Assembly (NCBI GenBank): GCA_030867875.1
Contig: JAOWCC010001501.1
Location: 28,664,792 to 28,728,791 of the forward strand
DNA: 64,000 nt
Reading direction: 5' to 3'
From: Actinernus sp. WN-2022
Lineage: Eukaryota; Cnidaria; Anthozoa; Actiniaria; Actinernidae
Shown here piece after piece: positions 1 to 64,000 of the stretch (position 1 is the stretch's first letter; the number at the start of each line of letters is the position of its first letter). Under the pieces are notes generated by a model. That model saw only the letters and a program-made list of their open reading frames with translations. It searched no databases and was not told the origin of the DNA. Both the position numbers and the translations under genes were made by a program.

Positions 1-125
1 TTTAATAGTTTCATAGCTTTACAAGTAGGAAAGAAAACAAGACAACTGAGGGAAAGCCGGAAACAGGAGTGAACTTCAGTCATGAATAGGTTATCCGTAC
101 AAAAAGCCAAAATAAGTACGTACAC
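1..125. repeat. Partial copy of the spacer of the LINE-array unit
   Basis: The first ~125 bases match, with point differences and small indels, stretches at about 26395-26545 and 31380-31530 (shared words include 'acaagtaggaaagaaaac' and 'gaaagccggaaacaggag'). Those two stretches lie inside tandem LINE-array units, so the window opens inside another dispersed copy of the same repeat. No coding frame is evident. Confidence 0.75.
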
Positions 126-130
126 TGTAA

Positions 131-430
131 ATTGAAAAGAGCCATTTCGGCCCCAAAAATGGGGCCAAAACGGTGAGTAAAATTTGGTGTTAATTTTGGG
201 GCTGTTTTGGTCCCATTAGAATGGAGCTAAAACAGCCCCAAGTTGTGGAGCTAATTTGACCCCAGCTTTTGGGCTGAATTAGACCTTTTTAAGTGCTGAT
301 TTGGAAGACACTGGGGTCAATTTGGGTTTTATGGAAGCAGAAACAGCCCCAAAATAATTAGCCCCCAAAGAAACAACCCTCCCAAAAAGAGCTATTTTAG
401 CTCAAAGAAGGGCTGTTTTGATCTTTCTTT
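131..430. repeat. Degenerate GGCCCCAAAA-type short repeats
   Basis: A 300-base stretch is built from imperfect, both-strand copies of words such as 'ggggctgttttgg', 'ggggccaaaac' and 'aaacagcccc'. The outer parts are loosely inverted relative to each other ('agagccatttcgg' near the left, 'agagctattttagctc' near the right), as in a decayed foldback element. No clean terminal repeat or target duplication was found. Confidence 0.5.
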
Positions 431-1055
431 GTAATTTGGAACCCAGAAAAGATTTCACTATATTTCCCAGGATAAATAAATATTTCTTCCAACTTAACTC
501 ATTTCAATAATAGCCAAACAGAATTTCTAGATTGTAAATTCACATTTATTCAAATATTTCCATGACTGCAGTTTACATTTTAGTGCATAAAACTTTTCAT
601 GTCATAAAATACACGAGATAAATACATGAGATAAGACAAGTAATGTAACCTCAAGTCAACTATTAAAGCAATGCAGGGTTGACTTACTATAACATAACAA
701 AAATGGCACAATCAACGCTATTGACACAACTTGTGCAAGCATTTCTAACATACAAAATTATATATACATAAGATACATGTACATGCTCTCAGTTCAGTCC
801 CCAAAAACGTGATTAGCACGAATCCAAGGTAAATTACCATGGCAACAAAATTTTAATAGTCTCTTACCAGAATTACCACGGGATTAGTGCTAATCTGCAT
901 GCTTTCTGGAAATGGACCCTGAAACATGTACATGTATGAGTATACTATATATAAATAGACCAGCTTCAACGGTTAAAGCACTTAATATATAGATAGCATT
1001 CATATAAGTGAGGTGGCAGACACTAAAGTCTGACCAGCTCTTTCAATCCCAACGC
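431..1055. other. AT-rich stretch with no recognised feature
   Basis: Frames are short and stop-rich, no known protein motif is visible, and no strong inverted or tandem repeat was noticed. It ends where the first TAGCCTG element begins. Confidence 0.5.
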
Positions 1056-1212
1056 TAGCCTGCAAAAGCTGAGTTGCATCTTTGTGCTCACTCCAAAACC
1101 GTTTCCCCAAAGAAACGCCTACAGAACGAGCAACAAAATTTCATACTGGTCTTTGACCTGAATCTTGGCAAAAAAATTGATTGGTCAATCACAGATCCTT
1201 TTGTCTTCTGTG

Positions 1213-1910
1213 TATATTTTCCCCCAACAAACTTTGAGTGCAAAGCAAGCATAGGGAAGTAGTCTTTGGATGTTTTTAAACATTGTGTCAAAGAGCTGGG
1301 CCATGCTTTTGGCTTAAAATCCTTCACCAACAGTCAGATCAATTCCTTATGGGCCTGTTGTTGTGATGGTACATGTAAATATGTATTTGAGCTTACCAAT
1401 GAGATTTGAATGTACATGTAACTTGTACTCATTCAGTTTGCTGTACCGCCACACAATTTCAAGGCTAACTTCACTTTGCTATTTGAGAAGAGCTGTATTA
1501 GTTCATTACAGTAGATTTGATCACCTGCTATACCAATCAATTATTCTTGCTACACCCTAGTTTGTATCATGGTCATAATGGTATCCATCTGAAGTTTGAG
1601 ATTAATGTGTTTGACTAATAATTTGAGTTTGTACATGTATACACATAGAGTTTGTACATACACAAGAGTCAAGATATGCTTCAAACTTTCTGTGTTACCG
1701 GACAACAAACTGAATGAGACTTTCAGTCAAGTCTCATCGGTAAACACAAATACATCACAACAGTTGCATTAGGAATTGACCTGACTGTTGGTGAGGGATT
1801 CAAAGCTAAAAGCAGGGCTAAAAGCACTCTTTGACGCAATGTTTAAAGACATCCAAAGACAATCTTTCCCTACACTTGCTTTGCAATTTGCACTCAAAGC
1901 TTGTTCAAAA
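1213..1910. repeat. Inverted repeat nested in the left arm of E1
   Basis: Bases 1213-1347 reappear inverted at about 1768-1910, sharing features such as 'gtctttggatgt', 'aaacattg' and 'caccaacagtcag'. The two halves enclose ~420 bases of AT-rich sequence. The matching place in the right arm of E1 lacks this block, so it is best read as a foldback insertion. No target duplication could be fixed. Confidence 0.55.
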
Positions 1911-1966
1911 TAATAATTTATGCACGATTGGCCAATCATCAATCCTTCCCTTACCAAAATTGAGTA

Positions 1967-2500
1967 CATTTGGGGTATACTTCATTTGTACCTAAAGTAT
2001 ACCCCAAACCTACCCGAAATAGGTACAAAATAGGTATACCTAAAGTAGCGCACTTTTGGAACCATTATGGGTACATCTGAGGTATACCTCAAATGTACCT
2101 CTTTAACTAAAGACAGTACTACAAATAATATTCAAAAAAATGTGGGGTATACCTCATTTGTACCTAAATTATACCCCAAACGTACCCGAAATAGGTACAA
2201 AATAGGTATACCTAAAGTAGCGCACTTTTGGAACCATTATGGGTACATCTGAGGTATACCTCAAATGTACCTCTTTAACTAAAGACAGTACTACAAATAA
2301 TATTCAAAAAAATGTGGGGTATACCTCATTTGTACCTAAATTATACCCCAAACGTACCCAAAATAGGTACATACTAGGTATATCCAAAGTATCACACTTT
2401 TGGGAACCTGCATTTTGGGTACACTTGAGGTATACCACAAATGTACCTCTTCAACTAGACTGTACTCCGAAATACTGCATGTACACCTGCAGGTAGGGTA
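1967..2500. repeat. GTAC-rich tandem repeat, period 172 bp, ~2.9 copies
   Basis: Copies start near 1967 (partial), 2067 and 2239; the two best copies are almost identical over 172 bases. Each is dense in palindromic GTAC and GTATAC words (for example 'ggggtatacctcatttgtac'). The matching words lie inverted at 5800-5885 in the other arm of E1. The short frames predicted here are translations of the repeat, not genes. Confidence 0.85.
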
Positions 2501-3467
2501 TATAACTTTTGCAGGCATTCAAGGTGTACTTAAAAAGTTCCACCAATGATGTTGAAACTCGTAAATCTTAGATATATTTTTTATTACTTGAACTGATCAT
2601 TAAGCAAATGCTACAAGGTACAATTTGGCCAGAAATGCCATTTGCAGTATAAAAATTTAGTCTGATTCAAAAATAGTCCAACTGAAACTATAACCACAAT
2701 TTGATTTGTAATAATCTTCACTTTAACTTTTGTTTTTGGATGTTTCAATAACATTGGACTCAGCTGCATAATAGTGCCTTGTCTTGCTCTCCATGGAATC
2801 AGCATTCTTCAGTTTCATCTGTTTGCTTTATTGTTCTACAAGAAACAAATGTATACTCTATAGATTACCAACCAGGCATGGGTTTCAATTGATAAGTGCA
2901 TTATATATATTTTATACACTAGAAAATAACCGGTTACTTTGTGCTGAAATTCATCAAATTGTATTGAAAAACTAAAACCATACCATTGTCTTGCAACTGA
3001 TTTCAGTATGACATGCATAGAGATAGATAATAATAATTATTTGACATACTGATTCGACACAATCATTCTGAGAAAAATTATGCTTCTGTTCTGCAACGCA
3101 ATATGTTGGCAGTCTGTAAGATACTTGGAATAAAAATAAGAAACTAAATAATTTGATTTGGTACCTCAAAACCATCATAAACCAGTGAGCCTGGTTACAA
3201 AGCATGTTGAATGGTTGTGTCGAACGAGTACATATCTATGCTGAATGATTCCAGCCCTATATACATGTAATGGCTAAACTGCAGAACACAATGCCACTTC
3301 AGTGCCACTTAAAAAGATGACTTGAAAACTTTGTTAAATTCTCCATTATAGTTCAGGTTTATTTACACTCGTTATATGAACGATTTTAGGTTTTAAATGG
3401 TTAGGGTTTTTTATTTGGCCATGGGGGTTAGGTTTTTAGAACTAATTATATAAGTGGTGTTGTATTT
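2501..3467. other. Interior of E1, nothing recognised
   Basis: AT-rich sequence with only short frames. No protein motif, clear inverted repeat or tandem repeat was seen before the MITE at 3468. Confidence 0.45.
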
Positions 3468-3793
3468 GGGCTATTGCACTTAATTTTCGTACCCCCCCTG
3501 TTGAGGACCATATTTTGAGTTGTACCCTAAAGAATTCCTCTGAAATTAAAAACACCTGAAGAATTCCATGGTGGAAAGTAGTGTTACCCTGAAGAATTGA
3601 CTTCAACCCCTGAAGAATTGTCCAAATATTCACTTTATCCCCAAAGAATTCCTCTAAATTTGATATGTGCCCCCAAAGAATTCCTCTCTATTTATATGGT
3701 ATCCCCAAAGAATTCCTTGAAAAATTATCTGGTGACCCTGCAGAATTCCTTGGTCCTCAACAGGGGGGGTACGAAAATTAAGTGCAATAGCCC
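3468..3793. mobile_element. MITE with perfect 43-bp terminal inverted repeats and an internal minisatellite
   Basis: Bases 3468-3510 (starting GGGCTATTGCACTTAA) are the exact reverse complement of 3751-3793, giving 43-bp terminal inverted repeats with no mismatch. TTT borders both ends and may be the target duplication. The interior is a degenerate tandem array of about eight units of ~21-34 bases, each centred on a word like 'cccnaaagaattcct'. With 326 bases and no coding capacity it is a non-autonomous DNA element. Perfect ends around a diverged array suggest recent mobility or copy-correction of the ends. Confidence 0.9.
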
Positions 3794-4693
3794 TTTGCTA
3801 GTTGCTCCTTAATTTGAAAAAGCTAAATAAACATGAAATGTATATCTAGTTTGCCATGGTGTTATTGCATGTATGGTAGACCTACATGTACATGTATGTG
3901 TTTCTAAGTGGCAGTAAAAAAACAATCAGATCGAGTGCAGATCAGATTTGAGGTAGAAATAATACGGCTCCGAAATTTCTTTTAATCAACTGCATGATAA
4001 CACAAAATTATATATAAATTAAGTGCGTGTGTATATCACTACATGGTACATCATGGTACATGTACTTAATCCAAAGCAACTGATCGAGACTAGCTCGTGA
4101 TGCATGCACAGATCAGAGGTACAACTAGGCGATGAACATGTACAAGAAATTATGATGTAAAAATTACCAAAGTCCAAAGGTTTTGCTCTACATCCATGAT
4201 CACAAAACACAATTAATTCACAAGCAATTTACCTTAAATATGCGAGTAATATCCTGAGGATTCCAATAAAGAAGAAGAACGCACGTCTGATATGGTTGCG
4301 GGTATTTGTTGAACATATGACATATCCCTCCTGAGCAAAGACCGTTGGAAATTTAACGACTTCACATTTTGAGCGCCAGAACTGTTCCGGTAATCTGATT
4401 GGTTATGTCTTATGATGCTGACAGTGACATTCCAAAAATACTCGCTGTTCAATTTCGGATGCCTTTGAACGGTTTCCTTGATTAAAAAAGTCGGGAAAGC
4501 ACTCCTCTTTTCCTAAATGCCTGCTTATCCAGAAAGGAAAAGGTTTTGATGGCACGAGAATAAGAAGAACTAGTCATCAAATGGTTTAACTTCAAGACGC
4601 CAGTTCGCTACGTTTAGGGTCCGCCATCTTGTTTTGATGTGGTTACTGCTGACCAACTGTTGAAACATGCGGGCACATCCAAGGTATTGTTGA
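3794..4693. other. Interior of E1, nothing recognised
   Basis: Mixed AT-rich sequence with only short frames. A small run of ATG- and GTAC-rich words is present, but no gene, RNA or clear repeat could be supported. Confidence 0.4.
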
Positions 4694-4927
4694 CACACAG
4701 GCTACCCGAGCGTAAGGTTTTTGATTAGAAAGAAATAATCACCCGAATGCGCTGAAATTGCACACAGACACAGCATATTAACTGACAACCACACAAGTAA
4801 AGTCTAATTTCTTTTATTTCAATATTTACAGAATTATTGCAATTTCTAAAAACTATAAATTCCCAGTCATCTTGTAAAATAAACGGTTAATCAAAACCTT
4901 ACGCTTGAGTACATTGTAGCCTGTGGT
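4694..4927. repeat. Foldback repeat with 'aagcgtaaggtttttgatta' arms
   Basis: The arm at 4694-4728 (cacaggctac, then gcgtaaggtttttgatta) returns inverted at about 4886-4926. The right copy has about 10 extra bases in the arm. The ~160-base loop shows no coding frame. This fits a short decayed MITE. Confidence 0.55.
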
Positions 4928-5364
4928 CGATGATGGCTAAAATCGATATCTCAATCAAGTCTCAAGTCACTATTTACACAGATACACAATTACTAACATT
5001 ACATTAAAAAGAGAAGAGGAAAAAAGGAAGAATGTGTTGATTATATGTTCGTGCGCAGTGATCAAAGGAGCAAAAGCTTTCGAGTTGATCACTGCCTAGA
5101 AATATTTTCATTCTTTAACCCTGCTTTAACTCGTGCAGTCATGAATAAATTAATTTCAAGAAAGAATATTATGAAATCAATTTAATTTTGATTAATAAAT
5201 ATTACTTATCTGTCTGAAATATGTTGTGTCGTAATTTATGCACTGAATAAGTGAATTTATAAACACCATGATCATATGTTTTTCTGTCATATACGTTTCA
5301 GTGGTTTGTCTGTCATATGTTTTAGTGGCTTTTTGTCATATGTTTTGTCATGCATATTTTAGTG

Positions 5365-5447
5365 GCAATTATGTTACCAACCACTTACCGACCACTTACC
5401 AACCACTTACCGACACAGTTTTACCGACCACTTACCGACCACTTTTT
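5365..5447. repeat. Short tandem repeat of accaCTTACCg, ~11-12 bp period
   Basis: The words 'accacttaccga' and 'accacttaccaa' recur about six times in a row, with one spacer. It is a minisatellite lying just before the GTAC-rich array of the right arm of E1. Confidence 0.75.
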
Positions 5448-5514
5448 TTCGGTGCAGATTTTTCACTTTAGCCATGTAAAAATATATAAAATTATCTGAT
5501 TCTCCAGAAGTAAT

Positions 5515-5885
5515 TAAAGTACATGTGAAGTGTACCTGAAGTGTACCCATTCCTTGAGGTTTATACAGGACTATGGAGAGGTACATTTGGGGTACATGCG
5601 AAGTGTACCTCAAGTGTACCCATTCCTTGAGGTTTATGCAGGAGTATGGAGATTTACATTTGGGGTACATGTAAAGTGTACCTCAAGTGTACCCCATTCC
5701 TTGAGGTTTATCCAAGAGTATTTAAGGTACATTTGGAGTACAGTGGAGTGTGCCTTAAGTATACCTCAAACACTCCACTAAAACATTGAGGTCCATTCTT
5801 GGTATACCTAGATTGTACCTAATCTCACATAGGTACATTTGGGGTATACCTTAGGTACAGGTGAGGTATACTTTTGTGTACCCGA
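5515..5885. repeat. GTAC-rich tandem repeat, ~75-bp period, right arm of E1
   Basis: Three units begin near 5519, 5581 and 5656, each with 'gtgtacctcaagtgtaccc' and 'attccttgaggtttat'. They decay into further 'ggtacatttggggtatacc' words up to 5885. The last part is the inverse of the 1967-2500 array in the left arm. Confidence 0.8.
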
Positions 5886-6589
5886 TTTTGGTAAGGGTTT
5901 TGTCTTCTATATTTTTGACCAGATTCAGGGCAAAAATACATCATCAATATGGAATTTTGTCGCTCGCCCTACAGACATTTCTTTGGGGGAAGCCATTTCG
6001 GAGCGAGCACAAAGATGCAGCTGCTTTTGCAGGCTAGGACAATGCTAACATCAATGAGTTTTATGATTTTATATCAGTGCTTCAAAAAACATTTACTTTA
6101 TGAAAAATGCCATATTACAAACACCTTACTGACCATGCTAGCCTGGGAAACCAGCTGACTCTTATAGCTCCCCCACTCGCGAAAGAGACGTCTGGGCAGC
6201 GAGGCAGAAAATTCCATACTGATTACGTAGCAGATACAGATACATTTAGCTGTTTCACAATGCATAAATTAGTTGCAATTCTCAGAAGCCGATGCGAACA
6301 ACAGAGTTCTTTTCAAGGAATATAACTACTGAGGCTGCTCGTTTGCTTGGCAGGTGCTGTTGGTGGCTCCTTTGCATACATATAGTTCTTTCAGCTGCTA
6401 GTAAAGCGAAATGTCGTACTGTGAAAACATTTACACTGAGTAAAGTGATAAAAAACTGGTACTAATTTCATATAAACCTACACACACTGAGCTATCACAG
6501 AACACTGGATGAGTGGTTGTTGCTGGATAAATTGTTCAGGGCCACTCTTCAAGCCGGATCTTTTGCTAGGCAGTGAATCTCTGCTATAA

Positions 6590-7935
6590 ATAAACATTAC
6601 ATGTATTAAAGTGCACTCCCTTATGAAAATAAGCAAATTTTTTTTTACTTGAAGACTACTTGATGTGTATTTGCAGTTTATATTTTTTCTGTACTTGCAA
6701 GGTACCTGCATTGTGTTTGAAAAGTGTACTTGAACTATATTTGTTTTATCCCTTATAGCTACTTGATGGCTAAAGTATAGAGTATACTTGAGCTGTACCT
6801 TTTTGTACTTTCATTATATTTGTTTTATATTTGTTTTATGGTTGTAATGTACCTGTATTTGAAACATCAAGTACATATTTGTTGTGTAGTTGGTAAGTAC
6901 TTGAAATATATTTGCAAAATAGTACTTGAAGTGTTCCAGTTTACTACTTGAGCAATATTTGCACAAACTGACAAGCATTTCAGAGTTAGGGGGAAATAGT
7001 ACCTAAACCAGACTTGAAGTGTACTTGTTGCTGATACTTGATTAATACTTGAATTGTAATTTCAAAGTTCATGCAGGTCTATATTTGTACGCTACTTGTT
7101 AATGGTTGAATGCTACTTGACTAGTTCTAGACTCCTTGCAATATACTTGACCCTCCCTGACTTGTACCTTTTTGGTCATTGAATTATATTTGCAATATTC
7201 TTGAAATATACTTGGAATATACCTGTATTTGAAACATCAAATACACATTTTATTTTATTTAGTCGATCTGAAAATTAACTTGAAATGTACCCTAAATATA
7301 CTTGAAATGTATACCTGCAAACTACTTGACTTTTAATTTCAACACTTATGCAGATCTGTATTTGCACACTATTTTATTACTGGTTGAATGGTGCTAATGA
7401 CTGATCCTAGAATCCTTGCAAAATACTAGACTTTTACCATTTTGTCATTGAATTATATTTGCAATGTTCTTGAAATAGACCTGTATGTGAATTAATTAAA
7501 CATCGAACAACTGTCACAGATCTGAAAATTAACTTGAAATGTGCCCAAAATATACTTGAAATGTATACCTGGAAACTACTTGAACTGTAAATTCAATATT
7601 CATGCAGGCCTATAGGTCTGTATTTGCACACTATTGTATTGCTGGTTGAATGCTACTTGACTGATCCTAGAGTTCCTGCAATATACTTGACTTGTACCTT
7701 TTTGTCATTGAATTATATTTGCAATGTTCTTGAAATAGACCTGTATGTGAAACATCAAACAATATTGATTATTAATTCGCCACTGAACTGAAAATGATCT
7801 TGAAATGTACATGTACCTAGCATATACTTGAAACGTGTACCGCAAACTTCTTGAACTGTAATTTTAACATTCCTGCTGTTCTGTATTTGTACTGTTTTGT
7901 TACTGGATGAATTAATGCTTCATATTCTTGACTGA
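6590..7935. repeat. TACTTGAA-rich array in left arm of E2, ~265-bp tandem units
   Basis: From about 7020 to 7935, four units of roughly 255-277 bases can be aligned by the recurring words 'gcaggtctatatttg', 'ggttgaatgctacttgac' and 'gaaattaacttgaaatgt'. Upstream (6590-7020) the same short words (TACTTGAA, ATATTTGCA) occur without a clean period. One such unit is found inverted at 11230-11400 in the opposite arm. Confidence 0.8.
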
Positions 7936-8744
7936 TCTTAGGGTTATTGCAATATACTTATATATATACAGTAGGTAATTGAACTGGGAAAATAGCCCTG
8001 TTGCCAATATATTATCTACATCTCTCAGTGCTATGATCAACAAAACAGTCGAGTAACTTTTAGTTATTTGTTTATTTAAAAGTCGTCGTTGCTGACTGTA
8101 GCAAAACTATAAAAAAACGGAAATCACGAGTGCTGCCTCCCGGCAGGGAAGACTCAACCACTGAGTTATTAACTCCGAATACAGGGGCTGGAAAATGCAA
8201 GGAATTGAAAGCTTTTTGAGTTACAACCAGAAGAGGGTTTGGATTGACCAGTACGTAGATCAGAACATAGTTCACGATACAATATTGGCAACGTTTCAAG
8301 TTATAACGACATGGCATTTTCAACAACATTATACCCGCTTCTCACTCTTTAGCTGCAGACAGCAAAACCATGTGGCGCCGTTTTACATGTTTGGACATCC
8401 TTGACAACTTTTTTTCTTCGTCAAGCACCTTTATGGTCACAGCTATATTGATAAAAAATATTTCAAAGTTGTAATCTTTAAGATTTACGTAAACACGCGG
8501 GCTGTTAGCGACTTCGCTTTGGTAGAATTCGGACTGTTTATGACTAGGAACACGGCCAAAAATACAAGCGAGTAAAAAAATGAAATATAGATACCATTCA
8601 TAACTGCCGTTTATCTTGGTTGTTATGTACATGTAGGAAATCTCACCGTAAATCCCGCCATATAATGTGTTAAACTACATTCTACAGTTGTAAACAATTC
8701 GCATGTGAATCATGCCTGTCACTCGATACACAGTGGCGTTTTCG
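7936..8744. other. Centre of E2, left part; nothing recognised
   Basis: Only short frames are present, the longest being 96 codons on the minus strand at 8342-8632. Its translation resembles no family I know and has one hydrophobic run that may be chance. No splice-supported exon or RNA gene was seen. Confidence 0.4.
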
Positions 8745-9700
8745 GTAATTACTCGGGCTGCCTGTGGCAGCGCCGAGTCTTAAAATGCAAGTCGTTATTA
8801 TTATTATTTTTATTTCATGTCAGACGGCTTCTGCGCATGCGTTAAAGGTCAAATTCAAACCAATCAGATTGCACTGTGCTGGTCACGCAACAATCGCCAG
8901 GTTAATGTATTTACATAAGTGAATACAGTAAATCAAAATGGTCGACCCGCGAGGGCGAAAGCCTTCCAACAGGCTCAGGATATTTCAGCTGGCGCTCTTG
9001 TTGACCATAAAAATACATGAACAACCAGGAGCCGGAATACATTCGATCAGCGCTGTTTGGACAGATCCAATGTACATTTAGAAACGTAAGCGAAATACAA
9101 TATCCAAACACGTTTGGATATCAACGGGTATCGAATTATCATCAAAGGTTAGATCTCGTCAGGCGCGCTCAGATAAGAAAGTTCAAAGCTCTCAGACAAG
9201 GCGAGACAAGGAGTTATCACTTTCAATGAGTCATTGTCGGAAATCTATTCCATCGTGGGCGGTCTTGTACAGCTAAGGCATGTTTTACGACAGAATAACC
9301 AGAGTCTTTCTACTGGATTGAGAGCTCGAGACATTATACATGTCGGCTAATATGGGGAAAACTGAAACGAAAAATGAACTTTGACGGCAGAAACCCTCAA
9401 TTGAGCCAAGTGGAATAGTTACATGATCCGCTAAGATTTTTACAAATCTTAGTTAAGCAGATGTTTTCAGTGTATGCCAACTGAAATGCGGCAACTACAC
9501 GAACAAGAAGCATGAACTGCCAGCAAAGAGAGAGGAAAAAGTATTTGAAATGCACAGCGCTAGCTGAAATAGGGCATATATATAATATCTGAGACGTTAA
9601 ATTACGTTACTGTGAAGAGGATCAAAATTCAAGTTTTGTAGCTTCAGACTGTCTTCTGCCGTGACTCGTGAGAGAAATTGGAAAAGATCTAGCTGTTTCA
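8745..9700 (+). repeat. Hairpin-headed dispersed repeat (copy 1)
   Basis: It opens with a double stem (ACTCGG, then GCTGCC/GGCAGC around TGT, then CCGAGT), a T/A-rich run, and 'caaaccaatcagattgcact'. Further on, 'ttttacgacagaataacc' matches 'ttttacgacaggataact' in the copy at 57105. Copies at 57105-57560 and 58975-59370 share the same order: head hairpin, T-rich run, 'aaccaatcaga', then a few hundred bases. No coding frame is shared, and the family type is unknown. Confidence 0.6.
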
Positions 9701-10442
9701 TTCAGACACTGGCAAATTTATTGAAAGCTACGGGCTTACTTTATGAGATTATTATTCATTGTAGAATGAAAGGAAACAGGTTAGCTGAAAGTTAAGTTCG
9801 AGGTAGGCTTCGACTTTCATTCCGATTCAGTGCATATGTGCACGAAGGTGGGTGCTGTCAACATCACTACCAAAAGATCCAAAACGAAAGTTCAGTTACG
9901 TAAGTACTGTAAGTAAACTCTTTTTGATTTGAATAAATTTCCTCTCAGTTTGTCTGTTAATGTACTTTTTCTTCTAATTATCGCTTTATTTAACATCTGT
10001 GATTTAGAGTATGCGTACCTCAGAATAAATTATTTGAAAGGTCAACTGAATTCTTGTTTCGATAAGCGCAAATGTTTTTTGTGAAACAGTCTGTGTATAT
10101 AGAAGCGGCTTAATAGAAGAGCTTTCTCATTTATAGGAATTACAATTTTTTTTCTTGCTATGAAATTTATGTTTCATTTCACATTTATTCATACAGTTTT
10201 AGCCGGACATTTCCCCGAGTTTTTGATCTATTGTCAATCAAATTCAAAGTCTGAATATGTCATTGTATTGCATTTATACACTTGAATTGCCAGTGTTCTG
10301 TTGTTCGAATCCTGCGTTATCATAGTCATGCCATAAAAGCGATTAATAGACCAGTCTGTTTTTTTGACGTTCTCACTGGCGAATTAAAGCACGACTTGAT
10401 ACTAAGAGGATTTCAAATGAAAGTGTATTTCATCTTCAATCT

Positions 10443-10510
10443 CATGTGGCCCGAGTGAAAGCCCAGATGGGCTCTTGTTTATTTTGATTGATTCTCATTG
10501 GATGTTACAC
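10443..10510 (+). repeat. Head fragment of the hairpin-headed repeat (copy 2)
   Basis: The string GGCCCGAGTGAA is followed by a 5-bp stem AGCCC/GGGCT around AGAT, then CTCTTGTTTATTTTGATTG. The same layout with different stem bases is at 58977 and 62264. Only the head is recognisable here. Confidence 0.6.
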
Positions 10511-10814
10511 AATGAAGCTGTCAATTCAATGTCTGGACACTGTAACATGTACCACGCGTGACATAGTCCTTTATGTTATTCATGATATGTATATAGGTTA
10601 TATTTATTTCTCGTAAATGTTCTCTTCATCTCTTCATTCCTCTCTCTATATATATACCGATATAGTAGTTCTCCAAGCGAGGGCCTCTGGAACCGGCCCA
10701 TGGTAAAATGCTTCGCGATTCGAAAAATCATGTAAAATGCCTCTATAAAATGATATAAACCCTGACGTATACGATCACTTCGTTAATAAAATAATTACTA
10801 TTCAAGTTCAAATA

Positions 10815-10921
10815 TTCCCTGCTAGCAGAGGTCTCTCACTGTCTTGGTAAAATGTTTCTCGTTTCTTGGTAAAATGTTTCTCGTTTCCGACAGAAAGAGA
10901 TCAGACCTCTGCCAGCAGGGC
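10815..10921. repeat. Small foldback with CCCTGCTAGCAGAGGTCT ends
   Basis: The 18-base end CCCTGCTRGCAGAGGTCT occurs at 10817 and inverted at 10920. Between them, a 22-base word starting 'ttggtaaaatgtttctc' is repeated in tandem. Related words ('agcagcggtctct', 'ggtaaaat') occur near 34235 in element E3, so both larger elements carry relatives of this piece. Confidence 0.55.
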
Positions 10922-11225
10922 ATACAGCTATCAGGACATGTAAATGATGTAGGGTTGAATTGAACCCGCCCGGTGTTGAAGCCTTTAGAGCCATTTATAC
11001 AAATCACAAATCACAAATTTAATGATCTCATCTTACCTCGTTTGTCTTGAAAGGCTTACTCCAAAGGTTTGCCTTTTCTTGAAGCCATATTATACAGATA
11101 TCGCGAAGAGATCACACATACGTCGTACCGAAAACCGTTGGTAAAATAAAAATGGCACAACAATACACAATGCAATGCCAACCGTTCAAATCAATCCCAC
11201 AATGCACCAATGCATCCCATAATGC
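10922..11225. other. Centre of E2, right part; nothing recognised
   Basis: This run leads into the right arm and contains several 'cacaatgcaatgc'-like short words. No coding or RNA signal was seen. Confidence 0.4.
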
Positions 11226-11417
11226 AATGAAGCCCTTCTTGGCAGTCAAGTACCATTCAACCAGTACTAAAATAGTGTGCAAATACAGACCTAGTAGCCT
11301 GCAAGAAAATTGAATTTACCGTTTAAGTAGTTTGCAGGTACACATTTCAAGTATATTTTGGGCACATTTCAAGTTCATTTTCAGATCTGTGACAATTAAT
11401 AAACATGTATGCATGCA

Positions 11418-12236
11418 AACACATTTCATGTACACCTACTTGATATGTACTTGCCACACAAGACTTAATGTTCTGCTAAAATGTCTGTTGCAAATACATT
11501 TCATGTACCGACCTACTTGATATGTATACTTGTCATATATATAAGAGCTGCCGTCTGGTGCAAATACATTTCATGTACACCTACTTGATATGTACTTGTC
11601 ACACAAGACTTAATGTTCTGCTAAAATTTGTGTTGCAAATACATTTCATGTACACCTACTTGATATGTACTTGTCATATAAGAGCTGCCGTCTGGTGCAA
11701 ATACATTTCGTGTACACCTATAGCTACTTGATATGTACTTGCCACACAAGACTTAATGTTCTTCTAAAATGTCTGTTGCAAATACATTTCATGTACACCT
11801 ACTTGATATGTACTTGTCATATATGGAGCTGCCGTCTGTTGCAAATACATTTCATGTACACCTACTTGGTATGTACTTGTCACACAAGACTTAAGGTTCT
11901 GCTAATGTGTCTGTTGCAAATACATATCATGTACACCTGGTCTTATATGACAAGAACATATCAAGTAGCCGTCTGTTGCAAATACATTTCATGTACACCT
12001 ACTTGATATGTACTTGTCACACAAGACCTAATTTTCTGCTAAAATGTATGTTGCAAATACATTTCATGTACACCTACTTGATATATACTTATCATATAAG
12101 ACCTGCCGTCTGTTGCAAATACATTTCATGTACACCTACTTGATATGTATTTGTCACACAAGACTTAATGTTCTGCTAAAATGTATGTTGCAAATACATT
12201 TCATCTACACCTACTTGATATGTATTTGACATGCAA
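11418..12236. repeat. Dimeric higher-order tandem repeat in right arm of E2
   Basis: Twelve monomers alternate between two forms. Form A (~75 bp) ends 'cacacaagacttaatgttct'; form B (~62 bp) ends 'cttgtcatataagagc' then 'tgccgtctg'. Both begin 'gcaaatacatttcatgtac' then 'acctacttgatatg'. Six A and six B monomers alternate, a ~138-bp higher-order unit. In the B monomer at 11912-11973 the inner 29 bases (11939-11967) are inverted. The 60-113-codon frames predicted across this block are translations of the repeat. Confidence 0.85.
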
Positions 12237-12762
12237 GAATACGAAACATACAAGTCAAGTACACTTCAATACACTACCTAAGTTGTACTTGACATCAGTA
12301 CAACACAAGTATTGTGGCAAGACTACTTCAAGAAATGCTTGAAGATCAGTCAAGTATATTCAAATACAGTGCAAATACATGCTTAACAATAACAAGTATA
12401 CTTCAAGACAAATCAAGTAGCATTCAAGTCTATTTCAAGTACCATGTAAGGACATCTAGTATTATAAGGGCTATGAATCACGAACGTGATGGCCATTCAC
12501 CCAAGCAAACGGGCAGCCTTGGTAGTATACCTGAAAATAACTGCTGCATTCTGTAGCTAACCTCTTCGGCTACTGACCTGGCAAAAGAGCTGCCTTGAAA
12601 AGTGGCCTGCTGTGCTGTGTGTATTGGTTTTGAAATTATAAACAACTATTATGTTTTGACAGTCGTAGGACAAATTCTCTTGACCGGGCCGAGCCGCTGA
12701 AAGAATGAAGCAAACTAGCTACCGACACATGCTAAATAGGCTTGAATTTCATGGTTGTTCAT
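12237..12762. repeat. Degenerate outer part of the right arm of E2
   Basis: This is a run of CAAGTA/TACTTG words, followed by a piece at 12555-12620 matching 6525-6590 inverted ('gccactyttcaag', 'tcttttgcyaggtcagt'). It joins the array to the well-conserved terminal 217 bases. No coding content was seen. Confidence 0.55.
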
Positions 12763-12989
12763 GACAGTGATCCACTGCCAAGCAAACGAACAGCCTTGCT
12801 GGTAGTTATATTCCTTGAAAAGAACTATTGTTCGCATTCGGCTTCTGAAAATTGCAACTAATCTATGCATTGTGAAACAGCTATGTGCTACGTCATCAGT
12901 ATGGAATTTTCTGCCTCGCTGCCCAGACGTCTCTTTTGCAAGTGGGGGAGTGATAAGAGTCAGCTGGTTTCCCAGGCTATGACCATGCA

Positions 12990-13376
12990 AGCTTTACACT
13001 TTCTAGGGCACCACACTGATCAAGAAATGTTTTAAGTGTTATTATTATATCTGGATCATGCAATCTACTAAAAAAATGTATAAACATACCGATAACTAAA
13101 TACAGGGCCCAGCATTTATTCTAGACCACAATGTTTATTGAAAACCCAGCCTTATAATTAATTTTAACTAAACATCTTGTCAATATACCATTTTACATGA
13201 ACCAGGGAATACCAGTTGTATTACTTTCCATATAATTATAGACAGAGGAAATAATGTTTCTGGTTTCAAAAGGACTACAAAAATGAAGTTGTCAAGCAAA
13301 TACGAAAAAGTGTTCATGTTTAAAAATACTGGGGCAGGTTCAAATACATGTACATGCAAGGGTTCAGTTGTTCAAA
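12990..13376. other. Spacer between E2 and the palindrome; nothing recognised
   Basis: AT-rich with short frames only. No repeat boundary was noticed until the left arm of the next palindrome. Confidence 0.4.
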
Positions 13377-13917
13377 GGGTGGATAAAAGGTGGGTAGAAT
13401 GCACATTACAATTTTCCCCACTATTTTGTCAAAACTGCTTGTCCTCTATGTTATTAACAAGTAATCGCATGGGTTCTCATAAACATAAGGATTAATTTCA
13501 CTTGTGTCTTCAAAATTGATAAAATTGCTTTGCTGCATGACTTGAGAAATTTTGTAAATTTTAAAATGTATGAAATGTATCCTTCATTTTAGTCAGCCCC
13601 ATTCTATTACCTATAAATATTAGAGAGGAGTATATACCCTTTATTTATTCCTAATTCACTGAGCCAGTGAGGATTTCATAAATGAGGCTCTCAACAACAA
13701 AAAAGATTAATGTCTAATAAACACTGGGTCAATATTATTATGGCTAAATTTTAAGTAAAGCATGGGCATTTGTTTGAGAAAATGCAGAATTACCTGAATT
13801 ACAAATGTTACCTGACTAAAATACATTGCAACTGGTACATGTACATGTACAATGTAAGTTGTATTTTCTTAAATACAAGCCCTGATATTTACTTATAAAA
13901 TTTGGCTCTGTAGACCA

Positions 13918-13998
13918 GGGCCCGGTTGTTCAAAGGGTGGATAACTTTATCCACTGGATAAATCCCTAAGCTATCAACCCTTTGAACAACCTGGTCCA
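13918..13998. mobile_element. Short MITE, GTTGTTCAAAGGGTGGATA family
   Basis: The string CGGTTGTTCAAAGGGTGGAT is followed by repeated TTATCCACTGGATAAATCC words and closes with the inverse end 'ccctttgaacaacctgg'. Relatives are at 43233-43347 and 46986-47303. It occupies the exact centre of the large palindrome. Confidence 0.75.
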
Positions 13999-14411
13999 CA
14001 GAGCCAAATTTCATGAAATGCCAGGGCTTCTATTTGAGAAAATACAAATTACATTGAACATGTACTGCAATGCATTTTAGTCATGTAACCTCTGCAATGA
14101 TTCAAGTAATTCTGCATTTTCTTAAACAAATGCCGATGCTTTATCTAAAATTTAGCCATAATAATATTAACCGAGTGTTTATTAGACATAATATTTTTTG
14201 TTGTAGAGCCTCTGAAATCTTCACTGGCTCAGGGAACCAGGAATAAAAAAATTGGGCACTCCTCTCTAATATTTATAGGTCATCATATGGGGTCAAGTAA
14301 AATGAAGGACTAATTTCACATGTTTTTAAACTTTACAAAATTTCCCAAGTCATGCAGCGATCAGAGCAATTTTATCAACTTTGAAGACACAAGTGAAATT
14401 AATTATAATCC

Positions 14412-15842
14412 TTAAAGGGATACCCGAGTGAAAAACACATTTGGGCTCAAAAGCACCTTTCAGATGTACTTTCTTCAGAAAATGTATTAAAATTTGATTA
14501 AACTTTTTCATAGTTGAGAACGAGCCCCTCAAAGTTGGTCCCGCGAAGACCTGGGTGCCGCCATTTTGTTCACATTAATTCCTGTGACGTTTTTTACGTC
14601 ACTTCGTCCCACCGGAGTCTTGCGGCTAACTTGTAGCGACTTGTTTTCTTTGTAGAATTTTCACACGCTCGGAATTAGAGTAGATTTTCATCGATATGGC
14701 AGAGCAATTTCGTACTAGAACAAAAATATGATGAAGACGATATTGTGAGAGAAGTTCAGAAGACTGGGAGGACGAGGAAACGCATGTGGAAGGCGAACAA
14801 CAAAAGGCGACTACCGAGCTAGTGCTATAAAGATTCGCTGTATGTTTTTGTATGGAACTTGTCAGCCTTAAACACAAGACTAAAGGTAGATTATTACAAT
14901 ATTGATATCGGCATAGCAATCGAAACTTGTTTAATTTGACCCAGATATATAATCAGGGTGTAGCAAGCCACATAATTTTAATTTCGTTCCTAACTGATGT
15001 GTTGTGAAACAGCGCGCGCACGCCAAGTTCCACCACAAACATGCCAGGCTTGATCGCGCCAATGCTTTCAAACAATTTAATAAGGGAATGGAATTATTTT
15101 TGCAATAAAATTGCTCCGAGTGTCTCATTCTTGTGTCATTGCATATATTCTGCTATGTTGGGCAAGTTATGACCAGTTTTAACAGGGAGATTTTAACTTT
15201 TCAGGTGTTTCAGTTGCACAAAGCCATGCAGTCTGTACAGATCGAACCGGATAACTCGCAAATTATATAGCCCCAATAATACATGTTTCGAAAGCAATGC
15301 CAATATCAATATTGTCATACTATACCTTATTAGTCTTGTGTTTAAGGCTGACAAGTTCCATACAAAAACACACAGCGAATCTTTACATCGTAGCACAACA
15401 CCAGTTTTGCACTACGATGTAGCTCGGTAGTCGCCTTTTGTTGTTCGTCTGATATTTTCGCCATCCACATGCTTTTCCTCGTCCTCCGAGTCTTCTGAAC
15501 TTCTCTCACAATATCGTCTTCATCATATTTTTGTTCTAGTATGAAATTGCTCTGCCATATCGATGAAAATCTACTCTAATTCCGAGCGTGTGAAAATTCT
15601 ACAAAGGAAACAAGTCGCTTCAAGTTAGCCGTAAGACTCCGGTGGGACGTAGTGACGTAAAAAACGTCACAGGAATTAATGTGAACAAAATGGCGGCGCC
15701 CAGGTCTTCGCGGGGCCAACTTTGAGGGGCTCGTTCTCAACTCTGAAAAAGTTTAATCAAATTTTAATACATTTCCTGAAGAAAGTACATCTGAAAGGTG
15801 CTTTTGAGCCCAAATGTGTTTTTCACTCGGGTATCCCTTTAA
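14412..15842. mobile_element. TTAA-target foldback element with ~520-bp inverted arms
   Basis: TTAA borders both ends (14412-14415 and 15839-15842), and the ends inside are AGGGATACCCGAGTG and its inverse. The arms run from 14416 to about 14932 and from about 15290 to 15838 and are highly similar; the ~350-base loop is unrelated. The undisturbed palindrome arm reads TTAT where this arm has the TTAA pair, so the insertion site is directly visible. TTAA duplication is typical of the piggyBac and Kolobok superfamilies; no transposase frame is present, so the choice is open. Predicted 60-99-codon frames in the arms are mirror copies, not genes. Confidence 0.9.
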
Positions 15843-15935
15843 GTTAATGAGGACCCATGTGATTACTTGTTAATAACAGAGGTCAAACGTTTTGACAAAA
15901 TAGTGGAATAAATTGTAATGTGCATTCTATCTCAT

Positions 15936-16499
15936 GGGAAAACTGGGTTAGTGTCAAATATCAAACAACATGAACACAAGACACAATTTGTATTGTTCAA
16001 GAAACTTGCTTGACTAGTTATTACTTGTGCCAGGCCTTTGGCCTCCCAATTAACAAAGTTTTGCAAGTGTTTATCAAGCAATCAAAAGGACACAATTTTG
16101 CCCCCAATAAGAAAAAATACATGTACATTCTTCATCAGCTAATCAGATTTTCAGTAAACATTGCTTTTGTATTGATATGTCCAGTTATGTGACACATCAA
16201 TATATACATCAACGATCAACCATCACGAGTCCACAAAAACCCAAAAAATCCTGCCGTCTTCTCTGATGAGTTACTTATGATAATTATACAAACTTATAAA
16301 ATATGAACCAATCAAAGATCACTACCAGGTTTTCTGGTAGTGACATCACTGGATGGCATTATCTTCGAATGAATTCAGACGTCTCTCTCGGGAGGAACGA
16401 ACCAGAGGAGACAGCTGAAATGTTCCTAGCATTTATTTTAAAATGCCCCTAGCATTTATTTAAAATCACCCTGCTCATACATTATACAGATACCTACGG
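15936..16499. other. Spacer with a partial hairpin-like piece; otherwise nothing recognised
   Basis: At 16015-16070, 'ttacttgtgccaggccttt' then 'ggcc' resembles the second head of the copy at 57157 but is decayed. The rest is AT-rich with short frames only. A TCTGGTAGTGACATCACTGG-like piece near 16330 has a small inverted repeat (accaggttttctggt). Confidence 0.4.
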
Positions 16500-16868
16500 C
16501 TTTAGTCCCACGCAGTCCAGTTTCAGAACGAGTTTACCTGGCGAAAACAAAGCTTTTTATTCTCCTGGGACTCAACATGGATGCCGCGTTATGAAACCCC
16601 ATGGGTGTCTCGGGGAAACAAATTCACTGCTTTTCGAGGGTGACAGTGTTTTGTTATACCTCCCAAGTCAACAACATAGCGAACTGCATACGTATATATG
16701 CATGGTTTCCGAATTTCATGTTAGGGAATTGAACTTACGGAAGGTACGTTTGTATCAGGGAGTTGTACAAAATATCTTAATATTTTCGGTGACCCACCCC
16801 TCCTCTTTACTAAACATTTCCATGGTCCCTCGCTTGAAGTTACAAGAAAATATGTAACCCTTCTTTAA
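16500..16868 (+). repeat. Unit 0 of the LINE array (terminal part only)
   Basis: From 'tttagtcccacgcagtccag' onward this matches 27275-27490 and 32260-32640, ending in 'gtaacccttc' and TTTAA. It is the tail of an upstream array unit. The following array unit resumes at 23976, after the TTAA-target element that separates them. Confidence 0.75.
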
Positions 16869-16875
16869 GGGTGCG

Positions 16876-17039
16876 TGTAACGATATCTGAGCTGCAATGT
16901 TACTTCCGGTCATGTGACGTCATCTTTGACCTTGACCATGCGTTCGTTTCTTTGTACTTTGAGGGGGAACGTACGTGCAGTAAACTACAGAGCCAGAACC
17001 AGAGTTGTCCCTCTTTAGTCCACTTGAGACCACGATACA
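16876..17039 (+). repeat. 5' LTR of the Gypsy element
   Basis: 164 bases, TGTAACG...GATACA, with one difference from the 3' LTR (CACTT here, CCCTT there, near position 17021). It contains 'tgacgtcatc', a CRE-like palindrome that could serve transcription, but this is only a sequence match. Confidence 0.95.
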
Positions 17040-17057
17040 TGGTGTCAGAATCGTAAC
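17040..17057 (+). promoter_or_regulatory. Primer-binding site (TGGTGTCAGAATCG)
   Basis: It starts immediately after the LTR with TGG, the complement of the tRNA 3' CCA, followed by TGTCAGAATCG. The position is the one used to prime minus-strand DNA synthesis. The tRNA species cannot be fixed without the host tRNA set. Confidence 0.75.
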
Positions 17058-17152
17058 ACACGCCTAAGGAACAGATTTACTCTTCATTGATAACTTTTGG
17101 GTGGAAATTAAGAGCCAAAGTGTGTTGTTTTGTGAGTTTTGTTTCAGGAATC

Positions 17153-17766
17153 ATGCCGAGCGATCCACCAGTGTCTTCCAGCTCGACAGGCTCGTCTCAG
17201 CCAACACAAGCTCAAGCAATTCCTGCTCAGTGTATACAGTCCATCATTCCGTTGCCGTCGAAGTTAGAGTTAAAAGGAAACTTGGCAGTCAACTGGAAAA
17301 GGTTCAAGCGTTTATGGAACAACTACGAAATCGCCTCGAGGCTTCGAGACCAAAACAACGAGCTCCGAACAGCAACCTTGCTGACTTGTATCGGCCCCGA
17401 TGTGTTGGAAATCTACGATGGTCTGCCCTTCCAGAGCGAGGAGGAAAAGACAGACATCAAAAGGGTGATGGAGCTGCTAGAGGTCTACTGCGTGGGAGAG
17501 ACGAACGAAACCTACGAGAGGTATATGTTTAATAGGAAGGATCAAGAATCTGGTGAGTCGTTCGATTCTTATCTCACAACCCTAAGGTCACTAGCCAAAA
17601 CATGCAACTTTGGAGAGCTCAAGGATAGCATGATCCGTGATAGAATTGTTGTGGGAATTAGAGATAACAGCACTCGCAAAAAATTGCTCACTGAATAAAT
17701 GCATTGATATTTGTCGCGCGAATGAAACCACAGCAAAGCAATTAAAGGAAATGACCCAGAACGAAG
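17153..17766 (+). pseudogene. Gypsy gag, frameshifted
   Basis: The ATG at 17153 opens a 181-codon frame to a TAA at 17696-17698. It has a Ser/Gln-rich N-terminus, then a capsid-like region with the gag word LDSYL-type 'FDSYLTTLR' and 'RDRIVVGI'. The upstream in-frame ATG at 17087 lies in the leader and was not preferred. After the stop, the homologous reading continues in the next frame (CIDICRANETTAKQLK, ~17699-17760). It then shifts back to the original frame before the nucleocapsid Cys/His motifs (17786-17890), which lie in the same frame as pol. Two frameshifts therefore break gag, one after KKLLTE and one after MTQNE. The second Cys/His knuckle has Tyr in place of its first Cys. The gag product would bind RNA and assemble particles in an intact copy. 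Confidence 0.85.
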
Positions 17767-17767
17767 A

Positions 17768-20071
17768 GAATCTCCCGCACCGATTAAATGTAAATTTTGC
17801 CACAAGACCCATCCCAGAAAAAAGGAGCTATGTCCAGCATGGCAGCAACAATACAATGACTGTGGCAAAAATAACCATTTCGCTGGCTCGCCTGTGTGTC
17901 AAAGTGCTAGCAAACAGCAAAAGAAAAAGCCAGTGCATAGTATAGAGAGCGTTCAAGAGTCAGATGATAGTGATGATTATCTATTCAGTGTGGAATCTGT
18001 GGGCTCATTGAGTGCTAAGAATTGTCGCAAAAAGATATTTGCAAACATGCGTGTGAGAGATGAGACAGTAAAATTCCAACTTGATTGCGGCGCAACAGTC
18101 AATATTCTCCCAGTGGATCTGTACCAGAAAGTGTTCAATGACCCAAAGCTCACCCAACTGCAGAAAACCGATACCACCCTCGTAATGTTTAACAAATCAG
18201 AGCTGAACACCCTAGGATCCGTGAAAGTTAAGACTCGGAATCCTAAGAACGATCAAGTCCTTTTGGCGGAATATGTCGTTGTTGCTGAGGGGCACATGGC
18301 AATACTAGGCGCGCAGGCTATCCAACAGTTTCATCTCATAACTGTTAACTCTGACAATATCATGTCTGTGACCGACACGACTTTAGCACAGTCTGATATA
18401 GTCAGCGAGTTCAAAGATGTGTTCACGGGAGAAGGGAAATTAGACGAAAAGCTCCAGCTCGAAATTGACAAATCGGTAACCCCTGTCGCGCTTCCCGTGA
18501 GGAAAGTCCCGTTTGCAGGAATAGAGCCCCTGAAAATTGAGATAGATCGGCTAGTAGATAAAGGAGTCTTGGAACCAGTCGAGGTCCCCACTGACTGGAT
18601 TTCGTCGATGGTTGTAGTGAAAAAAAGCAACGGTAAAATACGGCTGTGTATTGATCCCAAGCCCTTAAACAAAGCGCTGAAGAGAAACCACTACCCTTTA
18701 CCGGTGATCGACGATCTGCTAGCACAACTGACGAAGGCCAAAGTATTCAGCGTGGTTGATGCAAAGAACGGGTTTTGGCACGTCCAGCTCGAGGAGGAGA
18801 GCAGCTACCTCACCACATTCGGTACCCCGTGGGGCAGATACAGGTGGACCCGCATGCCGTTTGGAATGTCACCCGCCCCAGAGGAGTTCCAGAGAAGGCT
18901 CGAACACGCCTTAGAGGGTCTAGATGGAGTGATGCCAATCTTTGATGACATCCTCATTTTCGGTGTAGGCGAGACGCACGCCGAGGCCCTGACAAACCAT
19001 GACACAAAGCTAAGGGAGCTGTTGGAGCGTTGCCGCGCTAAGGGCATCAAGCTAAATAAAGAGAAGCTAAAGCTCCGCCGCCAAGAAGTGAATTTCATGG
19101 GTCACGTGATATCTGAGGAAGGTCTGAAACCTGATCCAGCCAAACAGCAGGGCATCAAGGAGATGCCAACTCCTGAAAGCAAACAAGATGTAAAGAGACT
19201 ACTGGGAATGGTAAACTACCTGCAGCGTTTCGCACCCAACCTGTCCGAGGCCACAGCCCCAATGAGAGACCTTCTGAAGGAGGAGAATCAGTTCCGCTGG
19301 GAGGAAGAAGTGCAAGGACGGAGTTTCGAAACAGTCAAGACGATAATCTCGGAAGCCCCAGTCCTAAAATTCTTTGACCCCAAAGACAACGTCGAACTCC
19401 AGTGTGACGCGTCCGAGAGAGGCCTGGGAGCCTGCCTAATGCAAAACGGGCAACCAGTAGCCTACGCTTCACGATCAATGACAGAAACAGAGACCAACTA
19501 CGCTCAAATAGAAAAAGAGATGCTGGCGATCGTGTTTGGGGTAGAGCGCTTCGGGCAATGCGTGTATGGTCGACCAGTCCATGTACAAACAGACCATAAA
19601 CCACTTGAGAGTATTTACAAGAAGAGCCTGATTAGCGCACCAAAGCGACTCAAACGTATGCTGCTGAGACTGCAGAAATTTGACCTGAAAGTCACATACA
19701 AGAAAGGATCAGAAATGGTCTTAGCAGACACTCTTAGTAGAGCGTTCCCAATGCGCAACAGTGCCAGCAGAGCAGAAACAGAAGACGTAGTCTATCTGGA
19801 AGAATTGAGAGGAGATACGGAGAGAGATACAGAGAGTATCAATATGATACAATACCTTCCCGTTACTGAAGAAACTCAATCTGCGATCCAGAAGGCCACA
19901 GAAATCGATGCCGTTTTAAGAGAGCTTAAAACAACCATCAGGAAGGGTTGGCCAGCGTCAAATGAAGACATTGCAGTTAGCATCAAGGATTATTTCCCCT
20001 TTAGAGATGAGCTCTCACTGCAAAACGGGCTAGTTTTCAAAGGTGAGAGGCTAGTCATCCCAGCAGGTATA
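17768..20071 (+). pseudogene. Gypsy pol, 5' part: nucleocapsid end, protease, RT, RNase H
   Basis: One long frame runs through 20128, but its last codons (20072-20128) belong to the inserted MITE. Counting from the ATG at 17894: aspartic protease active site DCGAT at residue 64; reverse transcriptase with 'WISSMVVVKK', 'DAKNGFWHVQL' and 'MPFGMSPAPEEFQ'; catalytic FDD at residues 350-352, where Gypsy elements usually have YxDD or a variant such as ADD; RNase H beginning at the CDAS Asp (residue 505) with 'TETNYAQIEKEMLAIV' and 'TDHKPLESI'. The frame is open over all these domains. The 3' end is cut off in the integrase zinc-binding region. The polyprotein would copy RNA into DNA in a cytoplasmic particle. 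Confidence 0.93.
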
Positions 20072-20481
20072 CACGACTTTCATAATGGCCGCCTCCTAAT
20101 TTGCATATGTGATTTCCTGTTTCGGTAGTTTATCCACATGTATATAAAATATAAACATTGCCATGTGAAAGAGCATGTTGACATTAGTGAACTTATGAAA
20201 GTTGAGTGCTGTAGCTTATAAAGCAATGAAGTTACATTCAGTTGAAATTAGAGAGATTTGTATGAGAAAACAACGGAGGCCTTACTAGCCTCGCTTTCAT
20301 ATTTTTCTGCATTACAAATGCTTATAGCTCAACAGCAATTTTCCACATTGCTCCAAAACTCAAAACAATTACTAGTTATAATGTAATATTTCATGTGGTA
20401 GCATTGGTTTCCCCCTACAGATTTATCTTCCAAATTATGCAAATTAGGAGGTGGCTAGCGGCGGCCATTATGAAAGTCGTG
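20072..20481. mobile_element. 410-bp MITE inserted in the Gypsy integrase
   Basis: The ends are CACGACTTTCATAATGGCCG, perfect over 22 bases, and TATA is duplicated (20068-20071 and 20482-20485). A second inverted word, 'ctcctaatttgcata', lies further inside, offset by ~13 bases in the right arm. Deleting the element and one TATA restores the pol reading frame across the joint. The duplication fits a TA-target element of the Tc1/mariner type, with the outer TA pairs possibly part of the target. No coding capacity is present. Confidence 0.92.
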
Positions 20482-20485
20482 TATA

Positions 20486-21649
20486 AGAGATGACATGCTA
20501 GTGAAGATACACGCAAGTCACATAGGCATCCAAGGGTGTTAGCGCAGAGCAAGAGAAGTTCTCTACTGGCCTGGTATGAATAAAGATGTTGAAGAATATG
20601 TTGCCAAGTGTGAAGTCTGCAATAGCCACCCAGCAGAGCAAGGCAAAGAGCCACTGATCTGTCACGAAATCCCGTCGAGACCTTGGGAGAAGGTAGGAAT
20701 TGATATGTTTGAACTCGAGGGTAAAGAATTTGTTGTTACAGTTGACTACTACTCAAGCTTCTTCGAGATCGACAAATTGAACACGAAGACCGCAAAGGAA
20801 GTTATACGGAAGGTTAAGGCTCACTTGGCCAGGCACGGCATTCCAGACCAAGTGATCTCAGACAATGGGCAACCATTTGCATCAGCTGACTTCCAAGACT
20901 TCGCCAGTTTGTACGGTTTTGAGCACTTGACAAGCTCCCCAACCTACGCACAGTCCAATGGAAAGGTAGAAAACGCTGTCAAGACAGCAAAGAGGCTGAC
21001 GAGGAAGGCCCTCGTGACAAAGAGTGATCCACAATTGGCTCTACTAGACTGGAGAAACACTCCTACCGAAACACTAAACACATCTCCAGTGCAGAGAATC
21101 TTCGGCAGAGGAAGAAAGACATTGCTACCGACATCTAACCGACTCCTGAAGCCGAAAATACCAGAAGATGTAGAGCAGAAACTTAAACTACAGAAGGCAA
21201 AGCAAAGCATCAACTACAACAAAGGTGCAAAAGAGCTAGAAGAGCTTCGTCCAGGAGACATTGTACGTTTACAACCGCAGAGGTCTGTAGGAAAGGGTAA
21301 AGAGTGGCTACAGGCTAGAGTAGAGGGAAAGGTGGACATTAGGTCCTACCAAGTGCGAACAGAGGACGGCAGAGTGTACAGGCGAAACAGAAGGCACTTA
21401 CGGCTACCACAGGCTCGTAGGGCACCATCCTCCTCAGCTAGTGCAAACCCGAGTGACAAACCACCACCGCAACCCACTTCCCCATCCCAAGTTGCGAGCA
21501 ACGAGCAACAGCACATGCCACCTACGGGAGACACCACAGAGAAGCCGAGCAAACAAACGCCAGCTTCACCCAAAGAGAGCAAGCCGGATTCACCTGTGAC
21601 GACTACACGGAGTGGAAGGGTTGTAAGACCTCCAGTACGCTTTCAGTGA
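20486..21649 (+). pseudogene. Gypsy pol, 3' part: integrase
   Basis: In the frame restored by removing the MITE, the HHCC zinc-binding part runs HASHIG to KCEVC, broken by one TAG stop at 20540-20542. The longest remaining frame starts at the ATG at 20576 (357 codons). The catalytic core has Asp in 'GIDMF', Asp in 'ISDNGQPF' and Glu in 'NGKVENAV', the D,D-35-E set. After the core come 'ELRPGDIVRLQP' and 'VYRRNRRHLR', then a Pro/Ser-rich tail ending at 21649. It would join element DNA to host DNA. There is no chromodomain. The stop and the MITE make this copy unable to supply full integrase. Confidence 0.93.
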
Positions 21650-21735
21650 TAGAACTAACGGACATGACTCGATTGATTATTCATTTAAATAGGACAGTGA
21701 CATTTAGTTCCATTTTAGTTGTTTTATGAGTTCCG

Positions 21736-21750
21736 TTAAAGAAGGGAAGA
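21736..21750 (+). promoter_or_regulatory. Polypurine tract before the 3' LTR
   Basis: The string 'gttaaagaagggaaga' is immediately followed by the LTR start TGTAACG. A purine run in this place primes plus-strand synthesis in LTR retroelements. Confidence 0.85.
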
Positions 21751-21914
21751 TGTAACGATATCTGAGCTGCAATGTTACTTCCGGTCATGTGACGTCATCT
21801 TTGACCTTGACCATGCGTTCGTTTCTTTGTACTTTGAGGGGGAACGTACGTGCAGTAAACTACAGAGCCAGAACCAGAGTTGTCCCTCTTTAGTCCCCTT
21901 GAGACCACGATACA
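21751..21914 (+). repeat. 3' LTR of the Gypsy element
   Basis: 164 bases, one mismatch to the 5' LTR, followed directly by the duplicated target GTGCG. Confidence 0.95.
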
Positions 21915-21919
21915 GTGCG

Positions 21920-23158
21920 TTTACCAATTTCGTCGCTAAGCAGCGACGTTGCTATGAAGGGTCGGCGCGCGCGCGCGCTCATGCAATGGCGGGAAAAACT
22001 TACTTCCGGTTTAGTGAAAAAGCAACGCGCGCGCTTTGCAATGCTCCACTCCTTCAGTTTTGTTTACATTTCGTAAAAGTTACAATGAAGTTGTTTTTGC
22101 TACTTGAACCCGGTTTTTTTTTACTTTCCATGCTTCAAGTTTACTTAATATAATGCTGAAAAAGATCGAGAAAACCGAGAAAACCATTCTAGCTGCGGAG
22201 GATCGCTGGACGAGGGAAAATTCCGATGTCAGTACGTGGAATTCGGGTGTCAAGTGCAAACGAATTTTCGTTGGGATTTCGACAAAGAAAGTTTGGAAAG
22301 TGCTCGGAAAGAGCTTGTTGATAACGAGGGGAGTCAGAATGTACTTACAAGTGAGCAGCTACACGTGAGAGGAGTCTTCGAAGAGTTTGGTTTTGAGCCA
22401 CTTTAATTCACAAGAAAGTAGCGAAGAAAAATACAGTGCCAACGAAAGAGAAATCAACTCCATTTTTACGGCGGCTCGTCACGATACTAGGGACTTGACT
22501 GGAAGTAATCGGTTAATAATGACCAAAACGTTTTCATATATTCTGATACCAGAGTGTTCTGATACCCTGGACACTATTTCTAACTATAAAGAAGCAAAGA
22601 TCGATACAACGTAGAACGTAGATTGTCGCAGTTTACGGTTGCTTGCTTGAACAATTCGTCAACTATTTCTAAGGCCGGAAATGTCTGTGAAAAATGCGAA
22701 AGTTAAACATAAATACGGAAACGAACTATGGCAAGTTCCTATTAACTTGCGACCATTCCTTTAGGGCGAACAAAGCCTAAGGCCTACTTGCCGAATTTTG
22801 TAATTATTTCTTTATTGATCAATGGAGAATATTATAAGGATTACGAACATGTGCGAATGATATTACACATTATAGCAAGATATTCCTCTAGAATTGACAT
22901 ATTTAGCAGTGTTTTTGATTGCTATAGGATAGAAAACTGAGTCAGATTTTGATGTAAGCTTACGTAAGTTGAATCGGGTTGTTTCTCCTCGACGCGACGT
23001 AAAGTATAAAAGTGAGTGACTTTATTTTAGTGTCAATGTATTATAATTTAGCTTTGCAGCTAATTGGGGACACGTCACTAGTCCTACGATTTTTATACGT
23101 CCTTATCCGAGAAGACGTGAAGGTCTAACCGTTTACTGTATTATGTAAAGGCAACACC

Positions 23159-23197
<39 letters not shown>

Positions 23198-23970
23198 CCG
23201 GGGTCTCCCGCTCGACAGACCGGCGCTTATTACAACCGGAAGGCGGTTAGACATGTGACTGATTATGGTGCAAATCGACTTCTTTGCGTGAATAAACCAC
23301 TGGAATTAGATGTCTGATAATGCAGCTCTGTTCAATTTCACTGATTTCATGTTCTTGTCCAATGCCTTAAGCTTTGCCCTCGCAAATTCCATCGGTACAC
23401 GAGAATCCATGTATCTAAAGATAATTGCTTTGTAACCACCCAAACGCGCCCGCGCCCCGTGGACCGCCCCGTGGACCGCCCCGTGGGCCCTGGTAACAAT
23501 ATTATACTTCCGGTTTCACAAAAAATGAAACTGAGTTCGTGAAACAAAGAAAAGTCAATCCTTTTTCACATAAAAATTGTCCTAAAGTCGCATTGCACAG
23601 AGCCAAGCATGGGTTTAGCGAAAAAAAAAAAAACACGGAAGTTATGACCATCTTACTGTTAAAATTCACGGGGAAAAATTCTAAAACGATCAATTTTCGG
23701 TATATCGTAAAACGCATGCTACACCTTTTGTGCCTAACCCAGACCAATGATATATGCAAATATGAAAGCACTATCCCAAAGCAATCATGAGTTGATTGAA
23801 TTTTTCTGCCTTGATGACGTAATAATGACGTCATACAATGACGTCATCAAAATAAAAAGGTCCGTCTCCCAGGAGTTCCTGAGTGATTTATTAATTATTT
23901 TACTCAAATTGTTGGCGTTTTATGGAGTTTTAAATTCTACTTAGCAACGGCCCAAAACAATTGGTAACCG
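21920..23970. other. Interior of the split TTAA element
   Basis: An 86-codon stretch on the + strand, open from 22149 to 22406 (no ATG start; includes RWDFDKESLESARKEL and GVFEEFGFEPL), looks protein-like but I do not recognise it. Nearby frames at 22153-22368 and 22387-22614 overlap it. Bases 23455-23490 hold three copies of a 12-bp word (GTGGACCGCCCC). Bases 23176-23200 carry an imperfect 'gtccggccggggtc' palindrome. No transposase catalytic motif was identified. Confidence 0.4.
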
Positions 23971-23978
23971 CACCCTTA

Positions 23979-25107
23979 AAGGCTTTACAAAACGTGTCGA
24001 TCAACTCATGTTTCGATTTGTGTGGAACTTCAAACCCGACAAAATAAATAGGAACACTCTTTTAGCACCAATTGAGAAAGGTGGTCTTGGTATGATCTCC
24101 TTCGTTGTTCTCGAAAAAGTCGTAAAATGTACATGGGTCAAAAGGATATGTGAATCGGAAAACTTATCTTGGACTTCTCTCTTAATTACACCTCTATCTT
24201 CAAAAGTACGGAGGAAACTTCATTTTCGAATGTAATTACGACACTAGTTTATTAGAATTTAATGACTTTCCTGAGTTCTACAGCGATGTTCTAAAAGCCT
24301 GGCAAGAATTGACAGTTAAATACCCTATCACTGGCAGTGAAGTAGAAAATGAAATATTATATATGGAATTATAAGTCCATAATTATATCTGGAAAGGCAG
24401 TATACTATAAATCCTGGCACAAAAGCAAAATTACAACAATCGGTGATCTCTTAGAAGGAAATAACTTCCAAATTAACCTTCGACCAATTCAAACTAAAAT
24501 TCAATGTCCAGATCAATTTCTTAAATTATCAAGGCTTGCCATACCACCCTGCAGAGTGGAAACAAATGCTAAAAACAATAGATGATGCATGACATCGCTG
24601 TAGAACGCATGGAATCAATCTAAAATAATTCAATATAAACAACAAAAATGTAACTGCAAAGAATGCACGACTCGCGCTCTCATCAAAGATAATCCGGCCA
24701 AGTAGGGCTAAAAGTTCCAAGCAATGTTTACATCCTGGCGTTTCGAATCATCAAGGAAACGAAGTTGAGATGTTTTCAGTTCAAAATAATACACAACATC
24801 ATACCAACACATGAAAAACTTTGCCAAATGAGAGTTGTAGAAAGCCCAATTTGTAATTTCTGTGGTACTTGCAATCAAACTTTGGAACATATGTTTTGTC
24901 TATGCAATATGGTAAAAACCTTTTTTGATGCAAATTATCAGCTGGTGGGAAACAAAAACCAATATCACAATCAACCTCGAAGGCAAAGTCATTATTTACG
25001 GCTATAAAACTGAATGCAGAGATTTCTATGCAACTAACCACTTCATTATGCTTGCAAAATATTATAGGACAGCTCAAACAGCACAAACAAAAATGGAGTT
25101 CTCTTAG
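23979..25107 (+). pseudogene. L1/Tx1-like LINE, C-terminal part (copy 1)
   Basis: The frame opens without a start in the C-terminal part of a non-LTR reverse transcriptase: 'FRFVWNFKPDKI' then 'EKGGLGM', the hallmark after the catalytic fingers/palm in L1/Tx1-type proteins. It is interrupted near 24220 and elsewhere. It resumes at 24765 with 'MRCFQFKIIHNIIPTHEKL' and a terminal C-x2-C-x8-H-x4-C motif (CNFC...EH....C), and ends at a TAG at 25105-25107. Several frameshifts and a missing 5' end make it dead. The YxDD-bearing part is absent from all three copies in the window. Confidence 0.8.
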
Positions 25108-26059
25108 TAACTTTAAATAAATTAATTGTAACTAATTATATTCCGACCTATATTAGACAAGGACGTTTGTTTTGTGTTCATTGGTATTATTGTTTTTCTT
25201 TGTCATTTATTCGCTATTACTGTAAAATTGTAATGTTATAAAATAGATAAAGAAAAGAAAAAAGAAGCAAAGATGTAACCCTTCCCTTCATATATAATCT
25301 AACGAAAAACGAAATCTTCAGAAGTGGAAAATTCGTGAAAATGCATCTGTGGACAGTGGTGACTGTGAGGAATTCGAAAAGGATCCGGGAAGGTACTGGA
25401 GTATCGCTGGTTGTCCTCATGCACGACATGCCAGAAAGGAATCCGCGGCTTCTGGGGCAGTTAGGGAAAGCAGGGAAAGTGAAGCCGAAGGAGGATAGGC
25501 AATAAAACAAAACATCGGAAGGATGAAGCGCTCGGCTGGATACCTAATCCGGTCATTACACTCGGGCAGTTCCCCTCCCCCTGTGCCCAGTCCCAGAAGA
25601 GTGGTTGACAGAAGTCATCAATGAAAATGTCCCAGAATTCATTATTTTGCTCCCCCTGCGACCCTCGAGATTCATTTCATTTCGCTTGAACTCATTTTTC
25701 ATCTAGTATACTAGACTCTTCCTGCATTTCAAACTTTCTGTGCAATTAGTCGGTAGCAGGTTTTGCCATTTTCGGGTGGCATTTTCCCCTAGCACATTCT
25801 CGAAATGCTATGAACTCAAGTTAGTAAAATACTGGCGGAAGATAAAAAGAAATCGCTCCTAGAGCGACAACATTTGCCACACGACGTTAAGCTTTTTATC
25901 CGCAATAGAATAGCATGCACCGCAAGTAAAATCAAAGATTCCTTCTTCCTCCAGAAACAAAGCTCTCTGATTTTTCATGGGTCCTGAAACAACCATAGGG
26001 ACTGATCAAAGTCAGGACTGATCCGGCTAATAGAAATGGAATTTATTATTTAGCGTGTT

Positions 26060-26216
26060 GGTTTTTGTGGAGGGAGGAAAAAGCCGAGAACTTGGAAAAG
26101 GGGCGATAACAAGAAACTCAACTCAGATATGGCGCCCCGATCAGGTGTCTACTGAGCCACCATAGAGATGACTGAGAGGCAAGGCGCTAAACCACTGCGC
26201 CACCCCGGCTCCTTGT
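26060..26216 (-). repeat. tRNA-derived SINE (unit 1)
   Basis: Read on the minus strand it starts GGAGCCGGGGTGGCGCAGTG, with a box-A-like TGGCGCAGTGGTTTAGCGCC. About 50 bases on, a degenerate box B follows (CTGATCGGGGC), then 'catatctgagttgagtttc'. It is repeated at 31045-31197 in unit 2 as part of the unit duplication. Box B is too damaged to expect activity. Confidence 0.75.
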
Positions 26217-27498
26217 CCCTTTCACATTAGAAAATTCTAGTAGTGAGTGTCGAAACATAAACGTGCAGTGCAGGTGCTAGAAGTTCATAATTCTAAAGTT
26301 CAATGTGTACTGCAAAATGGCTTACAGTAATGTTCACTTTCAAGATATATAATATTTTTTTTATAGATCGAAGTGCTTCTTAATGTCGACCCCTTGTTTC
26401 TTTTAAACTTTACTAACTTCACAGCTTTTACAAGTAGGAAAGAAAACAAGAAAACTGAGGGAAAGCCGGAAACAGGAGTGAATTTCCCTTATGCAAATTT
26501 GCTATACCCGTACATAAGGAAAATAAAATAAAATAAGTACGTAAAAACGAGAATATAATATAGATTTTAAAAACTACTGCGGTTATAGTTTAGCCGTTCC
26601 ATGAGCTATTTTGGTAATGAATTTCAATTAAAGCGAAGGAATGGAAACTTCTACAACAAAATATGTCAGTATAAATGTTACAGGAAAATATTATGTTCTC
26701 GCTTTAATGATTTTCACATTTGACCTAAAATCAAGGGGTTGAAAGTTTTGTGTGTACTCTGACTTTTTCAATATCTGGTCCAAGACATCTCAATGACTGG
26801 CCGAAATCTTCCTGCTGAAAATGCGAATCTTTATGATGCCCATCGGTTGTCTTCCGCGGGCCACCTTAAGTCAAGAAAGTACCAAATAATCGCTATGTTC
26901 GTATACATACCTGCAGTACTATCATCATCATGATTGTCAATTTATTTCAACTCCGTTCCAGAGTAGCAGAACTATGCTAGTTTCTCCGAGAAACATCACA
27001 GTAGAAGTTAAACAAGACTAACAATAAAATATATACTGCTGCTCTAACGGCAGATGTTCAAATCGCTAGTGTAATTACGATTATAGATGATTGCTACAGA
27101 AAGTACAATGTATATATTATTAAAAGTGCATTAACAAATCGTACGTCTAAATATATTTAGATTAGCAGACCTTAATTATGTTATCATGTAGAGAGTTCCA
27201 GAATTCTCGAGGGGAACATCAGGGGTTCAGTTTATCACCCGGCGGTCATATTGGTTAGAAACGATAGGTTTTGTCCTTTAGTCTCACGCAGTCCAGTTTC
27301 AGAACGAGTTTACCTGGCGGAAACAAAGCTTTTTATTCTCCTGGGACTCAACATGGACGCCGCGTTATGAAACCCCATTGACTGTCTCGGGGAAACAAAT
27401 TCACTGTTTTTCGAAGGTGACAGTGTTTTGTTATACCTCCCAAGTCAACAACATAACAAACTGCATACGTATGCATGGTTTCCGAATGGGAATTGAAC

Positions 27499-28555
27499 CA
27501 CAGGCAGCCCAGACTAGACATATATTTCCCGCTTTTTGGGTTACCTGTGGTATGTTTCATAAGCCATCTCGGAAGAGTTTATATAATTGCTCCTTGTGAA
27601 TTCTCTTTTCCGATTCCTATGAAATAAATCTTCAATAATAAAAGATTGATTGCCCACGCATCTTGAAAGCACCACCTGCGATGTCTACCGCTGATTTGTG
27701 GATCGATAAATCGGCAGATCCTATACCGAGAGAAATATTTTGAATTCGGAATTTATTTTCAAGGCCGTTTTCACGTTGTTTGGCCTGAAACGTGGATGAG
27801 AAGTGCTAACACATCTCTGGATTTGTGTGCCGAAAGCAGAGGCGAAATCGATGTGAATTTCTCGTCGAATTTCGGCGGCGAGTGAGGTCACATCGATGAA
27901 AAGCGCCTCGAAGCTGCATACCTTGTATATTTGTGTCTTTGAGGTGACACCGCGGCAAAACGTTACGCGCATGCGTATTTGCTATTTCTTGACGGCGCGC
28001 GGCCGCCCCCAGTTTCCGGCGAAAATGAAATCAAACAACAGGCACATACCCTTGATTTTAAAATTTCTGCGTAAAAGTACCATTTGTGAACTGTTTTGTC
28101 AAAAAATAAGAAAACTACTTAAAAGCTAAGCCTAAGACTTTAACAGGTTGAAGTTTTCTTAATTTGTAATACACTGTGAGTTTACTAAGTTATAAAATTA
28201 TTTACTAAAAAAGTTGAAACCCTCGGTAATTTGTATTTGATAGCAGAGCCTTCGTTCTTTTGGCCAGCGGAGCATACCGTTTTGCCGCGGTGTGCTTTGA
28301 GGTAGACACGCGGCCAACCGTCATGATCAAAACCTCGAAGCCTAATAAACTGCTTTAGAAGTCCTCAAATCACCCCCAAACCACTCACACAACTTCATTA
28401 AGTATCAATCGTTTATTATTGAAGATTTATTTCGTAGGAATCGGAAAAGAGAATTCACAAGGATCAATTATATAAACTCTTCCGAGATCGCTTATGAAAC
28501 ATACCACAGGTAACCCAAAAAGCGGGAAATATATGTCGAGTCTGGGCTGCCTGTG
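27499..28555. mobile_element. 1,057-bp element with ~150-bp inverted ends and 7-bp target duplication
   Basis: The ends CACAGGCAGCCCAGACT are inverted over ~150 bases (27499-27650 and 28405-28555). ATTGAAC is duplicated (27492-27498 and 28556-28562), and units 0 and 2 show the empty site 'aattgaacttac'. It contains a younger MITE at 27946-28294. It has no transposase frame. A 7-bp duplication does not settle the superfamily (hAT and P usually give 8). Confidence 0.85.
27946..28294. mobile_element. 349-bp MITE, ACACCGCGGCAAAACG ends, 9-bp target duplication (copy 1)
   Basis: CTTTGAGGT flanks both ends exactly (27937-27945 and 28295-28303). The terminal inverted repeat is SACACCGCGGCAAAACG. 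The same element, in the opposite orientation, is at 38355-38705. A 9-bp duplication suggests Mutator-like mobilisation. It has no coding capacity. Confidence 0.92.
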
Positions 28556-28691
28556 ATTGAACTTACCGAAGGTACGTTTTTATCAGGGAGGTGGGCTGGC
28601 TGATTTGTACAAAATATATATCTTAATATTTACGGTGACCCTCCCCTCCCCTTTACTAGACATTTCCATGGTCCCCTTCCTTAAACCTCCA

Positions 28692-30097
28692 GAAGGCTTT
28701 ACAAAATTAAACGTGTTGACCAACTCATGTTTCGATTTGTGTGGAACTTCAAACCCGACAAAATAAAAAGGAACACTCTTTTAGCACCAATTGAGAAAGG
28801 TGGTCTTGGTATGATCTCCTTCGTTGTTCTCGAAAAAGCCGTAAAATGTGCATGGGTCAAAAGGATATGTGCATCAGATAACTTATCTTGGACTTCTATC
28901 TTACACCTCTATCTTCAAAAGTACGGAGGAAACTTCATTTTCGAATGTAATTACGACACCAGTTTATTCGAATTTAATGACTTTCCTGAGTTCTACAGAG
29001 ATGTTCTAAAAGCCTGGCAAGAATTGACAGTTAAATACCCTATCACTGGCAGTGAAGTAGAACAATAAATATTATATATGGAATTATAAGTCCATAATAG
29101 GCCCTTTGCAGCTAACAGTGCTGATATAATACGTCATTAACGAATGAATTGAGCTCGTGATCCCTATGGGAAAGACGTAGCCATGGGTGCTGGAGAGCAA
29201 GCTAGCTTTAAAAATGCAGTTTTAGAAAGATCGATCGACAATCGATTGGAGGTGGAAAATAGCATTTACAAACACAAGTCAGGTTTTGCTAATAACACTA
29301 CCGATCTCGTACAAGGCCTTTGAATAAATGAAGTCAGATATTTCTTGCTCTCCTGTTTGTTAGCTGCAAAGGGCCTATTATATCTGGAAAGGCAGTATAC
29401 TATATATAAATCCTGGCACAAAAGCAAAATTACAACAATCGGTGATTTCTTAGAAGGAAATAACTGCCTAACCTTCGACCAATTAAAATTAAAGTTCAAT
29501 GTACAGATCAATTTCTTAAATTATCAAGACTTGGTGCATGCCATACCAGCAGAGTGGAAACAAATGCTAAAAAAACAAGAGATGATGACTGTAGAACGCA
29601 TGGAATCAATCTAAAACAATTCAATATAAACAACAAAAATGTAACTGCAAAGAATGCACGACTCGCGCTCTCATCAAAGATAATCCGGCCAAGTAGGGCT
29701 AAAAGTTCCAAGCAATGTTTACATCCTGGCGTTTCGAATCATCAAGGAAACGAAGTTGAGATGTTTTCAGTTCAAAATAATACACAACATCATACCAACA
29801 CATGAAAAACTTTGCCAAATGAGAGTTGTAGAAAGCCCAATTTGTAATTTCTGTGGTACTTGCAATCAAACTGTGGAACATATGTTATGTCTATGCAATA
29901 TGGTAAAAACATTTTTGATGCAAATTATCAGCTGGTGGGAAACAAAAACCAATATCACAATCAACCTCGAAGGCAAAGTCATTCTTTACGGCTATAAAAC
30001 TGAATGCAGAGATTTCTATGCAACTAACCACTTCATTATGCTTGCAAAATATTATAGGTCAGCTCAAACAGCACAAACAAAATTGGAGTTCTCTTAG
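28692..30097 (+). pseudogene. L1/Tx1-like LINE, C-terminal part (copy 2)
   Basis: This is the best-preserved copy. An open frame at 28727-29068 holds 'FRFVWNFKPDKIKRN', 'EKGGLGM' and a Tyr/Phe-rich region ending 'VLKAWQELTVKYP'. The MITE then interrupts it. The frame at 29345-29614 continues with 'YKSWHKSKITTIGDFLEGN', and the frame at 29756-30097 holds the terminal Cys/His motif (ICNFC, EHMLCLC) and stops at 30097. Apart from the MITE, at least one frameshift (~29600-29750) is needed to join the parts. The 5' two-thirds of the LINE is absent. Confidence 0.82.
29099..29379. mobile_element. MITE with AGGCCCTTTGCAGCTAACA ends (copy 1)
   Basis: Inverted ends AGGCCCTTTGCAGCTAACA and their inverse enclose ~240 bases. 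Unit 1 shows the empty site 'ccataattatatctgg', which is restored exactly if the element and one AT are removed. The inner sequence ('gaatgaattgagctcgtga', 'gattggaggtggaaaatagc') has a relative at 58434-58595. Confidence 0.85.
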
Positions 30098-31044
30098 TAA
30101 CTTTAAATAAATTAATTGTAACTAATTCTATTCCGACCTATATTAGACAAGGACGTTTGTTTTGTGTTCATTGGTATTATTGTTTTTCTTTGTCATTTAT
30201 TCGCTATTACTGTAAAATTGTAATGTTATAAAATAGATAAAGAAAAGAAAAAAGAAGCAAAAATGTAACCCTTCCCTTCATATATAATCTAACGAAAAAC
30301 GAAATCTTCAGAAGTGGAAGATTCGTGAAAATGCATCTGTGGACAGTGGTGACTGTGAGGAATTCGAAAAGGATCCGGGAAGGTACTGGAGTATCGCTGG
30401 TTGTCCTCATGCACGACATGCCAGAAAGGAATCCGCGGCTTGTGGGGCAGTTAGGGAAAGCAGGGAAAGTGAAGCCGAAGGAAGATAGGCAATAAAACAA
30501 AACATCGGAAGGATGAAGCGCTCGGCTGGATACCTAATCCGGTCATTACACTCGGGCAGTTCCACTCCCCCTGTGCCCAGTCCCAGAAGAGTGGTTGACA
30601 GAAGTCATCAATGAAAATGTCCCAGAATTCATTATTTTGCTCCCCCTGCGACCCTCGAGATTCATTTCATTTCGCTTGAACTCATTTTTCATCTAGTATA
30701 CTAGACTCTTCCTGCATTTCAAACTTTCTGTGCAATTAGTTGTAGCAGGTTTTGCCATTTTCGGGTGGCATTTTCCCCTAGCACATTCTCGAAATGCTAT
30801 GAACTCAAGTTAGTAAAATACTGGCGGAAGATAAAAAGAAATCGCTCCTAGAGCGACACCATTTGCCACACGACGTTAAGCTTTTTATCCGCAATAGAAT
30901 AGCATGCACCGCAAGTAAAATCAAAGATTCCTTCTTCCTCCAGAAACAAAGCTCTCTGATTTTTCATGGGTCCTGAAACAACCATAGGGACTGATCAAAG
31001 TCAGGATCCGGCTAATAGAAATGGAATTTATTATTTAGCGTGTT

Positions 31045-31197
31045 GGTTTTTGTGGAGGGAGGAAAAGCCGAGAACTTGGAAAAGGGATGATAACAAGAAA
31101 CTCAACTCACATATGGCGCCCCGATCAGGTGTCTACTGAGCCACCATAGAGATGACTGAGACGCAAGGCGCTAAACCACTGCGCCACCCCGGCTCCT
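31045..31197 (-). repeat. tRNA-derived SINE (unit 2)
   Basis: The counterpart of the unit 1 SINE, with the same GGAGCCGGGGTGGCGCAGTG head on the minus strand and the same damaged box B. It was copied with the unit rather than inserted independently. Confidence 0.75.
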
Positions 31198-32648
31198 CGT
31201 CTCCTTCATATTCGAAAATTCTAGTAGTGAGTGTCGAAACATAAACGTGCAGTGCAGTTGCTTGAAGTTAATAATTCTAAAGTTCAATGTGTACTGCAAA
31301 ATGGCTTACAGTAATGTTCACTTTCAACTATCATGATATTTTTTTATAGATAGAAGTGCTTCTTAATGTCGAACCCTTGTTTCTTTTAAACTTTACTAAC
31401 TTCACAGCTTTTACAAGTAGGAAAGAAAACAAGAAAACTGAGCCGGGAAAGCCGGAAACAGGAGTGAACTTCCCATATGCAATTTGCTATACCCGTACAT
31501 AAGGAAAATAAAATAAAATAAGTGCGTAAAAACGAGAATATAATATAGATTTTAAAAACTACTGCGGTTATAGTTTAGCCGTTCCATGAGCTATGTTGGT
31601 AATGAGTTTCAATTAAAGCGAAGGAATGGAAACTTCTACAACAAAATATGTTAGTATAAATGTTACAGGAAAATATTATGTTCTCGCTTTAATGATTTTC
31701 ACATTTGACCTAAAATCAAGGGGTTGAAAGTTTTGTGTGTACTCTGACTTTTTCAATATCTGGTCCAAGACATCTCAATGACTGGCCGAAATCTTCCTGC
31801 TGAAAATGCGAATCTTTATGATGCCCATCGGTTGTCTTCCGCGTCAAGAAAATACCAAATAATCGCCATGTTCGTATACATACCTGCAGTACTATCATCA
31901 TCATGATTGTCAATTTATTTCAACTCCGTTCCAGAGTAGCAGAACTATGCTATAGTTTCTCCGAGAAACATCACAGTAGAAGTGAAACAAGACTAACAAT
32001 ATCTACAGCTGCTGCATGCTCTAACGGCAGATGTTCAAATCGCTAGTGTAATTACGATTATAGATGATTGCTACAGAAAGTACAATGTATATATTATTAA
32101 AAGTGCATTAACAAATCGTACGTCTAAATATATTTACATTAGCTGCAGACCTTATGTTATCGTGTAGGGAGTTCCAGAATTGTCGAGGGGAACATCAGGG
32201 GTTCATCAGTTTATCACCCGGCGGTCATATTGGTTAGAAACGATAGGTTTTGTCCTTTAGTCTCACGCAGTCCAGTTTCAGAACGAGTTTACCTGGCGAA
32301 AACAAAGCTTTTTATTCTCCTGCGACTCAACATGGATGCCGCGTTGTGAAACCCCATTGGCTGTCTCGGGGAAACAAATTCACTGTTTTTCGAGGGTGAC
32401 GTGTTTTGTTATACCTCCCAAGTCAACAACATAACAAACTGCATACGTATGCATGGTTTCCGAATTTCATTCAACATTAGGGAATTGAACTTACGGAAGG
32501 TACGTTTTTATCAGGGAGGTGGGCTGGCTGATTTGTACAAAATATCTTAATATTTACGGTGACCCTCCCCTCCCCTTTACTAGAAATTTCCATGGTCCCT
32601 CGCTTGAAGTTACAAGAAAATATGTAACCCTTCCTTAAACCTCCCGAA

Positions 32649-33640
32649 GGCTTTACAAAACGTGTTGACCAACTCATGTTTCGATTTGTGTGGAACTTCA
32701 AACCCGACAAAATAAAAAGGAACACTTTTTTAGCACCAATTGAGAAAGGTGGTCTTGGTATGATCTCCTTCAGGTTGTTCTCGAAAAAGCCGTAAAATGT
32801 GCATGGGTCAAAAGGATATGTGCATCAGAAAACTTATCTTGGACTTCTATCTTACACCTCTATCTTCAAAAGTACGGAGGAAACTTCATTTTCGAATGTA
32901 ATTACGACACCAGTTTATTCGAATTTAATGACTTTCCTGAGTTCTACAGAGATGTTCTAAAAGCCTGGAAAGAATTGACAGTTAAATACCTTATCACTGG
33001 CAGTGAAGTAGAAAATGCAATATTATATATGGAATTATAAGTCCATAATAGGCCTTTGCCTATCTGAATGCAGAGATTGCTATGCAACTAACCACTTCAT
33101 TCTAACCGTTTGCTTGCAAAATATACAGCTCAAACAGCACAAACAAAAACTTTAACTCAATTAATTGTAACTAAATAAATTCTATTCCGACCTATATTAG
33201 ACGTTTGTTTTGTGTTCATTTGTGTTATTGTTTTTCTTTGTCATTTATTCGCTATTACTGTAAAATTGTAATGTTATAAAATAGATAAAGAAAAAAAAAA
33301 GAAAAAATGTAACCTTCCCTTTATATATATTCTAACGAAAAACGAAATCTTCAGTTTGGAGGGTTTTTCATGATACCCTTAATGAAACTATGATTGTTGG
33401 ATTTAAAGAAGTGGAAGATTCGTGAAAATGTATCTGTGGACAGTGGTGACTGTGAGGAATTCGAAAAGGATCCGGGAAGGTACTGGAGTATCGCTGGTTG
33501 TCCTCATGCACGGCAAGCCAGAAAGGAATCCGCGGCTTGTGGGGCAGTTAGGGAAAGCAGGGAAAGTGAAGCCGAAGGTAGAGGATAGACAATAAAACAA
33601 AACATCGGGAAGATGAAGCGCTCGGCTAGATACCTAAGGG
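32649..33640 (+). repeat. LINE-array unit 3 (internally deleted and truncated)
   Basis: It starts like units 1 and 2 and holds LINE frame pieces to 33045. At 33050 it has only 'aataggcctttgc', the left tip of the MITE found in unit 2, joined directly to 'ctgaatgcagag', which lies ~900 bases further on in unit 2. After that it follows the unit to 'gatacctaa' at 33640 and then diverges. The LINE pieces also carry a 1-bp insertion near 32771. Confidence 0.8.
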
Positions 33641-33815
33641 TGATTACACGATTTTCGAACTGACCGGCACAGTTTTACCAATCATTTTGGAATTTCTGCG
33701 TAAAGACAGCTTTCGGCCTAGAATTCACGAGAGCGTGAACGTCAATGGGAAATCCAAGAAACCATTAAAAAGACAGCTGCTAAAGTTGGGGGTTATCTTG
33801 GTGTAAGAACCTTAC

Positions 33816-36800
33816 TAGCCTGCTTTCAGGCGGTAGATGGTGTTTTTTTCGCGCAAACGGATCATCGAAGCGGCCGCCATTCGCTATTATCGCACTTCGG
33901 CCATCTTGGATTGAAAGCGAGGCTTCCGGGTTGTCGGTTGCGTAGCGCTTACTATGTGCTCTGTTGTTGGTCGCGAGTTTGGATGAAAAAGCTACTTCAT
34001 CTCCACTTCTATAATTCCAATTGTACAAATAATAGCCAGAAAAGAAGATCTAGGGATTCTTTTCACATATTTGATTCCAATAAACAGCTCAGAAAGCGAT
34101 GGAGTTTGAAAATACGCGGAGATGTCGACCCACACTTCAGACTTCGATAAATATCCAGAGGTAGAGTGAGGGAAAAAAAACAAGTAATACTTCTTCGGTT
34201 AAAGTATCACAGGTTCCCTCACTGTACTCACAGCTAGCAGCGGTCTCTACAGGTAAAATAAGAAGAGAGAAACCTCACCTAGCAGGGCGAATGGAACATG
34301 TTAAGTCTACACGTGCACCTGTGAGCCACCCTCTATTATTATATTTTGATAATTTTTAATGCACATGGGACTATTTTCACGTTTTTCCCCGTTATTTTTC
34401 ATTTTACGAATAAGACTTGTGTACTTTGCACACCACTAATAATAAATTGGCACTAATTTTGAAAGTGTCATGACCATCATATTAAAGTTTTAATGTGTGA
34501 ATAATAATTGTTATGTAAAATATATTATATATCATATGTATTTGTACTGAATCAAAGGGAAATATTTTGGGAGGATTTATTAGAATGGTCATGGGTGTTA
34601 TGCAATGATATTTATCACTGTCAAATTTCTGGTATGAAATGAAGGTTTATTTATTAGTAAATATGGGATTGTCATGTGTGATTTTCTTAGTAATACCACG
34701 ATCACCTCCGCTTTCTTTGTTTGTTCAGGGACATTTAAACTCTAAATTCCCTCATCAGCATGGATACTTGTTCTAATTTTCTCTCGTTGACATGCAAGAA
34801 TGAAAATTAGAAGGGCATGCATGCTGATGAGGGTTATGGCAGGTCATTATAAAAATTAGTCCCTAGCAGAGTGCATGAATGCCTGTCAACCCTGTACCAG
34901 AACCTATTTTATGGCTCAAGAAAGGTCTTCTCTTCATTTGTCAAACCCACTTCTTCCATACATGTGAGATAATTATACTTAAAACCACAAACATGACATG
35001 ATTAAACTCTATGCGTGCTCCTGGAAATTTAGTCAGCCACATATTACATTTTATTTTCACATTTTACTTGACATTTTATTTATTCTTCACAAAATCAACA
35101 CACTTGCAGGGTCCAGTTCAACCAATGGTGCTCAATCAAGCATAACAAAACGTTTAAAAAAATCAACTATGGTAACTTTAGTTTAGGCAGAGAAAAACTC
35201 CTCTGAGATTAGTTTCATTAGTCAGTGATAATAGTATTACAAAGTAATAGCATGAAATTAGCTAGTGATTAAATTTCCCCTTGACCCTTGGGAGGATTTA
35301 TGCAAATTCTCCCTAATCCCCCTCAGCCATAAATCCTCCCTCCGCTCTCGGGGGAAATTTGATAACTAATTTACCGTATGCCATGCCATTACTTATAATA
35401 ATAATATTTTGGAGTTTGGACTGATTTTACTTACCAGTAGCCTGACTGTTAGGTCTATTTGATTTTATTAAACTTAAAAAAAGGGTTAAAAAGGTTAAAA
35501 AATCTGCTCTATCTGTGAATAAATTCAAATTAAGCTATCCTCCATAATTTCTGTGGCTTGGCTTGGGAAAGAAATAATATTAATTATAATAAATTGATAA
35601 AAAGGATGTAAATGATGCTGGAGTACCCATCCAGCTAGCAGCTACATGTAGGTTATAAAAAAACATAGTTTCATCATTGCATTATGATTATGGCAGAAGA
35701 AAATATATTGTACAAAATGTTGTAATATACCAAAACAGACAACTGAGACAGTGGCAGTATTTATTAACATAGTATAAATTATTATTACAATATATTTTAA
35801 TATGTTACAATTTATTTACATGATTGAAATAAAATATTAATAGTGATACAAAAGCTGGATCGATGGTATATTGTTAGTATGGCTGCTCCCCTAAAGCATG
35901 AGATAGTTACTACCAAGACATACAAGGCCCTAACCCATTGGCTATATCCAGCCTGATGATAATTTTACAGTATTGCTCAACTAAAAGTAGGCTGTACCCT
36001 GCCAGACTCCAACCTGATCAGCTGATTCTGATCAGGTGATTTAAAAACAATTAGGTAGTCATTGTTGCAATTTTTATTGCCATTATTAGCACTATCATCA
36101 ACATCAATATTGTTTAGCATTAATACCATCACCAGAACCATTTCCATTGTCACTATCATCATTGTACATGGTCAAATGACCCATATCTCAGTTTCTCTAC
36201 AGGTAATTTTGGTCAATTTCCAAGTAGCCATTTGTTAATAATGGCCCAACATTGCAAGTCAGTAATACTGTCATTATCATCATCTTAACATACACTACCT
36301 GGTATACATATGATATATGTATCAGGAGCCATATTATGTATATATCATATAGTTACAGTACCAATGCAATGTTATCAGCCATCCATGCAAGTGAACCATT
36401 TTCGTTCATTGATAATACATTTTCTCTGAAATCCTCACACAAACCTTCTAAAAACCTAACCCAAAATTTGCCAAAAGCCCTAACCATTTCCAACCCAAAT
36501 CGTTCCTAGAACGAGTACACCCAAGCTATAAAATTATGAAGGATTTTTCACAGGTTTTCAAGTGATCATTTGAAGTGGCAGGGTATACTGCAGTGAGGAA
36601 CTTTCTCTCTTGTTTTTTACGTATAGAAAATGGACTTCTGCTATCTGTTAGTCTGGGGGAACCTGTCACACTTATTTAAGCGAAGAAGTATTTTATAATC
36701 AGCTGTTTTTTACTCACTGGATATTTTATCGATGTCTGAAGTATGGGTCGACATCTCCGCGTATTTTCAAACTCCATCGCTTTTAGAGCTGTTCATTGGA

Positions 36801-37127
36801 ATCAAATATGTGAAAAGAATCCCTAGATCTTCTTTTCTGACTATTATTTGTACAATTGGAATTACAGAAGTGGAGATGAAATAGATTTGTCATCCAAACT
36901 CGCGCGACCAACAACAGAGCAAAATAGTAAGCGCTACGTAACCGACAACCCGGAAGCCTCGCTTTCAATCCAAGATGGCCGAAGTGCGATAATAGCGAAT
37001 GATTGAGACCTGAGATCATTGAATGACAAATGGAGGGGGGAGGGGGTGGGGGAGAATTCGATCCCAGGTCTCAATCACGCTCGGCCAATATGGCGGCCGC
37101 TTCGATCTACCGCCTGAAAGTAGGCTA
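33816..37127. mobile_element. Long inverted-repeat element E3 (TAGCCTG termini)
   Basis: The left end TAGCCTGCTTTCAGGCGGTA is mirrored at 37127, and arms of ~470-540 bases match (33816-34285 with 36590-37127). The right arm has an extra ~100-base piece with a G-run near 37030-37070. The nine flanking bases are GAACCTTAC and GGACATTAC, seven of nine identical, fitting a decayed 9-bp duplication. The 2.3-kb centre is AT-rich, with no frame over 85 codons. The TAGCCTG start links it to E1 and E2. Confidence 0.75.
34290..36589. other. Centre of E3: AT-rich, two small foldbacks, no gene
   Basis: Foldback 1 lies at 34749-34834 (ccctcatcagcatg returning inverted, with an inner ctaattttc pair). Foldback 2 lies at about 35240-35400 (arms 'gattaaatttcccc' and 'ggggaaatttgataac', extended outward by 'aatagcatg' and 'catgccatta'). 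Otherwise short frames only. Confidence 0.5.
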
Positions 37128-37138
37128 GGACATTACAG

Positions 37139-37510
37139 ACTGCGCCATAAAACTCCTTTTGTTAACTATGAATAATTTGCGACTTAGAATATTTCCCGAG
37201 CACCCGAAGCGGCACTTATATATTTTACAAGTAATTGGGGAGCCTCTAACTTGAACAAAAATTACATTGCGCTGAGGGTAGGAATTGAACTCAGGAAGAT
37301 AAGATTTATAGAACGGCTGACACACCCCTACCCAAACCCTAACTGCGTCATAAAACTCCCTTTGTTAACTATGGATAATTTGCGACTTAGAGTATTTTCC
37401 GAGCACCCGAAGCGACACTTAATTTTACAAGTAATTGGGGACTGCCTCTAACTTCAACAAAAATTACATTGCGCTGATCATATGAGGGAAGGAATTGAAC
37501 TCAGGAATTG
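37139..37510. repeat. Tandem duplication, period ~203 bp, 2 copies
   Basis: 'ctgcgccataaaactcc' at 37139 and 'ctgcgtcataaaactcc' at 37342 start two ~165-base copies sharing 'gagcacccgaagcg' and 'acaagtaattgggga'. They end in tRNA-like 'ggaattgaactcagga' words. The minus strand of 37480-37540 reads TGGTCTAGCGGTTAG then GGTTCAATTCC, a tRNA-derived head with shortened spacing. Confidence 0.7.
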
Positions 37511-38354
37511 AACCCTAACCGCTAGACCATGAGTGAATTCGCTTGCTGGCAATCGTTTGTTATTCTTTCCGTACTTATCAACTAATGATGAGTAGGTGCA
37601 CAAGTTATAGTATTATATTATTCAATACACTATAATCGGCAATACGACAACTCGCCGAGCGCGCGAGGGCATGGTCTCCAGGGAATGGGTTTTACACCGA
37701 GGTTTCCTGACATCAAATAATCGCGCTGAAACAGGGAGATATCTGCTCGACGTTTCGAAGTGATCCCATGCAGTCACACAATGTTACGACAATTAGGAAT
37801 ACTCATTCCGCTGATAAACGCGTAATGAGCCTTTAGAGGAATTGAACGCAAAGATTGTAGAAGAAGGTAACGACGGAACTATTTCTGTCCGCAATGGACT
37901 TAAACTAAAACCGGCGTCCAGTTAACTCACGCCGCAAATCGCGAAGCACTTTGAAATAGACAGTTTCCCCGTCAGGGTAGCGTGCTCACGGAAGTCCCGA
38001 CAGAAAAACAAGAACCGGCATAAAGTAAGTATATGTAAGGCAGTGTAAAACATCTTGGTATAATGAGAATGTAGAGGGTATTAAGACAAGTGTTTACAAG
38101 TCAAGTTGACATCGACTACAGCAATGATATTTATGTAATCGACAAAGAAATGAGCTTTAAACCTCACCGCCGTCGGGAGTATGGAAGTTTTCCATACAGA
38201 ATCAAATGAAACATCATCGAGTGAATCAGCCGATGAAACCCAACGTAAGCAGGAAACTGGTACAGAAACCACCACGTCGCGATTCGATAGAAAAAGAAAA
38301 GAAAGTAGGAGGGCATCGCTCGCTAGCCATTGTCCCTGCTGCACTACCAAGTAA
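37511..38354. other. Unassigned region with one possible exon end
   Basis: A strong donor-like 'cataaagtaagtatatg' occurs at about 38020-38036, preceded by an open stretch from ~37930 (including HFEIDSFPVRVACSRKS). A 58-codon frame starts at the ATG at 38180 and ends at a TAA inside the 9-bp target of the next MITE; it is Ser/Thr/Glu-rich, then Arg/Lys-rich. I recognise neither, and neither is supported beyond being open. Confidence 0.25.
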
Positions 38355-38705
38355 CACACCGCGGCAAAACGGTATGCTCCGCTGGCCAAAAGAACGAAGG
38401 CTCTGCTATCAAATACAAATTACCGAGGGTTTCAACTTTTTTAGTAAATAATTTTATAACTTAATAAACTCACAGTGAATTACAAATTAAGAAAACTTCA
38501 ACCTGTTAAAGTATAAGGCTTAGCTTTTAAGTAGTTTTCTTATTTTTTGACAAAACAGTTCACAAATGGATGCTTTTAAGCAGAAATTTTAAAATCACGG
38601 GTATGTGCCTGTTGTTTCATTTCAGTTTTCGCGGGAAACCTGGGGCGGCCGCGCGCCGACAAGAAATAGCAAATACGCATGCGCGTAACGTTTTGCCGCG
38701 GTGTG
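38355..38705. mobile_element. 351-bp MITE, CACACCGCGGCAAAACG ends, 9-bp target duplication (copy 2)
   Basis: ACCAAGTAA is duplicated exactly (38346-38354 and 38706-38714). Sequence and length match copy 1 at 27946-28294 in inverse orientation along the whole element. Two dated, bounded copies make this a well-defined family. Confidence 0.93.
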
Positions 38706-38714
38706 ACCAAGTAA

Positions 38715-39799
38715 TGGCTTATGCGCTCCATCTATGTGTCTGTCTTACTATTTATTTATTACTAGTATACCTAACAGGTAGCGAATGCTGCTCCGCTCAG
38801 TTAAGGAAGTGTATTAGAAGAGAACCTACAGTAGCACTTTGGCAGGAAAGAGATTACTGGTTGATAAAAATGCCAAGGTGTTAGATGAATATATTTTGTA
38901 GTTTTAGGGCTATCGTGCGACTGAATCCTGTTTGAGCTGTGGTGTGTATTTCAAAAGTTGTCGCGATATATTCATTTTGTCTCGACATGCATTCTCCCGG
39001 TAAATTCCCTGAGCCTACCAATTCCCAACATTTTCTTAAGATTCCCGGCACAACGACAAACTGCTGTTCTCCCTGGTGAAGTTTAAACACCGGAAATCAA
39101 CTGTAATTGAGAATGTAATTGTAAATGTTAATTGTATTTTGAACAGCCAATAGAAGAAGAAAAGTATTTGCTGCTCACCATCTTGATAACAGGAGAGATC
39201 GTGCTCTTTGGAAACTGATAGTTCACACAGAGTTAGAAAGAGTTCGCCTGCACTTCAACAAATTCATGATTACACAAGGTCGCATACACAGAAATGCATT
39301 AAAAAACGGTTGAATGTGGTTAGCTCCAACAATGCAGATTCCACCTCGTGTAATGTCACGTGACGATCAGATCCGTGCATATCAGTGTGGTAAAAAAAGA
39401 CAATAGAAGTGATACATTGTGGTAAAAAAAGAAATCGAGATTTGGACCCGCTTACAGATTAGAACTGCTGCCTTGCTCGCTCGCTTCAGGCTCGCTCGCT
39501 CGCTGCGGCAGCAATCACCGTTTCCACGTAATTACGTACGCTAATTGCGTAAAATAGAAATGAACTGATACAGAAACCAAAACGGGTACTCCGAGATACT
39601 GAATTACGTTTCCTGGGCAGAACATTGAAATGCGACTAACCGTTGATCCGTATATCCGGCTGTTGGGATGTGTCTAGCTGGTTTAGCAGTTCATGTGGAC
39701 ATTGCAAGATGTTGTGTGACTGTGTGACTTCGGAATTAGTGATATCTTTGCGGCGGTGTTTATGTACGGCCGTATAGAACAGTATAACACTGAGGTCAT
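38715..39799. other. Unassigned region
   Basis: A frame at 38714-38884 (56 codons) begins with a hydrophobic, signal-like stretch (MAYALHLCVCLTIYLLLVYL), but nothing else supports a gene. At 39360-39440 the word 'gtggtaaaaaaaga' occurs twice. At 39478-39515 there is a 'cgctcgctcgctt' simple repeat. No protein family was recognised. Confidence 0.3.
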
Positions 39800-39803
39800 A
39801 TTT

Positions 39804-40042
39804 ACACCATACCGGATAGGTTTTGTGCCGGCACGAAAACTGTAACGGATAGACCTCCTGTTAACACATGAAGCGATTTGTTCGGCGTGATTTTTATTCC
39901 GGAGCGATGTTGCACCGGTCCGGTCTTGAAAGTGATTTACTTTGCAGCGGTTAGGTTTTTGTGCCGCTTCGCTCCTGCCGGTAAACACTATAGCTGATAT
40001 TTTTTGTGTCGACACTGATACAAAACCTACCCGGTATGGTGG
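39804..40042. mobile_element. Short MITE with CACCATACCGGRTAGGTTTTGT ends
   Basis: The ends CACCATACCGG and TAGGTTTTGT are inverted at 39804-39828 and about 40018-40042, with one difference in ~22 bases. The ~190-base centre contains 'gtgccggcacg' and other G/C-rich short palindromes. The target duplication is unclear. Confidence 0.65.
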
Positions 40043-40484
40043 CATGGCCCGATTGAGTGTCGAAATTTTTCTCTTCTACCCTTACCACAAATCTTGAATG
40101 AGTAAATGTAACCAAACAAAAAAACAAAAAAACTTTATATTGATAGCAGAACTTAAAAACAAGAAATGAAAATGAAAAAAAAACACCTTTGACCCTTCCC
40201 TTGTTAGAAAAAGTTTTGGCTCTCCCAAAATGTTCCATTTTTGTTTAATTACCCTCTCCTCTCAAGCCCAAGCCCACCCCCTGATAAAAAAACATACCTT
40301 CCCAATACGCAACCACGACGGCAACGTCTAGGATGACGGCGCAAAAAAATATTCTAGAGTTTATTACAAAATGCAATAGGTGCACGTAAAAATATATGTT
40401 GTGTGCAAAATCACAACGCAAAAATCCCAAGTTGTACCAGTAGAAACAGGACGTTTCGGTATAAAAGGTGATGAGTGACCTTAA

Positions 40485-40540
40485 GTTATCACTCAGTGAC
40501 CTGACTCAGTGATCTGACTCAGTGATCTGACTCACTCAGT
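40485..40540. repeat. Short tandem repeat of TGATCTGACTCAG
   Basis: About four copies of a 13-base word, with the variant TGACCTGACTCAG, in a row. Confidence 0.8.
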
Positions 40541-40649
40541 TATGTCATAGTTAATAGAGAGAAATGGTTATGAAACCACAGTTTTAGCGTAAAATAATAT
40601 AGGCGGTCCAAGTCGCGCTTTTCATGTTATATTTTTACATTTTTTTTAG

Positions 40650-40736
40650 AAGGGGCTTCGGAAAAAAAAAACCGGCTGAAATCAGCTTAAAACCCAACAA
40701 GAAGAGAAACACGACAGAAGGCATCACAGTGGCAAG
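40650..40736 (+). other. Possible 87-nt exon with strong splice borders
   Basis: A T-rich acceptor ends in AG at 40649. The 87 bases between are open in one frame (starting RGFGKKKPAEIS after one base), and the donor is GCAAG|GTAAGT. Both borders would be phase 2 and the length is a multiple of three. The encoded piece is Lys/Arg-rich and unrecognised, and no partner exon was identified. Confidence 0.25.
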
Positions 40737-40784
40737 GTAAGTCATTTTTTTCAAATATTTTACAGTATTTCTGGCTAGTAAACG

Positions 40785-40875
40785 GAGTTCGCTACGCTCC
40801 CGATACAAACCCTTATATTTTCGTAACTTGAGCTCTCTATGCTCCCATACAAACCCTTATATTTTCGTAACTTGA
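40785..40875. repeat. Tandem duplication, ~43 bp, 2 copies
   Basis: 'tacaaacccttatattttcg' then 'taacttgagct' occurs twice, each preceded by a 'ctcyctacgctccc'-like piece. Confidence 0.75.
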
Positions 40876-42740
40876 GCTTGGGCTGCCTGTGGTCAATGCT
40901 GCATGGGAGGCGCGCATAACGACAGTTCATCAATTAATAATTCTCTCAAGAACACAATACTCGGTGGGACTTCAAAGGGAATTGAAAATATTGAACCCAT
41001 TTCGCGGAAAGGTTCCATATAAATCCAATGGCAAACTCGAGGAATTTCAAACGTCTAAAGTATGGTTTATTGGCATCACTAGCGCAGGTCTGTACACTAA
41101 AATATATGTTCATTATTAGATTAAAGTTGTTTAATTCAATTGGAAACTTAGATTAGATTAGAAGGTTCAGATTGTAAATAGTGTAAGACATCATATATTT
41201 AGGCTCTGGTATAAAGGCAGAGTGTAGGCTTAAGTACGTAATAAGCCGTTTGTCAAACAGAATTTAACCCTAAGTACGTACTAGTTACGGGTAGTTAGAA
41301 CGGAATGTTAACGATGGAAAATGGCGTATGGTTATAACACTTTTCTTTCAGTTTACACAACACGCATTTTGGGTCCAGCACTCCGAATTTGGGCGGCACA
41401 GCTCTCCAAACAGGTGGGCCGAGACTGCCTTTTCACAGGGTCTCAGAACCCTAGATGCCATTTACACGACAACAATTAGGGGTTATAGGTGCCGATAATG
41501 TTGGGCACTCGTGCCTACAATTCGGAGTGCCGTAAATCTCGGATTAGTCATCGATGCCATTCAATCATCTATGCTACTCTGTTCCCACTGAATTCTAAAG
41601 AGGTTGAAAAACATGACAGGATAGATATGAATTCACAGTCTGGGCGTTGCATCAATACATGCACCTACACATATGTGCATACACTTAAGCTTGACTATTT
41701 TATTACACTTTGCCCCCCAGCCACGTCTGCAGGCTGCTTGGGCTCTACAAGTTTGTCCTCTGTGCGTACAAAGTTTAGCTTTGTCCCTTATTGAATCGAA
41801 TGCTTTCATGGTATTTCGCAACTCAACTGAAGTTTTTAATGCAAGAATAAGTTTCAAGTGGGCTTCTGATACTCATTAATCAATTCATGTTCAGTTCTAA
41901 GTGTGTAGTATTATCTGACTCGCCAGCTTGGGGCAGACGTATCTAAGGCGAATTACTGTATTTTTGAACAATTTTCCTAGCAAAAGCAAAACTTACGTCG
42001 CTAAATGATTTTAATAATGGTTTCATCCGAGAAAAACCTGCTTTACGAAAGTACTCACTGACAGAAAAAAAAAACATTGAGAGAGTGAATAAATATTGTT
42101 TTCGCTAAACATGTTGACCAAGTCAAGCCAAATGCAAATCAGTTATGAATAATTTATAGACCTAATTATTTTTACTGTAAAATATCACCTGGAGAAGTTG
42201 TGTTATCCGCTAACTAGTATATACTCTCCGTCGCTCACAACGCATAAATTAACACCCGGATCTTGCTACGGAATGAGTCCTCTAACATTGGTAGTTACAA
42301 ATGTTATGAAGTTCATTATAGTTTTCTTGTTCACATTGTTGAGTATCTGCTTGAACACAGTTTGACCCCTCGACAAACAGGCACCTATTGGAACGAAAAG
42401 TTGTCAAACGACGAACGGCAAATGATATTCCCAAACTTGATGTCCGGAAAATGCGTTTGTTTGGGTTGTTACAAACTTTAAGACGAAGATTAGTCAATCA
42501 CATGCACCTTAGATTATATCCGTTCAGCATACCGTGATGATCGCAATTTATTTCGGTCTGGGAATGCCCAAATTTCAGTCGAAAAATCAGGAAATGGAGG
42601 TGGTAGTTTAACTTTGCCTCGCGGCTGATGGCAAATATTTTGTCCAAATAACCAGAGTTCACCAAATTGTGATCTGTCACTGAGAGATACTGACAATGTG
42701 CTGGGTCAAAGGGTGGATTTAACAAATTTACGATAGTCAG
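40876..42740. other. Unassigned region
   Basis: Only short frames. On the minus strand, 41820-41690 has an acceptor-like 'aaaaacttcag' followed by an open Cys-rich stretch (CTHRGQTCRAQAACRRGWG), but there is no second border or recognised family. 'gcactccgaatt' at ~41381 returns inverted at ~41519 ('aattcggagtgc'). Confidence 0.25.
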
Positions 42741-42899
42741 TACCGTACCGTTGTATGTCCTCTTATTTACCACGTGTGGCGTCATCGCATGGTCGACATT
42801 ATTGTGTATTCCACGAGGCACTAGCCGAGTCAATCCACAACAAATTTTAATCATGAGATGACGAAACACATGGTAAATAAGAGGACATACAACGGTAAA
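42741..42899. mobile_element. Short foldback, TACCGTTGTATGTCC ends
   Basis: The end TACCGTTGTATGTCC continues as TCTTATTTACCA and returns inverted at 42873-42899. A third partial copy of the end ('ggtatgtccttttatttcc') lies at 43168-43187, so a larger foldback covering 42741-43187 is also possible. Confidence 0.65.
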
Positions 42900-42979
42900 G
42901 TATCGTGAATTTGTTTTTTACAAAAACAAACGAAAAATAGTCAAGCGGAAGGGCCTTGAAAACGAGGAAAATTGTTAGC

Positions 42980-43110
42980 CGGCGTAGCAGTCGGTGTTTT
43001 TTTCGGAAGATCGAAAAAAACCGCGTGAGAATGGGGCGAAACGAAAAAGGGAATCGCCGCGTTTTTTTTTCTCGATCTTCCGAAAAAAAAACACTGAAAC
43101 GATTGCTACG
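42980..43110. repeat. Foldback hairpin with TCGGAAGATCGAAAAA arms
   Basis: 'ttTCGGAAGATCGaaaaa' then 'accgcg' at ~43008-43024 pairs with 'cgcg', a T-run and 'TCGATCTTCCGAaaaa' at ~43059-43090; loop ~35 bases. Flanking 'gtagcag' and 'gctacgc' words extend the pairing imperfectly. Confidence 0.7.
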
Positions 43111-43232
43111 CAGCTAGGGAAAGCGCTATCACGCAATCGGTGGCGCGAGCGATGACGCAGTCCGTGGTATGTCCTTTTATTTCCAATAACAATCAGCCAA
43201 TCAGAATACGAGAAACTGAGCCTGAGTTGTTG

Positions 43233-43347
43233 TATAAAACGCTATCAACCGGATAAAGTGTTTTACTTAACCTAACTAGCTTATTTTATCCACTGGATAG
43301 GGATTTATCCGATGGATAGCGTTATCCACCCTTTGAGCATCCAGGTG
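43233..43347. mobile_element. Short MITE, TTATCCACCCTTTGA family (copy 2)
   Basis: It contains 'aactagcttattttatccac', 'ggatagggatttatcc' and closes with 'gttatccaccctttgagcat'. It shows the uninterrupted form of the stretch split at 47096-47246 in copy 3. Confidence 0.65.
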
Positions 43348-43948
43348 TTCAGTTTAGTGCATTTGGCTAACGTATCCATCTGTAGACGTTTCCATTTCTC
43401 ATTCAAATGAGTTTGGTAGCACCCTAACAAATTCAAAAAGAAATGTGTCCACTACTTCCAATTAAATATCGAATGTCTTCAATGTTTTAACCCTAAAGTA
43501 TTTCTAGTGAACACATATTACTGACTAATTGACTTATTTAAAAAAAAAATATGTTTTCAGTACCAAAGAATTTAGCGGCTGCGCACTCCACTCCAAAGTT
43601 CCTTTTCCTCGTACGATTAGGAAGCCAGGTGTAAATAATTCTGACTGGAAAGATGTTAAAAGCTTGAATTCGGAGCCATTTCTATCGACCAATATGGCAT
43701 TGCCATAGACGTGCTTGTTTTGTCTATTCACATCGAAATTAGAGCTGGTTCTAGTTTAGTGACAGCCATTCTCTGTTTCTTGGTTATTAACATCAGTGAA
43801 GTTAACAGAATCGCTATTAAATAATATTCCCAAGGGCGAACTCAGTGTTGGGTAATTATGAATTATGACCGGTTGTTGACCGGTTTCAGTGCATAATTTA
43901 TCTAACAGCAAGAGGGTGTGATTGCACTGGATGTTAGCAGAGTTTTAA

Positions 43949-45183
43949 GGACGGTGCCTACTATTGTCAGCGCGCACGCCGTTCTGCGCATCTTGCGTCC
44001 CGCGGGTCATCCCGCGAGACAGGCCATTTGCAGAACTATTTTGAAAAAGCTGTGTTAATTGTGTAATTTGACAGACAGAAAGATGAAGGATTTTAAAATA
44101 CGGTCGAAAGATATGCTTGAGAAATGAACGATTTGAGAAATCTTTAAATCAGTTCCACTACACGGCCACGAAAGACAATTTTCAGCTGAAATGGTATTCA
44201 AAGAGCCGACCATATCAATGATTTATCGTGGGAAGATGGTCGAAGAATCGTAGATTTAGGAGATTTACCCGACCAATTGAATGGAGGTTGTTTGGACTGC
44301 CATGAATCGCTGCTGTCTTTTCGCCCAGCGCCTTGTGCTGTAGGCCTGTCGATGCTTTCGAGTTTCGTCAGTTTCTCCAAACATGGACTCGGCCGAGTAT
44401 AAACAATGTGTGAATACGGTAAAATAAGCTTTGTGAAAACGGGTAAACTTCTTGGAAATCCAAAGAAGAATGAAGAAGTAAGGACTGTATGGGGTTTGAG
44501 CACAAAGGAAGCAGTAACAGGTTTGATTTTCAATGAAGAAAGTCGAACGGACGGGACTGACTCGTTTCCCCACCGCCATCTTGAAAATCTCCCAGAATGC
44601 AATAAAAGAAACCAATTTTCAGACTTACTAGGCAGGTCTTGGTAAAAAATGTCAATTTTTGAAAATAAAATTAGCGATAAAGAGGCCTAACCGTCCACAT
44701 AACTTTTTAAAACGCGTGGATACCCCCATTTTTTCTTTTTGTAATCTATAATATAGAAGCTAAACAACGTTTACGTATATTTGTTCTCTTTATAAAATTG
44801 AAACTTGATGTCCATTTCAGCAAAAAATATATGTCTGTTCATGGTCACTAATGAGGCTTACAAAGCAAAATTTGTACAAACAATTATAATCATTGTAAGA
44901 TAAATAGTTTGATTGGCATCCTTTGTGAAGAACGCTATGTCTAACGTTTTTTGCTCTAATATTTTGCGCAATAACCCAAAATATTAATCGAATTAAATAA
45001 TATTTCTAGGACAAAGAAAAATGCTAAGTCAGCACTTTTTTCGATTTTCATCCTTAATTATCTCTCTTAAACGTATGGGTACCCCATAATTTTTTTTCTG
45101 ATTTCAAAAGCTCCTTAGGGGGTTCAAACAATCCTTATAGATTTTTAGAAAACAAATTGGTTTGCAATTAGTAGGCACCGTCC
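43949..45183. mobile_element. TTAA-target element carrying a Mutator-like coding fragment
   Basis: TTAA lies at both ends (43945-43948 and 45184-45187), with inverted ends GGACGGTGCCTACTA (right side 'tagtaggcaccgtcc'). It is 1,235 bases long. Beyond the ends there is no long arm similarity. It encloses the broken frame at 44190-44645, which is not a piggyBac-type transposase. This is a third independent TTAA-target family in the window, with ends unlike the other two. Confidence 0.85.
44190..44645 (+). pseudogene. Fragment of a Mutator-like (PF20700-type) protein with one in-frame stop
   Basis: The frame reads 'WEDGRRIVDLGDLPDQL', then a C-x2-C pair ('CLDC'), a Leu/Ser-rich part with 'CAVGLSML', a TAA at 44400-44402, and in the same frame 'CEYGKISFVKTGKLLGN' and 'STKEAVTGLI'. 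From memory of family patterns, this order (GRRI-x-L, CxxC, G-L-x-x-L, Cys, TGK, NTK-A) resembles the N-terminal part of the Mutator-like transposase domain common in cnidarian and arthropod genomes; I could not check it by search. The catalytic part is missing. It may be captured gene material or the remains of the element's own gene. Confidence 0.5.
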
Positions 45184-45187
45184 TTAA

Positions 45188-45597
45188 TTAAAACATATCT
45201 TAACACAAATGCTACTAAAACGTTCAAGAACAACATCATTTTATTTTCTATATATAGTTGTTTTCAACTTTAAGATCGCTGTGTGATACTAGCGTGAAGG
45301 ATGTCCAAAACAAAGACGTCATTAATGTGTTTATTTGTGTGAGCAAAACATTAATTGCGTCAGTTGTACCTCAGTATTAGTAGTCAGAACATTTATAGAA
45401 ACGGTACACGAAAGTTGGCATCTGAGAAGCAACTTGGATGCGGCTGAGATATGAAACATTGTAATTGATAAGCAATGAATATCGGCTGGAAGGAAAGCCG
45501 CAGGAGCCAAACAAATGCCAAGTCGAGGCCATTTCAGCCATTTAACCCTGCATTCTTTCAAAAAAGTAATAAAAAGAAGCATGCATAATTAGCAGCC
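45188..45597. other. Unassigned region upstream of a possible signal-peptide exon
   Basis: Only short frames. No TATA-like or CpG-dense block stands out that would mark a promoter for the frame starting at 45598. Confidence 0.3.
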
Positions 45598-45727
45598 ATG
45601 CATGACTGCTGTTTAGTCCTCTGTTTCGTTGTTCTCCTCAGCATGGCGTTACGGGTTTTAGCTTTCCTGTATGCGAATTACAATGGGTTAGAACTAGAAA
45701 ATTCTACTCACCCGGCGGATTTCTTTG
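45598..45727 (+). CDS. Possible first exon with signal peptide (WSC gene)
   Basis: The ATG at 45598 opens an 84-codon frame whose first ~22 residues (MHDCCLVLCFVVLLSMALRVLA) look like a signal peptide: short N-region, long hydrophobic core, small residues before a plausible cut. A GT at 45728 (TTTG|GTGACG) would end the exon in phase 1, matching the phase-1 acceptor of the first WSC exon at 49495. The donor is weak, other GTs give other phases, and 3.8 kb of intron is needed. The link is inference; the frame could be chance. Confidence 0.3.
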
Positions 45728-45852
45728 GTGACGGCTTCGGCCGAAATAAGTTAGTGCTTATGCTGCAAAGGGCCGGGGCGGGGGGGGAGTTGGAGGAGGG
45801 TACTTACATGAACAATGGGTATGTATGTGAGGCCAAGAAGCTCGAACCCTGA

Positions 45853-46985
45853 CCCTGTTTCACCCAATCCGAGCTCCAAAACCCTGATTGCTCCTTCTTT
45901 AAATTGTTTTCAAACCACGGTCGGATATATACCCCGGCCGGTATACCGCGTACCGGGATTGCATGCAAAATACGGAACATTTCAAGTCGGGACGTGGCAT
46001 TGGGTAAACAAATCAGCAGATGATCATGAAGTACATAGATAAGTACTGAAGTACGAATTAGCGGCATCACGATATATGGAAACATCGGTGCTTGCATGTG
46101 GGCAGGCGATCAAAATGCGGCAACAGAATGTCTTTTTTTGACATAGTAGCTAAAAAAAACTGAATCCTAACTGCCTAAAAAATTCTGAACCCCGACCCTA
46201 ACTGCACCCAAATTATACTCATCTGCCCAAATCAGGTCAAAACCCACCCGGGTGGCACATACATAATACGTCACAAACAGGAATACTGCCACGTCATCCA
46301 TTGTTATAACAGAGAAGTACATAATCTAATTTAACTGAAGTTTATTGAAATTTATTGGACCGATGTCGAAGTACTTGCATGTACCAAACACCAATAATAA
46401 AAATGTGTCTGTCTGTCTGTCCATTGTTATTAATGTGCCAACCAGAGATCCATTGGCTCCTGACACAAAGCGGCCTTTTGAAATCATGGTTGTTGGCACA
46501 TTGAGTAATGTTTATCAAAACAAAGTATCGCTATAGTTACTCGCGCAGGTGGTAAAAGTGTGGAAAGATCATGATTCAGTCCTAAAGAATGCTGTTGTGT
46601 TAACTAAGGGTATTGTTATGAAGAGTCGGCGTTTTTACTACGCTAGCACTTTGATATTCTATGCTTTATTCTTCACTGCTGAGTTTCTCTAAATAATTAC
46701 TGTCTTTAACTTGTTAATTCTTTCTGCATTATAGTTTTACTACATTATACAAGAAGCTAGAATGATTGTTGTCAATCTTTTACGATAGCTTCAGTTAGCT
46801 GCCTTATGTTAACGTAGACAACAAGTCAGATTTATCATTGATTGACAGTTGCCGCTTAATAATAATAATATTTATGGCCAGGAATAGCTTTCTCACCAAA
46901 GTGGTTTTAAGAAGGACCGCTTCACAAGGATGAGCTCTTAAAGAGCGCCTATGTAAGAGCCTCCTTGAGCGTTCCTTGTGAGGAA
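45853..46985. other. Unassigned region
   Basis: Short frames only. 'gtgccaac' at 46435 and 'gttggcac' at 46491 form a small inverted pair, and an AAT-type simple repeat is at 46857-46870. No recognised gene. Confidence 0.3.
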
Positions 46986-47303
46986 CAGGACCCGGTTGTT
47001 CAAAGGGTGCATGGATACTGCTTTATCCAGCGGATAAATCCCTTATCCAGTGGATATGTATTAACCAAACTAGCTTATGTTATCCACTGGAAATAGACTA
47101 TATCGCAACCCCGCCGTCGCAGTGCACTCTGGGATGGATATCCCGGTTTGCCATTGTTGTTGTTGGACGGCCATCTTGGATTTAACAATGGTAATTGAGA
47201 TATCCATCCCAGAGTGCACTGCGACGGCGGGGTTGCGATATAGTCTGATCTATGGATTTATCCACTGGATAAAGTTATCCACTCTTTGAACAACCGGGCC
47301 CTG
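46986..47303. mobile_element. GTTGTTCAAAGGGTG-family MITE split by a second palindromic MITE (copy 3)
   Basis: The outer ends 'acccggttgttcaaagggtg' and 'ctttgaacaaccgggccct' are inverted. At 47096-47246 lies an inner element with ~46-bp inverted ends, perfect over 'gactatatcgcaaccccgcc' and onward, with a ~55-base loop. Copy 2 at 43233 shows the outer element without the insertion. Confidence 0.85.
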
Positions 47304-47478
47304 TAAAAGAAAGATATTTCACTACAGTATGTTCGAATTGTGCCACAACCCGGCAATACGTTGTCCAAAATAACGTCCTGCGCACGCAGCTCTAGACCTT
47401 TGGCAAATTTTCTCTTCTCTGATAATAGGTTCGCAGTCTCCACCTTCCCTCTCTTTATTAAAGAAACGAACCATAGCC

Positions 47479-47727
47479 GAAGGGTCTCTCAGGGAGGGTC
47501 CTTGTTCCCAACGAAAATTACCATTTGTTCCCTTGTTCCCAAAATATTTTCCAGGGAAACAGTCAATTTTTTCATTTAGAAAAATGGAAATTGTTCCCTT
47601 GTTCCCTAAAAGCTCTATTCATGTTCCCTTGTTCCCCGCTATATTTTTAGTTTGTTCCCTGTTCCCAACGGATTTTTTGGCATGTTCCCTTGTCCCTTGT
47701 TCCCCGAAACCCCTGGGAGACCCTCAA
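47479..47727. mobile_element. MITE-like element with internal TTGTTCCC minisatellite
   Basis: The ends 'gaagggtctctcaggg' and 'cccctgggagaccctc' are inverted. The interior is a degenerate array of 'tcccttgttcccnaa' words in ~8 units of 20-35 bases. The architecture matches the element at 3468-3793 although the sequence does not. Confidence 0.75.
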
Positions 47728-48051
47728 CATACATCTGAGAATATTCAATTCTATTTCAACAGCTCTGCTGGGCGGTTTTCCTCGTTCAAGGATCACGTGA
47801 GTGTTTTTGTGTAGTTTGCTCCGCATTTCTCATCACTAAAGACATTAATACACCGAAACGGAATATATGGCGGCTGTACATTTGACCACAATTACTTGCA
47901 AGCCTAACATAACAACAAATAATGTGATAATACAATTTTACTCGTTTGTTTGGTGATATTTCAAATCGGCTCTCTACCGCGATTTGAATGGATTCAAGGT
48001 TTTATTCGCGCGCAAAGAATTGTGGTTAAAAACCAAGCCGTCATCTGTTTC

Positions 48052-48990
48052 TGTGACAATAACAATAACAATAACAACAATAACAATACAATACAATACA
48101 GTACTTTTATTCACTCTATTACACTAAGAATACAATAGGACAAGGTTACTTGACTAAGTTAGTTAAATATTTTAAGTTCGGGAAAAAGTTAATTGAAGTT
48201 TAGAGTCTAGAGGCTAGGTAAACCGTTAGGTTATCGAGCCTGCCTCTAGCCAAATGAAATTAAATCGATATTCTAGTTACAATTAAAGCAAGACTGAATT
48301 AATACTTATTTGCACTACAAGTACAGGTGCTAGTTAATTTGTTGACCATATTGGGGGTAGTTGAATTAATGTTGTTCTGCCAACAAGTATACTGATAAGA
48401 TTTAATCTTTTTTAATGTACTGAGTTCTTTATATTCGTTTCGGAGCTTTTGCCAAGATCAGTTGCTTGGGAGGAAATAATCTGCAGAGCTCTATTTGTTC
48501 TGATGCGTGGTTTGTAAAAATTCAGGTTAGAGGCGTATCTTGTATTATAATTATGTACATTACTGGCGAGTTGGAAGAAAGTACCAAATACCTTTGGTAG
48601 CTGTTTGTTTTGCCAGCGCGCGATGAGCGAATGTTAGGGCATGGAGACGGTATACATTATTCACAGTTAGAAGATCTAAGAGTATAAGCAGGGGCAGAGC
48701 ACTTTCTGTGTATTTCCCGTGCGTAATGGCAAAGAATATTAATCTTAAAACGTGATTTTGTTTCACTTGTATTTTTTGTATATGCGTTTGACATGCGCTG
48801 CTCCATATTGAATATGAAACGTAAGGATATGTTAAAGTGTAATATATCTGCTTCAGTTGCTGTATAGATAAGTAATGTCTGAGTTTGGAGATGTTACCAG
48901 TATTTCTTGAGATCCGTGAGCAGATATAGGAAATATGATATTTTCATGAGATTGAACTATCGATCAATAACAATAACATTTTTAAGTTCA
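48052..48990 (-). pseudogene. CR1/L2-like LINE 3' end, antisense
   Basis: Read on the minus strand, translated pieces match the C-terminal region of CR1-type reverse transcriptases: 'YPYVSYSIWSSA', 'KQNHVLRLIFFAITHGKY', then 'LPLLILLDLLTVNNVYRLHA', and in the next frame 'VHNYNTRYASNLNFYKPR'. The best open frame is 48766-48560. At least one frameshift and several stops are present. The 3' end runs into an (AACAAT)n/(ACAAT)n-type simple repeat at 48056-48100, as is common for LINE 3' tails. No catalytic motif remains. Confidence 0.75.
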
Positions 48991-49494
48991 TAGGAGCTTT
49001 ACAATTATAACACTATCGTACTCATTATATATCTTTGTTACAAGAGTGCGATTATTAAAACGCACTTTTAAAAAGATAAGTCTTAAGTTTCGTTTTAACA
49101 ACATCTACATCGTACCGCACAATCACCATACGTCTTCAGTACGTTTAGTTGAAGGAACAGCTAAACCATGTACCATGGATTAATGAAAGGACTACTAGTT
49201 ATTGCAAAAGATGTAGGGCCTTCAGACAGTGGTTTCTTTGTGGGGGGAGGGGTGGGGGAGACTGCACGGACACTCTACAATTTTTCATTACGCCATACAT
49301 TAATGCATCGAAAAAATGTCAAACCTATAAGCCAATCAGCGATTTCGAAAATGCGAGTATGACGTCATCAGTATACGTAGCGTCCGTTGAAATGCAAAAC
49401 TACGAACACTAGTTAAGGAAGGTTTGCATGTCTTATAAAAAAAACATTAAATGCTGGTCCGCAGCAACTAACTATCTATCTTTCTCTGTTCAAG
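48991..49494. other. Sequence upstream of the first WSC exon
   Basis: AT-rich, ending in a pyrimidine-rich acceptor (tatctttctctgttcaag). A G-rich run is at 49240-49260. Presumed intron of the WSC gene. Confidence 0.4.
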
Positions 49495-49603
49495 GTCAAC
49501 TACCAACCCTATATCTGGGATGTTATCAGGATAACCTGACACGTGACCTTAATTTGAGTTTGGGTCGATTTTCAGACAACAAACCGACTAACTGCATTGA
49601 TAA
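49495..49603 (+). CDS. WSC-gene exon a: first half of WSC domain 1
   Basis: Acceptor AG at 49493-49494, donor GTATGC at 49604. Entering in phase 1 it reads GQLPTLYLGCYQDN, then 'TRDLN', 'GRFSDN' and 'TNCIDK', the start of a WSC domain (LGCY...R.L, then the Cys before the gap). It leaves in phase 2. Joined to the exon at 50429 it continues 'KCLSRGYFYAGLQ', exactly the WSC pattern. WSC domains are ~90-residue, eight-cysteine carbohydrate-binding modules of secreted or surface proteins. The phase agreement and continuity make this exon secure. Confidence 0.9.
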
Positions 49604-49859
49604 GTATGCTTAATCTGTAACTCTTGTCTTGTGTAGTACGTGCAAACCCGTGAATCTCTCGCTAGATAAAATATGCATCAGAAAAAGTAGAATATGCACC
49701 AGGATTACTATAGACATCTCCACCCCAAGTCCTACCTCTCACCATCATAGAACAGAACTTTCCTCCAACAAAGTTTTCTACCTCGGACCATAAGGCAGCG
49801 GAACAGCCTAAGAGATAAATTGAATAATATCTTCTAGCTTTCGGATCATGAGTACTGTA

Positions 49860-50045
49860 CGCAATGTCGGTCGACGCTCGGGCCGACATCTCGGCCAGCC
49901 CTCAACCGAAATGTCGGTCGAGGGTCGGCTAACTAGCGGCCGGTTAGGCGGTCGAAGGTCGGCCGAAAGTTGACGCTACTCGTCCGACACCTGGCTATTC
50001 TATGTCGGCCGATATGGTTGACGATTCATCGACTGTCGGCCGATT
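49860..50045. repeat. GTCGGCCGA-rich cluster in an intron
   Basis: Nine or more imperfect copies of GTCGGYCGA and its inverse (TCGGCCGAC) lie within 185 bases of an otherwise AT-rich intron. Pairs such as 'cggccgac' and 'gtcggccg' could form several alternative hairpins. No clean period was found. Confidence 0.65.
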
Positions 50046-50428
50046 GATCAACGATATTCTAACGATGGTTTACCGAGGTATCGGTGACCGTGACAGTTAG
50101 CCAGAAAATAACCGATCCTCAAAGTAACGATACAATTCGTTGCTTATTAAGAAATCGCGAAAGTTGCGATGCCCCGAAAATAGTAACGCCAATGTTATTT
50201 TATTATTTTACGTCGAATATCGGAACCCGTCGCCGGATCTCCCTAGCCAGGGACTAATCAGTGTTTATTTTATAAGTATCGACGAATTCTGGGTCGAATC
50301 GTAGACTGTTCAGTTCTAGGACGCCCTTGATTTTTTCTCCGGACCAGGTAGTACGGCTGGAATCGCCATTACTAATGAGAGTTTTTTAACTGCCTACATG
50401 TCTAAGGATTTAAATTCCTTTTCTTCAG

Positions 50429-50601
50429 GTGTCTGTCTCGAGGATATTTTTACGCTGGTCTTCAAGATTCGAGTGAGTGTCGCTGTGGTAACACTTACGG
50501 CAGATATGGCCAACTGACCGAGAGACGGTGCAGTTCCTCGTGCGCAGGGTCCTCCAGTCTAAAGTGTGGTGCATCCTGGATAAACTCCGTGTACCGTGTC
50601 G
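50429..50601 (+). CDS. WSC-gene exon b: second half of WSC domain 1
   Basis: Acceptor 'ccttttcttcag', donor GTAAGA at 50602. It completes the domain: CLSRGYFYAGLQ, 'ECRCGNTYGRYGQL', 'RRCSSSCAG' and 'KCGASWINSVYRVG'. Conserved parts are the C-x2-x-GY-x-YAG core, the CxCGN pair, the C..PCAG-like pair and the closing 'CGA...INSVY'. It enters in phase 2 and leaves in phase 1, so domain 1 as a whole is a phase 1-1 module of 94 codons. Confidence 0.92.
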
Positions 50602-51258
50602 GTAAGATATCCACTTAGGAATTACTTCTTACATAAATAATATATAAGTAATAATTAGTAAAACGATAATACGATAATGCTTAACAGGAGTATATTATTT
50701 TTAGCCGCGAAGTTCTGGTATGCGATTACGTTGTCTTTTGTTCTCTTGCGCTTTAATATTTTTTAGCAGTTTGAACCGTGTTAATTACAATTTTTCAGTG
50801 ATTGGTTAAAAGTGAGGGCCTTTGTTTCTTCTCGCGGGAAACTCTATGCTAAAAATAACTCTACCGTCTACAGTGTTGTGTGACAATATAATGTGGAAAG
50901 AGGAATTGAACATTTAATTCTGTAATATACTCCTGTTCTTTAATAATTAATTATTACTTGGAGCGCTGCACCCGAGTAGTTCTAATGTCACGGTTTATCT
51001 TTTTTCTTGATGTGAGAACATTTTCTTTGGTGATGCCTTGAGAATTTTAACAGTCTCGTAAACTCAAGTATTCACGAAGTACAGCTACAAATCAAACTAA
51101 CAAAACAATTCAGTCTTGGTAGAAGGTGTGAAGAGTTGGAGAAGCCAGATAATGAGATGTTCAGGCATTGGGTTTTGTGTAGGAAAGTAACTATATACAG
51201 GACAGCGAAAGAACTAACTTTACACGGATAAACACATTAAACAGCATTTCAATTTCAG

Positions 51259-51546
51259 ATTCAAAGATTTCAAATCACATTGGTTGCTTCAAAGATGGAA
51301 ATCCACGTGACCTAACAGGTTACTCAACCCTCCTGGACGGCACAACTGGAGTGTCAGCGGTGTGCATGGATGCGTGCGCATCAAAAGGATACAAGTATGC
51401 CGCTGTACAAAATCTCCGACTGTGCATGTGCGGTGACAGTTTCGGGATTCATGGCAAAGCTACGAAAAACAGCGAGTGTAACAAAGTGTGCAGCAATCGA
51501 TCTGTGCACTGTGGTCTGTCCAACAGGAATTCAATTTATAAGATAG
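51259..51546 (+). CDS. WSC-gene exon c: complete WSC domain 2
   Basis: Acceptor AG at 51257-51258, donor GTAACA at 51547. The 288 bases in phase 1-1 encode a spacer and a full domain: 'IGCFKDGNPRDLTG', 'VCMDACASKGYKYAAVQ', 'LCMCGDSFG', 'CNKVCSNRS' and 'CGLSNRNSIYKIG'. All expected cysteines are present. The usual Gly of the YAG core is Ala. It is preceded by a short linker (SKISNH). Confidence 0.93.
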
Positions 51547-51770
51547 GTAACAGAAATTGTTTTTTAAACAAATGGTTGGGGAAACTTATGTTATTGTCTA
51601 TACTCCGTGCCAACAATAACTCATTTATGCTCTAAACCTTTATCTCCGTATAAAACACAGAACACCTGTATGTTAACCATAATACTTTATTATTATTGGT
51701 AGGATAGGATATGTGCAGTGCTAGGATGCGAAACTGAAAAAGCATCAGTTACAATTACTTTGAGAATACT

Positions 51771-52770
51771 TTACAGTCCAATATTCTTAGGCACTATTAG
51801 CCGTGCCTCGATTTTGTCACACACGTAGCCGTCCTTGGCAGACTCAGATTTCCACCTACCGTGGATTTTAAATAATTTGTCTGGTATATTTAGATTCGCT
51901 GCTGCGGACTAGCCCCTCCAGACCTAAAACTGTGGTTACTAAAACCAGAAGAATTTACTCCGACAGATACCAGATTTGCTTTAAGTATCTCTCTAGATCT
52001 GTTGGCGCTAAGAACTTTTGTAGAAAGAACGTTTCTTTTGGCTTGTTTGTCATATCTTACTGATCTAAATATGAAACCTTGTGAATTGTTAGGTATCTCT
52101 GCGGCACTCAAGTATTTAAGGAGAAAGGTATATGGGCATGTACCATTGCCCGTTTTGGCAATATAAACCCAAGAGCCTTCTCTGTATTTGTCTGTTTTGC
52201 TAACTTCTACGAGGATCTTGTGATACTCGTCTTGGGTTACAATATTATTCCTCCTAATATTCAATAATTCAGAAATGCGGAAAAACCCCGCGTAAGAAAG
52301 TAAACACATACATATGAATCTAATGTCAACTAAGTTACTACTATCCCCATAACGCTTACAAAGTATCCTTAGAACCTCAGGGGTTATTGGTTCAGCTTTC
52401 TTAACAGCTTTACAATTAATACGGTTTGAAGCCTCTACAACTGATTTTACAAGAAACTTATTACAAGGATTTCTATCCTCGAATCCTGCCAACTTATGTA
52501 TCCAATTTATTGCATAATACATGTTGTGTATGGTTGCCTTAATTAGCCTTATTTTCTTCAAACATTGATTTAAGATACATAGCAACTGTAGTAGGTGTAG
52601 CGGGAAGGAAAGAATTTCTCATATTGCTGAGTTTACACCAATATTTGAATTTACAAAAGTTTCTACAGTAAGACAAAACAGTATTATCTGCTCTAGAATT
52701 TAAGGCAAGGAACCACAACTTCTGATCCGTCTGACCGTTTCCTTCCTGGTATACAGCTGAAGTAATATCT
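51771..52770 (-). pseudogene. Tyrosine recombinase of the YR retroelement, two frameshifts
   Basis: An N-terminal DNA-binding part (from ~52770, 'AVYQEGNGQTDQKLWFLAL') is open to a TAA near 52545. The main frame 52585-51890 (231 codons) continues with 'TIHNMYYAINWIHKLAGF', the first catalytic Arg in 'AGFFRISELL', and His/Arg in 'NHSFRSGGA'. It then breaks at ~51900. The next frame supplies 'IHGRWKSESAKDGYV', with the second His (or Trp) and the nucleophile Tyr, and stops at 51771-51773. All five catalytic residues of the R-H-R-H/W-Y set are therefore still encoded, but across a single-base shift inside a CGCAGCAGCG run. It would insert the circular cDNA by recombination. Confidence 0.85.
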
Positions 52771-52869
52771 GATCAAAATATAATAATAAGAATATATTAA
52801 TCATAAATATACCTTTAACCATACCTAAAGGGATATATAAACGAAAACAATGTAATTGTATAGAGATTA

Positions 52870-53410
52870 TATCGGTTGTCGATGTACTCTATCTTTCGTT
52901 TCGAACAAAAGGCGGCCCAAACAGGTGTCGCCAATAGCAACCTAGATAACAGATGTAAATCTGAGAACCCAAGTGGGATTTTTGTTGTTTTTGTGTTTGT
53001 TTTTGTTGTTGTTATTGAACTTCAATCTTGATTACAACCCAAGTGGGACTTTACAGATAAAACAATAATGACCAGGTGGTCCCAGTAAATGCATACAAAT
53101 AATATAATTAATTAATTACGGAAACTAAGTAGTTTCTTCGACTTACTCAACAAACTAGGATCCAGGTGAATCCGATATGACTTGTGTCAACTAACACCAA
53201 GTGGTTAACATGCCAGGTAGCTCAGGTTCAAAATATCAAATGATCTCGCTAAGTCGTACATGTATAAGTAACCAAAGTAGTAATATTTACATATTTCAGT
53301 CAGGTTCCAAGTGGACCCTAGTTATTGCGTATCAATATAACGTAGATAACGTCCAGGTGGGCGCTTGATCTGAAACATCCAACTAAATACCGCATTTAAC
53401 CATGATCATG
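52870..53410. repeat. Spacer with repeated CCARGTGG words
   Basis: Between the RNase H and recombinase regions, CCAAGTGG or CCAGGTGG (or a one-base variant) occurs at about 52969, 53039, 53072, 53162, 53197, 53213, 53307 and 53353. All lie on the same strand, 16-94 bases apart. Their surroundings differ, so it is not a simple tandem duplication. A TTTGTT simple repeat lies at 52980-53012. No frame is open here. Confidence 0.6.
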
Positions 53411-53445
53411 CAACTTTATGCAAGATAATTGTCCTCCGATGTTCG

Positions 53446-54318
53446 TCAATCAGTTCTGCTATGAAACCTTAGGAAAAGGACACCGGAGCGAAATTCAGGT
53501 GAACCAAACAAAGATTTCTTGTTATGGCCAAATTCAAACACCTCTGTACCACACGGGATTTCACATATATCAGTAAATATGCACGATAACCCTCTATCTG
53601 TGTACACCATAGGCCAGAATACGGCAGAAGGCCATTTTGGTACCATAAGGGTACCTCTACACCCTGTGGCAACGATGTAATTAATAACTCTAGGGATGAG
53701 GAAAATAGGCGGGACTACCCAATTATTTTCATTCGCCCAAGAAACCGAAAACGAGTCTACTACTTCAGTGCCCGGGCACCAAAACCTGCTGTTAAAACGA
53801 GGTAATTGTGTATTTTCATGATTAGCGAATCTATCGACAGAATGTGGACCCCACCTGTCCTCAATCACACAGAAGTATCTCGATCTAACTCGCCAATCGT
53901 CGTAGTCTACGATTTTGCTCAAAAAATCTGCTCTTTCATTAAGTGATCTAGGGATCCATTCCACCTGGAGTCGGATATTATGTTGTACACATATCTTGAA
54001 AATACGAAGAGCGATGCATTGTAAGTCTTCCTTCATGCTACCTACTTCGACTATTCTCGAAACGCTTTGATTGTCGGTATACCATATAATCGTTTGACCT
54101 TTCAACATATTAATGAAGGACTCCATACCGAGGGAGATGGCATAAAGTTCTCTGTAAGAAGAGCTACGTTGAGCTTCCATGTCGCTCCACATCTTATGAG
54201 CAATTGCGTTATGAAATTCTAAGATGTAGCTTGCACAACCGGTAGAGCTCGCGTCAGAATAACATATTCTAGAATAAACAAATTGCTGCTTAAGCATGTG
54301 TTTACTGTTCAACAACAA
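53446..54318 (-). pseudogene. RNase H region of the YR retroelement
   Basis: 290 codons from the ATG at 54318. RNase H residues: Asp in 'CYSDASSTGC', Glu in 'SSSYRELYAI', Asp in 'WYTDNQSV' and Asp in 'NERADFLSK'. Downstream is the DIRS-type C-terminal part 'WGPHSVDRFANHEN', 'RFNSRFWCPGTE', 'ENNWVVPPIFLI' and 'GTLMVPKWPSAVFW'. It overlaps the RT frame by 17 bases in another frame; in relatives RT and RNase H are one protein, so a frameshift near 54310 is likely. The catalytic residues are intact. Confidence 0.88.
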
Positions 54319-55642
54319 TATATTGTTTTTCCCAGAAAGTTAACTCTATTAGAGTAGAGCTCGATAATTCAATCCTCGTATCCCACGAAAATCTTCTCAA
54401 AATATCGAAATGAGAATATCTGGTCATAATACGAGTAATATTACCAAGTACAAAACCCATGGAAATAACTTTTCCTACGAATTGTGCCACTTTTCTGGCT
54501 GTACTGAAAGAATGCAAAAGAATATTATCAATGATCTGCTGAGTACTGTGAATTCTATCTGTGGGAATAGCAATAACGTGAGTAGACAAATCTATCATGT
54601 ATCCCAACCACTCTAATTTGGTTGTAGGCTGCCAGACTGACTTCTTATCATTAGGCAGAAAACCCGACAACTTCAGAACCTTCTCTACAAAATTAGACGA
54701 CCTCTCGCAACTTGCCCAATCTCTAGCTGAACCGAGACCATCATCGAGATACACTGTAATTCTGACAAATTGCTTTCTCCAATATTTAACTAATTCACGG
54801 ACCACTTTCGTGAAAATAAATGGAGCAGACGAAAGACCAAATGGAAGAACCGTAAAAACAAAGAATTTACATACTCCATTGAAACACCAAGAAAATCCAA
54901 GAAAAGATTGATGTTCTACCATTATATCGATATGATGGTAGCCGGACTTAAGATCAAATTTAAACATGAAATTATCATACGGAAGATAATTATTGGCTAC
55001 TCTGATATCTTCAAACTTGATCTTTTGCTTCCATATGTGGAAGTTTACATGTCTTAGATCGAGGATCAACCTTTTCTTGCCCGACGTTTGTACCGATACA
55101 GATAATGGGTTTATCACGATCGGAGGGATTACGACTTCTATAACACAGCCTGATTGAACAAGTTCTATTATAGATTCAGTTACAAATTCAGAATGCTTGT
55201 TTGCCGAATTATTGTTCTTAAATCTAGCAGGTTGTGGCGTGTTAATGAACGGAATAACATAACCTTTATCAATAGTATTGATAATGAAGTTACTAGCTGT
55301 AAGCGTATCCTTCCAAAACTTGATATGTTTTCTGAGCCTGCCTTTGACTGTTAAGGCAGTAAGGCCTGTAGGATTAGTATCCAAAATGCCCTCAAATTCG
55401 AAATCTCTGCCATTAACATACTGAAAATACTGGTTACCTTCAATGATTTCTCTTACTACTTTATTCTGGGCGATGAATTTAGTGCTGCCCACTTGTACCG
55501 CTGGTCTTGTTTGTATAATCCCTGTAGTTACTGTACGTGTAGGACGGTCCTGGTGAGAAGTAAGCACTGGAGTTTGGGCAGTTGTTCCTCCAATGACCTG
55601 TCTTGCCACAGGCGAAACAGACGTCGTTCTGGCTTTTACCAA
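54302..55642 (-). CDS. Reverse transcriptase of the YR retroelement
   Basis: 446 codons. RT blocks: 'GKKRLILDLRHVN', catalytic Asp in 'FKFDLKSGYHHIDI', 'FTVLPFGLSSAPFIFTK', then 'TVYLDDGLGSA' with the YLDD pair, and 'LEWLGYMIDL'. The N-terminal ~90 residues overlap the Cys/His knuckle frame. This frame is fully open, while the neighbouring RNase H and recombinase frames are shifted. It would copy the element's RNA into cDNA. The start at 55642 is the first ATG of the frame; entry from an upstream frame by frameshifting or splicing is possible. Confidence 0.9.
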   Translation of the reverse strand: MVKARTTSVSPVARQVIGGTTAQTPVLTSHQDRPTRTVTTGIIQTRPAVQVGSTKFIAQNKVVREIIEGNQYFQYVNGRDFEFEGILDTNPTGLTALTVKGRLRKHIKFWKDTLTASNFIINTIDKGYVIPFINTPQPARFKNNNSANKHSEFVTESIIELVQSGCVIEVVIPPIVINPLSVSVQTSGKKRLILDLRHVNFHIWKQKIKFEDIRVANNYLPYDNFMFKFDLKSGYHHIDIMVEHQSFLGFSWCFNGVCKFFVFTVLPFGLSSAPFIFTKVVRELVKYWRKQFVRITVYLDDGLGSARDWASCERSSNFVEKVLKLSGFLPNDKKSVWQPTTKLEWLGYMIDLSTHVIAIPTDRIHSTQQIIDNILLHSFSTARKVAQFVGKVISMGFVLGNITRIMTRYSHFDILRRFSWDTRIELSSSTLIELTFWEKQYIVVEQ

Positions 55643-55735
55643 AAACTTTTCTCGTTGTTGACGGACGAAAATTATTGAAATTTCCCGGTGAAATAGAAGA
55701 GACAGCAGTAAAACCAGTAGGGGGCGTTTGTCTTC
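55535..55735 (-). pseudogene. Gag-end zinc knuckle of the YR retroelement
   Basis: In a frame different from the RT, an open run from ~55737 reads 'RRQTPPTGFTAV', 'FRPSTTRKVFG' and 'CFACGKTGHWRNNCP', a C-x2-C-x4-H-x4-C knuckle. It runs on to a stop near 55480. Upstream an acceptor-like 'tttccatag' precedes the run, so the gag may be spliced or frameshifted. No longer gag frame was recognised upstream of 55750. Confidence 0.7.
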
Positions 55736-55750
55736 TTATAATCTATGGAA

Positions 55751-56300
55751 ATTAAGGAACAAATTAACTGTCGTTTGATCCGTTACACTGACTGTCCTAA
55801 GAGTATAAAACTTGATTGCGACATGACTTATATCTGTTTGAATAACAAAAGCGTATAAACAAGTGTGGAATGTACTCTTACGTAATCGAGTTGCACTGCA
55901 ATAACAGTCCCGAGCATAAATACATTAATTTTTAGGTAACAGAAAAAATATTAAAACAAAAGCTGCAATATTTCAAATTTTGGCGAAGTTAAAACAGGTA
56001 CACCGATCGACCTCTCTTTCATGGTTTGTCGCCAGGGGCCTACAATGGGTTTTGTATCTGATCTATAGGGGGTTCATATGCGCTTTGGTTGACAGCTTAA
56101 TATGTTTTCCTAATAAACTCTCTACAAGCTGCTAGTACGAGGCCACTTCATCAGGTAAACCCTAGATCACACCGTCTAGAAGAACCGAGAAATACCTGTG
56201 AATCCTAGCTAGGCCAGTGAGAACTCATGGCTTACCTGGGAACTTCTTTTCCAAATAGTTAGGGTAAGGTTAGGAGTTCAGGGTTAGTGACAGGATCGTA
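55751..56300. other. Unassigned intron sequence
   Basis: It may contain the 5' region of the YR retroelement, but no repeat matching the other end was found. Only short frames. Confidence 0.3.
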
Positions 56301-56314
56301 GGGAGGTCCTGAAA

Positions 56315-56425
56315 ATTGGGGGAGGGGGGGGGGGGGGGGGGGTGAATGATGAATTCTGGGACATTTTCATTTATGACTTTTGTTAATCTCTCTTCTGGGA
56401 CTGGCCAGAGGGGGTGAGGGCAACT
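56315..56425 (-). repeat. Copy of the LINE-array spacer segment, with G-run
   Basis: On the minus strand it matches 25570-25660 and 30550-30655 ('cagtcccagaagag', 'aaaatgtcccagaattcat'). On the + strand it is preceded by a run of ~20 G (about 56322-56341), a place where the assembly could be wrong. Confidence 0.65.
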
Positions 56426-56689
56426 GACCCCATCGCTCCCTCCCTACGCCAACTGGTTGGTATTGTAGGCTGGAGGGCTGGCGCTCAAAACGTCAGCTGC
56501 TACTCACTACCCACGTTTATCATACCAGTTTTAGTAATGTAGGTACTACCTCCCATCTGCAGCGTCCAATCCCCTTGTTGCCTCGCGAATCTTGGAGGAT
56601 ATTCTCCGAGTGGGGACTGAGGCGAAAACTGAGGCGAGAACAAAGGGTGATCTTTTCATAATATAGTCTGATGATACTTTATAACCATG

Positions 56690-57050
56690 AGATACTTAAA
56701 AGGTAAAGGTATATTCATTTATATAGCGCAAATCTATATGAATATATTCAAATGCGCTTCACAAGGTTGTGTTTTGTGATACAGACTGCTATTGTGGTGC
56801 AATGTGCTGCCGTGCAGTTTACAATCATGAGTGATTGTTAGTACCTCAGAATACCAAGCTGTTGTATCGGCAGACAATCCCCTACTCTTTCTCGAAATAA
56901 CACAACAGGTTCTTTCACGTCCCCTTCGTATAGATTAGAAGAGGAAGGAGACAAGGCCAACGGATTATACGTCCCTGCCCAAGGACGCGGCCGGGATTCG
57001 AACCCCCGCACTCCCGTACTCTAGACCGTGCTCTTCCAACTGAGCTAACC
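56690..57050 (-). repeat. tRNA-derived SINE
   Basis: On the minus strand the head reads GGTTAGCTCAGTTGG (box A) and GGGGGTTCGAATCCCGGC (box B), spaced as in a tRNA, from ~57047. The body runs to ~56700, ending with 'gcgctatataaatgaatata'. The middle of the head does not form a clean anticodon arm, so it is a SINE, not a tRNA gene. Box A and B are intact enough for possible Pol III transcription. Confidence 0.8.
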
Positions 57051-57104
57051 AGTGAGGCGGCACTTCATAGTCTTGTACCTAAAAACTAGTATTGTATTTA
57101 ACTT

Positions 57105-57560
57105 CTATTACTCGGGCCAGCGTAGGCTGGGTCCGAGTCAAGTTTCGCAAGTGTTTATTACTCGGGCCAGGCCTTTGACCGGCTCGAGTCAGAAATCGCA
57201 AGTCTTTTTTTTTATTATTATTATTTTTTTGTGTCGAGGTATTTCGCCGTCAACCAATCAGAAAGCACTGTGCATGTGAACAGGGCAAACTTTGTGGAGT
57301 GGGGGACTGGACACTGATAGACTTCGCAAATACGAAGTGTTTGAATGCGAGTAAAGACGAATGTGGTTTGGACCATTTGTAGCCGTTATTTTGCTAAAAC
57401 CAAATGTTTCTTCGATTGAAATGCTGAGATGTTGAGTTTTTCTAGGGCTGACAAAAGTTTACGGACTTTCGAGGGAAATTTCGCACATTTTACGACAGGA
57501 TAACTGGCGCTCCTGAACGCACGTGGACCAGTAATAATCGACATATTTAAGTAAACAAAT
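57105..57560 (+). repeat. Hairpin-headed dispersed repeat (copies 3 and 4 of the head)
   Basis: Two heads in tandem: ACTCGGGCCAGC..GTAG..GCTGG at 57111 and ACTCGGGCCAGGCCTTTGACC at 57157, each followed by 'cgagtc' and 'cgcaagt'. Then come a T/A-rich run and 'caaccaatcagaaagcactg'. Downstream (57380-57500) matches 59155-59270 ('gaaatgctgagatgttgag'). Confidence 0.7.
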
Positions 57561-58433
57561 GCTATAAACTTTTATTACCATCTTGTAGTAGTGCCGTGTT
57601 TATTCGTGCCTTTTAAAAGTAATGGCTTAAAATATATAGTAAATGGCCCAATTTCTCAGTTCGGATCATGTTTACGATCTAAGCTTATATAGTTACGACT
57701 CCATCGGCAAATGGTGTTGTAAACTTGACACGATCCCTCATCAGTTCTTTGATCTGAAGCCAGCTCAGTACCTCCTCTCGGTAGCATCTTCTTGTGTAAT
57801 ATTCGTTTCTGTTAAGAGTAATGGCATCAAATATAGCAGTACATAGCCCGATTTCTGTTGTTGTAGGCCATGGCTAGCGTCGGTATTTTCACTCGGTCAT
57901 TTCATGACATACATGTAGTGAGAACTCGGGAAAGCCGACCCCAGTGATCGAAAAGAAAACGAGTGGAAATTATGTTTCGTTATATAAATTTCAGCCTCCT
58001 GCAAGATGCAGAAAATGAACACTATAGCCCTAATATTTGAAAAGTCACCACTCTACTCGAAAATAGAACTGCATGCAGATCTAGATAGATGACTTTATTT
58101 CACATTTAGAATGACACATCCCCAAATATTCACAAGGGATACGGATATAGCTATTATTAGCTAAAGGAAAAGTTACAATATAATAGCACCTGTGCTTGGA
58201 CAGTGAAGTTAGAAATAATGTTATCAGTCCATTAATCCTACTGAAAAGCATTGATTTCTAAGAATGCTGAAAAGTATGGGTTGGTAAACCCTGCTAAAAA
58301 GAATTGTTTTCAAGAATACAAACAAAAACTCAATCAATATTTGTAATATTTTTGAGCAAGTTAAGTTCAGAGAGAGTGTTATGTGAAGTTGATTTATTAT
58401 AATTACTGGGAGAACTTGCAGGAAACAGTCATG
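57561..58433. other. Unassigned intron sequence
   Basis: Only short frames. Part may be the body of the preceding repeat. 'gagtggaaatt' near 57960 also occurs after the copy at 58975 (59585). Confidence 0.35.
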
Positions 58434-58595
58434 TGCTGGTATAATACTTTGTGAACAAATGAATTGAGCTTGTGACCTCCGGCCATGGGAAAGACGTTGC
58501 CATGGATGCTGGATGGCAAGCTATCTTTAAAAATGCCCTGTTACAAAGATCAACAATCAATTGGAGGTGGAAAATAGCATTTGTGCCTTTAAATA
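58434..58595. mobile_element. Diverged copy of the 29099-29379 MITE (copy 2)
   Basis: Shares 'aatgaattgagcttgtgac', 'catgggaaagacgttgccat' and 'caattggaggtggaaaata' with 29130-29270. The terminal repeats are not recognisable here. Confidence 0.75.
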
Positions 58596-58974
58596 TATTA
58601 ATTAAGATGTGTTTGCCATCTAGTACAACCACGTAATTGCATTTCCACAAAAGGCGATATCATTATATATAAATGATCATGAACATGAATAGTGAATCAA
58701 TAGACCAAGTCAGATTGCCAGTTTGATGTACCATTTCAGACCACCTGACGTTTCCTTTGAGTAATGCTTTTTTATTTTTCTGTATCCCAGAAGGAAATGT
58801 ACCAATTTCTATAATTGGAAAACAAAGCACTAAATCTTCTGGAGAACTATCCCCATGGTCTGAAATAGGGCAACAAACAGGCAAGCTGACGTTTATTATC
58901 CAGCTTCCCTAGCACATGTATGACACAAAAATATGCTAGAACTTCATGAACTACATGCATTCACCTATTCCTAG

Positions 58975-59600
58975 GTGGCCCGAGTTAAGGCCACTCAGGG
59001 CCTCTTGTTATTATTATTTTTATTATTTTCTGTGTCGACCTTTCGCGCCGTCAACCAATCAGAATCGATTCCCCACGGGATAAACACGCGGGACAAGTTT
59101 TATCTCTGAAAAATCCAAGATGGCGGCTACAAAGGACTTATGCCTTGTTATGGCAAATCACCTAGTTTTTGGGCCATATTTGCTGAAACCAAAGGCTTCT
59201 TCGACTGAAATACCAAGATGTTCAATTTTTTCTAGGGCCGACAGGAGTTTTACGGGCTGTTTGCATGGAAAATTCTCACGTTTTATATACGAAAGGAGTC
59301 TGAGAATGAGATTGCGTACGCGTCCAAATTTATGTATCTGACATACTTGGTAAGTAAACACAAATGTTAATACCAGGTTGCAGTGTTGACACTTAATATT
59401 TCCTCTTAAAGTTTAAATGGCTTCTAAGAGACTAGAAAATGGGCTCCAGAAATTGGCCCAATTTGTCAGTTCTTTCAGTAAAATAGGAATACGGATCCAG
59501 GAATACTTCTAAACAAGCGGGAAGATCTACAACTGCAATTAATTATTTGGTATGAAGACAGATGACTCCAATAATCCAAAAACCGAGTGGAAATCGCATG
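58975..59600 (+). repeat. Hairpin-headed dispersed repeat (copy 5)
   Basis: The head GGCCCGAGTTAA with stem AGGCC/GGCCT and CTCTTGTTATT is followed by T-rich sequence, 'gtcaaccaatcagaatcgat' and a body matching 57290-57560. A 73-codon frame at 59120 covers the shared body, but its reading is not preserved in the other copy. Confidence 0.75.
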
Positions 59601-59777
59601 TGTATTTCTGAAATGGACTCATGCAGTCTATAATTTATTTGAGAACTAATAATTTATTCTAAATTTCAAAGTTACATCATCTATATGTATTTACAATTTC
59701 ATTACAATTGGATTCATTTTATCTGAACTAAGTTTGGGCCTATAACAGAAAGACGGTAGCCTCCAGTTTGTTTAAAC

Positions 59778-60178
59778 TGCATTCCAGTAAGCTCAGTGGT
59801 TAAGTGTTAGTCTGTTGTGCAGGAGGTAGTGGGTTCAAATCCCGGTGGGACCTTCAAATAAGTGAGAGAACTGGTACTGCCTTTGCTCTGACATCTGCAA
59901 ATGGTTACACCTTCATGTCTTCTTGGATCAGAATGTTAAATTGTAGGCCAACACTGAGAATGCAACCAAATCTCTGGTAGTGACCACCATCAAGTGTGGT
60001 GGATATAGTCGTATATGAGTTTGTCCCCAATTAGCAATACCATGATGCTAAATACATTGACATTCTCCTCTGTTAGTAGTAGTAGTACTAGTTCCTTTGT
60101 TGCCACTATGTACATTTTATATATTAATATTTAAGGCAGCAGACTGCTGCCTTAAATTCTTTTGTTGTTGTTGTTGTA
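59778..60178 (+). repeat. tRNA-derived SINE
   Basis: The head has AAGCTCAGTGGTTAAG (box A) and GTGGGTTCAAATCCCGG (box B), then ~300 bases of body. It ends near a TAGTAG/TTGTTG simple repeat (60075-60180). No tRNA acceptor stem is present, so it is not a tRNA gene. Confidence 0.75.
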
Positions 60179-62037
60179 GTAAATGGATGGGTAAATAATG
60201 CATGTATTAGCATGCAGCTTCCCCCAGGGGTGGATCCATGGGAACCTGTCAGAATTAATTGTTTGTTGCCCATCGGTGAGGGGGAAAAGCTCACTTTGGT
60301 TCATAGATCAGGAACCTTTTATGAATTTTTAGTAATTGCTGTGTCCCATACCAGGGGATTTGATACAACGAGCTTGATTGGGTATTTGTGCAAATCCCCA
60401 GGGTACCTGGGGGTTGACTCCTGGTGTAGTAGCTGTCAGTAAATATGCAAAGCTACTGATACAGTGCAAAACTGAATGCTAAATCACTGGGAGGAAGTTC
60501 AAAGGAACATTGCATGTGAGGTTTTACTTGGCCTCTTGTATAGGCGAATCCTCGTTTACGTGTTTTCCTTATAAGCATACATCAAACTTCAAGCAACGTA
60601 CATACAAACAAACAGAGTCAATAAATCGAAAGAGATTGACACACTTGATAATCACAATCATAATCAAATTTATTTTGAGGAACAAGTATTTAAAAATAGC
60701 AAAATTTACAAAGAATGTATGGCTGTCAGCAACTTTTGCCCCCCAGCCCATTTTACAGTTTTGAAAAGTCAATTTCTCCGTATATATTTAACATATCAAT
60801 CTGACATTTTTGGTGATTACTAAGTTTAAAATTATCTTTCAACTGATGTACTCTGTTTGTTTGTAGCTTGAAGATTATTTTATGCTAATGAGGCAAAAAT
60901 GTAAATAATGACGTCAGCAAGGATTCACCTATTCTTCCCATGCGAAACCATGTGAAATCAAACTTGTTTGATAAAGAGTCTCATCAGCAGGACAGAATTA
61001 ACCATTCGTGTCCACTATATTATCACTGGTCTTGTGCTGCTACATGTATATTCTCTCAAACATATGTAGCTACTGTTATAAACATGGCTGCAATTTGCTT
61101 TCTGTTTTCCATGGCAGTTATCATCCCAGGCATTCTAAAATAGGATTATTTTTACATAACTAATATAATATTTTTATTACATGGCTTCTCTGGAGACAGA
61201 ATCATAATTATTCTTCAAAAACTAATGAATAATTAATGAGCATTTTGTCCAATCAGATGAAGCAAATCAGTCACGTGCATGCCCCTTTATACCTGATAAA
61301 ATCTCATCATTCTAGAAGGCCCGCGGAGGGATTTGAATTCTGTCCCAGGGGGAAACGGGGTTAATGATTGAGACAATGGAATTTCTATTGATGTTTCAGC
61401 TTTCTCATTGAATTGCAAATTAGGATGAACGTTTTATATAAAGAATACTAATGAACATGAAATTTTATGTAAAGTTTCATCCTAATTAAGAATTCACTGA
61501 TAAAGACCCAAAGATAGCAAAAAGTACCTAGATAATAAATTTTGCACTAGATTTACTAATATCAGCAGACTACCGAGATACACAGATAATATTTTTTAAA
61601 TGAAGGTATCCAACTTGTTTACCGAGCCACTGTTTAGTTCCAATTATTAAACCAAACTCAAAGCCGTAAAATAATAAAAACGTGCATTAAACTTACATAT
61701 TTTGTGCCGGAGTCAAAAAATAGAGTCTGCCGTCATGTCAGTCACATCGCTTTCCAAGTCTTGAACTTTATCGAGGTAAACCACGACACCAAATCCTTCA
61801 AGTGCAGATTCTTCTTGCATTGCGAAACGCCGCTTCAAACAACATAGTATGGTAATTTCTTCATGTCATTCCCTTGAGATGTTCGTAATTGCAGACGGTG
61901 ATTACTCAAATATTTTGCATAGCGGTGTGAATACAAAGGTTCAGTGGTTCATTAAGTAACCATTCCCTTGAGATGTGCGTCTTTCTTTCATTGCATTCTT
62001 GAAGCGTTTTTGAAGCCGTTTAAAACACTCACAGCAC
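60179..62037. other. Unassigned intron sequence
   Basis: Only short frames; the longest (84 codons at 60510) shows no motif. No WSC-like cysteine pattern was found in any frame here. Confidence 0.35.
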
Positions 62038-62100
62038 GTGTTTTATCAAGTCTAAAAATTCTCGGGCTTCGCCCTCGAATTTTTAAACTTGATAAAACAC
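62038..62100. repeat. 63-base near-perfect hairpin
   Basis: GTGTTTTATCAAGTCTAAAA continues to a GGGC-TTC-GCCC tip and returns with 3 mismatches in 30 pairs. It lies in the large intron. There is no run of T after it and no coding frame. Confidence 0.85.
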
Positions 62101-62263
62101 TGCTGTTCGTGTTTTACACAGTACTTAAAAAGAATTTATATATGTAACTCTTGTAAAAAGAATGCAAAATAATTTATTATTCTCCCAAAGGCTAAAACAA
62201 TTGCAAGTGTGAAATACTTTTTTAATCAAACCTGCAAAAAAAAAAAATCCTCGTTCAAATTCC

Positions 62264-62310
62264 ATATGGCCCGAGTAAAGGCTGGTACAGCCTCTTGTTT
62301 ATATTTACTT
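62264..62310 (+). repeat. Head of the hairpin-headed repeat (copy 6)
   Basis: ATGGCCCGAGTAA is followed by stem AGGCT/AGCCT around GGTAC, and CTCTTGTTTAT. The body is not recognisable. Just beyond, 62330-62385 is partly duplicated at 62625-62670 ('tctgaaaaaa', 'ttttgtgatgaga'). Confidence 0.6.
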
Positions 62311-62710
62311 ATTCCATTAACTATAGTTAATTTACTTGACATATACAGGGCCTATCTGAAAAAAGATTTTGTGATGAGACCCGGCTTAGTACGATCCTGT
62401 GATGGAAATTTTACCTCGCGTGTGGAAAATTGCATTTATCCGACAGTCAATCAAAATTTAATTAAGTCCAGGCGGTGACTGAAAGCTTTTTTTAGACTGG
62501 ACAGACTAGACTTCACGTTTGATTGACGGTACATGCAATTTTCCGAACGCCATTTCAAACTTCAACGAAAACAGTAATAAACTCATTAACAATTCCATTC
62601 CATCTTTACATTGCATTTTAACAAGTTAATTTAATTGACAGGGTCTCTGAAAAAACACTTTGTGATGAGAATACGTTGTTTAAACATAATCAACAATTCA
62701 AATTTTACAG

Positions 62711-62998
62711 ACAAGACCCTCCTATTGGCCCTCGGCTGCTATGTTGACGTCATATCCTCACGTGACCTTCCCGACACGCATACGGGCCAGTCAAAAAATA
62801 CCCCATCATTTTGTATGGAGTTGTGTCTAAGTCGAGGCTACAAGTTCGCCGGAGTCCAATACAGTAGTCAGTGCTATTGTGGTAACACGTACGGTCGCCA
62901 TGGAGCCTCGACACCAAGCCAGTGCGCCATGTCATGCACCGGTGATAGCGAGATCAAGCGATGCGGAGGAGGTAGTCGAAACAACATCTATAGAACCG
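62711..62998 (+). CDS. WSC-gene exon d: complete WSC domain 3
   Basis: Acceptor 'aattttacag', donor GTAAAC at 62999. The 288 bases in phase 1-1, the same length and phase as exon c, encode 'LALGCYVDVISSRDLP', 'FCMELCLSRGYKFAGVQ', 'QCYCGNTYGRHG', 'QCAMSCTGD' and 'RCGGGSRNNIYRTG'. All cysteines are in place. The gene must continue past 63000, because the donor is good and no stop or poly(A) signal follows in frame. Three WSC domains in an extracellular protein suggest carbohydrate or matrix binding; the exact function is unknown. Confidence 0.94.
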
Positions 62999-64000
62999 GT
63001 AAACAGCAGTACTGTAATGACACTTAGTTAAATAGTCGCTTAACGTCAAAACAAATTAAGTGATTTTAGTTGATCACAAAAGTAAGAAAACAACCCAGTC
63101 CTAATATATTTTGGCTCCTGATATGAGCTATATATCGAGTTATGTTTCAAACTCAAAGGCGCCATGAGTACATACCCGGTCTACGTTGTGTATTCATTCG
63201 TTCTTGAGGTGGCACAGATAAGTTTAAAAGTGAAAGCGAACGAAATATCTTACCTGGTTACTGTGATGCATTTGTTTTCCATGCTGGCTCAAAAACTTCA
63301 CACAAATATAACAAGCTATAAGTACATTACTCATCTATGGAAGTGTTGTTTTTTCAGAGTGATTATTAGGAGAATGGACACACATCACCCTTTTCATTTC
63401 AAATATAAATCGTTCGCTTTATTTACGGAATTCTACACAGAGGAAAAATCTGTCCTGTTTTCCAAATAAGGAATATCTGACTCCTTAGTAGCTGGTCTTT
63501 CACATGACAGCATTAGCTTCAGCAAAGGGTATGGTCTGTTATTTATGGCAAACTCGGATTGAATCTGTCTTAAAAATCTCAAGACATATGAATTCGGCCA
63601 TTTCCATATCAAATATATTTGATCCAGAAAAGTGTAGTTCCTATATAAGAGCTCATTCCAGGGAGAATATCTGATGTCGTTCATAAAAGCCGCCGATCTC
63701 CAAAGACGAATCATAAAAACAAGCAATCCACGTACTTTTCTCCAAGTCCAACATTCAGGCGAGGATTTGCACTGTCTAAACATTTATGTTCTTTTGCAAC
63801 TTACGGCGCGATTTTCGGAGATTTATTCCGCCGGATTATTCCGAATCAGAATACTTCGCAGATATCCGTCCTCTGAAATACACAAAGTAGTCACTTTAAT
63901 ACGTATGTCCTTTGGGAATTAATATATTGTTGTGCTTGCTAATATCAACAACATCGTTTTTTCCCCCGGAATACCCGGAATATGAACTGCAGGTTTGAAG
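62999..64000. other. Probable next intron of the WSC gene
   Basis: Short frames only. No fourth WSC exon or other recognised domain lies before the window ends. Confidence 0.4.

Follow-up and report, generated by a model that had tools for sequence, protein, structure and literature searches.

The question raised by this locus from Actinernus sp. WN-2022 is whether three large structures, here called E1, E2 and E3, are single giant transposons with satellite-filled inverted arms or composites of several mobile elements. In the window (the whole stretch of 64,000 nucleotides that was analysed), a preliminary description had treated each of them as one giant non-autonomous element. We find that E1, E2 and E3 are nests: small TAGCCTG elements split by other, unrelated mobile elements (Table 1). 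The stretches 1948–5897, 6618–12470 and 33879–37000 are separate insertions or repeats, and with these removed the TAGCCTG elements measure only about 1.03 kb (E1), 0.99 kb (E2) and 0.19 kb (E3).

Table 1. Positions of the nested elements, their duplications and their arrays within the window.
Feature	Positions	Strand	Remarks
Dispersed repeat R, carrying E1 and E2	121–16215		Right end approximate
E1, left half of ~1.03-kb TAGCCTG element	1056–1947	+	
E1 insert, CCCTTACC...GGTAAGGG element, 3950 bp	1948–5897	+	TT duplication, 1946–1947 / 5898–5899
E1 insert, left arm, 11-bp period	1948–2520	+	z 8.4; 0/200 shuffles as high
Small nested piece, 43-bp inverted repeats	3487–3793		Missing from other listed copies
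E1 insert, right arm, 11-bp period	5510–5897	-	z 6.1; 0/200 shuffles as high
E1, right end of TAGCCTG element	5900–6036	+	
E2, left copy of 9-bp duplication TGACCATGC	6130–6138		
E2, left half of ~0.99-kb TAGCCTG element	6139–6617	+	
E2 insert, CCCTTATG...ATTATAAGGG element, 5853 bp	6618–12470	+	CT duplication, 6616–6617 / 12471–12472
E2 insert, left arm, 11-bp period	6640–7960	+	z 12.5; 0/200 shuffles as high
E2 insert, right arm, 11-bp period and longer tandem units (75, 137, 418 bp)	11240–12460	-	z 8.2; 0/200 shuffles
E2, right half of TAGCCTG element	12473–12979	+	
E2, right copy of 9-bp duplication TGACCATGC	12980–12988		
E3, left part of ~190-bp TAGCCTG element	33816–33878	+	
E3 insert, unrelated non-coding repeat, inverted arms ~400 bp	33879–37000	+	3.1 kb
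E3, remainder of TAGCCTG element	37001–37127	+	

Empty sites in related copies

E1 and E2 both lie within a larger dispersed repeat, R, which starts at positions equivalent to 117–122 in 22 of 29 related loci (approximately 121 here) and has differing flanks in the 11 copies printed. Of three copies extended to the right, two could be followed as far as 16202 and 16215 and the third only to 15473; comparison of window positions 1–1056 with 12980–30000 revealed no inverted repeat closing it. Among the 29 loci, four pairs share common flanks and are probably duplicates. The site of the E1 insert is empty in 18 loci (16 distinct) and occupied in none, and the site of the E2 insert is empty in 15, all distinct; the remaining 11 and 14 loci, respectively, were truncated, rearranged or diverged and could not be scored as empty, the occupied state having been scored for the E1 insert only. 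E2 itself is lacking from three loci (probably two distinct) and present in 16. The large inserts arrived later, in the E1 and E2 of this particular copy of R.

These empty sites contradict the view that E1 and E2 are each one giant TAGCCTG element whose arms are satellites, and we reject it. The rival model, a foldback-type Mutator element whose long arms are satellite arrays, can point to the TAGCCTG ends, the 9-bp duplication of E2 and the inverted arrays, all of which are present, and to precedents of such shape in the available parts of reports on Foldback and Rehavkus (PMC4079207, PMC3169594, PMC6446971). Against it, E1 and E2 are array-free in related loci, the empty sites there being clean and the inserts marked by 2-bp duplications. 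Moreover, at least 37 other places carry the E1 insert among the matches listed, and the 14 pairs of E1-insert ends that were fetched are CCC/GGG ends rather than TAGCCTG; we regard this model as extremely improbable. As far as those reports describe them, Tm1 (PMC3169594), Tetris (PMC4079207) and Rehavkus (PMC6446971) resemble the present elements in their 8–10-bp duplications, their non-coding copies and the tandem repeats in or near their inverted arms, but here the tandem repeats lie outside the element that produces the 9-bp duplication: they sit in inserts with 2-bp duplications that are missing from related copies.

In the case of E3, the bulk is an unrelated repeat that inserted into a TAGCCTG element: it recurs at at least 38 other places (39 candidates scored of 6362, its own copy included), with edges near 33879 and 37000 and not at TAGCCTG. 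That E1 and E3 might really end at other positions is borne out for most of E3. For E1 the signs are mixed: a 9-bp duplication is unproven and the left flank is part of repeat R, yet this flank changes exactly at TAGCCTG in two related loci (L012, L013).

Small TAGCCTG elements and 9-bp duplications

The terminal motifs are largely as first described, with TAGCCTG at 1056, 6139 and 33816 and CAGGCTA ending at 6036 and 12979, except that E3 closes with TAGGCTA (ending at 37127); the start given for E2, 6129, had taken in its duplication. Inverted ends extend over approximately 210 bp in E2 and, imperfectly, over approximately 420 bp in E1. The perfect 9-bp duplication reported for E2 was confirmed (9/9) and is backed by related copies without E2, and the 7/9 match reported for E3 was likewise recovered; the flanks of E1 agree at 5/9 positions in the window and at 4 to 6 of 9 in copies of repeat R (its right end being located with up to three mismatches). 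For one given pair, the chance of a match at least as good is 5.9e-6 for E2, 0.0018 for E3 and 0.059 for E1: at 5/9, a 9-bp duplication of E1 is poor and unproven, and E1 is a probable member of the same class as E2.

A search of 164 kb for TAGCCTG/CAGGCTA-like end pairs yielded 1,243 pairs, of which three have exact flanking duplications of 9 bp, compared with none at 7, 8, 10, 11 or 12 bp, three at 6 bp and one at 5 bp. These three are E2 and two small new elements in one further locus (L075); an 82-bp TAGCCTG element in another (L004) also exhibits a perfect 9-bp duplication. The excess at 9 bp, together with the perfect duplication and empty sites of E2, supports the Mutator-like mobilisation suggested at the outset. 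We propose that the TAGCCTG...CAGGCTA elements form a first class, small (0.08–1 kb) and non-coding, which duplicates 9 bp of its target; the transposase that mobilises it in trans, by cut and paste, is most likely of the Mutator type (MULE). The duplication of E2 and of the small TAGCCTG elements falls within the 8–11 bp (mostly 9 bp) typical of MULEs, and 9-bp duplications, inverted ends and lack of coding capacity are shared with non-autonomous MULE elements; distinguishing features are the size range of 0.08–1 kb and the TAGCCTG ends, the family being known here from non-coding copies alone.

CCCTTA-ended inserts with 2-bp duplications

The second class would comprise larger non-coding elements with CCCTTA...TAAGGG ends and 2-bp duplications, to which the E1 and E2 inserts belong. 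Every one of the 14 end pairs fetched from E1-insert copies has equal 2-bp flanks, the duplicated 2-mers being varied (AA, AT, AG, AC, CT, TA, TT, TG, CC). A third array element of 8.7 kb adjoins the window and exhibits similar ends, a TA duplication and periodic arms, although its right 1.4 kb, taken in full, gives a weak signal (z 2.4; 4.3 for the last 500 bases). Across 164 kb, exact CCCTTA...TAAGGG pairs 300–12000 bp apart have equal 2-mers in 9 of 63 cases where about four are expected; this is roughly twice chance, so that a 2-bp match at any single pair is weak evidence. When periodic arms at both ends were required (144 kb), three of five pairs match; the two that do not are cross-combinations, in which an end of one of those three is used again.

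The absence of a recognisable transposase was upheld: the longest stop-to-stop frames are 92, 130 and 93 aa in the E1, E2 and E3 inserts, that of E2 falling in an array, and four frames of 72–110 aa, taken from the inserts of E1 and E2, gave no Pfam match at E ≤ 0.1. Inspection by eye of the frames in the listed stretches of the third element revealed none resembling a transposase. One copy of the E1 insert of approximately 9 kb (L045), likewise with a 2-bp duplication, was considered as a coding relative and rejected: the additional 5.5 kb consists of a nested repeat whose edges match window positions 21915–23980, and only one frame reaches 120 aa. The small nested piece in the E1 insert (query 1537–1843) is skipped in the other copies listed.

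Elements of the animal TRC type are described as having CCC ends together with repeats of 2 bp (PMC1636069, PMC4298943). The inserts possess CCC...GGG ends and 2-bp duplications (14/14 end pairs; TT and CT in the window, TA for the third element), and both inserts and the third element carry repeated motifs near both ends. We infer that the transposase which moved these elements in trans was most likely a CACTA one, of the TRC type known from animals. Set against this, no coding element with CCCTTA ends occurs among the elements inspected, and none of the at least 150 Transposase_21 places lies within 10 kb of the listed E1-insert copies (judged by eye). The portions of the reports on SmTRC1 (PMC1636069) and Hydra Spongebob (PMC4298943) available to us describe the same CCC ends, 2-bp duplications and near-end repeats; unlike these, the present inserts are non-coding and have long array arms with an 11-bp period and a motif that varies by family.

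It is rather unlikely that the CCCTTA elements belong to a different superfamily with 2-bp duplications. Such an assignment would fit the finding that no coding relative with these ends occurs among the elements inspected, the placement being made by ends and duplication length alone. However, CCC ends with 2-bp repeats agree with TRC, and Transposase_21 (PF02992) is abundant in the genome (at least 150 scored matches of 264 candidates). Tc1/mariner elements are TA-specific, unlike the varied 2-mers seen here.

The 11-bp arrays

Arrays were correctly noticed at the outset, but they are confined to the arms of the inserts and, by the period test, absent from the TAGCCTG parts; what had appeared to be satellite arms of giant elements thus belongs to later-inserted, CCCTTA-ended elements. 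All four insert arms show the 11-bp period (z 6.1–12.5), compared with -1.7 to 2.1 for nine other stretches; the right arm of the E2 insert escaped a coarser sliding scan, and the middle of that insert gives a 22-bp signal (z 3.8). The arm motifs of the three families are TACCTCAAATG-like, TACTTGAAATG-like and CATATGGG-like, and no overall resemblance was found between the E1 and E2 inserts. What is out of the ordinary in these elements is that their arms are phased and specific to the family; a literature search on 11-bp phased CACTA arms found no description among the matches listed.

We take the arrays to be rows of putative binding sites for a transposon-encoded DNA-binding protein, spaced at roughly one site for each turn of the helix. 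The available part of a report on plant CACTA elements describes subterminal motifs that are repeated, differ between families and are bound by TNPA-like proteins (PMC2613891); those elements differ from the inserts in their CACTA ends and 3-bp duplication, and no strict 11-bp period is described there. A more specific and tentative proposal is that of a CACTA-like class which keeps its CCCTTA ends and 11-bp arm period while swapping the motif between families, with the arms as phased landing strips: a family-specific, fast-evolving protein would be bound along the arms, and the proteins, lying on one face of the helix, might bring the two ends of the element together. We consider this less likely than not. 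A rival view, to which we give a fair probability though short of an even chance, is that slippage within the elements produced the arrays as passive minisatellites that serve no binding role. Tandem units of 73, 137, 172, 260 and 418 bp indicate repeated duplication, and such visible growth requires no function of the arrays; the E1 and E2 units agree by eye at 9 of 11 positions, so that these two families, out of three, may have a common origin. What argues against passive growth is that the 11-bp period is common to three families beside like ends, the third with a different motif, and that the E1 and E2 inserts lack overall similarity.

Taken as a whole, two element classes, nesting, mobilisation in trans and phased binding-site arms make up the best explanation of this locus, in which we have considerable confidence. 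The nesting, the empty sites, the 9-bp duplication of E2, the 2-bp duplications of the inserts and the place of the arrays in the second class are observed, whereas both transposases, the role of the arrays and the assignment of E1 to the first class are inferred. The earlier reading, though plausible, was wrong: the long arms arise from nested insertion rather than from giant foldback elements. Plant CACTA elements have irregular subterminal repeats, and the landing-strip reading, if true, would go beyond these; the elements described here supply cases of an 11-bp period that persists although the motif is not the same. Should a transposon protein bind the arms, it would be expected to change together with the motif, and with at least 150 places of CACTA-type transposase in the genome a direct test of such joint change is possible.

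E1 and E2 within a larger repeat

The preliminary description had read the three TAGCCTG-ended elements of the window (E1, E2 and E3) as giant single elements, with satellite arrays filling the arms of E1 and E2. When the genome was searched with 305 bases from the start of E1, 40 of 438 candidates were scored; the 30 loci fetched for comparison (L009–L038) included the window itself. In 22 of the other 29 loci similarity runs past TAGCCTG leftward to window position 117–122, outside which the sequences are all different in the 11 copies examined there. E1 and E2 are part of a larger repeat, R. Three copies were extended rightward: two could be followed to about 16.2 kb and one to 15.5 kb, and R holds further insertions along the way. 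As E1 and E2 were amplified together with R, their copies within R do not count as independent insertions; four pairs of loci moreover have common flanks, so that each pair is probably a duplicate.

Elsewhere among the copies of R, the length of E1 and of E2 is mostly about 1 kb. Where the window reads CAATCCTT-CCCTTACC...GGTAAGGG-TTTTGTC at the E1-insert site its relatives read CAATCCTTTTGTC, and at the E2-insert site GTGCACT-CCCTTATG...ATAAGGG-CTATGAATC corresponds to GTGCACTATGAATC: both inserts are separate insertions, with TT and CT duplications, respectively. With 8 mismatches allowed in 50 bases, and the remaining loci unscorable, the E1-insert site was empty in 18/29 other loci and occupied in none, whilst the E2-insert site was empty in 15/29, so the giant single elements have to be abandoned. 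That the elements are mobile and can be recognised from their ends was borne out by E2, through its 9-bp duplication and empty sites in related loci. The left junction of E2 is present in 16/29 other loci, and 3/29 (L030, plus L035 and L038, which look like one locus twice) carry an empty site reading TTACTGACCATGCAAGC, with the 9-mer present once and one base different in L030. E2 itself is a mobile element, and these empty sites are direct evidence for the 9-bp duplication. Because E1 and E2 occupy the same sites in many copies, R already carrying both spread first; CCCTTA-ended elements later landed in E1 and E2 of the window's copy.

Rearrangements were also seen among the copies of R. The left half of E1 is joined to the right half of E2 in L017 and L018 (probably one locus twice), which is a deletion between the neighbouring elements; in L012 and L013 the sequence to the left of E1 repeats, in inverted orientation, that to its right, with the breakpoint exactly at TAGCCTG, and in L012 this inverted flank is present in tandem repeat. 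A further insert in R with long inverted arms (CCTTAAAGGGATACCCGAGTG...) is lacking from L067, where 14403 is joined to 15839.

Elements and other features of the window (w) and of other stretches of the same genome (L-numbers)
Feature	Position	Remarks
E1, TAGCCTG-ended	w 1056-6036	
E2, TAGCCTG-ended	w 6139-12979	
E3, TAGCCTG-ended	w 33816-37127	inverse end with one changed base
E1 insert	w 1948-5897	CCCTTA-ended
E2 insert	w 6618-12470	CCCTTA-ended
Third array element, 8,683 bp	L070:8623 to L071:7305 (G000:C540), left of window	CCCTTACC...GGTAAGGG ends, TA duplication
TAGCCT-type element, 251 bp	L075:303-553	perfect 9-bp duplication
TAGCCT-type element, 243 bp	L075:4952-5194	perfect 9-bp duplication
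TAGCCT-type element, 82 bp	L004:244-325	perfect 9-bp duplication, GCATAATAT both sides
Further insert in R	w 14404-15838	
Ty3/Gypsy-like retrotransposon	w 17087-21649	reverse transcriptase, RNase H, integrase matches
DIRS-like domain order	w 51890-55642, minus strand	reverse transcriptase match; further matches, under the curated cut-off, to RNase H and phage integrase
Frame with WSC domain, perhaps exon of host gene	w 62635-63027	E 1.1e-18

Small TAGCCTG elements and the splitting of E3

From the window flanks alone, the 9-bp duplication is solid for E2, plausible for E3 and neither for E1, because the chance for one given pair of flanking 9-mers to agree to the extent observed is 5.9e-6 (E2, 9/9 identical, TGACCATGC), 0.0018 (E3, 7/9) and 0.059 (E1, 5/9); of the duplications initially proposed, that of E2 holds, also through its empty sites. 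We scanned the window together with 40 kb on its left side and 60 kb on its right, 164 kb in all, for TAGCCTG/CAGGCTA-like ends with at most one mismatch each and up to 8 kb apart: the 1,243 pairs included three exact 9-bp flank duplications (E2 and two L075 elements), none of 7, 8, 10, 11 or 12 bp, three of 6 bp and one of 5 bp. Such 9-bp duplications, together with the ends of E1 and E2 being alike over about 100 bp, support the view that these small elements form a MULE-like group.

E3 is likewise not one element, as its bulk (33879-37000) is a separate repeat that splits a small TAGCCTG element. This repeat occurs at no fewer than 38 other genome places (39 scored including its own copy, of 6,362 candidates), where its edges fall near the same two positions. 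In the window and in L004–L008 it has inverted arms of about 400 bp and TTCGC...GCGAA ends, preceded by A and followed by T (one base differs in L006); in these five fetched copies, both ends of which are well matched, the flanks are all different and no duplication is visible. The left part of E3 stops at GCGGCCGCC; beyond the insert it continues at ATTGAGACCTG, which is what the inverted right half leads one to expect, but 13–16 bp of target are missing at the insertion point and 27 extra bp are present further left.

CCCTTA-ended elements with phased arms

In a search with the E1 insert (40 scored of 5,573 candidates), its left half was found at 37 or more other places, 21 of them starting at the first query base, with right edges at the expected base. 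All 14 fetched end pairs have equal 2-mers outside CCC and GGG (AA, AT, AT, AA, AT, AG, AC, CT, TA, TT; TG, AT, AC, CC); a further copy, L045, has AT 2-mers and the same flanks as one of the 14. The repeat at window 21915-23980 is also nested in this copy (L045:2447-7993), and by eye another copy (L041) is located in an E3-type repeat.

The arrays, assigned at first to the TAGCCTG elements, lie in the insert arms: the 11-bp period reaches z values of 8.4, 6.1, 12.5 and 8.2 in the four arms, with 0/200 dinucleotide shuffles per stretch as high, and −1.7 to 2.1 in nine other stretches (E1/E2 cores, insert middles, E3 arms). In a sliding scan that took in the window plus the surrounding 100 kb, periodic blocks were flagged in the E1 insert and, within the E2 insert, in the left arm; the only other ones were in L070 and L071, where they form the arms of a third array element, whose CATATGGG-like motif is unlike that of either insert. 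The reading frame that this third element breaks is, we presume from its features, LINE-like. By eye, the repeat units of the E1 and E2 inserts agree at 9/11 positions; compared as wholes, the two inserts gave no match at E ≤ 0.001. It is possible that the arrays are passive minisatellite, since tandem growth is visible in them, although an 11-bp period common to three families argues for constraint.

As to what moves these elements, PMC1636069 and PMC4298943 give CCC ends and 2-bp duplications for TRC-type CACTA elements of animals. The genome holds at least 150 scored Transposase_21 matches (of 264 candidates), all above cut-off, about 30 of them, counted by eye, in open frames of 850–939 aa, and it is therefore likely to supply this enzyme, a candidate mover of the CCCTTA elements; 0/14 control genomes match. 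By eye, none of the listed Transposase_21 places lies within 10 kb of any listed E1-insert copy.

Foldback and Rehavkus elements, as portrayed in PMC4079207, PMC3169594 and PMC6446971, fit the preliminary picture; however, their mark, arrays lying within the very element responsible for the 9-bp duplication, was looked for here and not found. The locus consists of nested elements of known kinds that had been wrongly joined into giants. In plant CACTA elements, according to PMC2613891, family-specific subterminal motifs are bound by TNPA-like proteins. A narrow literature search found no description of 11-bp phased CACTA arms. The part of the locus worth following up is the phasing of the arms in the CCCTTA elements.
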